A stretch of DNA of 64,000 nucleotides from Quercus robur. Lineage: Eukaryota > Streptophyta > Magnoliopsida > Fagales > Fagaceae. The stretch is from the NCBI RefSeq assembly GCF_932294415.1, contig NC_065536.1, positions 48,767,854 to 48,831,853 of the forward strand, read 5' to 3'. The translations under genes and the position numbers were made by a program. The notes under the pieces are model-generated. The model was given only the letters and a program-made list of their open reading frames with translations, had not been told where the DNA came from and made no database searches. This document shows, one piece after another, positions 1 to 64,000 of this stretch (within the stretch, counting starts at the first letter, position 1; the number at the start of each line of letters is the position of its first letter).

Positions 1-458
1 ATCTCATAGTTATTAAATTAAAAATAATAATAATAATAAATGAATAAATAAAGTGACATCTATGATCGGTGCGCTTGAAAATAAATAAATAATTACCAAG
101 TCTTTTTTTTTTAGATAATAAAACTTACAAACTCAATAAGTTAAAAAAAAAATGGTGAGAAATCAATAATTTATCTATATAATCTAATATGTATTTATCT
201 ATTATCAATAATAATATACATGAAACTGATGACATATAATTTTTGGTTGACCTCAACATAAGATGCCACATAAACCTTTGAAGACTCATAATTTTACACG
301 TCAATTTGTTAATATAATTTTTAATTGAGTTTCATTTTTATTTTATACTTAAACCCTCAATTAGAATCTTGCAACATTATATTTTCTTTAAATAATATAA
401 TATATACTTTCTCTAAGTGAGCGTAAACGAACTTAGTACTCCCAAAGTAGAGAGCTCA
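1..458. other. A+T-rich intergenic DNA, no gene seen
   Basis: No coding region, RNA gene or complete element is recognised. The stretch at about 230-410 reappears in diverged form at about 3090-3260. Both end in a shared tail containing CTCAATTAGAATCTTG followed by ATTTTCTTTAAATAAT. This direct repeat brackets the two LTR-like blocks and part of the A+T-rich array, so it may be the remains of an older terminal repeat or part of a local repeat family. Confidence 0.5.
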
Positions 459-1186
459 TGTATGACAGTCCAATACAATTAATTTGTTAGAGAGTGGATG
501 TCTGAGGTAAACCTTGATACATTCAAGTGGTTTAGATATTAAGTGAATGGAAAAACATCATGCAAATTACAAGAAAGAAGTAGATTATTGGATTTAAACT
601 TCCTTGGGTTAGGCCAAGGATTAATAGTTTATATGATATTTGAGTCTCTGTTACAAGATAGTGTTACATAGAGTAAGTTTCTCTTTTCAATTTTTCTTCC
701 CCCCATAGGAAGGAGTTTCCTCTCTTTATATAGCCAGCTGAATTGCATTCTAATTGTCCACTTGTACAGCTATTGATTCTTCTTTGGATACTTGTCTCAT
801 TAGGGTTCTGCTGGAGGTAGTAGAATGTGTTGCAAGATGTGAGGGCACTATACAGTGGTCATTCCACCATTAATATGGCCAGCTGAGTTAGTGCAGTGCA
901 TTGAATGCAAATGTGATGCATACTTTATTTGGATATTTCCCCTCTTCTTTGCTTGCACGTCTCTACCGCCTTCCTCGGTACTTTGTCTTTTGGTCCAATG
1001 TGGTCTACTCAATGCCTCCCGAGGAACACTCCCTTCTTGGGCTCCTCAGGTAGTTGACCTCTTCGTTCTTTATTCTTAGTCTTTTATCTATGTGCTAAGT
1101 CAACACTAACATGGGGATGGGCCCTTCCACCTCCTTGGACTAAGCCCACTGGCTCTGTTTTGTACTCGGATCTTACCTCTCCCACA
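459..1186 (-). mobile_element. Probable diverged solo LTR
   Basis: Read on the minus strand, the block starts TGTGGGAGAGG and ends CTGTCATACA. It has a TATATAAAG box (plus strand near 727-735), and its end contains AATTGTATTGG, as in the LTR at 53794-54562. It is richer in G+C than its flanks and carries CCTCGG and CCGAGG motifs (about 973 and 1019), the motif common in that LTR family. No matching 5-bp target duplication is visible, so the ends are approximate. The small frames inside it look random. Confidence 0.45.
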
Positions 1187-1355
1187 CTTCCATATACAAA
1201 CACAAGTATAATTAATACCTATTATTTACTGTAATTATATATTTATTAGCTTCATATAAAAACAAAATCATAATACATATTAATTACTACTATAATTATC
1301 AAATATTCTAATTATAATAAATGCACATTTCCTCATTTCACATAATAATAGGTTC

Positions 1356-2135
1356 TGTGTGGGCACAGATTGAACCCAAAGCCCAAAGGTGAAAAGGACT
1401 AAGGCCGAAAGAGTTCAAAACAATAAATTTGTAGAAAGTGGGTTAAAACTGAACTTTAATGAATTGAACAATAATCACAGTAGGCTAAATAATGCTAGAA
1501 AGTTGGAATAAACAGTTTTGTGCAAAGAAAATCCTCCTCAGCAAAGTCCGAGGATGGTTGTTCTTATATATTTCTCTTAGACTTAAGTACAATTACAGTT
1601 TTTGTGTCTACAGTGGTTTTTCTTCAATTCTCTAATGATCCTTTTGTAAGGGGATGTTTTTTCTTTATATTTCCCTCCTTTGTTTCATCTCCGCCCTCCA
1701 CGTGTAGATCAAATTGCTAGCTTTGATTCTTGTCCCATCAGCACATTTCTGAAGTTTTTGTGAGTAGCTGTAAGGCTGAATGTTACTGTTCAGGTATCAC
1801 CTCTACATTAATACGGCCAAAGAGTTAGCTGCAGAGCATTCAATGCGGTGGTAGCAACTTTCTCTTAGATATTTTTCAGCTTTCCTTTGTCTCATTCCCT
1901 TTTGATACTTGTCCTTACCAGTATAATTGTCTAGCGTGTCGTTCTTGGTGGCAGGTCGAACCCTTGACCTCTACTCTGCTTAACCGAGGAGAGGTTTATC
2001 CTTGGACTACAATTCCAACCTTTTACGACTAGACTTCTTCCATTACCCACTAATTTATATGTCCTTGTTAATGTCGACATGTCCTCGGACATGGCCCACG
2101 GTCCAAAATCCATTTCTGGGCCCGTTACCCCTACA
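1356..2135 (-). mobile_element. Solo LTR of a Gypsy-type element, minus orientation
   Basis: On the minus strand this 780-bp block starts TGTAGGGG and ends CCCACACA, with a TATATAAG box near plus-strand 1565. Segments such as CATTAATACGGCC and GCATTCAATGCGG match the solo LTR at 20585-21364, which is also 780 bp. It contains several CCGAGG/CCTCGG motifs (about 1549, 1985, 2083). The flanks GGTTC and TTTTC agree at only three of five bases, so the target duplication has decayed or the end is off slightly. It interrupts an A+T-rich repeat array. No coding content is seen. Confidence 0.6.
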
Positions 2136-2624
2136 TTTTCCATTAATTAAATTCATAGTACAATCAATGATTTATAGAGTAGATATTAAGTACTCTTAAA
2201 GTACGTATTTTTTCCTATTCATGTGAAAGAAAGAAGTACACGTATTTATTGTATTCCTGGAATATTTTGTAACTTTCCCCTTAAATAAAAGATAAAGTTC
2301 TGCTATAAAATTGGTTATAATCTAAAATTACAATTTCTACTAAAAAAATCAACATGATTACATATTTTGAAAATTTAACCATTGGATTGCATATTCTTTA
2401 TGTTCTTAACACAAATGTTAAATTTCATGTCAATCGGATGTTATTTATTATTCAATTCATAAGTTTAGTTTTCATGCATAATTTTAAATTACAAAAACTT
2501 GAAATTTAAATATTTGATTGATGACATAGCTAATTGATCTTTGATCTTCTAAAAATTTTGCAATCATGGAGGTTATAAGAAGAAAATGTAATTCAATGGT
2601 AGATTTGTCATAATTCACATTCAA

Positions 2625-2657
<33 letters not shown>

Positions 2658-3262
2658 TACGTGAAGTTGTAGTTTTAGGTTACAACCAAGTTTGTAGCCA
2701 AACTTTGTCTATAAATAAATAAATAGATGCAGTATATACCTATTCAAATACAAGCATAATAAATTCCTGTTAACAATTACCATAATTATATATTTAATAG
2801 TTTCATATGAAAAAAATTGTAGTAAATGCATATTAATAACTTTTATAATGATCAAATTTCATATAAGATATTTCATATACAAACACAACCATAATAAATA
2901 CCTATTAATATTTATCATAATTGTACAATTAATAAATCTATATAGAATCACAACAAACAATAAATGTTGATTGATAATTATCATAATTATAAAATTTCAT
3001 ATTTCATATATGACACAATCATAATAAATATTTATTAATGACTACCATAATGATCAAATTTCATATTTATATTCCCCAAAAAAAATATTTGACTTTTTGG
3101 CTAACCTCGTGATATTTTATCACATAAGCTTTTGAAACTTCACAATTTTACAAATCTTCACACACAAACACTCATATATATAATTGAATTGAAATTTTAT
3201 TTTATATTTAAACCCTCAATTAGAATCTTGAAGCATAATATTTTCTTTAAATAATGGAATAG
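2136..3262. repeat. A+T-rich degenerate repeat array
   Basis: From about 2735 to 3075, units of about 65-70 bp recur, each with a variant of ACAAACACAA..ATAATAAATA..TATTAAT followed by ACCATAATTAT. Further copies lie at 1196-1330 and 3983-4190. The array is therefore split by the solo LTR at 1356-2135 and the element at 3272-3973. A (TA)n run lies at about 2627-2651. No coding potential is seen. Confidence 0.55.
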
Positions 3263-3271
3263 ATATTTCTA

Positions 3272-3973
3272 GGCAGAAACACAAAGCTGACCCTCTAACT
3301 TTCACTATTTTCTCATTTTAGTTCTTTAACTTTCAGTTTTGTCAATTCAGTCTTCTAACTTTCAATTTTGTTAATGCAAGATTCGGTTAAACCCCAGTTA
3401 TAGGCTACCGTTAATGTCACTGAAACGACGTCGTTTTCCTTTCTTTTCTTTTTTTTTTCTTTTTTTTTTAAATCTCGAAATTAAAAGAAAAAAAATCTAT
3501 CAAAAAGAAAATTTAAGGGGAATGACCTCTGAAACCGAGGACATCATCTTCCTCATCAATATCAGACTCGTCATCATCCTCAAAACCTTGGAAATCGAGC
3601 TCGAAATCGTCATCAGTGTCGACCACAGGCTTCAAGAACCTCCTTCTCAAAGTGGGTTTTTTCCGATCTTCCAAAGATAGTTCGCCATGAGCCGCTAAGG
3701 CTCGACTGGCGCTATGAAGTCAGTTTTGATTTCAGGGTAAGGGGAACGACGTCATTCCCCTTTTTCTTTTCTTTTTTTCTTTTTTTTGTATAGATTTTTT
3801 TACTCTTTTTATTCCGAAATTAAAGAAGAAAAAAGGAAAACAGTATTGTTTCAGTGACATTAACGGCAGCCCATAACTGGGGTTTAACGGAGTCCTGCAT
3901 TGACAAAAATTGAAAGTTAGAGGACTTAAATGAAAAAGAGTGAAAGTTAGAGAGTTAATTTTGCATTTTTGCC
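3272..3973. mobile_element. Non-autonomous Mutator-like element (Pack-MULE type)
   Basis: This 702-bp element is bounded by a perfect 9-bp target duplication ATATTTCTA (3263-3271 and 3974-3982), the size typical of Mutator-like transposons. Its ends are long inverted repeats. The left end begins GGCAGAAACACAAAGC, the complement of the right end begins GGCAAAAATGCAAAAT, and both continue into CTCTAACTTTCAC. Further in, both arms contain the conserved ACCCCAGTTAT segment, a CAGTGACATTAACGG-type segment and a GACGTCGTTTTCC-like or GACGTCATTCCCC stretch. Between the arms lies about 200 bp of non-repetitive sequence resembling a captured gene fragment. No transposase is present, so it would need one supplied in trans. 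Confidence 0.85.
3528..3736 (-). pseudogene. Captured ERF group VII transcription factor fragment
   Basis: Minus-strand translation of the element core resembles the N-terminal half of plant ERF-VII (RAP2.12-like) proteins, upstream of the AP2 domain. Visible pieces are TDFIAP, then RLMANYLW after a stop, and in another frame KPVVDTDDDFELDFQGF followed by an acidic DDDESDIDEEDD run. In this family a DFIxP segment, a YLWPDL-like segment and an acidic DDDFExDFxxF segment follow the MCGGAII N-degron in that order. The degron and the AP2 domain are absent, and a stop and frame changes are present. It is therefore a non-coding gene relic carried by the transposon, not a gene. The assignment rests on recalled family motifs. 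Confidence 0.65.
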
Positions 3974-4324
3974 ATATTTCTATATACAAACACAACCATA
4001 ATAAATATACCTATTAATCATTATTATATTTGTAAAATTTAATATTTCAATATAAAAGAACAATCCTAATAAATACACCTATTAATAACTACCATAATTA
4101 TCAAAATTCATATTTAAAGGAGTATTCAATATACAAACACAATCATAAAAAATTCTTATTAATAAGTACCATAATGATCAAATTTCATACTTAGACAACA
4201 AATAAATAGAAAGAAAATAATATTTTACTAAAAATTTTCGTGCATTATACTAACTAGTTATATAGGGGGGAAAATTATGTCCTCTACTGAGTGAAAAATA
4301 TTATATAAAAATGTATATAATTTA

Positions 4325-4508
4325 GAATAATGCTAGAAATACAAACTATTTTACAAAAAAAAAATTACAAACTGCTGATGCGGTAAGTGATTATTGGTAA
4401 ATGAAAAAGTGATATTATTGGCGGGCCTAAATGAAAACTAATAAGAGATTGGCCACATCAATATTTTGTAAAAATGTTATAAAATAGTTTGTGTCTATAG
4501 CATTACTC
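4325..4508. mobile_element. 184-bp MULE-type MITE
   Basis: A perfect 9-bp duplication TATAATTTA (4316-4324 and 4509-4517) flanks inverted ends. The left end is GAATAATGCTAGAAATACAA and the complement of the right end is GAGTAATGCTATAGACACAA, both followed by ACTATTTTA. There is no coding capacity. Duplication length and size fit a small non-autonomous Mutator-type element. Confidence 0.8.
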
Positions 4509-4517
4509 TATAATTTA

Positions 4518-5614
4518 TATAATTTTTTAGATTTGGTTTTTAACCATGTTAATTAAATTCTCAAACTTTTGAAATTGGATTAATGTAAGATCTTTACCCA
4601 TCTTCATTATTCATTTCCATTATTTTGGACAATAATATAAAACTGGTAAATAATTTATCAAACTCTACATTGGACTTTTTCATTCTTATTAAAAAAAAAA
4701 AAAAAAATTTGACTTTTTTCATAAATCGATTTCGCAACTATTGAACATAGAGAGAAAGTTTCGCTTTGAGTGAGAAATTAATTAGAAAAAAAAAAATCAA
4801 AATTGATTACTAAGTTGAAAGTTGAAACAAAATTTATCAATAGTATCTTTTTTTTTTTTTGAGAAATTTCTTTGCTCCAAATAACATAATTGACTAAAAC
4901 GTTTCAAATTGAAAGGGTTTCATAATTTTGGATTTTTTTTGGCTAACAAAGGTTTCCAAAGCCCTTTCTCTGATTATGTGCAATCACTCATCTCGCACAC
5001 ACAATATAATTATAGGGAGAGATACCTTAGAGGTAGCTCTAAGATACTGGTTAGAGATTTCAAGACTATGACCTCATACAAAATATTGTGCTTGCAGTAT
5101 TGCTTTTCTAAATATGGATTGTTTCTATTAATGGGTAGAATGGACTATAATAAAAATGGGGAATAAAATACAAAAAATAACTCATATGGTTTGGGGCCTT
5201 TGGGCTAATACCGAATACTACCAAGATATTTTAATAATATTCAATTTGCTTCCTATGAAAAAATGTCACTTAACACCAAAGCTGTTGGAAGGAAGCAAAT
5301 GACTTTGAGGAGCGGGGAATTTTCAAACAATGTTAAATGTCATTTATACTTAGGGAGCAAATTGGATATTTTTAAAAAGTTTTAATAGCACTAGACACTA
5401 GACCAAACCTTAGAGGTAATTTTTCATTTTACCAATTTTGTAAAAATTAATATGGTCAAGCAAGGCAAAAAAAAAAAAAAAGTTATTATTATTATTCAAA
5501 GGCTTTGTTGGCAATTGGCATTGCACCCGTTCATTGCTAATTCTTCTATTAGGCCACTTAAACAATTATCTAAGACTCATAATTTTGGTTTTATCCTACA
5601 ATACCATATTTACA
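4518..5614. other. A+T-rich intergenic DNA, no gene seen
   Basis: Only A+T-rich sequence with poly-A and poly-T runs (about 4690, 4785, 4850, 5468) was found. Small open frames such as 4909-5166 and 5452-5838 have no recognisable domains, and the second runs into the TIR element that follows. Confidence 0.5.
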
Positions 5615-6517
5615 AGAGCACCCACAGTAGATGTGGCAAATGTGTCAAATGCCAAATATTTGGCACATTTGCCACACCAAACACAAAAAACACCTCCCAT
5701 CAGATGTTCTATATGTGCCAAATTTTTACCATTTGTGTCCGTACCGTTGCAAAATTTTGCAACGGTACGGACACAAATGGTAAACTGAAAAATACTATTC
5801 TATTCGACTTTTCTCTCTCCTCTCATTTCTTTATTTGATTTTCTCTCTCCCTTCTCAGAATCTCTCTCTCACTCTCTCCCAAGTTCCCAACTCGTGTTCT
5901 TCCTCTTCTCACAATCAGACGCGAGCAAGAAAAAGGTGGCACAGAAGAAGGCGACGGCAGTGGTCAATCATCGTCATCCTCCATAACCACTACCTTAGCC
6001 AACCATAACCACCACCTTAACAACAAAACCCAAATCCAAAAAAACCCAACTCCACAACAACAAAACCTAAATCCTTCAACAAAACTTAAACCCAAAAAAC
6101 TTGTAGTAAACCCACCACTCCATCGGAACCCACAACCACCCCTACTACAAATCAAACTCAGCCCACAGATCCATTACTTGAGACCACAACCACAAACCAA
6201 AACCATAAACCACCGTAGACCCACGCTCTGTGGAGACCATTGCCGACCATTGCCAACCACCGCGGAGACCATCGCCAACCATCGCCTTCAAGAATGTCGC
6301 TACGGCGTTAGGCTCGGTGGAGATGGGTTTTAACAGCGGCCAGTGGTTGGTGGATTTGGTGGTTGAAGGTGGTGCTTGGCGGTGTGAGCTTGAAAGTGGG
6401 TTTAGCCGGTGATAGGTTTGGGTTTGGCAAGTGATCTCACCTCGAGGCCGCCGTCGATCTCACCCTCTTCCCTCTCCTTTTTGTCTGCCTTTCACTCTGC
6501 CTCTCTCTGTTTGTGGG

Positions 6518-6548
<31 letters not shown>

Positions 6549-6850
6549 CAATTTGGGTTGATTAGATATTGGTGAGTAATTGTGGTGGTTGGTTTGCAGT
6601 AGAGGTGTTGTTGCGACAGTGGATATTGGTGGCTGGTGGTTGTGCCGTTGATGTTGTGGTTGTTGTTGATGATAATAGGAATGAGATAATATATTATTTT
6701 AATGTGTAGTAAATATTATTTTAATGTATAGAATTGAATGATAAAACATCTGATAAATGAGATGTTGTAAAATGATGTGGTAAAATAATAAAGTAGGCAT
6801 TTGGTGTGGTAAAATGACATAATTTTTGCAACATCTGCTACGAATACTCT
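5615..6850 (+). mobile_element. Long non-autonomous TIR element, copy 1
   Basis: It starts AGAGCACCCACAGTAG and ends GCAACATCTGCTACGAATACTCT, imperfect inverted ends of a family also present in reverse at 34953-36094. Both copies share a hairpin-rich subterminal segment (GTGGCAAATGTG..CCAAATATTTGGC..CACATTTGCCACA), an inner CT-rich tract with pyrimidine repeats, an ACCACC-rich G+C block, and the TTTAATGTGTAGTAAATATT tail. No target duplication is evident here, and no transposase or credible gene is seen. Poly-T of about 34 bases lies near 6510-6543. Confidence 0.6.
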
Positions 6851-6909
6851 GCTTAAAGGAAATTGCATCTCATACATGTTTGACTTTTTTTAGAAAGTGG
6901 TCTATTTCT

Positions 6910-7632
6910 TGATAAAAAATAATATGGTATGCACGTGTGAGTGAAGTCTTACATTAAATAATAATGACAAAATTAAGTAACTAATATAACATAATTGGCC
7001 TAAACTTATAGGGTTAAGTGATGTTTCTATATATTATATTAAATTATTAACTACTCAATTAGAATTTTAGAGCCTATTATCTCTCTCCAATAAGTGGTAT
7101 AAAAATCCACAAAAATGTGCATTGCACAAGGCTAGCCCATAACGCACACACAGAGATGATCTTGAAAAAGTGTCTAGCATATAAGTATTGTTAATGGTGC
7201 TATATTAGAAAGAATGTGTGTGCGAGGTTCACTTGGACATAGATGTGCGAGTTGGTTCCCATGAAATATAAGAGTGTGAATTTGAGACGTAGTTCTCATA
7301 GATGACATATGAGATACCCATAAATGACATGTTGGTCAAGGAAAAAGTCTATAAGCAAGGGAAAGCAAATAAGATTTGTTTGAAACCTACAAAGAGGTCT
7401 CAAAACTCACAAAGAGACAATGACTTACATGTAAGGGGAAAATTGTTGGGTTGTATGCACTTACGAGTGAATTTCCACATTGAATAATAATGAGAAGAAC
7501 TAAGTGACTAAATTAGCATAGTTAGATCCAAATTCATAGACTTGAACTTATGGGTTAATTGATGGTGTCCCTGTATGCTATATTAACCTCTCAATTAGAA
7601 TCTCCTCAAGCTCTTATCTCTCCCCATCAATA
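6910..7632 (+). mobile_element. TRIM-like miniature LTR retrotransposon (degenerate)
   Basis: Two direct repeats of roughly 180 bp (about 6910-7093 and 7444-7632) share GTATGCACGTGTGAGTGAA-like, ACATTAAATAATAATGA-like and CTCAATTAGAATTTTAGAG-like segments. Directly after the first lies TGGTATAAAAAT (7095), which resembles the initiator tRNA-Met primer site TGGTATCAGAGC. Directly before the second lies AAGGGGAAAAT, a polypurine-tract-like run, followed by TGTTGGG. The roughly 350-bp interior codes for nothing recognisable. Size and layout fit a TRIM or deleted Copia-type element. The left end is uncertain. Confidence 0.5.
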
Positions 7633-7639
7633 ATAAAAT

Positions 7640-8985
7640 AGAGAACATACTTATAATTTTTATTTTTGGCCCTTTCTAATTTAAAAAAAGTATTTCCATC
7701 ATTTACTTAAAAAGGAAAAAGTTTTTTAGTGCTCTCTTTAATTATTATCTCTTTAAAACCATTCACCATCAAACTTATACTTCCTCTATTAACCCTATAC
7801 TTTGTTTCCCCTATCTACAACATAGCATCTCTCCTTTTCCTAGAATGTAATTAGTTATCATATAGTTGCTTTCACCAAAATAGCTAATAATCTTCGTTCC
7901 TCGTACAGTCACGTCGCCCACTACATAATTTTGATTTACCCCACGACGTCTACCATCTAAACTATCATGATATCCTTCTTTAAAACCTCCATCAACGACG
8001 ATCTAAAACATTTTAGTAACTAAATCATATATATGTGTGTTGTTTGGCAATCGAGATGCAAAAAATAGTTTCTTTGTCATCTTTTAAATTTTTATATGCG
8101 TATTGATTTGAAGATAGGCAATGAGATTATTAATTTTTAAAATATTTACGTTCTATGATTAATGAATTCCACAATAAGTGTAAATAGAATTGTTTAAGTA
8201 AGAAATTTCATAAATACAATTGTAAATTACAGTTTCGAGATTCTATTTTCGTTTTATAATTAAACATATGAACAGAGATAATAATTCCATTATAAGTACA
8301 TCATCTATTTTTGGTTATGCAGATTTTCCTATTTTTAATGTAATTTTCATTTAATGTACAATAATATTTTATTTATTCATTATACATTATATAGAATTGA
8401 TGAGAAATTTATATTATTAATTTTAATTGCATTGAACTTTTTTTTTTTTTTGGTGGAAGTTCAAGATATTAGGTGATTTTATAGTAAATGTGCAATATAG
8501 CCCCCTCTTACAAATGACCAACATAGCATTAGCATCCAGTCTCCTAAAAAAATGTTACTTTTAACACGCGTAATACAACTTTTACTACTTTTTAACACAC
8601 CATTTCATAATTCATCCTACATTTTATCTCTTTTTTTTTCCATTTAATCCATTAAAAATAATATAAATCAGTCAAGAGAGAGGAGAGAGAAATGAGTAAA
8701 AAAACTAGTCGTAGTTGCTACTCAAGTAAGTCCTAAAGAAATTTTTCCTTACAAGTAGCACATCGAATGGAGGCCACTTTTTGGTATTTGGTGTGCTTTA
8801 GCACATTGGATGCTAGTGCTCGATCCAAACCTACTCTTGATCTTGATCTGTGTGAGGTCATTGCTAGTTATAGAATTCCATCACAATAAAGCATTAGTCA
8901 TTTTAGCTTCCATTCATCCATACACTCCAGTGGATCCAGAAATTATGGTAGTCGTTAAAACGCATGAATGGAGGTGTAATGTTTA
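7640..8985. other. Intergenic DNA, no gene seen
   Basis: A+T-rich sequence with no supported gene or element. The segment around 8700-8930 is somewhat less A+T-rich but contains no recognisable domain in any frame. Confidence 0.45.
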
Positions 8986-8989
8986 TTGA

Positions 8990-9760
8990 AAGTTATGGTA
9001 GTCAGTTGTTTTTTGAAACGTTTATTGATAGCTAATTTCGACGCACCATACTTGATCATGTAGGACACTTGTTCATTAAGTTATCGATAGGCTTTAACTC
9101 TCTTTTTAAATCTCAAAATTACGGTAATTGATACCCTCACTCTGTCTGCATTTAAACATTAAAGAATAGCCGCTAGCTCATGTTATGTTCTAGCCTTGTT
9201 TAGCCCTTCATGATCTATCACACTTGTTTCATCTCTCTCGTACCAATTGCCATTTCATTATAATACTAACATACATCATATTAAGTTAAGTATTTGGATA
9301 TTTGATACCATGTGTTAGTTTAACTATTATTGGAAGAAAATATGATTTAATGGGCCTGACAAAATAAGTACAAATTTTCCAAATCAGTCACTCTGTGGTT
9401 TGAATAGGTTAGTTTAGCACTTAATTTTTTTTTCTTCTTATGATAGGTAGGCTGTAGGGGGTGGGAAAGATGGGGAGTTAAAGCCAATTGCTAATCACTT
9501 TAAGCAAATATAACAACATTGTATTTCAAGTATTAACCTACCTTGATTGTAATTTATAAACAAATGGTTGTAATTCTGTTTGCTTGGAATGTGAACCTCT
9601 CTTTATACTCATGGTTTTGAAGATTATTAACAATTAATTACACTTGCTTGTGTCTTGTTACCTACCTTACGTGATCAAATAGAACACTTGTCAGTTGTGT
9701 TATCATTAGGTGTTAATACTTTTTTTGAATCTTGAAATTACATAACTAAAACCTCCCACT
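8990..9760 (+). repeat. Local repeat family, diverged unit in forward orientation
   Basis: This stretch holds one or two diverged units of the repeat triplicated just downstream. Shared landmarks are AACACTTGTTCATTAAGTTATC-type sequence, CTTCATGATCTATCACA, CTCGTACCAATTG, AACATACATCATATTAA and ATTTGGATATTTGA..CCATGTGTTAG. The motif CTTTAAGCAAATATAA with CTACCTTGATTGTAATTTAT (about 9497-9555) recurs in reverse at 17500-17580 and in forward form near 15160-15230. Confidence 0.6.
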
Positions 9761-10620
9761 CTTGATAATTTTAAACGTTAAAAAGAAACTGCTACCCTAT
9801 CCATAACGTATCAACCATGTAATTTTCTTGCATTTTTAGTCCTTCATGATAGATCACAAGTGTCTCATCTTTCTAGTACCAATTGTTATTTCATCACAAT
9901 ACTAACATTTGTCATATTAAATTGAGCATTTGGATATTTGAGTCCATGTATTAGGTCAAACTTCATGAAGATAAAATAGCATTAGATGCATTTTGGATAA
10001 GAGTTTGTTCTAGAAAACAATAATTCTCCTGCAGTCCTACTACCTTGCTTGATGATTTTAAACGTTAAAAAGAAACTGCTACCCTATCCATAACGTATCA
10101 GCCATGTAATTTTCTTGCATTTTTAGTCCTTCATGATCAATTACAAGTGTCTCATCTTTCTAGTACCAATTGTTATTTCATCACAATACTAACATTTGTC
10201 ATATTAAATTGAGCATTTGGATATTTGAGTCCATGTATTAGGTCAAACTTCATGAAGATAAAATAGCATTAGATGTATTTTGGATAAGAGTTTGTTCTAG
10301 AAAACAATAATTCTCCTGCAGTCCTACTACCTTGCTTGATGATTTTAAACGTTAAAAAGAAACTGCTACCCTATCCATAACGTATCAGCCATGTAATTTT
10401 CTTGCATTTTTAGTCCTTCATGATCGATCACAAGTCTCATCTTTCTAGTACCAATTGTTATTTCATCACAATACTAACATTTGTCATATTAAATTGAGCA
10501 TTTGGATATTTGAGTCCATGTATTAGGTCAAACTTCATGAAGATAAAATAGCATTAGATGCATTTTGGATAAGAGTTTGTTCTAGAAAACAATAATTCTC
10601 CTGCAGTCCTACTACCTTGC
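9761..10620 (+). repeat. 287-bp tandem triplication
   Basis: Three nearly identical units start at 9761, 10048 and 10335, a spacing of exactly 287 bp measured at TTAAACGTTAAAAAG (9771, 10058, 10345). Differences are few: CTTGATAA versus CTTGATGA at the start, GATAGATC versus GATCAATT or GATCGATC, and a 2-bp deletion in the third unit (CACAAGTCTC for CACAAGTGTCTC). The low divergence implies recent duplication. No unit encodes a protein. Confidence 0.9.
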
Positions 10621-11980
10621 CGATAGCACTTACATATCGGGTCTTTCTCTTTGAGACCGCTAGATAACAGGGGAAGGAGGTTAGGAGGGGTGAGATTCTA
10701 ACCCTATATAGATGGATCTACAAAGAATGTAATTAGCACGTAATGGTCACTTAAACCTTATCAGTTAAGTTTCTCACCAAAAAAAAAACCTTAACAGTTA
10801 AAAATTGGTTTGGGAAGATGATTTTTTTGCTACCATATCAGATATATAAAAAATAAATAAACAAAAAATTAGAAATTCCTTCAAAAAATGAAACCAACAC
10901 ACACCCGTGGTACACACCCTAATTTGAAGGGTTATTGACGTAATTGTCCAATTTAGTAGTGTGTCACCTACAGTCTGTTAGTCAAAAATAAGAAGGTTGT
11001 AAAAGGAAATAAAGCTAGCAACAAAAAATAAATTTGGTATATACGGAAAATTGCAAAATTATAAATAGGAAAGCAAAACAAAGTAGAGTAACAGAACATT
11101 GGCTTCAAAACAAAAAAAAAAAAGAGTAACAGAACATCTGTATTCTACCCAAAACAAACAAAACAAAACAAAAGTGTAACTGACCATCTGTGCTCATCCA
11201 TACATTTGACCTTCAAATGCTTTGGTCGTCGACGACCGCCCAGAATTTGCTACCTGAGTTTGTTAACATGTGCTCCGTTTCCCCACTCTCACCCTCAGCA
11301 CGTTAAACACACGCTCACGTAACGCACGCCTTAATAGTTAAAAGTACTTAACACCAGTTTTTTGACGCGCCCGAAATTATCGAGTATGTTGTTTTACCCT
11401 CGTGGATGAAATTTGAATGTTGAAAAACAAAAAAAAAATAACCGAAGTTAGTTTTCACTTTGGTTTGTTTTTTTTTACTTGGCCTTTTTTTTAAAACCGC
11501 AAATAAAATTTTGAGAGAGAGAGAGAGAGAGAAAATTAGAGCCTGAAACACATACACACACCTGTACCGAACAAGCATAAATAAAGAGCGAGACTCACCA
11601 CTCTTTTTTACATAAAGAGAGAGAACGAAAGAAAGAGTTTGATTGTGCGTTCAAAGCGTGCAGATAAGGGACAAGGATTTTTCAATTTTTTTTCGTAGTA
11701 CAAAAAATACACAGAGGTAGAGAGACGAAAAACAAACCGACGACGAATGGACGGATCTGGTCAACGCCGTTTGACCGGAGAAACGACAAATAGAAGGGTA
11801 GAAGTGTAATTCGAAGTAAACCCACTTCTCTCCCCTTCTATTTAATTGTAATAAACATTTTTTCTTGTTTTCCTTATAAGCATTCGGCCTTGTGTCGTTG
11901 TTTTTGTTGTGGTCTCCTTGGATTTGTAAAGCCTTTCTTATAAGTTCTAAGGCTTTCCCTCATTTCTCATTTCCCATCTA
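10621..11980. other. Upstream region of the F-box gene
   Basis: No second gene is visible. The region becomes less A+T-rich towards the F-box gene and contains (GA)n runs at about 11513-11531 that continue at 12004-12075. Such GA tracts are common in plant core promoters and leaders. The frame at 11348-11578 on the minus strand is low-complexity and unsupported. Confidence 0.45.
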
Positions 11981-11987
11981 TATAAAA
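11981..11987 (+). promoter_or_regulatory. TATA box of the F-box gene
   Basis: TATAAAA within CTATCTATATAAAAGCC lies 99 bp upstream of the start codon at 12086. Transcription would start near 12010 and give a short leader rich in GAGAGA repeats. Position and sequence are typical of a plant core promoter. Confidence 0.7.
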
Positions 11988-12085
11988 GCCTGTCTCCCTT
12001 TTAGAGAGAGAGAGCGAGAGACGCAAACTAGTTATAAAAAGATAAGATTTTTCATTTAGATAGAGAGAGAGAGAGTTAGAGAGAT

Positions 12086-13645
12086 ATGAGAACAAGGAGA
12101 GGGCTTTGTTATCCTAGAGTTGTTGAAGATAAGAACATGAGAGTTGTGAAGCGAAGGAGAGATTTCGCCGCCGAACAAGTTAGTTACCGGAAAAGAAGCC
12201 GGAATTCTTCTGATATCGCTGGAAAGCGTGACTTGTTCGATTCCTTGCCGGACGATCTCGTCATTTCCATTCTCTGCAAACTCAGCTCCTCCGCCACTTG
12301 CCCCTCCGATTTCGCCAACGTTCTCCTCACGTATGTTCCACTTCTTTCCTTCTGAAAAATAAATTCCGACCATTTCACCGGAGTTTCAATCGGAACTGTG
12401 GTCTGAATTTCATTTCCTAAATGTGAAAAAACAATAAAGACTATTTTTTTTTTAACGTAGTAAAATACCTGATATTGATGGGTCGTTTTTGAGTTTTGAA
12501 TCTGATGTAACTGATTGTTGTATGCAACGAACTTTTTCAGGTGCAGGAGGTTAAACGGTTTAGGACTTAATTCCTTAGTGTTATCAAAAACTTCTCAGAA
12601 AACATTCGCCATTAGAGCCAAGAACTGGTCCGAGTTAGCTCATCGCTTCTTGAAACTCTGCGCAGATGCCGGAAACGTCGAAGCCTGTTACACTCTCGGC
12701 ATGGTTAGTCTTTTTTTTTCTTTTTTTTTTTTCACTATATAACATCATATACATACTTCATTGTTTTTCAATTTTTCAAATGCTTTTTTTCAACACACAA
12801 GTTTTTTAACATTCTTTTTTTTTTTTTATCTTTTGCAGATTCGATTTTACTGTTTACACAACCGAGGAAGCGGGGCTTCTCTAATGGCCAAAGCGGCAAT
12901 TAGCTCTCACGCGCAGGCACTGTACTCGCTTGCCGTGATTCAGTTCAACGGTAGCGGAGGCACCAAAAACGACAAGGACTTGAGAGCCGGCGTGGCCTTG
13001 TGCGCGCGTGCGGCTTTTCTGGGCCACATCGACGCGCTTCGCGAGCTTGGTCACTGTCTCCAAGACGGTTACGGCGTTCGCCAAAACATAACCGAAGGTC
13101 GCCGGTTCCTCGTCCAAGCCAACGCTAGAGAACTCGCGGCGGTGTTTTCCACATCCGCGAATCCCACGCGCCCTCTCTTCACGTGGAACCCACTTCCTCT
13201 CCCACACCCACATCCTCATCCACGAACCGTGAACAGCGGCGGCGGCGGCGGTGGTGGTTGCCCCTTGTTAAGCGATTTCGGCTGCAACGTTCCGGCCCCA
13301 GAGGCTCACCCGGCGAACCGGTTCATGTCAGAGTGGTTCGCGGCTCGGGCTGGGATTCCCGGACCGGGTTTGAGGCTGTGTTCGCACGCGGGGTGTGGTA
13401 GACCGGAAACTAGGAGACACGAGTTTCGTCGGTGCTCAGTTTGTGGAACCGTGAATTACTGCTCACGCGCTTGCCAGGCGCTTGATTGGAAGATGAAGCA
13501 CAAGGCGGAGTGTACACCTACGGAACGGTGGGTCGACGAGGAAGGTGACGTTGACGGAAACGGTAACGGGAATGGAGATAACGGTGGTGATGGAGGAGGC
13601 GAAGACGGAGTTAATGGGAACGATGATGTCATGCCAGACAGTTGA
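12086..13645 (+). CDS. F-box protein with Sel1-like repeats and MYND zinc finger (At1g67340-like)
   Basis: The model has three exons, 12086-12330, 12541-12703 and 12839-13645, with GT-AG introns of 210 and 135 bp, and encodes 404 residues. An N-terminal basic stretch (MRTRRG, KRRR) precedes an F-box at about residues 50-95 (LFDSLPDDLVISILCKL). Sel1-type helical repeats follow at about 115-235 (GNVEACYTLGM, ALYSLAVIQFNGSGG, GHIDALRELGHCLQDGYGV). A glycine run near 265 leads into a MYND zinc finger at 317-361 with CxxxxC..CxxC..YCSRxCQ..HxxxC spacing. The C-terminus is rich in G, N and D. F-box proteins recruit substrates to SCF ubiquitin ligases, and MYND fingers bind proteins. The substrate is unknown. 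The structure matches the plant family typified by At1g67340, and no disruption is seen. Exon 3 is much richer in G+C than its surroundings. Confidence 0.93.
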
Positions 13646-15830
13646 AGTCAAGTATTAACGGTGAAGATGACGGAACGGTTACGCCAGATAATGTGGGTTA
13701 CTAGGACAAAGTAAAAAAAAAAAAAAAAAAAAAAAAGAGGTTAAAGAGATAAAAAAGAAAAGAAAGAAAATATGGCCATTTTTGGGGGAAAAATTATAAA
13801 CATAGTTTTTTTTTTTTTTTTATATGGCCAGTATTAGGTGGCAGCACCCGTTTTTTCTTTGTATAGAGTTGTTTTTTCGGAGAAAATCAGAGGGAGCCTT
13901 TCTTTTCTTTCCTTTTCCTGTTTTTTACTCCTTTTTTTTTTTTTTTTTTTTTTTTAATGGTACTTTTTTTTTTACTGTAGAGAAGTTCAGGTTGTCATCA
14001 GACTTTATTTCGGTAAAGTAAAACTGCAAATTTTCGATAATGTTGTATTCTTTATAATTCACTTTCTTGAGCCATTTTTCTTTAAATTTGGTGGATCTTG
14101 GAATTTTGGGTATGGTAATCTTTCATATATTTTGTGTGAGGAGAACTTTTTTGTCCAATAGAATCAAATAAAAACAAATTTAGGTACTGGGATAGGATGT
14201 ACAACCAAACTGGCAAAATATAAATCAGCATTTATTGCTTGGAAATTGTGGCTTTCCTTTGGGGTAAAGATATGGTTGTTTCTTATCTTAGATGATAGAG
14301 AAAGTCAAATTTCTAACATTAAAAAAAAAAAAAAAAAAAAAAAAAAACACAGAATGACACTATCTACTAGATAGAAAATTTAGATTTCAGTGAGTAAAAG
14401 CTAAAAACCACTCATTTTTTCAGTACAAAAGAAAGAGAGAGGCTGAAGTGAGAGACAGGTAATATATGGAGAGGAGACATAACGCATCATATCAATAAAT
14501 TATCACATTATTATGTTTGTTTTCCTTTTAAGCTTTTTTCATGGGCCTTTTGGTAGTCAAAAAGGGTTGGACAGAACAAGTGATTGACCAAGAAGCGTAG
14601 TCATAGATATAGAAAATATTAAAGGAAACAGAATAAGAAAATGGTATAGTGGGAGAGGCATGCTTTGTGCAAGTGGATGATATAGTTGCTGGGAAAAAAA
14701 ATGCTTTATGCTTGCTCACAGGACCAACAGAACATTATTTTTCTCTTTTACATTCTAGCTCTCTTTTTTTAAAGGAAAAAGAGAAAGAAATAGAGATGTA
14801 TACATAAAAAGGCAAATCTCATAGTGGGAGTTCTGTTTTACCATCATTATTGTGATTCAGTTAGCTTAAGAACTTTGATTCAGAAAGTGGTCCAATCCCA
14901 GCACAATGTTCAAAAATTTACTGAGGTGGGATTCATGCAGTGTTTTGAAAAACCATTGGCTGCATGTAACCAATTTCATTATGAGTCTGTTTTTGTTTTT
15001 TTGTTCTTAGATTAAAAAATAAAAATGCTATTATATGTTTTGGAAGTTGCTCTTTCATTGTGATTGGCAATTTCATATCTCAGCTAATTCTGACATTTTA
15101 AGGGAAGCATAGGTGAGGCCTGAAGTGAATGGTATATCCTAACCAATTTGCTAAGTCGCTTTAAGCAAGTTTTTTAAAACCTTGCGTTTCTAAATATTGA
15201 CCTACCTTTATTATAAATTTATGAACAAAACGGTTGTAACTTCCTTGCGTGCCTACACGATGATGGTTTCATTTTTTTATGACGCTTTATTTGGTTACTT
15301 AAAAAGAGAAATGGGAAAATGAATGAAAAATGGGGATCTTATCATCAACTAGCATAAAAATGGAGATACAAATGTTGTTAGCATTAACATTCTAGCTCCA
15401 TATAATAAGTGAACAATAAGTTCACATCTCTATAACATTTTATGATTACTCTGTATCACCAAGTGTGTTGAGAAGAGATTAATAAAAGAAACTTTTATGA
15501 TAACTTAATGCATAATTTAATTGAGCCTAATTGTTAATTTCTTTTATTGTCAACTAAGTAGTCTAGGATTGAAATTCCATCTATCATTGATACATCATAC
15601 ATCAATAGTTGGAGGGATGAAAGGATTTTGAACCATAGATGCATATATGCATTTAAAAGATTAAGAGGTGTCAATTAAGTTACTAGGCATATAATCTATG
15701 AGCATGAGATTGAATAGATGAAGTGCTCAAGGTGTACATATATATGCTCAAGGCATACACATTATTATTAAAAGATACGAATGTTATCTAATTCTTGAGG
15801 TGCTCACTTAAGCCATATTATCATCCAATA
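13646..15830. other. 3' flank of the F-box gene and intergenic DNA
   Basis: Long homopolymers occur at about 13710-13735 (A), 13804-13820 (T), 13931-13955 (T) and 14321-14347 (A). A forward-orientation piece of the local repeat family (GCTTTAAGCAAG..CTACCTTTATTATAAATTTATGAAC..GGTTGTAACTT) lies near 15158-15242. No supported gene is seen. The small frames 14528-14719 and 14824-15015 lack any recognisable feature. Confidence 0.5.
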
Positions 15831-18800
15831 ATATTTATATACGGTTAAACTAACACATGAACTCAAATATCCAAATGCTCAACTTAATATGATGTATATT
15901 ACTATTATAACAAAGTGAAAATTGGCACCAGAGAGATGAGAGACTTGTGATGGATCTTAAAGGGCTAAAAAAGCTAGAAAATCGTGATTGACATGTGATG
16001 GATGAGGTACCGGATTCTCTTTAATGTTTAAAATCAATAAAAATGAGGGATGTCAGTTACCATAAATTCAAGATTTAAAAAGAGAGTTAACATCCAATGA
16101 TAACACAATGCGCACGTGTCTATAAGATCATGTATGGTGTGGCACATTATCTAATTGTTAATAACCATCTATCTCAACCAAAAAAAAAAAAAAAAAAGCA
16201 ATTATGTGTTTATGAGGGGGGGGGGGGGGGGAGGGGGGGGTGTAAGTTACCATAATTTTGAGATTTAGAAAGATAGAGTTAACACCTAATTATACATAAT
16301 GAGTAAGTGACCTATAGGATCAGGTATGGTGCATCAAATGACATGAATAAGTACAATTGAATGTCAATAACTGTCTATCTCAACAACAAAATTGAGAATG
16401 AGGTGTCAATTACCATAATTTCAAGATTTAAAAAGAAAGTCCATGCCTAATGATACTATGCAAGTGTTTATAGAATCAAATATGGTGCATTACATAACCT
16501 GCATAATTACAATTATCTATGAATAATAGTCTATCTCAAAAAAATGATAATAATGAAGAGTGGGAGTGTTAGTTACCGTATGTAGTTTTAAACTAATACA
16601 TGGACTCAAATATCCAAATGCTCAATTTTTATCATTATTTTGCAAATTTTTAGAATCAACTTAATATAACATATGTTAGTTTTACAATGCAATAACAATT
16701 GGCACCAGAGAGATGAGACCTTTGTGATTGATCATGAAGAGCTAAAAAAGCTAAAGAACGACATGGTTGACACATGATGGATGAGGAAGCTGTTTCTCTT
16801 TAATGCTTAATAGTATCAAAAGTGAGAGGTGTCAATTACCGTATATACTTTAAACTAATACATGAATGTTAATATCCAAATACTCAACATTTTCTTTTTA
16901 GAACAACTTAATTTGGCCTATGATAGTATTGAAATGAAATAACAACTGGCATTAGAGACACGAGACACATATGATCAACCATGAAAGGCTAGAAAAGCTA
17001 AAGTATAACATGATTGACACATAATGGATGAGGAAGCAATTTCTCTTGAATGTTTAAAAATATCAATAGTGAGAGATGTCAACTATTGTATATACTTTTA
17101 AATTAATACATGAACTCAAATATTCAAATGCTTAACTTAATATGACATATGTTATTATTATGATGAAACAACAATCGGCACCGAAGTGATGAGACACTTG
17201 TGATCGATCATGAAGCACTAAAAAAGTTAGAAAAAAACATAGTTGACACATGATGGATGAGGTAACTTACTCCCTTTAATGCTTTAAAAGAATCAAGAGT
17301 GGAAGGTATCAGTTACTGTAATTTCGAGATTTCAAAAAGAGTTAACGCCTAATGGTAACACAATTGACAAGTATCCTATATAATCAAGTATGGTAGGTAA
17401 TATGACACGAATAAGTGAAATTAGCTATCAATAATCGTTAAAGCCACAAGTATAAATAGAGGCTTATATTCCACGCAAACTTAGTTACAACCATTTGTTT
17501 ATAAATCATAATTAAGGTAGATCAATACTAGAAACACAATGTTTTTAAATTTGCTTAAAGCAACTAACAATTGGAACTCCCCAACCCTCCCTCCCCTACT
17601 ACATGCTTATGAATAATATATATATATATATATATGCAAATGCTAAACTTACCTATTCAAACCACCAAATTATTAGTTTGGTCAATTTAAACATATTTTG
17701 TCAAACCTATTAAACCATATTATTTTCAATAATATTTAAATACTTCTAAACTAACACATGGACTCACTTGATATGATGTATATTACTATTATGATAAAGT
17801 GACAATTGGCACCAAAGAGATGAGAGACGTGTGATAAATCTTGAAAGGCTAAGAGAGCTAGAAAACAACATGATTGACATGTGATGGATAAAGTAGTAGT
17901 TTCTCTTTATTGTTTAAAATCAATAAAAGTGAGGGATGTTAATTACATTAATTTCGAGATTTAAAAAGAGAGTTAATATCTAATGATAACGTAATTGACA
18001 AGTGTCTATAAGATCGAGTATGGTATGGTGACCTGAATAAGTACAATAAACTGTTAATAATCACCTATCTCAAAAACAAAGAAGAAGAAGCAATTAAGAG
18101 TGCCGCAGGGCGGGGGGGCGGGGCAAGGTGTCAGTTACCATAATTTTGAGATTTAAAAGAGAGAGTTAACACATAATGAGAGAACATAATGGGTAAGAGA
18201 CCTATTGAATCAAGTATGGTGCATCACATGACATTAATAAGTACAATTAACTGTCAATAACTGCCTAACATTAAGAGTTGGGGTGTCAGGTACCATAATT
18301 TTAATATTTAAGAAGAAAGCTCACAAAAAATGGTAACAAATAAGTGTTTATAGGATCAAGTATGGTGCGTTACATAACTTAAATAATTACAATTATTTTT
18401 TAATAACTGTCTATCTCAAAATAAATAAATAAGAGTGAGGATGTTAGCTATTGTACGTAGTTTTAAACTAATACATGACTCAAATATCCAAATGCTTAAT
18501 TTTTTTTTTTAGAATCAACTTAATATGATGTATGTTAGTATTATGATGCAATAGCAATTGGCACCAGAGAGGAAGCAATTTCTCTTTAATGTTTTGCAGT
18601 ATCAAAAGTGAGAGGTGTCAGTTACCATATATACTTTTTAACTAATAGATGGACTCAAATATTCAAATTCTCAACTTAATATGACATATAATATTATTAT
18701 TACGATGGAACAACAATTGACACCAAAGTGATAAGACATTGTGAACGATCATGAAGCGCTAGTAAAGTTAGAAAATAATATGGTTGACACATGATGGATG

Positions 18801-18871
18801 GGGTAGCTTACTCTCTTTAATGCTTTAAAAGAATTCAGAATGAGAGGTGTCAGTTACCGTAATTTCAAAAA

Positions 18872-19443
18872 GAGTTAACACCTAATGATAACACAATAGA
18901 CAAGTGTCCTATATGATCAAGTATGGTAGGTAATATAACATGAATAAGTGCAATTAACTATCAATATCCGTTAAAACCTCGAGTATAAATAGAGGATCAT
19001 ATTCCCAACAATTTTTTTTTTTTTGAGAAGATATTCCAAGTGAATTAACTTAGTTTCCATCATTTGTTTATAAATTATAATTAAAATAGGTCAATACTAG
19101 AAACATAATGTTTTTAAATTTGCTTAAAGCAACTAATAATTGGCATTAATGCCTAATGAGTTAACGCTTAATAATAACACAATAGACAAGTGTCCTATAT
19201 GATCAAGTATTATAGGTAATATGACATGAATAAGTGTAATTAACTATCAATATCAATTAAAATCACAAGTATAAATAGAGGATCATATTCCCAACAATTT
19301 TTTTTTTTTTTTGAGAAGATATTCCAAGTGAACTTATTAGTTTCCACCATTTGTTTATAAATTATAATTAAGGTAGGTCAATACTAGAAACTTAAAGGTT
19401 TTAAATTTGCTTAAAGCAACTAATAATTGGCGTTAACTTCCCA
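18872..19443. repeat. 286-bp tandem duplication inside the array
   Basis: Two copies, starting at GAGTTAAC at 18872 and 19158, share the TATAAATAGAGGATCATATTCC block, a poly-T tract followed by GAGAAGATATTCCAAGTGAA, and GCTTAAAGCAACTAATAATTGG. The spacing measured at TATAAATAGAGG is 286 bp (18984 and 19270), almost the period of the forward array at 9761-10620, although the repeated sequence comes from another part of the unit. Confidence 0.8.
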
Positions 19444-19907
19444 CCCCCTCCCTCCATATTACATGCCTATCAACAATCAACAATATATATATAGACACAC
19501 ACACGCTAACTTATTCAAACCACCAAATTATTGGTTTGGTCAATTTCAACTTATTTTGCCATGCCCATTAAGACATTACTTTCAAATAATATTTAGATAC
19601 TTCTAAACAAACAAATGAACTCAAACATCCAAATGCTCAACTTAATATGACGTATGTTAATCTTGTAATGAAATAACAATTGACATCTGAGAGATGAGAC
19701 ACGTGTGATAAATCATGAAGGGCTAAAAAAGCTAGAAAATAACATGACTACCATGTGATGGATGAGGCAGTCATTTCTCTTTAATGTCTAAAATCATTAA
19801 AAGTGGGTGATATTAGTCACCATAATTTTGAGGTTCAAAATGATAACATAATAGGCAAGTTTCCTATAGGATCAAGTATGGTGCATCCCATTACATGAAT
19901 AAGTACT

Positions 19908-20122
19908 TCTTCTTTTTTTGTTGAGAAAACAACTTGTGAAGTTTTGGATTAAGAAATACCGGCTAAATTAGCTTAAAATATAGAAAAAGAATGTGGAGGA
20001 ATAGACTCCATCAACACAACATAGTTTGAAACATGTATAGCTTGCCTAGCTAAACTATGGGCAACCTTATTACTTGTCTCCCCTCGGTTTATTGATAGAG
20101 AATGTTAAGTCTTTTACTAGAT
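19908..20122 (-). mobile_element. 5'-truncated LINE stub (RNase H end)
   Basis: A perfect 13-bp duplication ATGAATAAGTACT (19895-19907 and 20123-20135) brackets a 215-bp insert. On the minus strand it ends in an A-rich tail (CAACAAAAAAAGAAG). It reads through VAHSLARQA and MESIPPHSF, the C-terminal end of the RNase H-like domain common in plant L1-type LINEs. Severe 5' truncation, an A-rich tail and a variable-length duplication are the marks of LINE retroposition. It lies inside a unit of the reverse repeat array and so is younger than that unit. Confidence 0.85.
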
Positions 20123-20584
20123 ATGAATAAGTACTACTAATTGTCAATAACCGTCTATCTAAAATAAATTTAAATTAAAAATAAATAATAAAAAAAACCA
20201 GTAAGAATGGGGGTGTCAATTACCATAATTTTAAGATTTAAAAATAGAATTAATGCCTAATGATAATATAACGGATAAGTATTCTATAGGATTAAGTATG
20301 GTGTATCACATGACATGAAAAGTACAATTAACTATCAATAACCGTATTATCTCAACAAAAACAAAAAAGTCAAAATTATCAAAGCCTTAAGTATAAAACA
20401 ATCCAAGCAAACTTGGTTATTTCTAGTTTAGGATGCTTTGTAATAATGTTATTATTTTTAGTTTAGGTTGTATTGATGACACTTTTTAATATTTATGGGC
20501 CTGGGAAAATTCTTATTTCAAAATAGAGACAAAGCCTGAACACAAGAACCAAGCCATTATTTATATATATATACATTTGGTTAG

Positions 20585-21364
20585 TGTAAGGACTGGGTTT
20601 GAGCACTTCTGCTACTAGATGAGTAGACTCAAGCCCAACTAGCCCAATACAATAGATTTATAGAGAGTAGGTTTAAGAACTAGGTCTTAGCGAGGATTAC
20701 TACAACTAGACACGATTATGAATGGATTGAATAACAAGGATATGGACCAAAGTATGAAATTCTGTCCTCGGGCACTTCGTCCGAGGAACTTAGTGTTCTT
20801 ATTATTTCTTCAGTGCTAGGTCACAAAGGTTTCCAAGATCATGCAAATTGCTACTGTATTCTCCTTTCTTTTTTCCGCCCCCTTTTCTGGGGGATTTCTC
20901 ACATTATATATCCCCCTCCAATCGATTTTGGCACTCCATCTGTTGATCATGCAGATCACTACTCGAGTGTTTGTCACGTCAGCCACCTTCCCAAGCCTCC
21001 AGTGAGTTGCAGCAACCAAGACCACACTATTCAGGGGTCAATTCCTCATTAATGCGGCCAGAACATTAGTTGTGGCCATTTAATGCGGAGGTGACAGTTT
21101 CTCCTTGAACTGTTCCTACACCATACTCCTGTGGTTGTCCTACAGTGCTTGTCCTTTTTCTTGGAACGCTCTGGGAGGCTGCCATTGATGGCAGGCCGTT
21201 TTCCCCTACTAGGATATGGGTTGGCTGAGGACAGGATTGTCCTCGGCTAAGTTTTTGGGCCACTTGGACTTTCTTTATTCGTCCTCGGCCATTTCTTCCT
21301 CCTTGGCGTGGGCCTTGGGCTTAATATGAGATGGGCCGGGGTTGTCAAAATCTTTGACCCCATA
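20585..21364 (-). mobile_element. Solo LTR of the Tat-type family of the element at 53794
   Basis: The block is the reverse complement of a close relative of the 5' LTR at 53794-54562. It shares the tail (CTACTAGATGAGTAGACTCA-type), the CACGATTATGAATGGATTGA-type segment, a TATATAATG box on the minus strand, and the head (CTTTGACCCC). A perfect 5-bp duplication GTTAG (20580-20584 and 21365-21369) flanks it, and no internal region is present. It is therefore a solo LTR formed by LTR-LTR recombination. The terminal CA of the consensus has become TA at the plus-strand right end. It carries several CCTCGG/CCGAGG motifs. Confidence 0.92.
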
Positions 21365-21381
21365 GTTAGAAACGGATATAC

Positions 21382-22026
21382 TCATGTGTTAGAATTTAGA
21401 AGTCTATTACAAAACATATTAGCCTTATCAAAGGCTAAAAAAGTACCCACCATAGGCGGTGGTTCAACAAAAACAACAAAAGTAAAGTTACTATTAGTTC
21501 CCATCTTTGCTAACGCATCCGCACATTGGTTAGCTTCACGGTATGCGTGCTCTATCCGTTTGTTGGGAATAGCTTGGAGCAGGTTCCTGCAATTAGACAA
21601 AAGAGGTTCCATTAACATATTTATAGTATTATTGCTCATCAGCTGAACAACACTCAAAGCATCCATCTCTACAATTAAATTGTTTAAACAGAGTTCCTTG
21701 GCAAGAGTTAGCCCATCTCTTAGAGCCCATAGCTTTGCAATGATACTATTAGTGGAGCCGAGAGCTCTAGAGAATCTTGCTATCCAATCACCATTATGGT
21801 CACATATGAGACCACCTCCACCTGCAACACCAAGATTCCCCAAAGCCGAGCCATCTATGTTGAGCTTGGCCCGTCCTTCAAGGGGTTTTCTCCAAGTAAC
21901 AGGTATTATAGTTCTTGAAACAGGAACTTTTTCCTTTGCTCCAACTACAAAGAATTCTGCAGAATTTTGGATACATTTCTCAACTGTCTTTACACCAAGC
22001 CAATATATACACCTTGAGCATTTCAT
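21382..22026 (-). pseudogene. LINE-derived RNase H-like domain (RVT_3 type), inactive
   Basis: The 214-residue frame reads KLNIDGSALGNLG, then GLICDHNGDWI, LWALRDGLTLAKEL, IVEMDALSVV and EANQCADALAKMG, the ordered motifs of the RNase H domain at the end of plant non-LTR retrotransposons and their domesticated relatives. The catalytic Asp of NIDGS, the Asp of VEMDA and the late Asp of QCADALA are present. The glutamate expected before LWAL is lysine (IIAKLWAL), a single G-to-A change. No reverse transcriptase is found upstream, so this is a truncated copy. The solo LTR lies directly beyond its 3' side. Confidence 0.75.
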
Positions 22027-22150
22027 CTATAGAAATGACTTTTTATTATTATTTTTTAAGAACAATGTCTTTGAGAAGCAAAACCATCAATGTATCTACA
22101 CCTTAAGCCTTTCACTTATTCAATCTAATGTTCACAAATAATATGATTTG

Positions 22151-22215
22151 TAGCTCAACTAGTATATTTTGTGTTTTCAATGGAAACAACCAGCATTCAA
22201 ATACCCTACCCCTAA
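22151..22215 (+). mobile_element. SINE-like remnant (tRNA-derived)
   Basis: TAGCTCAACTAG (22151-22162) matches the A-box region of tRNA-derived SINEs and is identical to the A-box of the better copy at 27000. The B-box-like GCATTCAAATACC near 22192 is degenerate. No terminal duplication was found. Confidence 0.35.
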
Positions 22216-22229
22216 TTATATATAATATA

Positions 22230-24200
22230 TATAAAAAAAATGATTTTTTAAGTAGATAGAAATTGATTTAGATTACTTATTTGATGATAAGAGACATTAA
22301 CAATTAGGTTCAATTAAATGATGCATTAAGTTATCATAAAAGCATCTTTTGTTTCTTTTATTTAATTAAAGGAAAAGAAAACAAATTGTTGGATATTGTT
22401 TTAAAGGTAAATTGACTTCAACCTCCCTTGTTTAAGGGCAAAGAATTATGAACATAACTCTTGAATTGAGTTCAATGAATTAATTTGTGCCCACTCTAAC
22501 AAAGCATTGACTACCATATTAACATAGATGGGCTCAAGGATGGAACTACCTTGGGGTTGAGGGGGCCATGCCCCCCCCCCCCCCCCAGCCTTTGGAAAAT
22601 AAATTCCCTAGTATATATATTAGCATAAAAAATTTACTTTTGGCTCTAAAATTAATATACTTGGCCCCCCTCTCCCAAACAATTTACAAATTGACTCATG
22701 AAACCAAAAATGAAAAAAAAAATATCAAATCATCCTTTGTCTAGTTGTCCCAAGAATATCAAGAAAAACATTTAGCTAAATATTTGGACAATTAACAAAT
22801 CCGGACAACAAGGAAAATCTACAAAACAATTTACATATTCAAATAATAAAAACAATCTTTGGACAAGGTCTAAGTAAAATATATATATATATATATATAT
22901 AACAAATCAATTATAAATCCTAGCAAAACAAATCACAAAAATCCAATAATCTGTACCCAATTTGTACCTCTCATTTGAGAGCTCTTTGTCCCTCTTAAAT
23001 GACTTCACCCCATAGTCATAGAAACAACTCCTATGTTGCTAATCACTCTATCCACACACCAATTAGTGTCACTAGCAACTTGGATCAGTTGGTATCTTTA
23101 ACTTAACCCATGAAAAATTTTTATTTTCTTAAAAAAGAGCTGCTGCTCTTTAACACAACCTGTGGAAATTTTTTTATTTTTTTGAATGATAGAATTTTAT
23201 TAATTTTTAATGTTTTATTAACTTTGGGACACACTTGGTAATTTTTTAAAGGAAAAGATCTCACATCTTTATGTTACCTCAACCTTAACCAAGTAATTAT
23301 AAATAAATAAATAAAAACCTTAACCAAGACACCAATAATTGTCTCACCTTTTTTTCGCTGAATATTAGTGAATGATTTTGATTAACCATTATTTTAGTTT
23401 TTTTATTAATGTAATACTAGACATGGATTTGAACTTATAACTATATTTTTTGTATTTTTTTTTAGAATCTTTTATATAGAGCATTATGAAGTTATTAGGT
23501 ATAGAATTATGTGGATAGAATAAATAGATTTAAAAAAAATTTATAACGTAAATAGAATAAAGAATTGGTCTAACCTCACTCAGAATCAAGATGTGTCAAT
23601 TGACTTATAGAACTCTTGATTATAAATATTTATTATTGATTAAAAAAAGAAAAAATACAAAAAAATAAATAAATAATGCTAATAATACACCATGTCAACC
23701 TTTAGTATTAATATTCCAACTTTTTAGAATTTTTGAACAAATAACTTTGCCCCTAAGTTTGAATCCTAATTCCGTCTTAGATGGACTAGAATGTCAAGCT
23801 AGGCAGCTAGGTTAGTAGCTATTCCAAACTAGACAGAGTTTGGGATGAACTTAAAGCTCAAGTCAATACAATGAGACAAATTTGTGGTCGGTAAAGGTGG
23901 AGAAGCTTAAGCCGTAAGGGCTTTTCATTGGGTGGGAAAGGGGAGGTTGAAAATTTATGAAAGGAAAAATAGAAGGATCGTGAGAGTTTCCATGGTTTGT
24001 TGAGTGGAAATTTGGAAAGATGTTGAGTGGAATTTTGGGTTTTATTTCACCAGGTCCACCAAAATTTTTCCTCTAATTGGTATAAAAAGAAAGGAAAACA
24101 TGTTATCCTATTATATCAAACCACGACTAATTTAATTTTTATTCTTCTTCCACTTTTTTTTTTTTTATTCTTTGTACCAAATTCATTGGAAGAAAAACTA

Positions 24201-24236
<36 letters not shown>

Positions 24237-25290
24237 CCAAACATTTTTTATTCTCCTCAATAAACAGAGGCATTAAGTTGACAGTCCCCAGCTGGATTCA
24301 CAAGCTTGCTACCTACGTGGTAACTAGTAATTGATTAGGGGTATGATTGTTTGGAGAAATAAATAAAAAACTAGTGATGCCTTTTCTTAATTTCTCTGCA
24401 AGATACATGCACTTTTCTGAAAATGGACCAGGTTAAAAATATAGCCTAAGGTCTAGACTAGTGGTCTTTTTTTTTTTTTTTTTTTTTTTGATAGGATAGA
24501 CTAGTGGTCTTGACTCTGCTCAAAGGAGGGGTATAGGTAAAATAATAAAATAAAAGAAAAGGAGGGGTATAGGTAATAGGACTTACATTTTTCCAAGTAT
24601 TTTGGTCGCCGAGTTTTAACTTTTATGGGCTGGAATTAAGTGAGCACCTCGAGATTTATCTCAATATGAGTGTGTATATTAATATCATCAGTATATTGGT
24701 GCTCTCCCAAAAATTGTTCTTTCTCTTCTGTGCTGGTTTCTAATAATTGGGCTCAAGCCCGTTCACAACTCTTTCTTTTTTTTCGTGGTTTGGTTCCCTC
24801 TTACTCTCCGTATATTTCGATAGAAAATATTGTGTAAAAATAATTTTTCGTGTTTTTTAATGTTTAGTAGCATTAAAAAAAAAAAGGTCAAAAGAAAATA
24901 TTTTCTGTTAACATAAAAAGTATGACTTATTTTTAAAAATTGTTTTTCCACTAAATTTTTTTGAAAAACAACTCTATCTCATAACAAGTTAAATAAGAGA
25001 AATTAGGAGATTGGTTTTTTAATCTATTTAAAGTTGCTACCAACCATTGGAAAATGAGATGATTTTATAGAAAATGCTTTTTAGAAAATTGACTCATTTT
25101 CTAGAAAACATCATTACTGAAACAAATAGAGCGTTAAGGCATTTGCTAATAAATCATTTTAAAAGATTTTTTAGTAGCAATTTCTTAACAAAATATAAAA
25201 ATTGTCAAAATAATAAGTAATTTTTTTTTTCTTTTTATATAAAAAAAAAAAATTAAAACTAACGTTCTTTCCATTTTTTTTTAAAAGAGA
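22230..25290. other. A+T-rich intergenic DNA, no gene seen
   Basis: No coding region or bounded element is recognised. A poly-C tract of about 17 bases lies near 22571-22587, (TA)n runs near 22880-22901 and 24206-24234, and a poly-T tract near 24471-24489. Isolated frames (24027-24263, 24763-24951) are low-complexity. Confidence 0.5.
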
Positions 25291-25297
25291 GGGAAAA

Positions 25298-25385
25298 GGC
25301 CCAAGTTATTGGGCCTATGTTTTGTAAGATAAACAATAATAAACTTTGACTTGTGCAAACTTTGAAGCTATTGGGCCTTGGCCCA
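25298..25385 (+). promoter_or_regulatory. Promoter with clustered site II elements
   Basis: Four copies of TGGGCC or its complement GGCCCA lie within 88 bp (25298-25303, 25310-25315, 25372-25377, 25380-25385), about 700 bp before the start codon and just upstream of a probable first, non-coding exon. Clustered TGGGCY site II elements are known to drive nuclear genes for plant mitochondrial and ribosomal proteins through TCP factors. A telo-box-like TAGGGTTT lies at 26040-26047 near the second exon. Confidence 0.6.
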
Positions 25386-25832
25386 AGTTTCATTCCACAA
25401 TTTGCACCGCAATTTTAGTTTAAGCCACTGCCTTGACTCTGCCCCAAACACACTGTTCTTTTCAGCGAGTTCTCTATCTAATCTTCAACCAGGTAATTTC
25501 GCTCTCACATTCATTTCTTTTTTCTTTTTTTTCTTTTTTTGGGTTTCGATTTTTCATATAACAGATTTGTAGCATATGGCTTCGATTTTCGAATTCAGTT
25601 TTTTCTAGCACTAGATGATTTTTTTTTTAATAATTATATTTAAATTTAAGCTCTTAGTGCTTTGTACACACTGATCTGTTTGGTTACTGAGAAAATGTAG
25701 GAAAATAAAATAAAATCCTCAAATTTCAGAAATTTTATATTATTAGCTCAAGGAAACGAAAATTTACTCTCGGCTGAATCTAATAACTCAATTGACTTCG
25801 TTAATGAGAGATTTCCATATTTATGGTGAATC

Positions 25833-25874
<42 letters not shown>

Positions 25875-26065
25875 CAAGCACTCTGTTATGATTACAATTT
25901 ATTTAATAAAATTTTCCTTGATTTTCTCAGCAACCAAACGGAGTCTTTGTTATTTATGTTTCCCTATAAAATGGGGAATTTATTAATTAAAAAAATGCTA
26001 GGTCAGATCCTTGACAAGAAAATAATATATGATTAAGCTAGGGTTTTGATTGAAGGTGTGTTTAG
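25386..26065 (+). other. Probable 5' UTR exon and leader intron of the complex I-associated gene
   Basis: A plausible first exon ends at 25492 (CTTCAACCAG before GTAATTTC). A pyrimidine-rich stretch and TGTGTTTAG place the acceptor near 26065, 15 bases before the ATG. The intron would be about 570 bp and carries a poly-T tract of about 37 bases at 25833-25869. Leader introns are common in this gene class. Transcript evidence is not available here. Confidence 0.5.
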
Positions 26066-26079
26066 GAAGAGAGATCAAG

Positions 26080-26361
26080 ATGGGATTTGTAATGGAGTTT
26101 GCGGAGAATTTGATTCTGAAGTTGATGGAGGACCCTAAGGAGAGGGATAAGAAGTTTAGGGAGCATTTGTATGCGGTGAAGGATCGCTGCGCCAAGACCA
26201 AGGAGATGTGGAATTACCCTCTTCGTCCATATGGGTTCTGGACCTTCGAGCAACACAATGCTCAGCTGAGGAGGGATGCACAGATCAGCGAGGTGCTTGG
26301 TCGTAGGGATGTTTATGATGATGTCATTCGCAAAGCCTTAGGACACTCAATGAATGAATAA
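26080..26361 (+). CDS. Small mitochondrial complex I-associated protein (At1g67350-like)
   Basis: A single coding exon encodes 93 residues. It starts MGFVMEFAENLILKLMEDP, continues with a highly charged stretch (KERDKKFREHLYAVKDRC) and the conserved core YPLRPYGFWTFEQHNAQLR, and ends in an acidic segment with GRRDVYDDVI. The protein belongs to a short plant family that I recall as mitochondrial and associated with respiratory complex I, with At1g67350 its Arabidopsis member between At1g67340 and At1g67360. The first residues form an amphipathic helix and no long cleavable presequence is visible. The length matches the family (about 95-100). The ATG was chosen because the family begins MGF and upstream in-frame sequence lacks ATG. 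The site II promoter cluster and telo-box fit a mitochondrial role. The family assignment is firmer than the exact role. Confidence 0.82.
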   Translation: MGFVMEFAENLILKLMEDPKERDKKFREHLYAVKDRCAKTKEMWNYPLRPYGFWTFEQHNAQLRRDAQISEVLGRRDVYDDVIRKALGHSMNE

Positions 26362-26985
26362 GGTCGTGTTTCTCAGCTTTTACTGAATTCGAAGAGATTA
26401 ATGTTATTTATGTTGAGTTCATGATGTTGTGGTGTGGAATGTTCTTTATATGCCATAAGCTATTATTAGGATTATGGTGGATTATCTGCATGTGTGATGC
26501 TATCAGAATATTAGACTTAGCTAAAAGATATTAAAGATTTCCAATGAACTCGTGGACATGAGATTGAGTAAATGAAATGAAATAAAATGTGTTTCAGTTA
26601 TTTGTGTTCCATGTAACCAGTTGAGCTTGAAAATTTAGAGTTGCTGAAGGGTGTGATGATTTCAAATATTGGGTTGTATTGTGTTGATGTGCTAGTTTGT
26701 AAAGTTTTTTTCTAGTTTTTGTTAGTGTTTACTGATACACTATTATAGAAACCTTTATAAGTGAATTGATTAAAATCAATTAAAGGATATCTTATATGTC
26801 CATGGCATTAGAGTTGAAACTGAGTAATTGTTGCGGCAAAGCAGGCAAGCTGCCTTTAATGATACATTTTTTACATAAGAGATGTCTTTGTTGGTGATTT
26901 CATACGGTTTAAACTTCTTGCTCTGTTGTTTTTTGTCCGATAAAAAATAAGTTGAATGAAGGAACAAAATAAATGAACTTTCCAA

Positions 26986-27110
26986 TTGCCAATGAGCTAT
27001 AGCTCAACTAGCACTTCCTTCTCTCCTAATAATTAGTTGGAGAGTGAAGTTGTGGGTTCAAAACCCCACTAGGTATGTGTGTATACCAATAAATAAATAA
27101 ATTGGAATTT
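26986..27110 (+). mobile_element. tRNA-derived SINE-like element
   Basis: An A-box (TAGCTCAACTAG, 27000-27011) and a B-box (GGTTCAAAACC, 27055-27065) are about 45 bp apart, close to the spacing in tRNA-derived SINEs. The element ends in an (AATA)n tail near 27088-27101. The body is not a folded tRNA gene, so it is not called as one. No clear target duplication is seen. Confidence 0.6.
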
Positions 27111-27860
27111 TTCAATCTACTATTTTCTTGGTTTTTGTTATCATCACATTGATGAAGATGTTTCCTAGCTTGCTTTGTTTTGACTGGATAACTCCATGCT
27201 TAAAAAATGCTTGCCCATGATACTATTCCAACTATTTTGGGTCACATCACATGCAAGGGCAGAATAGGGGGGGAGATCCATTTTGTATATATGTATCTTT
27301 TTTTTCTATGATGAAGTAACTTTATGCATTTATTTATATCATTTACCTAGAGAATTTTTTTTTATTTTCCTTTCAGAAGTGATATAAAAAAATGGTAATA
27401 GGATCTTAAATTCTTTATAAAATAAGTAATTCTTCTTCAAAACCGCTTGTGTGAAGAAATTAATTATGGGTATTATACTATTATTACATAACAAATTCCA
27501 TCTTTTGATATTATTTTTAGATCACACTTTGAAATTTGAAGTGTCAAGATGTTTTTGATATAGTTTTAAAGTTATTACAATCTGAAAATTTTATGAATAT
27601 ATTAACCAAAATAACATAAAGTTACATAAGTTCTACTTGGGTTTCTATTTAGCTACCAAAAATCCTTGTGAATCGTAAATAGAATTTTGATTTTAAAAAA
27701 CTTGGAAAACGTATTATCATTTGTAAAAACCCTAATAGTTAAAGACAATATAACAAAGATGCTCTCTTGTTGTGGATTTTATTGCATTAAATATCACTTA
27801 TTTCTTTCATAGCACTTCATTATACCATTATAACAATTGTGTGGGAATGTTGTTTTACAG

Positions 27861-27926
27861 ATGCAGATATCTCATATGCCATCTGCAGAAAGAACTAAAG
27901 CCTTTCTGGAGGACGATTACATGGAG
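27861..27926 (+). other. Unassigned exon-like segment
   Basis: A 66-base open segment is bounded by an acceptor-like TGTTTTACAG and a donor-like GAGGTATTTT. It would encode 22 residues (MQISHMPSAERTK, then AFLEDDYME) in one frame. It lies 1.5 kb downstream of the complex I-associated gene and has more balanced composition than its surroundings. It could be an alternative 3' exon of that gene or a relic of another. I do not recognise the peptide. Confidence 0.3.
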
Positions 27927-28338
27927 GTATTTTCGCCTGTTATTCTGTTGAATTTTAGTTTTTATGGTACAGGAGTATCATTTGGTTTGTAATACTTGAA
28001 GGTGAATTTGAATAAATATCTATGTAACTCTGGTGTTATGAAACACACTTCCTTGGAATGCTTATCATCTTTCCTGATTTTACGGAATGGTCTTATAGCA
28101 ATTTCATTGTTCTGCATTGCACCTTTACCTTGAAGAAGCCCCTTTACCTTAAAGTTTAGCAGCTAGCAGCCTACAGCATAGGCGTTTACCTTTCTTCATG
28201 GATTTATTTTTTGGCTGCTGGAATTGGCATATGATTTGCTTACAGCTATTATTGGAACAACCAATTACAAGGCCTTGTTATAGGACAGAAACGAAGGGTA
28301 AACTTGGATTTAGACTTCTCGATGGTACTCAACATGTT

Positions 28339-29328
28339 AGAGCATTTGCATCTGGAATGCTAAATGCCACATGTAAGGTTTATTTAGCATTTTTCCCGCA
28401 AAAACCTCCCACATCTGGAATTGCAAATGCTCAAAATTGTAAATTTTTTTACAATCTTGCTACAGTGCCATTCTACATGTAGAATGGCATTGTAGACTAT
28501 TGGATAGATTTTTTAATCAGATTTATTCTCTCTCTCCTCATACTTCTCAACTCTCTCTCTTTCCTCACATTTCGTCTCCCTTTCTCTGTCTGTGAATTGC
28601 TCTCAACTCTTACTCTCTCTCTTTGTGCTGATGGTTGGGCATCCACAGCGGTTTTTTTTTTTTTTTTTTTTTTTTGCTATGATCGTTGAGTTCTGTGGTT
28701 GTTCTGTGGGAATGGCTGAAGTGGGTTGTGGGTTGCTCAGATTGTGGGTTGCTTAGATTGGGTTGTGGGTTGCTCAGATTGGTGATGGGTTTGGTGGAGA
28801 TCAGCGTGGGTCACAGCATTGTAGGTTGCGGGTTGCTCAGATTGGTGATGGGTTTGGTGGAGATTGGCGTGGATCACGGCGAGTTCATGGTAAGGTCACA
28901 ACGTTGGATTTTGGGTCATGGCAAGGTGATGGTGAGGTCACGATGTTGGATTTTGGATTCCGCATGGTTGGACTCTAGTTCTTGATTCTGCATTTTTTTT
29001 TATTCTGTTGTGAAGCTAGGCATTTTTTTTTAGTATGTGTTTTTGTTCCGGTGGGATTTTGGTGGGCAATGGGCAGCGGGCAGTGGTGGCGTGGTGGGCA
29101 TGGTGGAGGCGTGGTGATAGAGGTTGAGGGAAGGTGGAGCAGAAAATTGGGAAAAAACAAAAAAGGAAAAATATATTTTATTGTGTAGATATATTATTTT
29201 AATAAGTAGAATAGGAAAATAAAAGTTGGGATGCTGGATGTATTATAAAATGGTATTGTATAATTGATAAAGTAATTTTTTGAAATGGTAAAATAGGATA
29301 AAGTATAATTTATTGATGCGAATGCTCT
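28339..29328 (+). mobile_element. Long non-autonomous TIR element, related family
   Basis: Inverted ends AGAGCATTTGCATC and GATGCGAATGCTCT match at 13 of 14 positions. The flanks AACATGTT (28331-28338) and TACATGTT (29329-29336) match at 7 of 8, as for hAT-type or slightly decayed Mutator-type insertions. The inside layout parallels the copies at 5615 and 34953: subterminal hairpin, CT-rich tract, poly-T near 28651-28675, G+C-rich sub-repeats (GGTTGCTCAGATTGGTGATG near 28768 and 28830), then a TATTATTTTAATAAGTAG-type tail. No transposase is present. Confidence 0.75.
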
Positions 29329-29542
29329 TACATGTTAGATAAAATGTGTGTAAACTCATCAAGACAAAGGTCAATACTTGGTAACAGAAATTAGGATCTA
29401 AGAGACGGGTGTGGGCTTGATCATGGCACCATTACGAAGGGGGCCTTAAATCCTTATTAAAAGGCCAATGGCCTATTATAGAAAGGCTCAAGATTTTATG
29501 ATAATTAAAAATTTTTCAAAACGATAGTTGTCTACTATATTT

Positions 29543-30204
29543 ATTTTTGATAGGTAATAGGACTTTTATTGGAAAAAATTGAAGATCATGTTCACGATGG
29601 TGAACACTTTGAACAAGGAACAAATACAATCTAATCAAGAACTAAAGGAAATAGAGACTGAGAATTCAGTTAAAGAAATACAATTTGTACACCCCCATAT
29701 ACGAGCCCAATGAAACAGTGTACCAAAGACGAGAGATATTAGATGATCTAATGTTCTCTCCTTATCTTTAAAAATGCGGGTATTGCGTTCCTGCCAAATT
29801 AACCACATTAAACATGTCGAGACCATATTCCAAATAGTTGAAAAATGTTTTCCAAACCATTTTCTCCAAATAAAGAAAAAATAGCTAACTGATCTAGGCA
29901 TTACCTACTAGATCCCAAACTCTGCATAAATTTTAAACCATAAGGTGTGAGAAAACTTACAATGAAGTAGAAGGTGATCCACCGATTCTCCATTGCAATA
30001 GCATAAACAACACCTATTAACTAGAGACTGACCTCTCTTAACAATATTATCAATGGTGAATATCTCATCATTAGCTGTTGTCCATAAGAAAAAAGACACC
30101 TATTTAGGCACCTTTCCACACAAAATACACTCCCAAGGAAATTCATCAATGTTAGAACTAGACAACGGCTTATAAAATGAGTGCACATCAAATACCCAGA
30201 CGAA
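29543..30204 (-). mobile_element. 5'-truncated LINE (zf-RVT end)
   Basis: A perfect 20-bp target duplication lies at 29523-29542 and 30205-30224. The 662-bp insert reads on the minus strand as the C-terminal part of a plant L1-type LINE. VSFFLWTTANDEIFT-like sequence is followed by CCLCYCNGESVDHLLLHC (the zf-RVT Cys/His motif) and LWLIWQERNTRIF. Two adjacent TAG stops near 29905-29910 break the frame. The reverse transcriptase is missing through 5' truncation. Confidence 0.9.
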
Positions 30205-30752
30205 GATAGTTGTCTACTATATTTCCCACCTCTAAGAAGGCATCCAAAAGGTTAAACCAATATAAATGAAACCCAATTGAAATTTTGAACTGTTTGACGA
30301 AAAATAAAAACAATGATGATTTATTTTCCCTAACATCTTGATATTTTAATTATTTTATATGGTAGATTTTCAAGATTAATCACCTAATCTCCCACATAAT
30401 TAGAGACTGTCTCATTGTTAATACCAAAATAAAAATTGAAAATTAGATTACAACTTTACTTAATCATACATCACCTTATCCAAAATAAAGTAACATTGTT
30501 TTCAAAAAATATATACAATTTTATTTCTTTTTGATAAATTTTATTCTTCAACATTATTTGATTATCTATATGAAATTAGTTTTGGATTGGTTAGGATTAA
30601 TTCATCAATTATGTATTTAATTTCATCAACCAAACCTCAGTTTGGTTAGTATTAAATAAAATTTTTTAATTGATATTTAAATTTAAAAGACCTAACTTAA
30701 ATTTATCTTCTTAGACCTCAAATTATATCGAGCTAACCTTGGTCTTGATTAT

Positions 30753-31241
30753 GGCTATTCAAAGCAACCTGGAATTGACCGACTCGATGTCACTCGAATA
30801 GAGACCAACTTGATTTAAGCAACTGGCGGTCGACGACAAACCCGATGGAAACCAAACCGACAGAGCAGTGTCTCCACAGAAACTACCATCCCTATACCTC
30901 GCCCTCCCTCCTCTCTCAACCTCAAATCCAACTAGATCTCATTGAGAATTGTCAAGATTTGGACTAGATTTGGTGATATCTTGTCAAGATCCGCCGAGAT
31001 CTTGTCAATATCTGACGAAATCTTGGCTAGATCTCAAAGAATTCGACCAGATTCGCCTAGATCTCAACGAGATCTCAACCCCAGTAACAAACCTGAAACT
31101 GACCGATACCATGCAACACCTGATGAGACTCAATCCAGTCGATTTGACGTTTCTTCCAAGTTAATTGCGAGTTACGATTTTCCCCACCCGAAGTTGTCAG
31201 GTTGAGTTCGGGTTGGGCACAAACCTAGCCTGTGGACAGCC
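30753..31241. mobile_element. 489-bp element with an unusually long flanking repeat
   Basis: Ends GGCTATTCAAAG and, on the complement of the right side, GGCTGTCCACAG are imperfect inverted repeats. The copies TTGGTCTTGATTAT at 30739-30752 and 31242-31255 directly abut these ends. The interior holds degenerate sub-repeats of about 20 bp around AGATCT (AAGATCCGCCGAGATCTTGTC and neighbours, 30950-31080). No protein is supported, and the 87-codon frame at 30942-31205 is a translation of the sub-repeats. Confidence 0.6.
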
Positions 31242-31843
31242 TTGGTCTTGATTATGCATTGTATAAAAATTTTCATGATGGTATTTGAACCTTCAATTAG
31301 AAGATAGTCAAGGCAATTGATAGTTAGGAGTGTATTGATAGTTATAGATAGTTGGGTTATAAATAGTGTGTTTTTTTTTTTTTTTTTTGTGGATAAATTA
31401 GCAGTCAAGAGTGAAGGATTTGAATCCTAGATATTTATATTAAAAAAATTAAAAATATGCCAATTGAGTTACAAGGCTCTTGGCATATAAATAATAAATC
31501 AAGTAAAGCTGAGCCTCCAAACATATAATAAAAAGAGCTTAGTATAGTAGATCAAGCATAGATACTCCTCCAAACTTTGGGCCGAGGGCTTAATTGCTTA
31601 AATCTCGTGTAGGACAAGAAATTTTCTAAGAATATTGATTCCTAGTGGAGATGCCAACATTGATGATTATATGTGACAAGATCACAAGACCACAAAAATA
31701 AATATACCTTTTATTTTGAAAAAAAAAAAAAAAATTTGAAGGGAGGGAGAGAGAGAGAGATTTAGGTAATAGTCTTAGGCAATCACAATGGAGTTGCTAA
31801 AATTGCTAAAAAGCTATTTTAGTTCTAACATAAAAAATGACCT

Positions 31844-32345
31844 GTAGGTACCAAGAATTTTTGCCTTTGGCTTTGGCTATTTGGCTTGATTGCCTTGCCT
31901 TTGCCTTGGCTTGAATTCTTAATCCCACATTGGAAAGATGACTTCCCTCTTTCTACCTTATAAGGCATGAACCAATGAGAAAGAGTACCACTAGTTTGGT
32001 TTTGGCTTGAATTCTACCTTATAAGGCATGAATCAATAAGAAAGAGTACCACTAGTTTGGTTCTTGGCTTGAATTCTTAATCCCACATTAAAGATGACTT
32101 CCCTCTTTCTACCTTATAAGGCATGAACCAATGAGAAAGAGTACCACTAGTTTAGTTTTGGCTTGAATTCTTAATCTCACGTTAAAGATAACTTCCCTCT
32201 TACTACCTTATAAGGCATGAACCAATGAAAAAGAGTACCAAGGAGGGAAGTCATCTTTAATGTGGGATTAAGAATTCAAGCCAAGGCAAAGGCAAGACAA
32301 TCAAGCCAAATAATCAAAGGCAGGCAAAAATTCTTGGTATCTACG
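31844..32345. mobile_element. Foldback element with internal tandem repeats
   Basis: The left arm (from about 31844) and the right arm (to 32345) are inverted copies of about 100 bp. Both read GTACCAAGAATTTTTGCC-like, then TTTGGCTTGATTG, CCTTTGCCTTGGCTTG, AATTCTTAATCCCACAT, GATGACTTCCCTC. Between them, ACCTTATAAGGCATGAA occurs four times (near 31956, 32014, 32109, 32204) in units that also hold AGAAAGAGTACCACTAGTTT. The units repeat part of the arm itself. The insert sits within sequence that may be another TIR element (31770-32690). No coding content. Confidence 0.7.
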
Positions 32346-32812
32346 TAACCCTTTATTGAAGTTGCTAAAGTTAAAAAATTTTAACAACTCACTACTCAAT
32401 TTTATTATTTTTTATTCCCCCCACCCTCTCTCTCTTCTGACTTTATTATTTTTTATTCCCCATTCTCTCACTCCACTCAGATCACATGTTCTCTTCTCCC
32501 TCACTTTATTGTTTAATGGGATTGTTTATGTTATTTTAATGAGATGAATGTTTTTTTTTTGAGAAACTAATGAGATGAATGTAAAAATAAAAACTTTTAT
32601 ATTAAGTGTATTATAAAGTAATTTTTTGAGATATTAAAAGTTATATTTTTTAGCATCATTTCTGTAAATGTTCTATATCATGTAGAGCAGAGCTACGCCT
32701 CCAAACTTTGGGCCTAGGTCTTAAGTCTCTCGCAATGGGAAAATTTTTAGGAATATTAATTTCTTAAAAAGGGAAATCTCGTGATACAGTCTCCTGAGAC
32801 ATCTCTCACATC

Positions 32813-32846
<34 letters not shown>

Positions 32847-33240
32847 TGGAATTGCATGTGTTGTGAGAAGGAAATCTGACCGTCTCATATCATAAAATAA
32901 TTTCTCTGTAAAGAGATGCCCAACTATTGATCATTACAATGTGACTTGACCACAAAAGTTAAGATATCAGGTTTTTGCTCATGGGAAAACCTAAAAGCTA
33001 CATGTATTGAATAAAATTGGCGACTCTTAGAAAGGGGAAGCAGAGTCTGCCCCAAAGCACACACGAATGTCAGCCTTCCAAAGTAATTCACATCATTCAT
33101 ACTTCAAAAGGATTTGAACGTCTAGAAGTTATTTACAGTCACAACCCACCCACATTTCCCACGCCCATAACCTATTTAAGTTCCCATAATACATACTAGG
33201 AGAAGCAAATAGATTTTACACTTTAGACAATACATAGAAA
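32346..33240. other. Intergenic DNA downstream of the REF/SRPP gene
   Basis: A segment at about 32690-32960 (CTCCAAACTTTGGGCC..AATATTAATTTC..CAATGTGACTTGACCACAAAA) repeats, with divergence, the segment at about 31565-31700. This makes a direct repeat around the 31770-32690 insert. A (TA)n(TG)n microsatellite lies at 32815-32848. No gene is seen. Confidence 0.45.
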
Positions 33241-33245
33241 CTCTC

Positions 33246-34668
33246 TTAATCCGAATCAGAAGAATCTGATTTGTGTTCAGCAGATGCAGCTGTATCTCTT
33301 TTCTTTTCAGCCTCACCCTCCTTAACTGCCTCGGATATCTCCTCAACAGGAACTAAAGGCATATAGCCAAAGATAGGATAACCCTTCTGGGTCAAGTCCT
33401 TCACCAAATGGTTGTATTTCTCCATCAAGTGAGCAGCCGCAGGAACAGCCTTCTCTGCCACCGTGTGGAATGGTGTACACTGGTTCATTCCAACCCATAT
33501 CTTCACACTTTGAGATAGAAGGAACTGCTTATACTCTGAAACAGCATAATGCACAGCAGCACGAGGACCCCCAGTTTGAGCCTCATTTACAAGTTTATGA
33601 GCCTTATCAGATGCCTTGCAAATCAAATTGTTAGTTTTTCTTACAGCCTGCTTTGCCAACGGTGGAGCATGCTCATCAAACTTGTGTGTAGCTTCATCTA
33701 CCTGTGGTAATCACACAATTAATAACTTCAGCCAAAACACAACAAAATGAATACTTTGACACACTTAAGGTATAACACAAATTAGGACCAATAAGTCGTA
33801 GAACTTATTAGTTTAGACTGGGTAGATTTTAATCATTAGCACATCAGGTGCATGTTGATTTCAATTTTTTCTTCAGGTCCTTCCTAAGCTTATCAGTGTT
33901 TCAGCCCACAAAAAGTTTTGGAGAAATCTATGAGCTTCTAAACAAATTTTGGTAATAATTTACAACACAGACCCAATCTAGCACAGAGTATAGTATACAA
34001 TCAACCCACAAAACAGTAAATAGACCAAATCAACAAAGCTCGCGAATATGCTTGATCTAATTCGGAAAATTAATAAACCAAGCCTGAATTGGGCTCAAGC
34101 TCAGCTCGACTCGAGCTTGTTACAGCTCAAAATTATTAACAATAGAGCAAATCAAATCAAACGTACTTCGAACACAATCAACAACAAAAAAAATAAAAAA
34201 TAAAGACGATAAAAATTCAATATTTAGTGAGAGTACCTTGTCGTCAAGGAAAACAAGGAGATCATCAGGAACGCCTTGGATTTTTCTGTAGACAGGGCCC
34301 ACGACGGCGGTGACGGCAGATTCGACGGTGGAGACGGTGGATCTGAGAGGCCCCGAGTTTTGTTTGGCGTAATCGTAGATATTGGAGACGCAGACGAGCG
34401 CGTGAATCGCCACCGTCCTCGCGAACCCTAGGTGCTTCAGCTCCCTCCTCTTCTTTCTCTCAATCTCCATCTCTTGCTGTAGTAATAACCAATAAACAAC
34501 AACACCAACACCAACACCAGCTATATTAATATTATAGTCTCAGATTTCAATCTAAGAATATTACATAAATATAGATGAATTTAACTATAGAAGAAGCTAA
34601 GAATCAAAAAAATAAAATAAAATACAGAAGAAGCTGGCAATTTCGCGTACCATGGTTTCAGTGGCCAT
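33246..34668 (-). CDS. REF/SRPP-family lipid-droplet-associated protein (At1g67360-like)
   Basis: Three exons on the minus strand, 34651-34668, 34237-34476 and 33246-33701, are joined in phase 0 at GT-AG sites and encode 237 residues. Exon 1 encodes only MATETM and ends GTACGC. Exon 2 carries the start of the REF domain (LKHLGFARTVAIHALVCVS, ESAVTAVVGPVYRKIQGVP). Exon 3 carries the rest (VDEATHKFDEHAPPLAKQ, KYNHLVKDLTQKGYPIFGYMPLVPVEEI) and a charged, serine-rich tail. Proteins of this family coat lipid droplets (LDAPs) or, in rubber-producing plants, rubber particles. They lack a signal peptide and membrane spans and bind through amphipathic helices. The length fits the family. The closest recalled relative is At1g67360. 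All splice sites and the reading frame look intact. Confidence 0.93.
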
Positions 34669-34774
34669 TGAGAGTTTGATCAGAAAATCAGAAGAAAGGT
34701 AGGTTCTTCTAGCGTTGGAGTCGTAAGTCGTAACAGAAATAATTAGTAGGAAGAAATACAGGGGTGGCAGGTCT

Positions 34775-34782
34775 TATTTATA
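34775..34782 (-). promoter_or_regulatory. TATA box of the REF/SRPP gene
   Basis: TATAAATA on the minus strand lies 107 bp upstream of the ATG at 34668, giving a leader of about 75 bases. Upstream sequence becomes A+T-rich and enters a TIR element at 34953. Confidence 0.7.
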
Positions 34783-34952
34783 GTAATGGCGATGGAACTA
34801 GCCTTTTTTCTGCTATGAGCTTCTGTAACGTTCGCGATATCAATCCAACGGTTGATATGAGATCTGATCTGATCTGATTTGATGGGTTTTAGTGGCGCCT
34901 AGTTGTACGTGTTTCAGTTTCAATGTTTGGATTTCATTGCTTAAAAATTAAG

Positions 34953-36094
34953 TAGTGTAAGATGTTGCAAAAATTATGCCATTTTATCATATCTAAGGCC
35001 TACTTTATTATTTTACCACATCATTTTATAATATCTCATTTATCAGATATTTTATAATTCAATCTTATACATTAAAATAATATTTACTACACATTAAAAT
35101 AATATATTATCCCCTCCCCCATTATCATCAACAACAACAACAACAACAACCCACACCGCAGATCAATTACCACAGCCCACAACCACCGGCCACCCCCCAC
35201 AGATCAACCACCGACCACCAATATCATCCATTGCTACCAAAAAAAAAAAACTCAAACAAACACTACAACCAATATCAGCCCCTACACCAAAAATTAAAAC
35301 AAACAACCACCAAAAAAGAGAGAGAGATCGGCGAGATCGGAGCAGCGATGACGATGGCGATGATCGAAGTGGCCTCGCCCATGCCGCTTGCACCAAAATA
35401 CCCATGAACACCAACCAATCTCAACACCAATTCAGCCCAAGCCAAAATACCCATCACCCGCAACCGATTCAACCCAAGCCCCAACCAATTCAAGCCACGA
35501 CTCCACCACTGAAACACCAACTACCACCGGAACTAAAACCCAAACGACTGAAGAGGGAGAGACAACTAAAACCCAAAACCGATCTTAAACACAATCTCCA
35601 CCGTGACCCAAACCCGATCTCCATCGTGAAACCCAGCCAACACCCAAACGACCACCACCAATCCGAACCCAGCAACCACTGAAACAACCCACCACTTTAA
35701 ACCCAGTAACCACCAATTTCAACTTGTGATAATGGCCACCTTGCCTTGGAGCTTATTGTTTGAAGATGTGAAGTGTGTCATTTTGTTCTTTCTCTGTGGA
35801 TGGAGGAGCTGGGTCTAATGTGAGAAGGAGCTGGGTTTGATGTGAGAAGAGAGAAAAAATCAAGACCAGAAGTGAGTGAGAGGAGAGAGAAAACTGAATA
35901 AAAAACAATATTTCGGTTTACCATTTCTGTCCGTACTGTTGCAAATTTGCGACGGTCGACGGTACGGACAAAAATGGTATAATTTTGGCACATATACCAT
36001 ATCTGATGGGAGGTATTTTTTGTGTTTGGTGTGGCAAATGTGCCAAATATTTGGCATTTGGCACATTTGCCACATCTACTGTGGGTGCTCTAAC
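34953..36094 (-). mobile_element. Long non-autonomous TIR element, copy 2
   Basis: This is the reverse-orientation relative of the element at 5615-6850. Its right end reads CCACATCTACTGTGGGTGCTCT and its left end TAGTGTAAGATGTTGC. An 8-bp repeat AAATTAAG flanks it perfectly (34945-34952 and 36095-36102). The subterminal hairpin (GTGCCAAATATTTGGCATTTGGCAC) and the A+T tail are shared with copy 1. The inner frames at 35163-35687 are low-complexity H/P/Q or T-rich and not credible genes. The duplication length suits hAT-type elements. Confidence 0.75.
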
Positions 36095-36218
36095 AAATTA
36101 AGAGAATTGATTCGAGTTCATTACATTTTTTACATATTTGTTCTAATAACCCGTAATTTAAAATTTTGTTATGAAAAATTTATAGATATAACTTTTCTCA
36201 AATGTTAAAAATAGGGAT

Positions 36219-36841
36219 TGATGATGTACAAAAATCGTCAGTGAGTCGTAGACTCCAAGTCACTTCAATGGGTACAGAACTAAACAGAAGGTACCGATAT
36301 GGTACCGGCCGAAAACCCTCCAAAGGTCAAGTTAGTGAATAAGAAATCTCTATGAACTCTTTAGTGAGAGAGCTTAAGGATTTTCTGTGTACTTGTGAAA
36401 GGTGGAGGTCTGGTACTTATATAGTAATGAATGGTGAATCAAAATCCCTTCAAAGTAGGGATCTTTCCTTGCTAGGAGGGCTTGGCACCTAGGGTTTCCA
36501 AGATTTTAGGGTGCCTTTCCATATGAGAGAGATACGGCCGAGTAATGGGCTTTATTTTGCATGTCATGTAAGGTATTTCCATGTATAGATATTCGTGGGG
36601 ACCAAGATAGGCCACGCTGGATCTGTCGACCTCGCCTCCCCGTCAGGCCCTTAGCTCGTCCAATGGTTTCCCGTTGGCTTACAGAGGTGCCCGTCAAGTT
36701 TCATCATGGGGTCGTCACGTTTGGTGTCGTCGGCCTAAGTTTTCCGTTAGTTTCCGTGAAGCTGACGGATATGCGGGTGCCGTTGACCTTTTTGTCTAAA
36801 GCTTCGAGGGTATTAAATTTATGGCTAAAATATCCCTATCA
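36219..36841 (+). mobile_element. Solo LTR of a third Gypsy-type family
   Basis: A 623-bp block richer in G+C than its flanks starts TGATGTACAAAA and ends ATATCCCTATCA, with TG..CA termini. The flanks GGGAT (36214-36218) and AGGAT (36842-36846) match at four of five. A TTATATAG box sits near 36417. No internal region adjoins it. The orientation is inferred from the TATA-like box only. Confidence 0.6.
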
Positions 36842-36849
36842 AGGATAAA

Positions 36850-39300
36850 TTATGGTTTTAGTTGCAGTTTTAGCATTATTAAAATACATATCTTTAAAAA
36901 TAAAAATACAAAAGAAAAAGTTTTAAGACACAACTTTTGTACTAATAACTCACAATTTTGACTAATCAGCTGTAAGTAATAATAATAAAAAAATTATGTA
37001 TCAATATAAAAGTAATTGTCTACAAAATAAATGACAAATTCATCTAAAAGCGAATATTTACTTCTTATACTTGCTTATTTCAATAAATTGTGGTAAATGG
37101 TGTGGTGGGCCTTTTTGTATTTTGGATTGAGTTGTTTCCTGTCGTACTGTGGCCCAATAGTTCTGGGGTAGGAGAGTCAGGATTGATTTGATTGAAACTC
37201 ACCTTAAGCCAACTTATGCACAAGCAAGGATCCCGTTGTGGAGATCTTGGTCACGTGCCCACGATAGGAAATGTTGTCAAAAAAATGTTATAGCAGGAGA
37301 CACGTAATAGAATAAGATAGAAAGATACTCTTAACTAAAATGATTACTGCCAGACTAAGATAGTATTAAAACATCTTTGCAACAGGAAGAAAATGTGATA
37401 ATAGGAGTATGGCAGAAATAAGTTAGCAATAATGAAAAGAGCAATACTAATGCTTATAAATCATGATAAAAGAGGGAAAGGGCATTGGTCTGCTAAACTT
37501 AGCTCCTTGGTAGATTTAAGTCCAAGAAGAAAACCAATCTTCAATGTGGGCAACCTCTCAGGGTAATCCTACCGTAGAAATTGCCCATTTTGGAAAAACG
37601 GACCTAAGTGGCTTATTCTTAAATCTCTTGGCTGACTAGAAGGTAGGTTGTTGAGAGGGAGAGAAGGGAGTAGCCTATTGGTGTATGCCTTATCACACTT
37701 TTTGTTTTCTCACTTTTTTTCCTACTCTCTCGTTTTCTTCCTTTCTTTTGCTTATCCTTTCTGTTTTTCCTTTTAGCTTTTTATTTCTTTCTACATTTCT
37801 ATTCTTTCTTGTTTTTTCGTTCTTCCTCCGTTGTTGTTAACTATGCACAGCCAAGGCTTTTATATACTGCCTGCCATGATAAGATTTACCATTTTACCTC
37901 TCAACTATTGTTTGCCTATTGTGGGTGTCCTTCCTTGTCCACCCACTAGTCTACTGGCTACCCAGCCACCACCACTATCCTATGCCGGTTGTGCCACATT
38001 CCATTCCCAGAAAAAAGGAATTTTGTTTTATTTTCTTGCTTTCCGTAGCATTCCCATCCAGATAAGGGTTGGGTGCTCTCTCTCACTAACTCCTACGACA
38101 TGCACCTAGTGATCCCAACTCATCTCTCCCTCTTTTAGGTGGTATGTTATTACAGCAGGACATTTTCCCCAAAAGAGTTTAAGTAGAAATCCTAAAATAG
38201 ACTTCCCCCTTCTCTCCACCACTAAACCATACCCTCTCTTACCTCTGGCACATAGCCCACTGCGCCTGTATTGGCTGGGTACAAGTGGGTGGTGCTTGAG
38301 CCTTGTGCAAGCTCCACTCCTATCTAAGTCCATGGTTTGTCTGCCGTTCATGCGTTTTCCATTGCCTATGGGTTTGTCTGGTCTCGCTGCGCATTTCTAC
38401 TGGTTATTTTTAACCCTTTGTGGCATGGGTGAGTCTAGGTCTTCATTCTTTGCATTTCATTTCCTCTCTAGGCTAGGTCTTGCTTGGGCACGAGCCCTTT
38501 CTTCTTCAATTCGGCCCCTGTTTCTATTTATTGCTGGTTTGTGGCCTGACTAGTATTCCTGCCACGCCATTCCATTACTTTTGCCATGTTATTACTTGAC
38601 TTGTACTTACTAAGCCTCCATTGGGCTTGCCATGTACTTTTCCTTTATTCAGTTCGCGTTGCCCAGTATTTCTACTGGGTTAATTCTCATACCATCTTAG
38701 GCTTCCTCGGCCCATTCCTTCGCCCGCTTCATTCCTTTGGGCATCCTTCCCCCATTCCATTCTTACATTCTCATGGGCTTTTGCTAAATCTTTTGAGCTT
38801 CCCTGGCTCAATTACCATATCCTTTACTTTCGGAGTTTGTTGGCCTTTGCACCAACCCCATTTACTAATTCCTTACTTTGGGCTCCTCCAAACCATTTTT
38901 GCTTGCTTTCTATTTCTTATAAATCTCATGTGCTTATTACTTCCTTCTCTGGGCTCCCGTGGGCTCGTTTGTTTTATTTGGAGCCTTTTCTACTATTTTA
39001 TAGGCCAGTGGACCGTTATTCTTGCCATTCGAGCTTAATGGTTTTTTTCTTGCTTTGCTATTTCTTCTTTCATCACTCTTAGTTATATTGTTGGGTTTTT
39101 TTTGGCCATTGGCCCTTTTATTTTTTGCCAACAAATGGCAGATGTACAATCATCAATTATTAAAAAAAAAAAAATTACATAGTATCAAAAGTTTAAATTG
39201 TCATACCTTTTACTCAAAAAAAAAAAAAAATGCCATACCTACTATATATAAAAATAAATAAATAACTGTCCCAAAAAACTTAGTTCTGTTTAGCTTATAT
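36850..39300. other. LTR-like or otherwise repetitive block, no gene seen
   Basis: About 37100-39150 differs from its surroundings. It is pyrimidine-rich, higher in G+C, and full of CTTTGGGC, TTGGGCTT and TCTTTTCTTT-type words, as in long LTRs of Gypsy elements. It could run from TGTGGTGGGC at 37101 to GATGTACA at 39148, but no target duplication was found. Frames such as 38296-38553 and 38586-39038 give hydrophobic, motif-free translations and are not called as genes. Confidence 0.35.
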
Positions 39301-39301
39301 T

Positions 39302-39945
39302 AGAGCATTCACATCTGCTTTCTTGGAACTATTCTATTTTAATATCTTAAAAACTATTTTATTAATTATATCATATTATTTTGTAACACGTCCAACATCC
39401 CAACTTTTATTTATCTCATATATTCATTAAAATATTAATTTCACCAACTCTTTCTCTCTCTTCCTTTTCATAAAAAATAATTAAAAATACCCACCCACCA
39501 CCATAAAATACAATATAAACCTTTTACAAGTTATTATAGTGCCATCATAAAAATAGGATGGCACTATAGCATAATTGCAAATCTATATATCTATATATAT
39601 AATAATAGGTAAAACTAAGAGAAAATTCAATTACAATTCAAATTGAAATTCAATTAAAGTCTAATTTTGCGCCACGTGTCCCATTTAATATAAGTTTTTA
39701 AATTTTTGTGTCAAGTGAGTTAATTCAATATAAAAATTAGATTTCAATTGGAGTTTAATTTTGCGACATGTGTCCCATTTAATCTAAGTTTTTTTTTTTA
39801 AAAAAAAAATTTATGTCAAATGAGTTAATTTAGTGTAAAAAATGATGAGTCCAATATAAGTAAATCATAAAAAAACATAATTTTTGAATGATTTTATATT
39901 TATGAGCTTTTTTTATAGAACTAAAAACAATTCAAGTTTATAAGT

Positions 39946-39990
<45 letters not shown>

Positions 39991-40190
39991 GTCTCATCTA
40001 ATCAAAAATTTTTAATTTTTGTGTCAAATGAGTTATTTAGTATAGAAAACGAAGAATCCAATATAAATAAATTATTAAAAAACATAATTATATATACTAT
40101 ATATAAAATTAGAGGAAGAGAGAGTTTGAATGATTTTATATTTATGAGCCTTTTTTTTGTATAACTAAAAACAATTCAAATTTATAAGTC
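39302..40190. repeat. TIR-element fragment and A+T-rich repeats
   Basis: TTAGAGCATTCACATCTGC at 39302 resembles the end of the TIR element at 28339. It is followed by a related A+T and CT-rich body up to about 39575, but the second end is missing. Beyond it, segments with GCGCCACGTGTCCCATTTAAT and GCGACATGTGTCCCATTTAAT (near 39669 and 39765) are diverged repeats. A (CA)n(TA)n microsatellite lies at 39949-39990. Confidence 0.45.
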
Positions 40191-40191
40191 A

Positions 40192-40584
40192 TCTATATAT
40201 ATATAGGTAAAATTTAAAGAAAATCCAATTAGATTCTACAATTGAAGTCCAATTTTGTGTCATGTGTCCTAAATTATTTATTTTTAGAGAGAGTTTTATT
40301 TCTTAATTTTGGAATCAAATGTGGAACCATATCGTAAATATTCATTCAAGTGAGTTATTGTGTACAAAAACCAAAGAGTTTAGAATTAATGAACATAAAA
40401 ATATTTAAAAAATAGACAATTTACATTTTCTACCTAATAACATCTTTACAAGACTTTTTAAAGAGTTAAAAAATATAAGAATAATTATCAATAATATTTA
40501 AATTATATATGTAAGAATTATATTATGCATCTTAACGTGTATCTTTTAAATATATCAATGTATATGTATGAGGTTACAAGCTAG
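40192..40584 (+). mobile_element. Possible small Helitron-like element
   Basis: The segment starts TCTATATATATATAGG directly after an A and ends TTACAAGCTAG directly before a T, as expected for Helitron insertion between A and T with a CTRR end. A similar start (TCTATATATATAATAATAGG) lies near 39592. However, sequence homologous to this block also continues past the proposed 3' end in the copies at 41732 and 42060, and no strong terminal hairpin is evident. The call is tentative. Confidence 0.3.
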
Positions 40585-42163
40585 TTTATTTATAATTGCA
40601 AAACTTTACAAGACCGAATAACAGGAGATTTTGGGACTCTAATGCTAAATATTACCGACATATGACAAGTCTTTTGGCTGACTATTGCAAGAAATTGAGT
40701 TTATTTGTGATATGAGTATTGTTCAAAATTATTTGGGAAATTGAGGAGAAAAGCAAAATTCGGCAACCCGTTGCTGAAATTCTAACAAAAAAAATGATGA
40801 AAGAGGAGAGAGAAATGATGTGGTAGTGGAGTGAGAAAAGAATTGAATTTCGGTAATGAGATTACCAAAATTCCTTCTACCCGATTTTTATTACCCAAAT
40901 CGATGTCCATGAAATGCCCAAAGAAGAAATGCTCAAGAAAAAACTAATTGTGGCAACCAAGTTGCCGAAATTCAAGGGAACAAAAAAAAATGGGATGAAA
41001 AAAAAAAAAATTGTGGCAACCAAGTTGCCGAAAAAAAAAAAAAAAAAACAAACAAACAAAACAAAAAGAGTGGTACTTTACTCTTCAACACTCACTTTGG
41101 TGGACCCCTGCACCGCATTTCTAAAAAAAGCTGGCAAGGTCAACAAAATTCACTATAATAAATTTTTTTTTTGTTTGAAAATCATAATAATATATATATA
41201 TATATATATATATATTCCAATATTGCTGCTCTTGTCCAGTACTACCCAAGTAAAGGAAAATTCAATGCTAACAACTTTTCTTTTTTTTTGGCAACTTCTT
41301 GTTACTTTGCATTTATTTATTATTATTTGATTGTGTTGCCACCATTCTTTTTTCCCTCTCATTTTCGACAATTTGGTTGTCACAATTTTTTTTTTCCTCT
41401 CATTTTTTGACAACTTGGATGCTACAATTTCTATTTTTCTCCCCTATAATTTTGGCAACTTGGTTGCCACCATTCCTATTTTTCTCCCTTACAATTTCAG
41501 CAACTTAGTTGCCACAATCCTTTTTTCTCTCTCCTCACTCCCCATGAATTTCGGCAACTTGGTTGCCACAATTGGTTTTCTCCTTTCGGGTGAATTCGGA
41601 CAGAAGGAATTTCGGTAATCTCATTACCGAAATTCAATTCATTTCTCTCTCTCCTCTCTCGTCCTTTTTTTTGTTAGAATTTCGGCAATGGGGTTGCCGA
41701 AATTTGCTTCTCTCCTCAATTTCCCAAATAACTTTGAAGTCCAATTTTGTGTCATGTGTCCTAAATTATTTATTTTTAGAGAGAGTTTTATTTCTTAATT
41801 TTGGAATCAAATGTGGAACCATATCGTAAATATCTATTCAAGTGAGTTATTGTATACAAAAACCAAAGAGTTTAGAATTAATGAACATAAAAATATTTTT
41901 AAAAAATGACAATTTACATTTTTTACATAATAACATTTTTACAAGACTTTTTAAAGAATTAAAAAAAATATATAAGAATGATTATCAATTACATTTAAAT
42001 TATATATGTAAGAATTATATTATGCATCTTAATGTGTATTTTTTAAGTATATTCATATATATGTATGGAGTTACAAGCTATTTTATTTATAGTTGTAAAA
42101 CTTTACAAGACCATACAACGGGAGATTTTGAAACTCTAGCGCTAAATATTACTGACATATGAC
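40242..42163 (+). repeat. Direct repeat of about 430 bp flanking a foldback insertion
   Basis: The segment at 40242-40670 recurs at 41732-42163 with few differences, including GAAGTCCAATTTTGTGTCATG, GGAATCAAATGTGGAACCAT and CTAAATATTACCGACATATGAC. The foldback element lies between the copies. This could reflect duplication during repair or an older tandem array into which the foldback element moved, because shorter related units continue downstream. Confidence 0.75.
40722..41737. mobile_element. Foldback element built from hairpin-forming sub-repeats
   Basis: The arms at about 40722-41035 and 41370-41737 are inverted copies: TCAAAATTATTTGGGAAATTGAGGAG on the left pairs with CTCAATTTCCCAAATAACTTTGA on the right. 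Each arm is a series of short imperfect palindromes such as CGGCAACCCGTTGCTG, CGGTAATGAGATTACC and GGCAACCAAGTTGCC. In the right arm, AACTTGGTTGCCAC-type units repeat about every 50 bp at 41360-41575. A (TA)n run lies at 41190-41215 near the loop. The local frames are translations of these repeats. Confidence 0.7.
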
Positions 42164-42620
42164 ATTTTCACCACTGAATCCTCTTTAATGCCCTAGCTAA
42201 AGAAGTCCAAATCTAGAAGCTCCCAAACATAAACAAAAACATTAAGATGTATGGAGTTACAAGTTATTTTATTTATAATTGTAAAACTTTACAAGACCAG
42301 ACAACAAGAAATTTTAAAACTCTAGCGCTAAATATTACCGACATATGACATTTACACCACCAAATCCTCTTTAATGCCCTAGCTAAAGAAGTCCAAATCC
42401 AGAAGCCCCCAAAAACAAACAAAAATATTAAGATATATAGATTTACAAGCTATTTTATTTATAATTGTAAAACTTTACAAGAACAGACAACAGAAGATTT
42501 TGAAACTCTAGCACTAAATATTACCGACATTTGACATTTACACCACCGAATCCTCTTTAATGCCCTAGCTAAAGAAGTACAAATCCAGAAGCTCCCAAAA
42601 ACAAACAAAAACAATAGACT
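42060..42620 (+). repeat. 186-bp tandem repeat, three units
   Basis: TTACAAG of GGAGTTACAAGCTATTTTATTTATA-type sequence occurs at 42071, 42257 and 42443, a spacing of 186 bp. Each unit also holds CTAAATATTACCGACAT, CCTCTTTAATGCCCTAGC and AGAAGTCCAAATC. The first unit overlaps the end of the direct repeat described above. Confidence 0.85.
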
Positions 42621-42981
42621 AGATTCTAGACTAGAGTAAAGTAGAGGCTTCAGGAAAGACACGTGGTGATTGATGACACGTCGGTCGGACTTCACGAGGA
42701 AACTTCCCTCTTTTTTTTTTTTTTCTTTTTTTTTTTTATGGAGCTACCAATGGACAATGGGTGAGGCGTGGAGGACCTTTCAACTGTGAAGGGCAAGGTG
42801 CCATAGTCCGTAGTCCTTCTTTGTTGAATCTTGTGCACTAGAATTAAAGAAGCCTCGAAAAACGGCAAGATTTGAAAATTATTAACCCGTACGAATACTA
42901 CAATTACTTTGTTACTTTTTTCTACCTGAATAAATACAACTTTGAGATAAAAGTTTAGATATATATATATATTATAGTAGT

Positions 42982-43611
42982 TGATAGAGAAGTGGAAAAT
43001 AATCCATCTCCAGATCGTCTAAATGGATCGTCCAGAGCCTACAGCGCAAGTTGATCCAAGAGTTTATCCAGAAGAAGGAGAAACGTCCATGAATAATAGC
43101 ACCACCCCATAAGTTAAGTCTCCCATGGACGACAGGATCGTCCATGAGGTTCGTCCATGAGCAATCGTTAAATATCCTTGGACGACTAAACCGCCCTACA
43201 CCAGACGGACGAAAGCTCAACACTTAGACTTTCGACAACCCGCAACTATCTCAACAAACCCTTCGAATAAGTTAACTTCCATTAGCAGTTACCGTTTTAT
43301 ATCCGTTGAGGTAGTTAACTCCGGAGTTGTTGGTTTTCACAAATCCTGGGGAGGTTATTGGACAAATAACCGTCCCAGGCTCCCTATATAAGGGACCGGT
43401 CTAAACCCGATAGAGGTAAGATTCTCTCTCAGACAATTTTCCAAAACACTTGGAACTTCTTTCTCTACGAGTCTAACTTCTCCATCGGAGAAGGTTCGAC
43501 CGGTCTTCTCCGGTCTCCTCTTTGATCGCGTTTTCTTCCCTGCAGGCCATCAACCATTTCGACAGCCCACCGAAGCCAGGCCATCCACCTCACTGATTCA
43601 GAGCAATATCA
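42982..43611 (+). repeat. 5' LTR of the first Tat element
   Basis: It begins TGATAGAGAAG and ends GCAATATCA. A TATATAA box lies at 43385-43391. The 3' LTR differs from it at nine positions (1.4 percent) without any indel. Six TCGTCC/GGACGA hexamers are present. Confidence 0.97.
43385..43391 (+). promoter_or_regulatory. TATA box in the 5' LTR
   Basis: TATATAA within CTCCCTATATAAGGG lies at the expected place for the U3/R boundary, so transcription should start near 43415. The same box is at 53052-53058 in the 3' LTR. Confidence 0.75.
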
Positions 43612-43613
43612 GT

Positions 43614-43630
43614 TGGCGCCGTCTGTGGGA
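43614..43630 (+). promoter_or_regulatory. Primer binding site, tRNA-Asp-like
   Basis: TGGCGCCGTCTGTGGGA starts two bases after the 5' LTR. The first nine bases are complementary to the 3' end I recall for plant tRNA-Asp, with weaker pairing beyond. The second element has a longer match (TGGCGCCGTTG). Confidence 0.6.
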
Positions 43631-43677
43631 AAGCGACGGTTGTTTTGCGACTTTCTTTTCCGCGACAAAGGGTTAGG

Positions 43678-46600
43678 ATGGTCAGGACCAGGTCGAGGGC
43701 TACTAGCCCTGGCCGTCAGGGAAGCAGAGGCGCTTCAAGTGATCCCCAGCGTGATCGCCAATCTGCACCAGTCATGCAGACGTCGTCCGTTCAGAATATG
43801 CAATCCATGGCGGCTGCAATGGCGGAATTGACTCGCCAAAACCAGGAATTAAGGATGGAGATCACTCAGAGGAGACAGACACGTGAGGAACACGCAGGGC
43901 AGACACAAGGCCATGGTGACACACAGAATACTGAGATTGGAAGTCAGTTTAGAGGCACCACTTCACGGACAGTGCCACACTTGAAAGAGGAGATGGACCA
44001 AATGAAGAAAGTCATGGAGGAGATGAAGGAGAACATGAGGAGAACGAATCCTATAGAGGATTTGGTCCACAGGACTGACTCTCCTTTTACAGCTTCCATC
44101 AACGGCCACCCTCTACCATCAAAGTTCAAACTACCTTCTCTGGACTCGTATGATGGGACGCGTGACCCCTTTGATCACATTGCCACATTCAAGACAACAA
44201 TGCACCTTCAGGGGGTCCCTGATGAAATCATGTGTCGAGCCTTCCCTACTACCCTTAAAGGCCCGGCACGAGTTTGGTTCAGTAAAATCCCCCCAAGTTC
44301 CGTAAGTTCTTTCGAAGAGTTAAGCAAATTGTTTGTTAACAATTTCATCGGGGGACAGAGGCACAAGCGCTCTTCGTCCAGCTTACTGACCATAGAACAA
44401 GGGGACAACGAAAGCCTGCGGTCATTCATCACTCGCTTCAACAGAGAAGCCCTTAGTGTGGACGAGGTGGACGACAAGCTTCTACTGGCAGCCTTCCACA
44501 ATGGGATTAATTCGGATTTATTTATCCACAAGCTATATGAGAAGGAGCCTCAAACCATGGCCGAGCTCGTCCATTCGGCTCAGAACTTCATGAATGCAGA
44601 AGATGCAATCATAGCCAAGAAGAGGAAAAGAGCTGAGAGGATGGAAGCGCACCCAGCTCGACACTCAGAACAAGCCCCTCGTCCAAAGAAGGGACGGACG
44701 AAAGATAGGAAGGAACGAGATAGCAGGAAGACAGGTCACTTGGGAAGAAGCCAGAACTATACGCCCCTGAACGCTCCACTTAATCAGGTGCTCATGCAAA
44801 TCAAAGACGATCCTTCTTTAAAATGGCCAGAGAAGATGAAAGGGGATCCCAACAAGCGCAATAAGAACAAATATTGTCGCTTTCACAGGGACCATGGGCA
44901 TGACACGGATGAGTGTTGTGACCTAAAACAGCAAATTGAGAACCTTATCAGACAAGGAAAGTTGAAGCACTTCGTTGGAAGGGATCGTACAGATGAGAAG
45001 CTGAAAGGCAAAATAGAGGAATCATCCCGGCCCCCACTAGGAGAGATAAGGATTATCGTTGGAGGGAACTCGATGGGGCAATCTTCCAAGTCGAAGAAGA
45101 CGTATCTCAAAGCGGTACAAAACGTCCAGCTCTCTGGACGATCACCAAGGACGAGACCAATGGACGAGGCAACCATTTCCTTCACCGACGAAGATGCAGA
45201 GAGGATTCATCACCCGCATGACGATGCGATCGTTATTACACTGCTCATTGCAGATTATACAACCAGGAGAGTGTTAGTTGACAATGGAAGTTCAACAGAC
45301 ATATTGTACTACCCCGCCTTCCAACAGATGAGGCTTGGACGAGATCAACTTCGTCCAGTATGCTCGCCACTGATAGGATTTGGAGGAATGAAGGTGCAGC
45401 CCGTGGGTGCCATTTCATTACCAGTTGTGGTAGGGTCATACCCGCAACAGATAACCAAAGAAGTCAATTTCCTTGTGGTAGACTGTACCTCTTCATACAA
45501 TGCCATTATTGGAAGACCCACTCTTAATAGTTGGAAGGCGATAACCTCGACCTACCATCTATCAGTCAAATTCCCTACGGAGTACGGGATAGGACAAGCA
45601 CAAGGAGATCAGTTGGCAGCTAGAGAATGCTACTTTGCCATGATGGCTTTGGACGAACAGGTACAGACAATGAGCATCGAGGAAAGAAGAGTTATTGCAG
45701 AGCCCACGGAAGTGTTGGAAGATGTTCTTTTGCAAGAAGATGATCCTGAGAAATCTACCAGAATTGGAACATGTATGAAGGAGAAGGCAAGAGAAGACCT
45801 CATCCAGTTCCTGAGAAAAAGTATCGACATTTTTGCATGGAGTCATGACGACATGCCAGGAATCGACCCAAGTGTGATCACTCATCGATTGAATGTATAC
45901 CCCTTTTTTAAGCCTATCCGTCAGAAGAAGAGGGTATTCGCTCCCGAGAGGGACAAAGCAATCAAGGAAGAGGTTCAAAAACTGACCACGGCAAAGTTCA
46001 TTAAGGAAGTCTATTACCCGGATTGGTTAGCCAATGTGGTGATGGTGAAGAAAGCTAATGGAAAGTGGAGAATGTGCGTAGACTTCACTGACTTGAACAA
46101 AGCATGTCCCAAGGATAGTTATCCTCTGCCACGCATTGATCAATTGGTGGACTCTACTGCTGGCCATCAGTTGCTGAGCTTCATGGATGCCTTCTCAGGA
46201 TATAATCAGATCAAGATGGATGAAACTGATCAGGAAAAAACTTCCTTCATTACCAGCCAAGGCTTGTTTTGCTACAAAGTGATGCCCTTCGGCTTGAAGA
46301 ACGCAGGGGCAACTTATCAAAGGTTAGTGAATCACATGTTTCGTCCACAAATAGAACGGAATGTGGAGGTTTATGTCGACGACATGCTTGTGAAGAGCAT
46401 AGACGAGGGAAGCCATCTAGACGACCTACAGGAAACCTTTGAAACACTTCGGCGATATAAGATGAAGTTGAACCCAAGCAAGTGTGCATTCGGAGTATCG
46501 TCGGGAAAGTTTCTGGGGTTCATGGTCTCGCAAAGAGGAATTGAGGCAAATCCGGACAAGATCCAGGCTATATTAAACATGGAGCCACCGAAGAGTATCA

Positions 46601-48903
46601 AGGAAGTCCAATCCCTCACAGGACGAGTTGCCGCTTTGAACAGGTTTGTTTCGAAAGCCACAGATAAGTGTTTACCTTTCTTTAAAGTCCTCAGGAAGGC
46701 ATTTGAGTGGACGGACGAATGCCAAAGGGCCTTCCAAGACCTGAAGGACTATCTCACAACTACCCCATTATTAAGTCCATCCGTGCAAGGAGAAGAACTG
46801 TACCTATACTTAGCGGTGTCCCCACACGCCGTAAGTTCAGCTTTAATTAGAGAAGAGGGGAAAATACAAAAACCGGTGTACTACACTAGCCGAGCACTCA
46901 GAGGAGCAGAGGGAAGATATCCGCTCATGGAGAAATTGGCTTTTGCACTGATAACGGCTTCTAGGAAGTTAAGACATTACTTCCAAGTTCATGTCATCAA
47001 TGTCATGACGGACCATCCGCTTAAGAAGGCAATGAACAAGCTGGAAGCCGCAGGACGACTGGTTCAGTGGGCAGTTGAACTTAGTGAATTCGACATTCGG
47101 TACCAACCGAGAAATGCAATAAAGGCTCAAGCCCTAGCAGATTTCATTGTAGAGTTCACTCCATGTTACGAAGACCTGGGGGAAGGAGAGTACAACAACA
47201 AATGGGTCGTCCATGTAGATGGATTGTCTACATTATATGCTGGAGGAATAGGAGTTGTTTTGCAGTCGCCAGAAGGGGACAAATTGAAATACAAGGCCCG
47301 TCTGCAATACCAGACTACTAACAATGAAGTGGAGTATGAAGCCCTTTTAAAGGGGTTGGAACTGGCCAAATCCGTAGAAGCAGACTCAATACTTGTCCTG
47401 GGAGACTCTCAATTGGTCATAGGCCAAGTCAATGGGACATGTGAAGCCAAGGAAGACAGAATGAAGAAATATCTAAGAAAGGTAGTACGCCTTGTGAAGA
47501 AATTCAAAAAAGCAGATTTTGTTCAAATCCCAAGGGAAGAGAATGTGGAGGCAGATACTCTGGCGAAGGAAGCATTTGCGAATGAGGCGTTGGACGAAAT
47601 GGATGATGTACACTACATGCCAAGTATAGACCTTCCAGAACTGATGCAGATAGAGGGAGAAGGAAATTGGATGACCCCAATAGTGTCATACTTAAAGGAC
47701 AGAAGGCTTCCAGAAGAGAAGGACGAAGCTAGGAAGCTCAGGGTCAAGTCAGCCAGGTATGTGCTTATGGACGAGGTGTTATATAAGAGAGGTTTTTCCC
47801 AGCCTCTCTTAAGATGTTTGGCTCCGGACGAGGCAAATTACATGTTGAGGGAGGTTCACGAAGGAGCATGCAGGAACCATTTGGGAGCCAGATCACTCGT
47901 CCATAAAGTCATCCGTAGCGGATTCTATTGGCCAACCATCCAAGCTGATGCTAAAGCATATGTCAAAGTATGTGATCAATGTCAACGCTTTAGCAACATT
48001 CCCAGACAGCCAGCAGAATATCTCACGCCAATGATGGCCCCTTGGCTTTTCGCACAATGGGGACTAGACATTTTGGGGCCCTTTTCGACTGGAACTCGGC
48101 AAATGAAGTTTCTGGTGGTGGGAATAGATTACTTCACAAAATGGGTGGAAGCCGAACCCTTAGCCAAAATTACGCAGCAGAATGTCAAGAACTTCTTCTG
48201 GAAGAACATTGTATGCAGATTTGGAGTACCTAGAGTACTAGTGTCTGACAATGGACGACAGTTTGACAACACACCTTTCAGGGAATTTTGTGAACAGCTT
48301 GGAATGAAGAACCATTACTCCTCACCCTCCCACCCACAGGCCAATGGCCAGGCAGAAGTAGCGAACCGATCCTTGCTGAAGATTATCAAGACTCGGCTCG
48401 AAGGGGCAAAGGGAATATGGCCGGATGAATTACCAGGTGTTTTATGGGCTTATAGAACGACAGCGAGAACTCCAACAGGAGAAACTCCTTTTAAACTAGC
48501 CTACGGAAGCGAGGCAGTTATACCAGCAGAAGTACACATGACAAGCCACAGGGTGAGGAAGTATCAAACTGAAGAAAACGAGGAACAGCTCCGTCTTAAC
48601 CTTGACCTTATGGACGAGGTCAGGATGGATGCAGAACAGAGGACAGCAAGGTACAAAAATCTCATGGCAAGACAATATGACGCTATGGTGAAGCCTAGGC
48701 GTTTCAACATCGGGGATCTCGTCTTGAAGAGGGTTACCTTGGCAACAAGAAACCCGGCCTACGGGAAACTTGGCCCAAATTGGGAAGGACCTTATAGGGT
48801 TATCAACTGCAAAAGGCAAGGATCCTACTATTTGGAAGCTTTGGATGGGCGGAGGCTGGAACACCCTTGGAATGTTGAGCACCTCAGGAAGTACCATCAA
48901 TAA
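43678..48903 (+). CDS. Gag-pol polyprotein, Tat-type Ty3/Gypsy
   Basis: One open frame encodes 1741 residues from ATG at 43678, 64 bases after the primer site begins. Gag occupies roughly residues 1-420, with a capsid-like core (LPSLDSYDGTRDPFDHI) and a CxxHxxxxHxxxxC zinc motif at 400-413. Protease has its active-site Asp at 535 (VDNGSS). Reverse transcriptase has YVDD at 899-902. A first RNase H follows. A second, archaeal-type RNase H starts with VHVDGLS (Asp1181) and has NNEVEYEALLKGL, LGDSQL and EADTLAKEA, so all four catalytic acids are present. Integrase has the HHCC finger from His1394 to Cys1432/1435 and an exact DD35E triad (Asp1524, Glu1560, first Asp1464). No stop or frameshift interrupts it. 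It supplies every enzyme needed for copying and integrating the element. Confidence 0.96.
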   Translation: MVRTRSRATSPGRQGSRGASSDPQRDRQSAPVMQTSSVQNMQSMAAAMAELTRQNQELRMEITQRRQTREEHAGQTQGHGDTQNTEIGSQFRGTTSRTVPHLKEEMDQMKKVMEEMKENMRRTNPIEDLVHRTDSPFTASINGHPLPSKFKLPSLDSYDGTRDPFDHIATFKTTMHLQGVPDEIMCRAFPTTLKGPARVWFSKIPPSSVSSFEELSKLFVNNFIGGQRHKRSSSSLLTIEQGDNESLRSFITRFNREALSVDEVDDKLLLAAFHNGINSDLFIHKLYEKEPQTMAELVHSAQNFMNAEDAIIAKKRKRAERMEAHPARHSEQAPRPKKGRTKDRKERDSRKTGHLGRSQNYTPLNAPLNQVLMQIKDDPSLKWPEKMKGDPNKRNKNKYCRFHRDHGHDTDECCDLKQQIENLIRQGKLKHFVGRDRTDEKLKGKIEESSRPPLGEIRIIVGGNSMGQSSKSKKTYLKAVQNVQLSGRSPRTRPMDEATISFTDEDAERIHHPHDDAIVITLLIADYTTRRVLVDNGSSTDILYYPAFQQMRLGRDQLRPVCSPLIGFGGMKVQPVGAISLPVVVGSYPQQITKEVNFLVVDCTSSYNAIIGRPTLNSWKAITSTYHLSVKFPTEYGIGQAQGDQLAARECYFAMMALDEQVQTMSIEERRVIAEPTEVLEDVLLQEDDPEKSTRIGTCMKEKAREDLIQFLRKSIDIFAWSHDDMPGIDPSVITHRLNVYPFFKPIRQKKRVFAPERDKAIKEEVQKLTTAKFIKEVYYPDWLANVVMVKKANGKWRMCVDFTDLNKACPKDSYPLPRIDQLVDSTAGHQLLSFMDAFSGYNQIKMDETDQEKTSFITSQGLFCYKVMPFGLKNAGATYQRLVNHMFRPQIERNVEVYVDDMLVKSIDEGSHLDDLQETFETLRRYKMKLNPSKCAFGVSSGKFLGFMVSQRGIEANPDKIQAILNMEPPKSIKEVQSLTGRVAALNRFVSKATDKCLPFFKVLRKAFEWTDECQRAFQDLKDYLTTTPLLSPSVQGEELYLYLAVSPHAVSSALIREEGKIQKPVYYTSRALRGAEGRYPLMEKLAFALITASRKLRHYFQVHVINVMTDHPLKKAMNKLEAAGRLVQWAVELSEFDIRYQPRNAIKAQALADFIVEFTPCYEDLGEGEYNNKWVVHVDGLSTLYAGGIGVVLQSPEGDKLKYKARLQYQTTNNEVEYEALLKGLELAKSVEADSILVLGDSQLVIGQVNGTCEAKEDRMKKYLRKVVRLVKKFKKADFVQIPREENVEADTLAKEAFANEALDEMDDVHYMPSIDLPELMQIEGEGNWMTPIVSYLKDRRLPEEKDEARKLRVKSARYVLMDEVLYKRGFSQPLLRCLAPDEANYMLREVHEGACRNHLGARSLVHKVIRSGFYWPTIQADAKAYVKVCDQCQRFSNIPRQPAEYLTPMMAPWLFAQWGLDILGPFSTGTRQMKFLVVGIDYFTKWVEAEPLAKITQQNVKNFFWKNIVCRFGVPRVLVSDNGRQFDNTPFREFCEQLGMKNHYSSPSHPQANGQAEVANRSLLKIIKTRLEGAKGIWPDELPGVLWAYRTTARTPTGETPFKLAYGSEAVIPAEVHMTSHRVRKYQTEENEEQLRLNLDLMDEVRMDAEQRTARYKNLMARQYDAMVKPRRFNIGDLVLKRVTLATRNPAYGKLGPNWEGPYRVINCKRQGSYYLEALDGRRLEHPWNVEHLRKYHQ

Positions 48904-50057
48904 GTGCTGACTCTTCACCAGTGTCCTTGGACGAGATATATGGACGAGCAGAAGTGTTTACTACTGTCAAGTGTTTTTAAGTATTTTAATAATCCCCTAG
49001 AAAGTACATTAGTGTTTTCACTTTTGTGCTATTCATGGATGAGTTGGTTTGTATTTTTAATTCAATAAGGCACTAGCTAATGAGCATGTGCCATGCCTGT
49101 GGACGAATGTTTACATAAGTTTAGATTTTCAAATATATATATATTGTTTTCAAGTATATTATTGGAATCCTTATATGTTCATTCAGATTGATCCGCAAAA
49201 AGAAAGCCAGCATGGACGAATGAAATCCTTGGACGCAAGGATATATCGTCCATAAGCCTTCCTCCAAAGGAAGGATGAAAAGGTACATCCGTCCAAAGCA
49301 AGAGACGAGATGAAACCTAAACTGAAAATTAAGCTAAGGTCCATCCGTCCAGAAATAGGACGAGATGAAACCTAACCTGAAAATGAAACCAAGGTCCATC
49401 CGTCCAGAACATAGGACGAGATGAAACCCAAGCTAAAAATAAAGCAAAGTTTCATCCGTCCAGAACATAGGACGAGATGAAAAGGGCATACTCTTCTAGA
49501 CCTCAAGACGAGATGAATTCCCAAAAGTGTTCGTCCGAGACGCGGACGAGCAAAGACTTCAAAACTAGCTTAACAATCCATTACATTGGACGAGAAATCG
49601 CTAAAAAGTCTAATCATCAAGGACGACAAAATGATCGTCCATAATTTTGGAATGATGAAAAATCTAGCCAAAAGGAATCAATTTACTTTATCTTGGTGAC
49701 GTAATAAAATTCACCTCCATGCCCAAGACGAGGTGAACTGAATTCCTAGATGGACGAACCACACTGCTGATATGAAAATAAAAATTTCATACATAAAGCT
49801 GGAAACGTATATATTCAAACACAATGGAAGTAAAAATAGAAGTATTCATTCCTTTCATGAAATTCAAAGGGTGGACGACCAACGTCCAAAAACCCCTTTA
49901 GTTTTGAATATGAAAATGTATATAAAACTCGTCCATAATCCTGGACGAGATGATTGTACTTGCATAAGCTTTAAAATAAAAGAAAGAGAAAAGGCCCAAA
50001 ACAACGAGCACTTCCATGAAAAGGCAAATAAAAGTAGATTTTCTAAGGAAATAGATT
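48904..50057 (+). other. Non-coding region between pol and the antisense gene
   Basis: No gene is seen on either strand. It is saturated with GGACGA and CGTCC words, for example near 48930, 48943, 49099, 49214, 49556, 49589, 49620, 49752, 49873, 49929 and 49942. It contains the 55/56-bp tandem repeats described separately. Confidence 0.7.
49282..49492 (+). repeat. 55/56-bp tandem repeat in the first Tat element
   Basis: GACGAGATGAAA occurs at 49304, 49359, 49415 and 49471, a spacing of 55 to 56 bp. Each unit joins CATCCGTCCAGAA, ATAGGACGAGATGAAACC and a spacer with AAAATNAAG. Every unit holds the CGTCC and GGACGAG words in opposite orientation. Confidence 0.85.
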
Positions 50058-52296
50058 TCACTTGGGCAAGCTCGTCTTAGGGTCGTCCTGAGTGACTTCA
50101 GTGTTAGCGTCGTCCATGATGTTGACGTCCTCGGAACTCGTCTGCAACACGGAACTCTCTGTAGCAAGAGGAAGCTTGAAGGAGTTGAAGTCCAAATCAG
50201 GATATGCCTCTTTGGCATCAGCACGGAAGTCTTCATAGCCAGCTGCATAATGACTGTTTAGACGATTCTTATACTCGTCAGACTTCTTAAAGGCAGCAAT
50301 TGCCTCTTCACGTGCCTTCTCCAAAGACGAGGTAAGCTCTGAAACTTGTCCTTCGAGATGGACGATGCGGGTATCCTTCTCTAAATTGTCAGCTTTGAGC
50401 TCCTCCACGTCGTTCTTCAGCTTCGTCTCGCTTCCCAGCAGACGATTAAAGTCCTCGGTCAACCTAATGACGTCCCCCTTCTTGGATAAAATCTCATGGC
50501 TCAGCTCCTTAACCTTGTCCTTGGCCGTCTTAGCATCTGAAGCAAGCTCCTTGGCTTGACAGGTTGCTGTATAAAACTTTGACATAGCCTGCATTTGGAC
50601 GAAAAAGAGTTAGACATTTCATTCAAGATAAAATGTTTATACACAAGGACGAGGAATAAACTTACTTTGAAGGTCATGGATGCCAGAGCGTTCAAACTCC
50701 TTCACTGACATGTTGTAACATTCGTTAACTTCATGGTCAGTGACGAGTCCTTTGAACGTCCTCCATGCGTAACCCTCATCCAGAACCAAATTAGGTGGAC
50801 GATCAAAGGACTTGGCTTATGAGAAGCTTTGGGAGGAGGGGGAGGATCAGACTGGACAGGATGAACTATTTGGACGGGCTCCACGTCCACCACAGGTTCG
50901 TCCAAATTCACTGTTGGTGGTACGAACTTAGGAACCTTGGGAAGGGAAGTCTTACTTGACTTTTGCTTCTTGTGGCCACGACGACTGGGAAGGTCGTCCA
51001 GGTCCACAGTACTTAAGATTGGTTTAGACTTCCTCTTCCCAGCCTGGACGGAAGCCACTTTGACAGTAGGGGCAGCAGCATCCTCGTCCCCGCTAGCCAC
51101 TGTTTTCTCTTTGTTTTCCCTCATCGTGCTTATCCCTATGACGAGGAAAATTAATTAAAATATATATATATATATATAAATAGATAAATAAAAAAAGAAA
51201 GGAGAGCTGAAATAACAAGTATAATGGACGACACTTACTTCGACGAGTGAGCTCTTCGTGACTTAAGTTCTCAGCAGTTGGGACTGGACCAAGTCCCCAA
51301 GTAGCTAGACGACTAAAGGTAACTAAGTCGTGGAAAGTCCTTCCTGGAAAGGTGCGAACCACTTCTATCCGGTCCAAGAAAAACTTGTCCAAGTGTGGAC
51401 GAACGACAGCTGCATCACCAAGATAAAGGGTTAGACGAGTGACAGATAAGAAATTTTAAAGGACAAACAGGATAAAATGGAAAGAAAAACATACCCTCAG
51501 GACGAAGACGACCTAGAGAGCTGGTAAAAGGTGGGAAGAGGGGAATACCCACATCAGTTGGGTCCCCAGCCCAATTTCCAGAAATAATAAAAAATTCTTT
51601 TTTCCAAAGCCGGTCAGACGAACTACGGCCCGTTATTAAACTGTAATATGAACCTCTGGACGAGAATTGGTAGAACCCAGCAGATTTTTTGATCTCTGAG
51701 GGCTTATAGCAGTAAAGGAACTCGTCCACTGTAATTGGACGGTCCCCTTCCAATGCCTCACGCCATAATACTTGCATGGCAACAATCGTCCTCCAACCAT
51801 TGGGATTGAGCTGGTTAGGCCCAATACCCAACCTTTGGAAGAGGTCTCTGCAGAAAGAGTTTAGGGGAAACCTAAGGCCAGCTAAAAGATAAGAAGCATA
51901 TACCCCTAAGCCAGAGGAAGGGGAACAACACCATTCTCCAACCTTGGGTAGACGAGGGTTAAGCTCTTTAGGGATTTGATATCTATCTACAAGAGTTTTT
52001 AACTTAGCACCGTCTAAGGTGGATGCTACCTCTGGGGCACAACTATAGATTACATCTTCTTCGTCCTCTTCCTCGTCTTGAGGAGGACTAGACGGCTGTC
52101 TGGACGAACTAGCCCCAGATCCAGAAGCTGCCCTACGTCGTTGTTCCTGAAATTCCTCTAAGGGAATGCCAGGAACCCCAGACGAGTAATGCTCGTCTGA
52201 GGAATCACTACAAGACGAACTATCTACACTACCCTCACTCTCAGAGCCGTCCTGGTAGTCGTCTATCTCTCTCTCGAAACTAGAAGATGAAGACAT
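50058..52296 (-). CDS. Antisense gene of the first Tat element (Transposase_28-like N-part, coiled-coil C-part)
   Basis: Exon 1 (52296-51495) starts with an S/D/E-rich leader and continues into a globular part (LPKVGEWCCSPSSGLGVYASYLLAGLRFPL..), typical of the antisense or accessory frames that Pfam groups as Putative gypsy type transposon (PF04195). It joins exon 2 (51409-51239) and exon 3 (from 51135) through clean GT-AG sites with matching phase. Exon 3 is a basic and proline-rich linker, then shifts frame near 50815-50830. The other frame continues sensibly to FERSGIHDLQ near 50667. A last exon from about 50594 gives a 178-residue coiled coil ending at 50058. The biochemical role is unknown. 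The frameshift means this copy may not make the full protein. Confidence 0.7.
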
Positions 52297-52454
52297 GTTT
52301 GAAATGTAGAGGACTTAAAATGAGAGCCTAAAAAGAAAAAACAAGAAAAGAGGAAATACCTGATGAAACTAGGACGAGAGCTAGACGAGAATCTTGGACG
52401 AGTTGGCAGAAGAGAGAATGAGGAAAAAAGTGAGGGGCATGAAAGAGAATGCGC

Positions 52455-52462
52455 TATTTATA
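52455..52462 (-). promoter_or_regulatory. TATA box of the first antisense gene
   Basis: TATAAATA on the minus strand, within GGCCTATAAATAGCGC, lies 159 bp upstream of the antisense ATG at 52296 and outside the LTR. A TATAAATA at a comparable place precedes the antisense gene of the second element. Confidence 0.65.
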
Positions 52463-52637
52463 GGCCCCAGCAACAGGGTCAACAAAACGACACTCGCCAC
52501 TCAGAAATTGACACGTGGCGATCCTTTTGGGAAACGAGATCGACACAATTGGCCAACCAACAGTTTCGCGACACGTGGCGTATGAAAAAGCGAAATTTTG
52601 TTAAAATCACGACAATGTCCTGGACGACCCTTTGAAC

Positions 52638-52648
52638 AAAGGGGCAAC
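52638..52648 (+). promoter_or_regulatory. Polypurine tract of the first Tat element
   Basis: AAAGGGGCAAC immediately precedes the 3' LTR, the place where plus-strand DNA synthesis is primed. Confidence 0.75.
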
Positions 52649-53278
52649 TGATAGAGAAGTGGAAAATAATCCATCTCCAGATCGTCCAAATGGATCGTCC
52701 AGAGCCTACAGCGCAAGTTGATCCAAGAGTTTATCCAGAAGAAGGAGAAACGTCCATGAATAATAGCACCACCCCATAAGTTAAGTCTCCCATGGACGAC
52801 AGGATCGTCCATGAGGTTCGTCCATGAGCAATCGTTAAATATCCTTGGACGACTAAACCGCCCTACACCAGACGGACGAAAGCTCAACACTTAGACTTTC
52901 GACAACCCGCAACTATCTCAACAAACCCTTCGAATAAGTTAACTTCCATTAGCAGTTACCGTTTTATATCCGTTGAGGTAGTTAACTCCGGAGTTGTTGG
53001 TTTCCACAAATCCTGGGGAGGTTATTGGACAAATAACCGTCCCAGGCTCCCTATATAAGGGACCGGTCTGAACCCGACAGAGGTAAGATTCTCTCTCAAA
53101 CAATTTTCCAAAACACTTGGAACTTCTTTCTCTACAAGTCTAACTTCTCCATCGGAGGGGGTTCGACCGGTCTTCTCCGGTCTCCTCTTTGATCGCGTTT
53201 TCTTCCCTGCAGGCCATCAACCGTTTCGACAGCCCACCGAAGCCAGGCCATCCACCTCACTGATTCAGAGCAATATCA
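52649..53278 (+). repeat. 3' LTR of the first Tat element
   Basis: It is 630 bp, the same length as the 5' LTR. The nine differences between them are all transitions. TSD GTAGT follows at 53279-53283. A TATATAA box lies at 53052-53058. Confidence 0.97.
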
Positions 53279-53283
53279 GTAGT

Positions 53284-53793
53284 ATTATTTTTTTTTTCCA
53301 ATTTCCCTTACTTTTTAAATCTCACTTTCCTTTTAGATTTATTTAAATGAATAGAAATTTTCAAAAAATCAAATTGAAATGTTCTATCAGGAAAATCATG
53401 AAATTACATAAGCTTATTTGTCTCCTTTTTTATTAATTGAAATTTATGTCATATCGATAAAAATTTCGAAAAGGAATTATCATTTCATCCATAATTGAGC
53501 GAGATTAATTCAAACATCACATTATCATATTACTAGTTTTAGATTTGATAAGTGTTCTAAATATACAAATTAGAGAATAATATTTTTTTTTTTAAATCTC
53601 TTAGCCTTTTGATAATAAAATTTTAGTTAGAGTAATATTTCAAATTTCTTAAAACTTAAGTAATAGAGTTTTCCCTTAAATTTTTTTAAAATTTTTTTTA
53701 TAAATAGTAAAATACTAAATGGTATTTTTATATATATTAAAAAAAATAAAGCCACTTGATATTTGCTAATTGAGTTTCATATAAAAATACTAT
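53284..53793. other. Spacer between the two Tat elements
   Basis: This is about 510 bp of A+T-rich sequence without a gene or recognisable element. It continues the type of sequence found left of 42976, the probable pre-insertion locus. Confidence 0.5.
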
Positions 53794-54562
53794 TGTGGGG
53801 TCAAAGAATTTGACAACCTCGGCCTACCTCATACTAAGCCCAAAACCCACGCCGAAGAGGAAGGAACAGTCGAGGATGAATAAAGAAAGCCCAAGTGGCC
53901 CAGAAACATCGCCGAGGACAATTCTGTCCTCGGCCAACCCAGATCCTAGTAGGGAAGAACGGCCCGCCATCAACGGCAGCCTCCCAGAGCATCCCTAAGA
54001 AAAAGGACAAGTACTATAGGACGGTCATAGGAGCATGATGTAGGAACAGTTCAAGGAGAAACTGTCACCTTCGCATTGAATGCCCACAACTAACGTTCTA
54101 ACCGCATTAATAACAAAATGACCTCTGAACAGTGCGGTCTTAGTTGCTGCAACTCACTGAGGGTTTGGGAAGGTGACTGATGGGACAGGCACTCGAGTAC
54201 TGACTACTTGCATGATCAACAGATGGAGGGCCAGAATCGACCGGAGGGGGATATATAATGTGAGAAATCCTTTAGTAGAAGGGGGGGATACTGGAGCAAT
54301 CTGCATGATCTTAAAAACCTTTGTAACCTAGCACTAAAGAAATAATAAGAACACTAAGTTCCTCAAACAAAATGCCCGAGGACAGAATTTAATACTTCAG
54401 TCCATATTCTTGCTGTTCAATCCACTCATAATCGTGTCTAGTTGTTGTAATCCTCACTAAAACCTAGTTCTTAAACCCATTCTCTATAAATTTATTGTAT
54501 TGGGTTAGTTGGGCTTGAGTCTACTCATCCAATAGAAGAAGTGCTCGAACCCAATCCCTACA
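53794..54562 (+). repeat. 5' LTR of the second Tat element
   Basis: It starts TGTGGGGTCAAAG and ends CCCAATCCCTACA. A TATATAA box lies at 54252-54258. Four CCTCGG/CCGAGG hexamers are present. It is homologous to the solo LTR at 20585-21364. Confidence 0.93.
54252..54258 (+). promoter_or_regulatory. TATA box in the LTR of the second element
   Basis: TATATAA within GGGGGATATATAATGTG. The complementary sequence is kept in the solo LTR at about 20906-20914. Confidence 0.7.
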
Positions 54563-54564
54563 AT

Positions 54565-54580
54565 TGGCGCCGTTGTGGGA
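54565..54580 (+). promoter_or_regulatory. Primer binding site, tRNA-Asp-like
   Basis: TGGCGCCGTTGTGGGA begins two bases after the LTR, the same spacing as in the first element. Eleven bases (TGGCGCCGTTG) match the complement of the recalled plant tRNA-Asp 3' end. Confidence 0.65.
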
Positions 54581-54614
54581 AGAACTTGTGTGTTAGTAAG
54601 GACAACAATTAAGT

Positions 54615-57600
54615 ATGGTAGGATCAGGCCCTCATCAAGCAGGCTCCCATCAGCTCAAACTGGCTAGATCCCAACAACATGGTAACTTTCCTAACCCTAA
54701 ATGTGATCGAAATGAAGAAAATGGAAGGTTTCGAGAGGGAAGTGTACACACCACTCAAACCAGCAAAAGCTATTCTCGTGTGGGCAGTCACGTGCTTCAA
54801 AGACAAAATAACAACCAGGCCATGCAACCAGAAGAAGTTAGGAGTCATGTATCCCAGAAACAGAACAATAAGTAGGCCATGCAGTGAGAGATAGACGATT
54901 TGAAGAGAAAGCTGTGCCATGTAGAACGAAGGCGATCTTATTCTAGGCTTGATATACCCTCCGATGATGAAAGTGACAATGACTATAGGCAAAGATCGAA
55001 GACTCCCCCAAGTGAGACATTTTCTCATGAAGAAGAGTACTATCGGAGGCGTAAGCATAAAAGCCCATCTCCTAGGAGCTTGGGAAACAATGCCATGAGT
55101 AGGGCATTGGATCAACTCTCCAAGTCACCTTTTACGCACCACATAGAAGGGGCTACACTTCCTCGACGATTCCAGCAACCAACCTTCGCCATTTACAATG
55201 GCAAAATAGACCCCGTGGAGCATGTGAGTCAGTTCAACCAAAGGATGGCTGTCCATTCTAAAAACGAGGTGCTGATGTGCAAGGTTTTCCCGTCTAGCTT
55301 GGGACCAGTGGCAATAAGGTGGTTCAATGGCTTAAAGACGAATTCCATAGATTCGTATAGGCAGCTAACCCAAGCTTTTGGCTCCCGTTTCGTTACAAAC
55401 AGCAGAGCTCTTCGGCCTTTAAGTGCTTTGTTGTCGTTATCCATGCATGATGGAGAAACTCTAAAGGCCTACTCGGACAGATATTGAGAGACGTATAATG
55501 AAATGGACGACAATTTTGACAATGTCGCCATCAACACCTTCAAAAATAGTCTCCCAGCCAAGCATAGATTGAGGAAGTCTCTAACTAGCAAGCCCGCCAC
55601 CAGTATGCGCCTCCTAATGGATTGGATCGATAAGTATAAACGAGTGGAGGAAGACCAGCTGTAAGGTTGAGGAAAAGAGAAGGTTATCCCTTAGGAGATG
55701 AGAGATTTCAGGTCGGATCGATATAATAGCAACCGTCCAAGAAGAGATTTCGTAGGGCAATCTGGAGTAACCAACACACAAATTGTCAATACTGTATTCC
55801 GAGAACCAGTACATCGGGTGTTGGAAAAAATCAAGAACGAGCCATACTTTAAGTGGCCGAATAAGATGGCGGGAGAGTCCACGAGGCGCAATCAAAAATT
55901 TTATTGCCAATACCACCAGGACCACAGGCATACCACGGAGAATTGCAGGAACCTCTGGAACTATCTGGACCAGTTAGTCCAAGAAGGAAAGCTGAAACAC
56001 CTTCTGCATCATCCCAGTAGTCACCAAGGTCAGACCCATCAGGAACCTCAGAGAGATACTACCCTAAGGCCACCCGTAGGGACGATCAATGTAATCTTGT
56101 CCGTTCTAGAAAGAACAGGCACGCGCCCTTCACAAGTGTTATCTGTGGCTTGGCGGCCTGCCAAGGAAACCCAGCCAGAGCCGAAGAAGGCCAGAATGAA
56201 TTTTCATCCAATCTTGAGTTTTTTAGAAGAGGACAAGATCGGAACCATCCAGCCCCACGACGATGCGCTGTTAGTCACTCTCAGAATCGGGGACTACGAT
56301 GTGAAAAGAATGATAGTGGATGGTGGCAATGGGGCCGAGGTTATGTACCCCGACCTTTACAAGGGGCTGGGGTTAAAACCGGAAGATTTAATGCCCTATA
56401 ACTCTCCTCTAATAAGCTTCGATGGGAAGCTTGTCATTCCAAAGGGCATGATTAGGCTGCCCATCCAGACTGGCCCAGAGATAGTGCAGGTGAACTTTAT
56501 CGTGGTGGACACCTACTCTCCCTACACATTTATTGTCGGTAGGCCCTGAATCCATACCTTAGGGGCTGTTGCTTCCTTATTGCATCAAAAGGTGAAATTC
56601 CCATCAGGGAACCAAGTTCTCGAAATCCACGGTTTCCAATCCACGGCAAGGTAGTGTGTGGTGGCTGCCATCTCGCATCGTCTCAATGCGGAGTCACCAG
56701 CCTCTGCTGAAAAGAATTTATAGCAATCAAGGGCCCCAGTTTCGCCCCCTGATACAATTGCCGAGGAGGCAAAATGCGAAGATTTGGAGGAGGTGGTTAT
56801 TGGTGGTGACCCAGAAAAGTTCTTTCGGGTAGGGGCTCAACTGCCTTTTTAGGAGAAGGAGGAGTTGATTGAGTTTCTCAAAAGAAATATTGACGTATTT
56901 GCATGGGATGCTTGCGATGCTCCCGGGATTGATCCAGCCTTCATTTGTCACCATCTCAATGTCAACCCGACCATCACTCCCAAGAAGCAGCCACCCCGTC
57001 GCCCATCAAGAGAGCACGCCAATGCGATTAGGGACGAAGTGGCGAAGCTTAAGCATGTAGGGGCTATCAAAGAGGTTTTTTGCCCCGAGTGGTTGGTCAA
57101 CACCGTGGTGGTTAAGAAGAAAAGCGAAAAATGGCGGGTTTGTGTGGACTTCATGGACCAAAATAAAGCATGCCCAAAAGACCCGTTCCCCATGCCTCGG
57201 ATAGACCAGCTGGTGGATGCAACAACAGGCCATCCTCGGATGAGCTTCTTAGATCCCTTTCAAGGCTATCATCAAATACCACTAGCCTTGGAGGACCAGG
57301 AGAAGACAGCCTTCGTGACACCAACTGGGAACTATCACTACAAGGTAATGTCGTTCGGTCTGAAAAACGCAGGGTCCACTTGTCAAAAGATGATGACGAG
57401 AATGTTTAAGCCGCAGTTGGGCAAGAGCATCAAAATCTATGTCGATGATATGGTGGTGAAGAGTAAAGTGGTGTCCGAGCGTTTAGGAGACCTCGGCAGC
57501 ACCTTTGGTGTCTTAAAGAAGCATAAGCTACGCCTAAATGCTTCCAAATGCTCATTTGTCGTGGGATCAGACAAGTTTTTGGGCTACATGGTTACTCATA

Positions 57601-60037
57601 GGGGAATTGAGGTTAACCCTGACCAGATCAAGGCTATAAATGATCTAAAACCACCATAAAACGCCAAGGAGGTCCAAAAGCTTACTGGAATGATCGCAAC
57701 CCTGAATCAATTCATTTCCAAGTCGGCGGATAGATGCAAACCATTCTATCTCTTGATCAACAAGTGGAAAGGATTTGAGTGGTCCGAGGACTGTATTGTG
57801 GCCTTCCAGCAACTCAAGGAATACCTATCTCGGCCACCCATCATGTCCAGTCCTAAAGCCGATGAAGTCCTATATGCATATATTGCTGTGGCCCCCCATG
57901 CCGTGAGCTTAGTGCTAATACAGGGCGACAATGGCCTTTAAAAGCCAATCTATTACGTGAGTAAGTCGCTACATGAAACTGAGATCAGATACTTACCACT
58001 GGAGAAAGCCATGCTGGCTATGGTCCACGCTACACGAAAGTTTTCCCATTATTTCCAAGCCCACACAGTGGTTGTTCTAACACAACTACTCTTGAAGTCC
58101 GTACTTCGGACCGCTGATTACACTGGAAGGATTGCCATATGGAGCACAATTCTGGGAGCTTTTGACATCAAGTACATGCCTCGGACCTCCATAAAGGGCC
58201 AGGTCCTAGCTGACTTGGTGGCCGAATTTGCTGAACCACCAGTAGAAATAGTAGCAAAGGAGCGGAACATGGATGGAAAATAGGTTGTAGTAATCTCTAC
58301 ATTAGGACCCTATGTTGGAAGGTGTACGTTGATGGTGCAGCAAATCAAAGGGGGTCCGGAGTGGGGCTAGTCCTAATATCTCCTGAGAATACTATCATAG
58401 GGAAATCCCTGAGACTTGGGTTCTCGGCCACGAATAACAAAGCCGAGTATGAGGCCTTGTTACAAGGAATGGCCATGTTACAGAAAATGGGAAGAAAAGC
58501 AGTAGAGATGTTCTCGGACTCGAGATTAGTAGTGGGTCAGGTAAAGGGAGAACTGGAGGACAGAGATGCGAGGATGCAAGAGTACTTAAGTCAGGTCAAA
58601 TGCTTGCAGTCAGACTTCAATCTTTTCAGCCTATCACATGTCTCCAGAAGTGGAAACACTCATGCAGATTCATTGGCCATGCTTGCTACCTCCTCGGTAG
58701 GGGGTCTGCCTCGAATTATTCTTGTCGAGCATCTAGATAGAGCAAATGAGGTTACGAAATGCATGGTCCACATCCATGAGGTTAGAATGGGTCCTAGCTG
58801 GATGGACCCTATAGTGAGGTTCCTCAAAGATGATGTCCTACCTGAGGAGAAATCAGAGGCTGAAAAAATATGAAGAAACGCCCCTCGGTTCTGGTTGTCC
58901 GAGGATCACAAATTGTATAAGCGCTCCTTTTCTGGGCCATATTTACTGTGTATTCACCCAGAAGCATCAGAGTTACTGCTTGAAGAGCTGCACGAAGGGA
59001 TTTGTGGGAGTCACACAGGAGGAAGATCTCTGTCACACCGAGCCATTACCCAGGGATATTGGTGGCCAGGGATGCAGAAGGAAACGTTGGAATATGTTAA
59101 GAAGTGTGACTAGTGCCAAAGATTTGCCCCAAATATTCATCAGCCAGGCGGGGTCCTCAACCCTTTGTCCAGTCCATGGCCGTTCACCCAGTGGGGTCTG
59201 GATATTGTAGGCCCTTTCCCAAAGGCAGTAGGAAATAAGAGATATCTGCTAGTCGGCACAGATTACTTCACCAAATGGGTTGAAACTGAGCCATTGGCAA
59301 ACATCAGAGATGTGGATGCTAAGAAATTCATCTGGAGAAACATTGTTACACGATTCGGGGTCCCTCGTACCCTTATTTCAGATAATGGACTCCAATTTGA
59401 CAACAAGGCCTTCAGAAGATACTGCTACGAGCTGGGGATCATTAACAGGTACTCAACTCCAGCTTATCCTCAAGGAAATGGGCAGGCTGAGGCTGTCAAC
59501 AAGGTCATAGTCAATGGGCTTAAGAAGAGACTAGATGACGCCAAGGGAAAATGGGAAGAAGAGCTGCTGCACGTCTTATGGACTTATCGGACTACACCAC
59601 GGCAGTCAACAGGGGAGACACCTTTTGCCATGACCTATGGGGCTGAGGCTGTTATCTCTCTAGAGGCAAACTTCCCAACGTTGAGGACGACCTCCTTCAC
59701 CCTGGACAGTAATGATGAACTACTGGGGAAGAACCTAGATCTGATCGAGGAACGAAGAGAAAAGGTAATGATCCAGTTGGCCTATTACCACCAGAAGCTC
59801 AAGCAGGGATATGATTCCAATGTGAAGCTTAGACCGCTAGCACCAGGGGACCTAGTATTGAGGAAAGTTGTGGGTGCTGCCAAGAACCCATCTTGGGGAA
59901 AGTTGGGACCCAATTGGAAAGGACCATACCGAATTACTTCAATAGCAGGAATAGGTGCATACTACTTAGAAGACTTAGAGGAAAAAGCTGTACCTCATCC
60001 ATGGAATGTAAATAACCTGAGAATGTATTATTATTAA
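54615..60037 (+). pseudogene. Decayed Tat-type gag-pol
   Basis: The frame opened by ATG at 54615 is broken by many stops (near 54873, 55485, 55662, 56547, 57657, 57939, 58281, then 58871 and 59111 in a shifted frame) and changes frame between about 58283 and 58322. Recognisable parts in order are the gag core (IYNGKIDPVEHVSQF), a YCQYHQDHRHTTENC zinc motif, a protease (IVDGGNGAEVM), a reverse transcriptase with YVDD (near 57440), RNase H, a second RNase H (KVYVDGAANQRGSG, ATNNKAEYEALLQGM), the HHCC finger, an integrase core (WGLDIVGPF, SDNGLQFDN, PQGNGQAEAVN) and a C-terminal GKLGPNWKGPYRI segment. Gene order equals that of the first element. Confidence 0.93.
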
Positions 60038-60104
60038 CAAAAGCATTTCTCTAGTTCAAATAAGTCTATTATGATTATATGTCTTGCATTTTGGCAACCG
60101 TTTT

Positions 60105-60578
60105 AGTACTAGACAGAACTAAGGTCTTACATGGTCCTCAAACTCAAACCTATGGGGAAATTAGCTACTTCAAGAAAAATCTAAGTACTAGACAGAACCA
60201 AGGTCTTGCATGGTCTTCGGACTCAAACCTATAGGGAAACTAGCTACTTCAAGAAAAATCTAAGTACTAGACAGAACTAAAGTCTTGCATGGTCCTCGGA
60301 CTCAAACCTATGGGGAAACTAGCTACTTCAAGAAAAATCTAAGTACTAGACAGAACTAAGGTCTTGCATGGTCCTCGGACTCAAACCTATGGAGAAACTA
60401 GTTACTTCAAGAAAGATCTAAGCACTAGACAAAATCAAAGTCTTGCATGGTTCTCAGACTCAAACCTATGGGGAAACTAGTTACTTCAAAAAAAACCTGA
60501 GTATTAGACAGAACCAAAATCTTGCATGGTCCTCGGACTCAAACCTATGGGGAAATTAGCTACTTCAAGATCCATAAA
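60105..60578 (+). repeat. 79-bp tandem repeat, six units
   Basis: AGTACTAGACAG and variants begin units at 60105, 60184, 60263, 60342, 60421 and 60500, exactly 79 bp apart. Each unit contains GGTCTTGCATGGTCCTCGGA, CTCAAACCTATGGGGAAACT and AGCTACTTCAAGAAAAATC with small substitutions. Three of the six carry a perfect CCTCGG. The block stands at the same place relative to pol as the 55/56-bp repeats of the first element. Confidence 0.95.
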
Positions 60579-60946
60579 AGTTGCAAATATGGCCTAAGTA
60601 CATGCTCGGTACCTCGGATCATACACTCAGCCCCCGCCCCCTAAAAATATGGGTAGACGCAAATTAAGTGTCCCCTTAATGCTGGTGAGTTAGAATTTTA
60701 AGGTTTAATTTCAAATATGATATGTACATAGCCATTCTTACCCATTAGGATAACCAATTCATGAGACACAAGGTTCACAGTAATAACAATAGCAATAATA
60801 GCAATAATAACAATAAACACATAATGTAAAAAAGAGAAGAGGAAGAAGGAATTTCATTCATTTAATCTAAAAGTTTAATTACAATGATTCCAATGTCCTT
60901 AAAAAAAAAAAAAAAAAAAAACTAATACAAAGGTTAGCCGGGTTGC
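60579..60946. other. Non-coding stretch before the antisense gene's 3' end
   Basis: No gene seen. It holds AATAAT-type simple repeats near 60782-60818 and a 22-base poly-A at about 60899-60920. It probably includes the 3' UTR of the antisense gene on the minus strand. Confidence 0.5.
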
Positions 60947-63549
60947 CTATTTCTTCAATTTTATCTTGACCCCTTCCTTGGGGAGTTGAGCAGAAGTGAC
61001 CTCAGGACCCTTAGAGCCCTTGCTCGGGGGAACAGTTTGGAGGGGCTGAACCGAGAGAGCAGGCTCCTTAGCATGAAGGGCCTGGGCATTGGCCGCAGAC
61101 TCTGCAGTCTTCTGGGGCGCTTCAGGGTCCACATTTTCATGTGTCTTGGTCGCCCCAAGAAGCTCACCCTCCTCGGCTGGCTCATTATAAGTGGTTATAG
61201 CCAGAGCAGCTTCAGACCGAGCAGCCTCAGCCTCCTCAAGAGCAACCTCAGCCTCGGAGCTGGCAGGGGCAGTTTCGCGGATGGCCGGAAGGTAGTATAC
61301 ATTTTCCACCTTCCACAGATCGGATGAAATCTCAACCCCAGCTTGTTTAAGGGCTTCATTCCAAACTTGGGAATAGTAGATCCTGCATACTCCAGGCACT
61401 TGAGCCTTGAGAATGGCCTGGGTCTCAGCCACTCCCAAGTCATAAGCCTCCTCGTCGGCTTTCTCCTTGGAGCTCTCGGTCGTCGTCCTAGCGAACTCCG
61501 CCTCTGCCTTAGCCCTCAAGGCTTCATCCCTAGCCCACTTTGCAACATTCTTGGCTCCCTCCGCCTCAGCCAACTTCTTCTTCAGATCAACGATTTGCTC
61601 CTTAGCAATTTTCAGCTAATCTTCAATCTCAAGTAGGCGCTTCGACTAGCTTTCGGCTTGTCTCTAAGCGCTGGCTAGGCCTGATTCGACGCTATCCCTA
61701 GCCCTGGTCATCTCCTTCAGCTCCTCCCTTACCTTCGAGAGATCAACCTCGGAGTTCTTGAAGGCCTGCGTAGCATCCAAGCGCTTGTCACGCTCAAGCT
61801 CCAGTGACCTGCTCTATTCCTTAGCGTCCTCTTCCAACCTATAAGTGGCCTGGACGGCCTGCCAATTGAAACAAGCCCACTGTAAGTTAAAAACCAAGGG
61901 ACAAAAATCACCGGAGTCACAAGTGTTGGAAGTCTTACCATGCCCAAGTATCTCTTAATGCTGAGGAAGACCTCCTGCCTCCTCAGATTCCCCAACTCAA
62001 CCATATCAGTGGGGAGTAGCAGGGACCTCTCTAACGCGTCGGCCACATAAATACCTTTACCCCCTCGGAAGTCCCTAAGGGAGGTGTTGTCCATCAATGG
62101 CTCCCCGTGGAGCATTGGGGCAGGAAGCCAGGCTTAGGGTGCGGATTGAGTGTCGATCTTTTTTTCCTGGCCATGGTGCCCAATCTTTAATTGCTTTGAA
62201 GCTCGGGGGGGCTTCATCTCCCTCCTGAGAGGGGCGAGATTTCTCCCCATCCATGGGCTCCTTGCCTTTGGCAGCCCTCTTCCTTTTTGGGTCGGTGGAC
62301 TCGGGCTGAGAAGGTAGAGTCGATTAGGAAGGAGGAGGAAGTCTGGATCGTGGAGATGATGGCTGTAATTGGGTGGAGGACGACCTGGTCTAGGAAGGCT
62401 AAGGCTGGGCTAGAGGAGGAGGAAGCGTGAGTTGTGACTTCCCCGGCACGTCCTTCCCCTGTTGGCCCTCAATTAGGTCTAACAGACTGGTCGGAGGTTT
62501 TCTCTTAAAGCCCATTTTAGCTTGAGAAGATGTCCCTATTGATAGGAGATCCACTTCGGTCAAATCGGGATCGCCCAAGTCACCAGAGGGATCCTCGGAT
62601 AGACTAACTTGGTCAAATACACCAAATTCTTCCTCGGACGGACCCAAATCACCCTCGGCCTCTGCTGCTTGGTGGGATGAAGAAGGGCCTGCCAATAGGA
62701 TGCCTTCTGGGACAGGAGATCCTTCGGGAAGCAAAAACCCATGCTTTGCTACAGTGATTCTGTGAAGCCGAGGATCGTTAGCTCTGATCACGTGCTTCGG
62801 AGTAGGGAATGATTTCTGGATGGGATTATACCCTAGGATCTTGTGAGCGGCCCTAGCTTGGTTGTCAGCTTCGTTTACAAAAACCGCCGCCTTGAGAATG
62901 GTTTCCAAATCTCCTCGGTTGATGAGGTGAAACTGTCGTTCAAAGGCGTGTGGATTTGCAAAAAGAAAACATGTTCATATTAGTAACCGAACAGTGCAAA
63001 TTACGATGGCACAAAAGATTAATCCTCTCCTACTCTCGATACCCCACATGGTTCCCTCTCCTCTGTTGGGCAATGAAGGCCGTCATGCCACTTCCCAAAC
63101 ACAACGAGAAAGTCCTTGTTTAACCCTTTGCTGGTCTCGGGGAGGCACTGAATAAGCCAAATCTTATCGTCCCTCGTCTTCATATAGTAGGATTTACCCT
63201 TCAGGTGTTGGAGGTTGTAGCACCAGTTTACATCGTGATGGGTTAACCTCAACCCCATTTTCTCGTTTAAAGCGTCCACACAACCTAGGATCCTAAACAC
63301 GTTGGCAGCGCACTGGGTGGGAGCTAATCGAAAATGCCTAAGGTAATCCCTCATCACTGGCCCCATAGGGATTCTCACGCCACCTTCTATAAAGGCGATT
63401 AGGGGAATCACCACTTCACCCTCTTGCCTTCTAAAATGCCACTCCCCTTCCTCACAGTACCTCAAACCTACATTAGGGGGTATCCTATAATTGGCGATGA
63501 ATTTTTCCATCGCCTCTTCGGACTCAACCAACTTTTTTAATTTACCCAT
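60947..63549 (-). pseudogene. Antisense gene of the second Tat element
   Basis: Minus-strand coding blocks lie at about 63549-63040, 62935-62399, 62115-61729 and 61573-60947. The first (MGKLKKLVESEEAMEKF, then GVRIPMGPVMRDYLRHF, CVDALNEKMGLRLTHHDVNWCY) has the same type of globular domain as exon 1 of the first element's antisense gene: a GEW-like start, a G(V/L)R(I/F)P segment, and a block ending in an FGKW or SGNW-like motif. The second has an acidic P/S/E-rich linker. The third and fourth contain K/E/A-rich coiled coil (ARDEALRAKAEAEFARTT). Stops inside the coiled-coil part (for example near 61616 and 61648) show decay. Gene place, strand, domain order and intron positions correspond in the two elements. 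Confidence 0.7.
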
Positions 63550-63797
63550 CCCTAGAAACGACTAAAAAGACTCAGGGAAGGACGAAAGAAGGAGAGGAGT
63601 AATAGGAAAAGAAACTTAGAAGAGAGAAAACGCAAGTTAGAGAGAGAAGAAAACTTACAGAAATGAGGAAAAGCTCTTTGGACAGGCTTTTTATGCTGGA
63701 AAGAGACTTGAGTTTGGCTAGAGATTTGACTGAACTCAGGATATGTGCACAAGAACTCTTGAGTGCAAAAGTAAAGAAACGAATTGGTTCAAATGGG

Positions 63798-63805
63798 TAT
63801 TTATA
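63798..63805 (-). promoter_or_regulatory. TATA box of the second antisense gene
   Basis: TATAAATA on the minus strand, within GGAGGTATAAATACCC, lies 249 bp upstream of the antisense ATG at 63549. It is identical in its 8-base core to the box before the first antisense gene. Confidence 0.6.
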
Positions 63806-63849
63806 CCTCCAATTAAAAATAACCATGCGGGTTTTCCCGCCCATAAAGT

Positions 63850-64000
63850 TAAAGAAATCCCCACTGCTAGATTACCATCACAGGGGAGCATAGAGCCGCC
63901 AAAATTTAATGAGGGCGCGCTCCGTATACCGAAACATTAGGGACAAGCCTTGGACAAGCGAAGAGGCTCTGGCACTGACGGAGGACAAGACTTAACAAGC
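63850..64000. other. Right edge of the window inside the second element
   Basis: No gene seen. The sequence (with GAGGGCGCGCTCCG) is still internal to the element. Neither a polypurine tract nor the start of the 3' LTR (expected TGTGGGGTCAAAG) has been reached. Confidence 0.5.

Follow-up and report, generated by a model that had tools for sequence, protein, structure and literature searches.

The closest described system is that of the VANDAL elements of Arabidopsis, in which VANC21 and VANC6 have short family-specific motifs at high density (YAGTATTAY; AGTTGTCC/AGTTGTAC), and both VANC binding and demethylation were proven (available part of PMC5735166). According to the same part of that report, VANC sites are mainly noncoding, lie in one orientation and have grown by tandem repeats. 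Among retrotransposons, Grande, RIRE2, Cinful and Retand resemble E1, the first of the two elements studied here (E1 and E2), in structure, in an antisense PF04195 gene after pol, in a second RNase H before the integrase and in family-specific tandem arrays (available parts of PMC11963269 and PMC6317226). DNA binding has been predicted for TRP28 (PF04195) in a published survey, where the antisense gene was present in 97% of the young Retand clusters surveyed and had no known function (available part of PMC11963269). No description of a dispersed word in the Retand lineage was found in the available parts of PMC11963269 and PMC6317226; in the former, "motif" turned up twice, once as the name of a software and its web address.

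Both elements lie in the window, that is, the whole stretch of 64,000 nucleotides analysed. Judged by its LTRs, target-site duplication, gag-pol domains and antisense TRP28 gene, E1 is a Tat/Retand LTR retrotransposon with the following parts.

42982-43611, plus strand: 5' LTR, 630 bp
43015-43212, strandless: U3 word cluster, seven [TAC][GA]GACGA sites
43678-48903, plus strand: gag-pol, single open frame, 25 GGACGA cores
48904-50060, strand not given: post-pol spacer, 17 cores, 16.4 degenerate sites per kb
49279-49482, plus strand: tandem array, 56-bp unit, 3.7 copies, one word per unit
50061-52296, minus strand: antisense TRP28 gene, between pol and 3' LTR
51775-51900, minus strand: match to PF04195 Transposase_28 (TRP28), E 1.3e-07, 32.2 bits, cut-off 26.2
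52455-52462, minus strand: TATAAATA, 5' of the antisense gene, read from the sequence
52649-53278, plus strand: 3' LTR, seven cores

The target-site duplication measures 5 bp (GTAGT, at 42977-42981 and 53279-53283), and the 5' and 3' LTRs differ at 9 of 630 positions, of which a change at 43020 destroys one word site in the 5' LTR. With an LTR of 630 bp, an internal region of 9,037 bp and a POL-3'LTR region of 3,745 bp, E1 falls within the Retand ranges (315-1194 bp, 7,380-12,869 bp and 2,933-6,566 bp, respectively) given in the available part of Vicient 2025 (PMC11963269). The gag-pol order is gag, protease region, RT, RNase H, second RNase H and integrase, the second RNase H standing between RNase H and integrase (RT_RNaseH 1067-1165, RVT_3 1213-1326, Integrase_H2C2 from 1414). 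From GT-AG signals judged by eye, the TRP28 exons would be 52296-51495, 51409-51239 and 51135 onward, with the last part at 50594-50061. Near 50.8 kb, where the basic segment gives way to the coiled-coil-like C-terminal one, there is a change of frame, which may reflect an undetected intron or a frame break. TATAAATA is likely the antisense gene's own promoter, and E1 words stand around it at 52621, 52396 and 52372; a bacterial promoter scan of this upstream region, which has no bearing on plant DNA, found nothing.

E1 holds 75 of the 91 GGACGA/TCGTCC cores of the window. Counting one LTR, TGGACGA/TCGTCCA was found 46 times in 9,667 bp, against 1.04 (order-1) and 2.9 (order-2 Markov) expected, and among the non-simple 7-mers of E1 none is enriched more than TGGACGA (Poisson P about 2e-38 against 2.9 expected). 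A preliminary description had counted six cores in the 5' LTR and noticed many in the spacer and in coding DNA; the recount again gave six, with 17 in the spacer and 25 in gag-pol. The enrichment stays under a strict null that keeps protein, codons and dinucleotides, where gag-pol would hold 7.9±2.2 cores (maximum 15 in 500 shuffles). The gag-pol words occupy all three frames and both strands. The four short pieces of antisense coding DNA carry 13 cores against 9.1 summed, under a strict null that is nearly frozen in such pieces and can therefore show little. Peptide positions of gag-pol able to encode the motif numbered 71 against 40 (rank 2 of 2080 words). In this ranking the word stands beside DE-type words (GATGAA, for instance); the excess owes something to a surplus of acidic pairs and was weighted lightly, although six of six frames in E1 exceed expectation, two of them barely. 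Protein identity between E1 and E2 was 0.436 at motif codons and 0.441 elsewhere, and thus there is no hint that E1 words lie at replaced residues.

The 68 sites of E1 have only [TAC][GA]GACGA in common: positions outside it carry at most 0.15 bit each, and the best flank identity was 0.464, against 0.462 at random positions. Because common flanks are absent, the copies, the tandem array apart, were not spread by duplication of a longer unit. Word density is 17.1 per kb in U3 and zero in the 221 bp of R-U5. All U3 sites precede the TATA box (43385), and random placement would put the six exact cores together in U3 with a P of 0.07. Orientations are balanced in U3 (3:3) and in the antisense gene (9:8), as would be expected for double-stranded DNA, and the words overall show a plus-strand bias (45:23, P 0.01). 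Spacing gave a hint only: pairs of exact cores 13-14 bp apart were in excess (8 vs 0.9; best of all distances in 0.05% of jittered sets), more weakly so for degenerate words (8 vs 1.8; 1.85% of jittered sets), some 13-bp pairs are short duplications, and E2 has three inverted pairs at 15-16 bp.

Other copies were searched in the window's own 786-Mb genome. The searches kept a capped set of best candidates, so that copy numbers are lower bounds. The E1-family loci comprised the best 30 of 132 TRP28 matches (L001-L030) and 20 of the remaining 102 (L031-L050), chosen for lower identity; six of 149 other matches represented the E2 family (L051-L056), and eight of 150 PF04195 matches (L063-L070) were chosen for score spread, mostly with long open frames. 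The preliminary description had named two outcomes that would speak against it, loss of the enrichment under a codon- and dinucleotide-aware null and absence of the motif from other copies; for E1 neither came about. In 50 of 50 E1-family loci (TRP28 100-66% identical) the highest-ranking 6-mer is one that overlaps with the E1 word or with its G/A variant, and GGACGA occurs 5-39 times, while CCTCGG, the word of E2, is enriched (8-13 per locus) in six of six E2-family loci. No relatives were found in the viral_contigs or genome_contigs collections, as expected for a plant genome.

The 20 divergent E1-family copies kept 249 of 584 E1 sites against 105.9 simulated and had 79 new words against 25.6, the new positions carrying 1-5 mismatches in E1, in a simulation with one average rate and copies of common ancestry, which can inflate the kept sites and hardly the new ones. 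Twelve control words in E1 copies gave ratios to simulation of 0.1-1.7 (kept) and 0-1.6 (new). In gag-pol, the E1-family copies with 79% and 75% identity retained 9 and 5 sites, against 2.8 and 2.0, and gained 7 and 9, against 1.9 each, gains that exceed the simulated maximum (6 and 5 in 200 runs). The E1 word exceeds chance by far, recurs throughout its family, has an excess that gag-pol coding does not explain, and is kept and re-made beyond neutral simulation.

The second element had been described as unrelated to the first. To judge from its sequence, E2 is instead a distant relative, with gag-pol pieces 32-54% identical and a TRP28 region 27% identical to those of E1. Its parts and the LTRs related to it are as follows.

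1397-2005, minus strand: relative of the E2 LTR, about 60%, words at positions homologous to the other two LTRs
20585-21362, minus strand: relative of the E2 LTR, 85%, four CCTCGG/CCGAGG
53796-54562, plus strand: E2 5' LTR, four CCTCGG/CCGAGG, 767 bp by alignment
54888-60034, plus strand: gag-pol, several interrupted open frames
60105-60570, plus strand: tandem array, 79-bp unit, 5.9 copies
60950-63561, minus strand: antisense gene region

The PF04195 match of E2, at about 63247-63408, scored 21.2 bits (E 0.00034), under the 26.2 cut-off. The four LTR words reported earlier are there, in an LTR of 767 rather than 769 bp, and two of them, at 53912 and 53928, are inverted relative to each other at a distance of 16 bp; the figure of about thirteen CCTCGG in 60000-63600 is exact. 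CCTCGG is the top 6-mer of E2 (27 vs 3.9 in 10.2 kb). Noncoding DNA holds 13 vs 1.26, and ten remain after three tandem copies are dropped; the 79-bp array has the word intact in three units and altered in three. Coding DNA held 14 against 6.6±2.3 when synonymous codons were permuted (3 of 1000 permutations got as high), but under the strict null 14 against 10.3, ten pieces summed, which is not significant, so that a coding excess is not established. Nor does the keep/gain comparison lend support: 24 of 55 sites were kept against 13.9 simulated and 24 were new against 9.0, but two control words, GGCTGA (kept 16 vs 10.6, new 22 vs 8.4) and AGGCTG (kept 8 vs 6.3, new 24 vs 9.9), did about as well. 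The stretch 62913-64000, in which an E2 antisense promoter would be expected, is free of CCTCGG. In two of three random genome stretches CCTCGG was also common (5 and 6 per 5 kb), perhaps as remnants of E2-like elements. The E2 signal is weaker than that of the E1 word.

Word preference differs between TRP28 families, four families showing four preferences, which is a correlation only. Observed and expected counts were 150/6.5 for GGACGA, 85/8.6 for AGACGA and 11/7.1 for TGACGA in the E1 family; 83/5.1 for GGACGA in family C, where GACGAT is enriched too; 68/7.0 for TGACGA and 40/6.8 for GGACGA in family D; and 69/13 for CCTCGG and 4/6.5 for TGACGA in the E2 family. TRP28 protein identity is 45-54% between C and D, 31-36% from E1 to C or D and 23-34% from E2 to the rest; thus the word that differs most belongs to the most divergent protein. 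At a blastn threshold of 1e-10, neither C nor D matched locus L001 (E1) or locus L051 (E2), so the GGACGA of E1 and of C does not come from shared DNA. The one locus of family D2 (L063) had no clear word, and the top word of L068 was GACGGA. A comparable word was missing from the one Copia element used as a control, whose top 6-mer reached 4 vs 0.3 in three bins. No useful solved relative of TRP28 was found (best E 0.21), and AlphaFold models from two-sequence alignments (mean pLDDT 42 and 43) were of too low a quality to be of use.

The preliminary description saw in this the layout of VANDAL transposons. The family-specific word, whose statistics are those of a binding site, and the extra antisense gene bear the comparison out; the noncoding, one-orientation, tandem placement of VANC sites does not carry over. 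Further likenesses are the density of the motif, related proteins with differing words, and motif-bearing tandem arrays. In contrast to VANC sites in the available part of PMC5735166, E1 words also occupy gag-pol, take both orientations, are mostly dispersed, share no flanks and contain CpG. Moreover, VANDAL is a Mu-like DNA transposon, whereas E1 and E2 have LTRs and gag-pol; VANC has DUF1985/DUF287, whereas the antisense gene here has PF04195, and a Pfam search of the E1 and E2 antisense pieces found no VANC domain, the hits being limited to PF04195 and weak matches of coiled-coil type. For VANC, binding and demethylation have been proven; for TRP28 we infer binding and anti-silencing.

DNA uptake sequences of Neisseria and Haemophilus and Chi sites are likewise short self-identity words dispersed through coding and noncoding DNA, and are read by uptake or recombination machinery. 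The E1 word resembles them in being short, dispersed, and both coding and noncoding, while theirs lie on bacterial chromosomes.

We hypothesize that the word of each Retand-type family is a self-tag, the binding site of its own antisense TRP28, and probably a retrotransposon counterpart of the VANC system. On this view a protein with sequence specificity, most probably the TRP28 encoded antisense in the same element, would recognize the word at its many sites along the element (U3 enhancer, gene bodies, spacer and antisense promoter) and hold own-family copies transcriptionally open. That the role is anti-silencing, rather than activation or cDNA handling, is less certain than the binding itself.

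Unlikely, in our judgment, is a word that serves a host transcription factor or chromatin protein exploited by the elements, with families using different members of one host family. The U3 cluster upstream of the TATA box suits such a reader, and GGACGA-type words in the DNA-unrelated E1 and C could mean a common one; however, the words fill gag-pol and the 3' spacer, distant from promoters, their preference tracks the TRP28 family, the Copia control has none, and the literal 7-mers were not found as whole words in the literature searched. More doubtful is a TRP28 that binds the word on its own cDNA instead of chromatin, for coating or nuclear import of that cDNA alone before integration. Words along the whole element in both orientations are consistent with this, as is the pre-integration complex role proposed for antisense ORFs (available part of PMC7264820), but densities that peak in U3, spacer and antisense gene and fall to zero in R-U5 fit regulation better. 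An action in RNA, such as genomic RNA packaging or Gag binding, is very improbable: it would account for the plus-strand bias, but the minus orientation is strongly enriched too (23 sites) and orientations are balanced in U3 and the antisense gene. Least probable is an origin of the words as side effects of coding sequence, base composition or tandem duplication, a reading that draws on the peptides holding part of the gag-pol excess, the word-bearing arrays of both elements and the short duplications among 13-bp pairs, and that may apply to E2 coding DNA, but that the noncoding excess contradicts and that is refuted for E1 by the strict null in gag-pol, the flank test and the keep/gain simulation with its gains at new positions.

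Returning to TRP28 as the reader, we propose more tentatively, and short of an even chance, that TRP28s and words co-evolve across Retand as a code for self-recognition, in which each family opens only its own copies and anti-silencing arose independently of VANC. Such a code would consist of one DNA-binding fold and GACGA-type words varying by family in the 5' base or flanks (E1 [GA]GACGA; C GGACGA, with GACGAT; D TGACGA/TGACGG; E2 CCTCGG), with coding sequence bent to carry sites, in a lineage spread over flowering plants. The family-marking word offers a direct, testable target for TRP28. If TRP28 reads it, retrotransposons, like DNA transposons, would have sequence-specific self-recognition and perhaps the opening of their own copies, and these families would supply pairs of protein and word that have already diverged in nature.

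The features that we identified in and around the two elements, E1 and E2, were as follows.

12743-13645 (+): open frame with a MYND finger and a Sel1 repeat, likely a host gene or a fragment of one
21382-22026 (-): RNase H-like (RVT_3) open frame, adjoining an E2-like LTR at 20585-21362
40242-42611: AT-rich tandem and duplicated repeats directly before E1; a repeat unit of 186 bp has three copies at 42054-42611
42982-53278: E1, an LTR retrotransposon; its LTRs are 630 bp long, with 9 differences between them
50061-52296 (-): antisense gene of E1, with a frame change near 50.8 kb, where its basic segment gives way to a coiled-coil-like C-terminal segment
53796 to beyond the window end: E2

E1 lies in a window from a 786-Mb genome, has a 5-bp target-site duplication (GTAGT), and its gag-pol is a single open frame. 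Because its second RNase H precedes the integrase and a multi-exon antisense gene with a PF04195 (TRP28) domain follows pol, E1 was assigned to the Tat/Retand lineage. E2 had been regarded as unrelated, but the two are distant relatives: the interrupted gag-pol of E2 is 32-54% identical to that of E1, and its antisense gene, with a Pfam score under the cut-off, is 27% identical to the E1 TRP28.

With one LTR counted, TGGACGA/TCGTCCA occurred 46 times in E1 (expected 1.04 under order-1 or 2.9 under order-2), the highest rank of all non-simple 7-mers, and 4 of the 56 copies in the window lay outside E1. The one-mismatch profile was sharp (T/A/C, then G/A, then GACGA), most other neighbours being near expectation. 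The word was densest in the part of U3 that precedes the TATA box (17/kb), in the spacer (16/kb), and in the antisense gene (14/kb), was sparser in gag-pol (5.5/kb), and was absent from R-U5. It held, as GACGA, 103 of the 339 CpGs of E1, whose CpG ratio fell from 0.68 to 0.47 once these were removed. The top 6-mer of E2 was CCTCGG/CCGAGG (27 vs. 3.9 expected), extending to TCCTCGG. As the preliminary description had proposed, this word recurs in E2-related LTRs: the window has two, one 85% identical to the E2 LTR and the other about 60%, which carry it at homologous positions, partly as inverted pairs. Inverted pairs 15-16 bp apart at 53912-53933, 58883-58904, and 20766-20786 form a possible dimer site. 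Elsewhere, ATTGAC was mildly over-represented at 14401-24067 (27 copies against 6.9, spread over 20 bins of 300 bp), a stretch without known Retand coding DNA.

Duplication as the source of the E1 word was ruled out by its flanks, which share no sequence (at most 0.15 bit per position, with best matches equal to those of random positions). A coding artefact was likewise excluded. When protein, codon use, and dinucleotides were held fixed in 500 shuffles of gag-pol, GGACGA was expected 7.9±2.2 times (maximum 15) and was observed 25 times, spread over three frames and both strands. The predicted enrichment under such a null therefore held for E1, whereas for E2 coding DNA the CCTCGG excess, equalled by 3 of 1000 synonymous permutations, was not significant under the strict null.

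Both words were also found in other copies. A search with the E1 TRP28 exon gave at least 132 matches (100-66% identity), from which 50 loci of 3.5-4.6 kb were taken. All 50 contained GGACGA (5-39 per locus; CCTCGG 0-3), and their top 6-mers were GGACGA (29), TGGACG (18), TAGACG, GACGAG, and AGACGA (1 each). The top 6-mer z had a median of 24.0 (9.4-30.2) in these loci, compared with 6.5 (4.7-12.2) when window 1-42900 was divided into 18 tiles of 4.4 kb that overlapped. All six E2-family loci (92-73%) contained CCTCGG (8-13; GGACGA 2-5); CCGAGG ranked second among 6-mers in three, third in two, and ninth in one, and CCGAGGA was the top 7-mer in four. In addition to CCTCGG, one of them, L056 (4101 bp), had 27 AACCGA/TCGGTT (2.2 expected), which may form a tandem array. 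The CpG-decay forms were commoner in old E1-family copies (TGGATGA 63 vs. 8 in the 66-74% group but 11 vs. 16 in the 93-100% group; TGGACAA 47 vs. 9 and 59 vs. 19, respectively).

The 3' part of E1 was aligned with 20 divergent copies, and each copy was simulated starting from E1, using the substitution frequencies of that copy and treating CpG apart. We found 249 of 584 sites kept (105.9 simulated) and 79 new ones (25.6 simulated); for twelve control words the observed/simulated ratios were 0.1-1.7 (kept) and 0-1.6 (new). With codon position included in the model, three gag-pol stretches of 91%, 79%, and 75% identity kept 16 (vs. 11.8), 9 (2.8), and 5 (2.0) sites and gained 4 (1.4), 7 (1.9), and 9 (1.9). 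Therefore, the number of words is maintained while their positions turn over, coding DNA included, although the exact figures are weakened by shared ancestry of the copies and uneven rates. The word is a family-specific, short, double-stranded DNA word under selection. The literature searched yielded no description of a word dispersed in this way, and specific to a family, for Retand elements; VANC-like possibilities for sunflower LTR elements are raised in general terms in PMC12844716.

A PF04195 search gave at least 150 matches above cut-off. Eight loci were taken, none of which matched the E1 locus L001 or the E2 locus L051 by blastn at 1e-10. In family C (L065, L067, L069) the top word was GGACGA (22, 30, and 31 in 4.4 kb); family D (L064, L066, L068, L070) favoured TGACGA, with 13-20 copies at each locus; it ranked first in three of the four, GACGGA doing so in L068. 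L063 had no clear word. In pooled loci GACGA was preceded by G and A, not T, in E1, mostly by G in C, and by T and G in D; in E2 it was scarce, CCTCGG being used instead. TRP28 identity was 45-54% between C and D, 31-36% between E1 and these, and 23-34% between E2 and all others. Across four families, word preference is correlated with TRP28 family, which is not proof. The single Copia element used as a control had no comparable word. Two of three random 5-kb stretches held 5 and 6 CCTCGG, which counts against its being exclusive to E2-like elements. The 5000-bp random stretch L062 had a tight array of 10 TGACGA, the family-D word, and 12 CGTCAC in three 150-bp bins.

We infer that the antisense TRP28 protein is the reader of the word, because the word follows the TRP28 family, because a survey in which 97% of young Retand clusters had TRP28 predicts DNA binding (PMC11963269), and because the Grande antisense protein, as told in PMC7264820, localizes to the nucleus, with its transcription driven by a promoter of its own. 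The central CpG of both words would let methylation influence this putative binding. Less certainly, and by analogy with VANC, which holds the copies of its own VANDAL family open (PMC5735166, PMC10398659), TRP28 binding may play the same role and would hold the family's own copies open.
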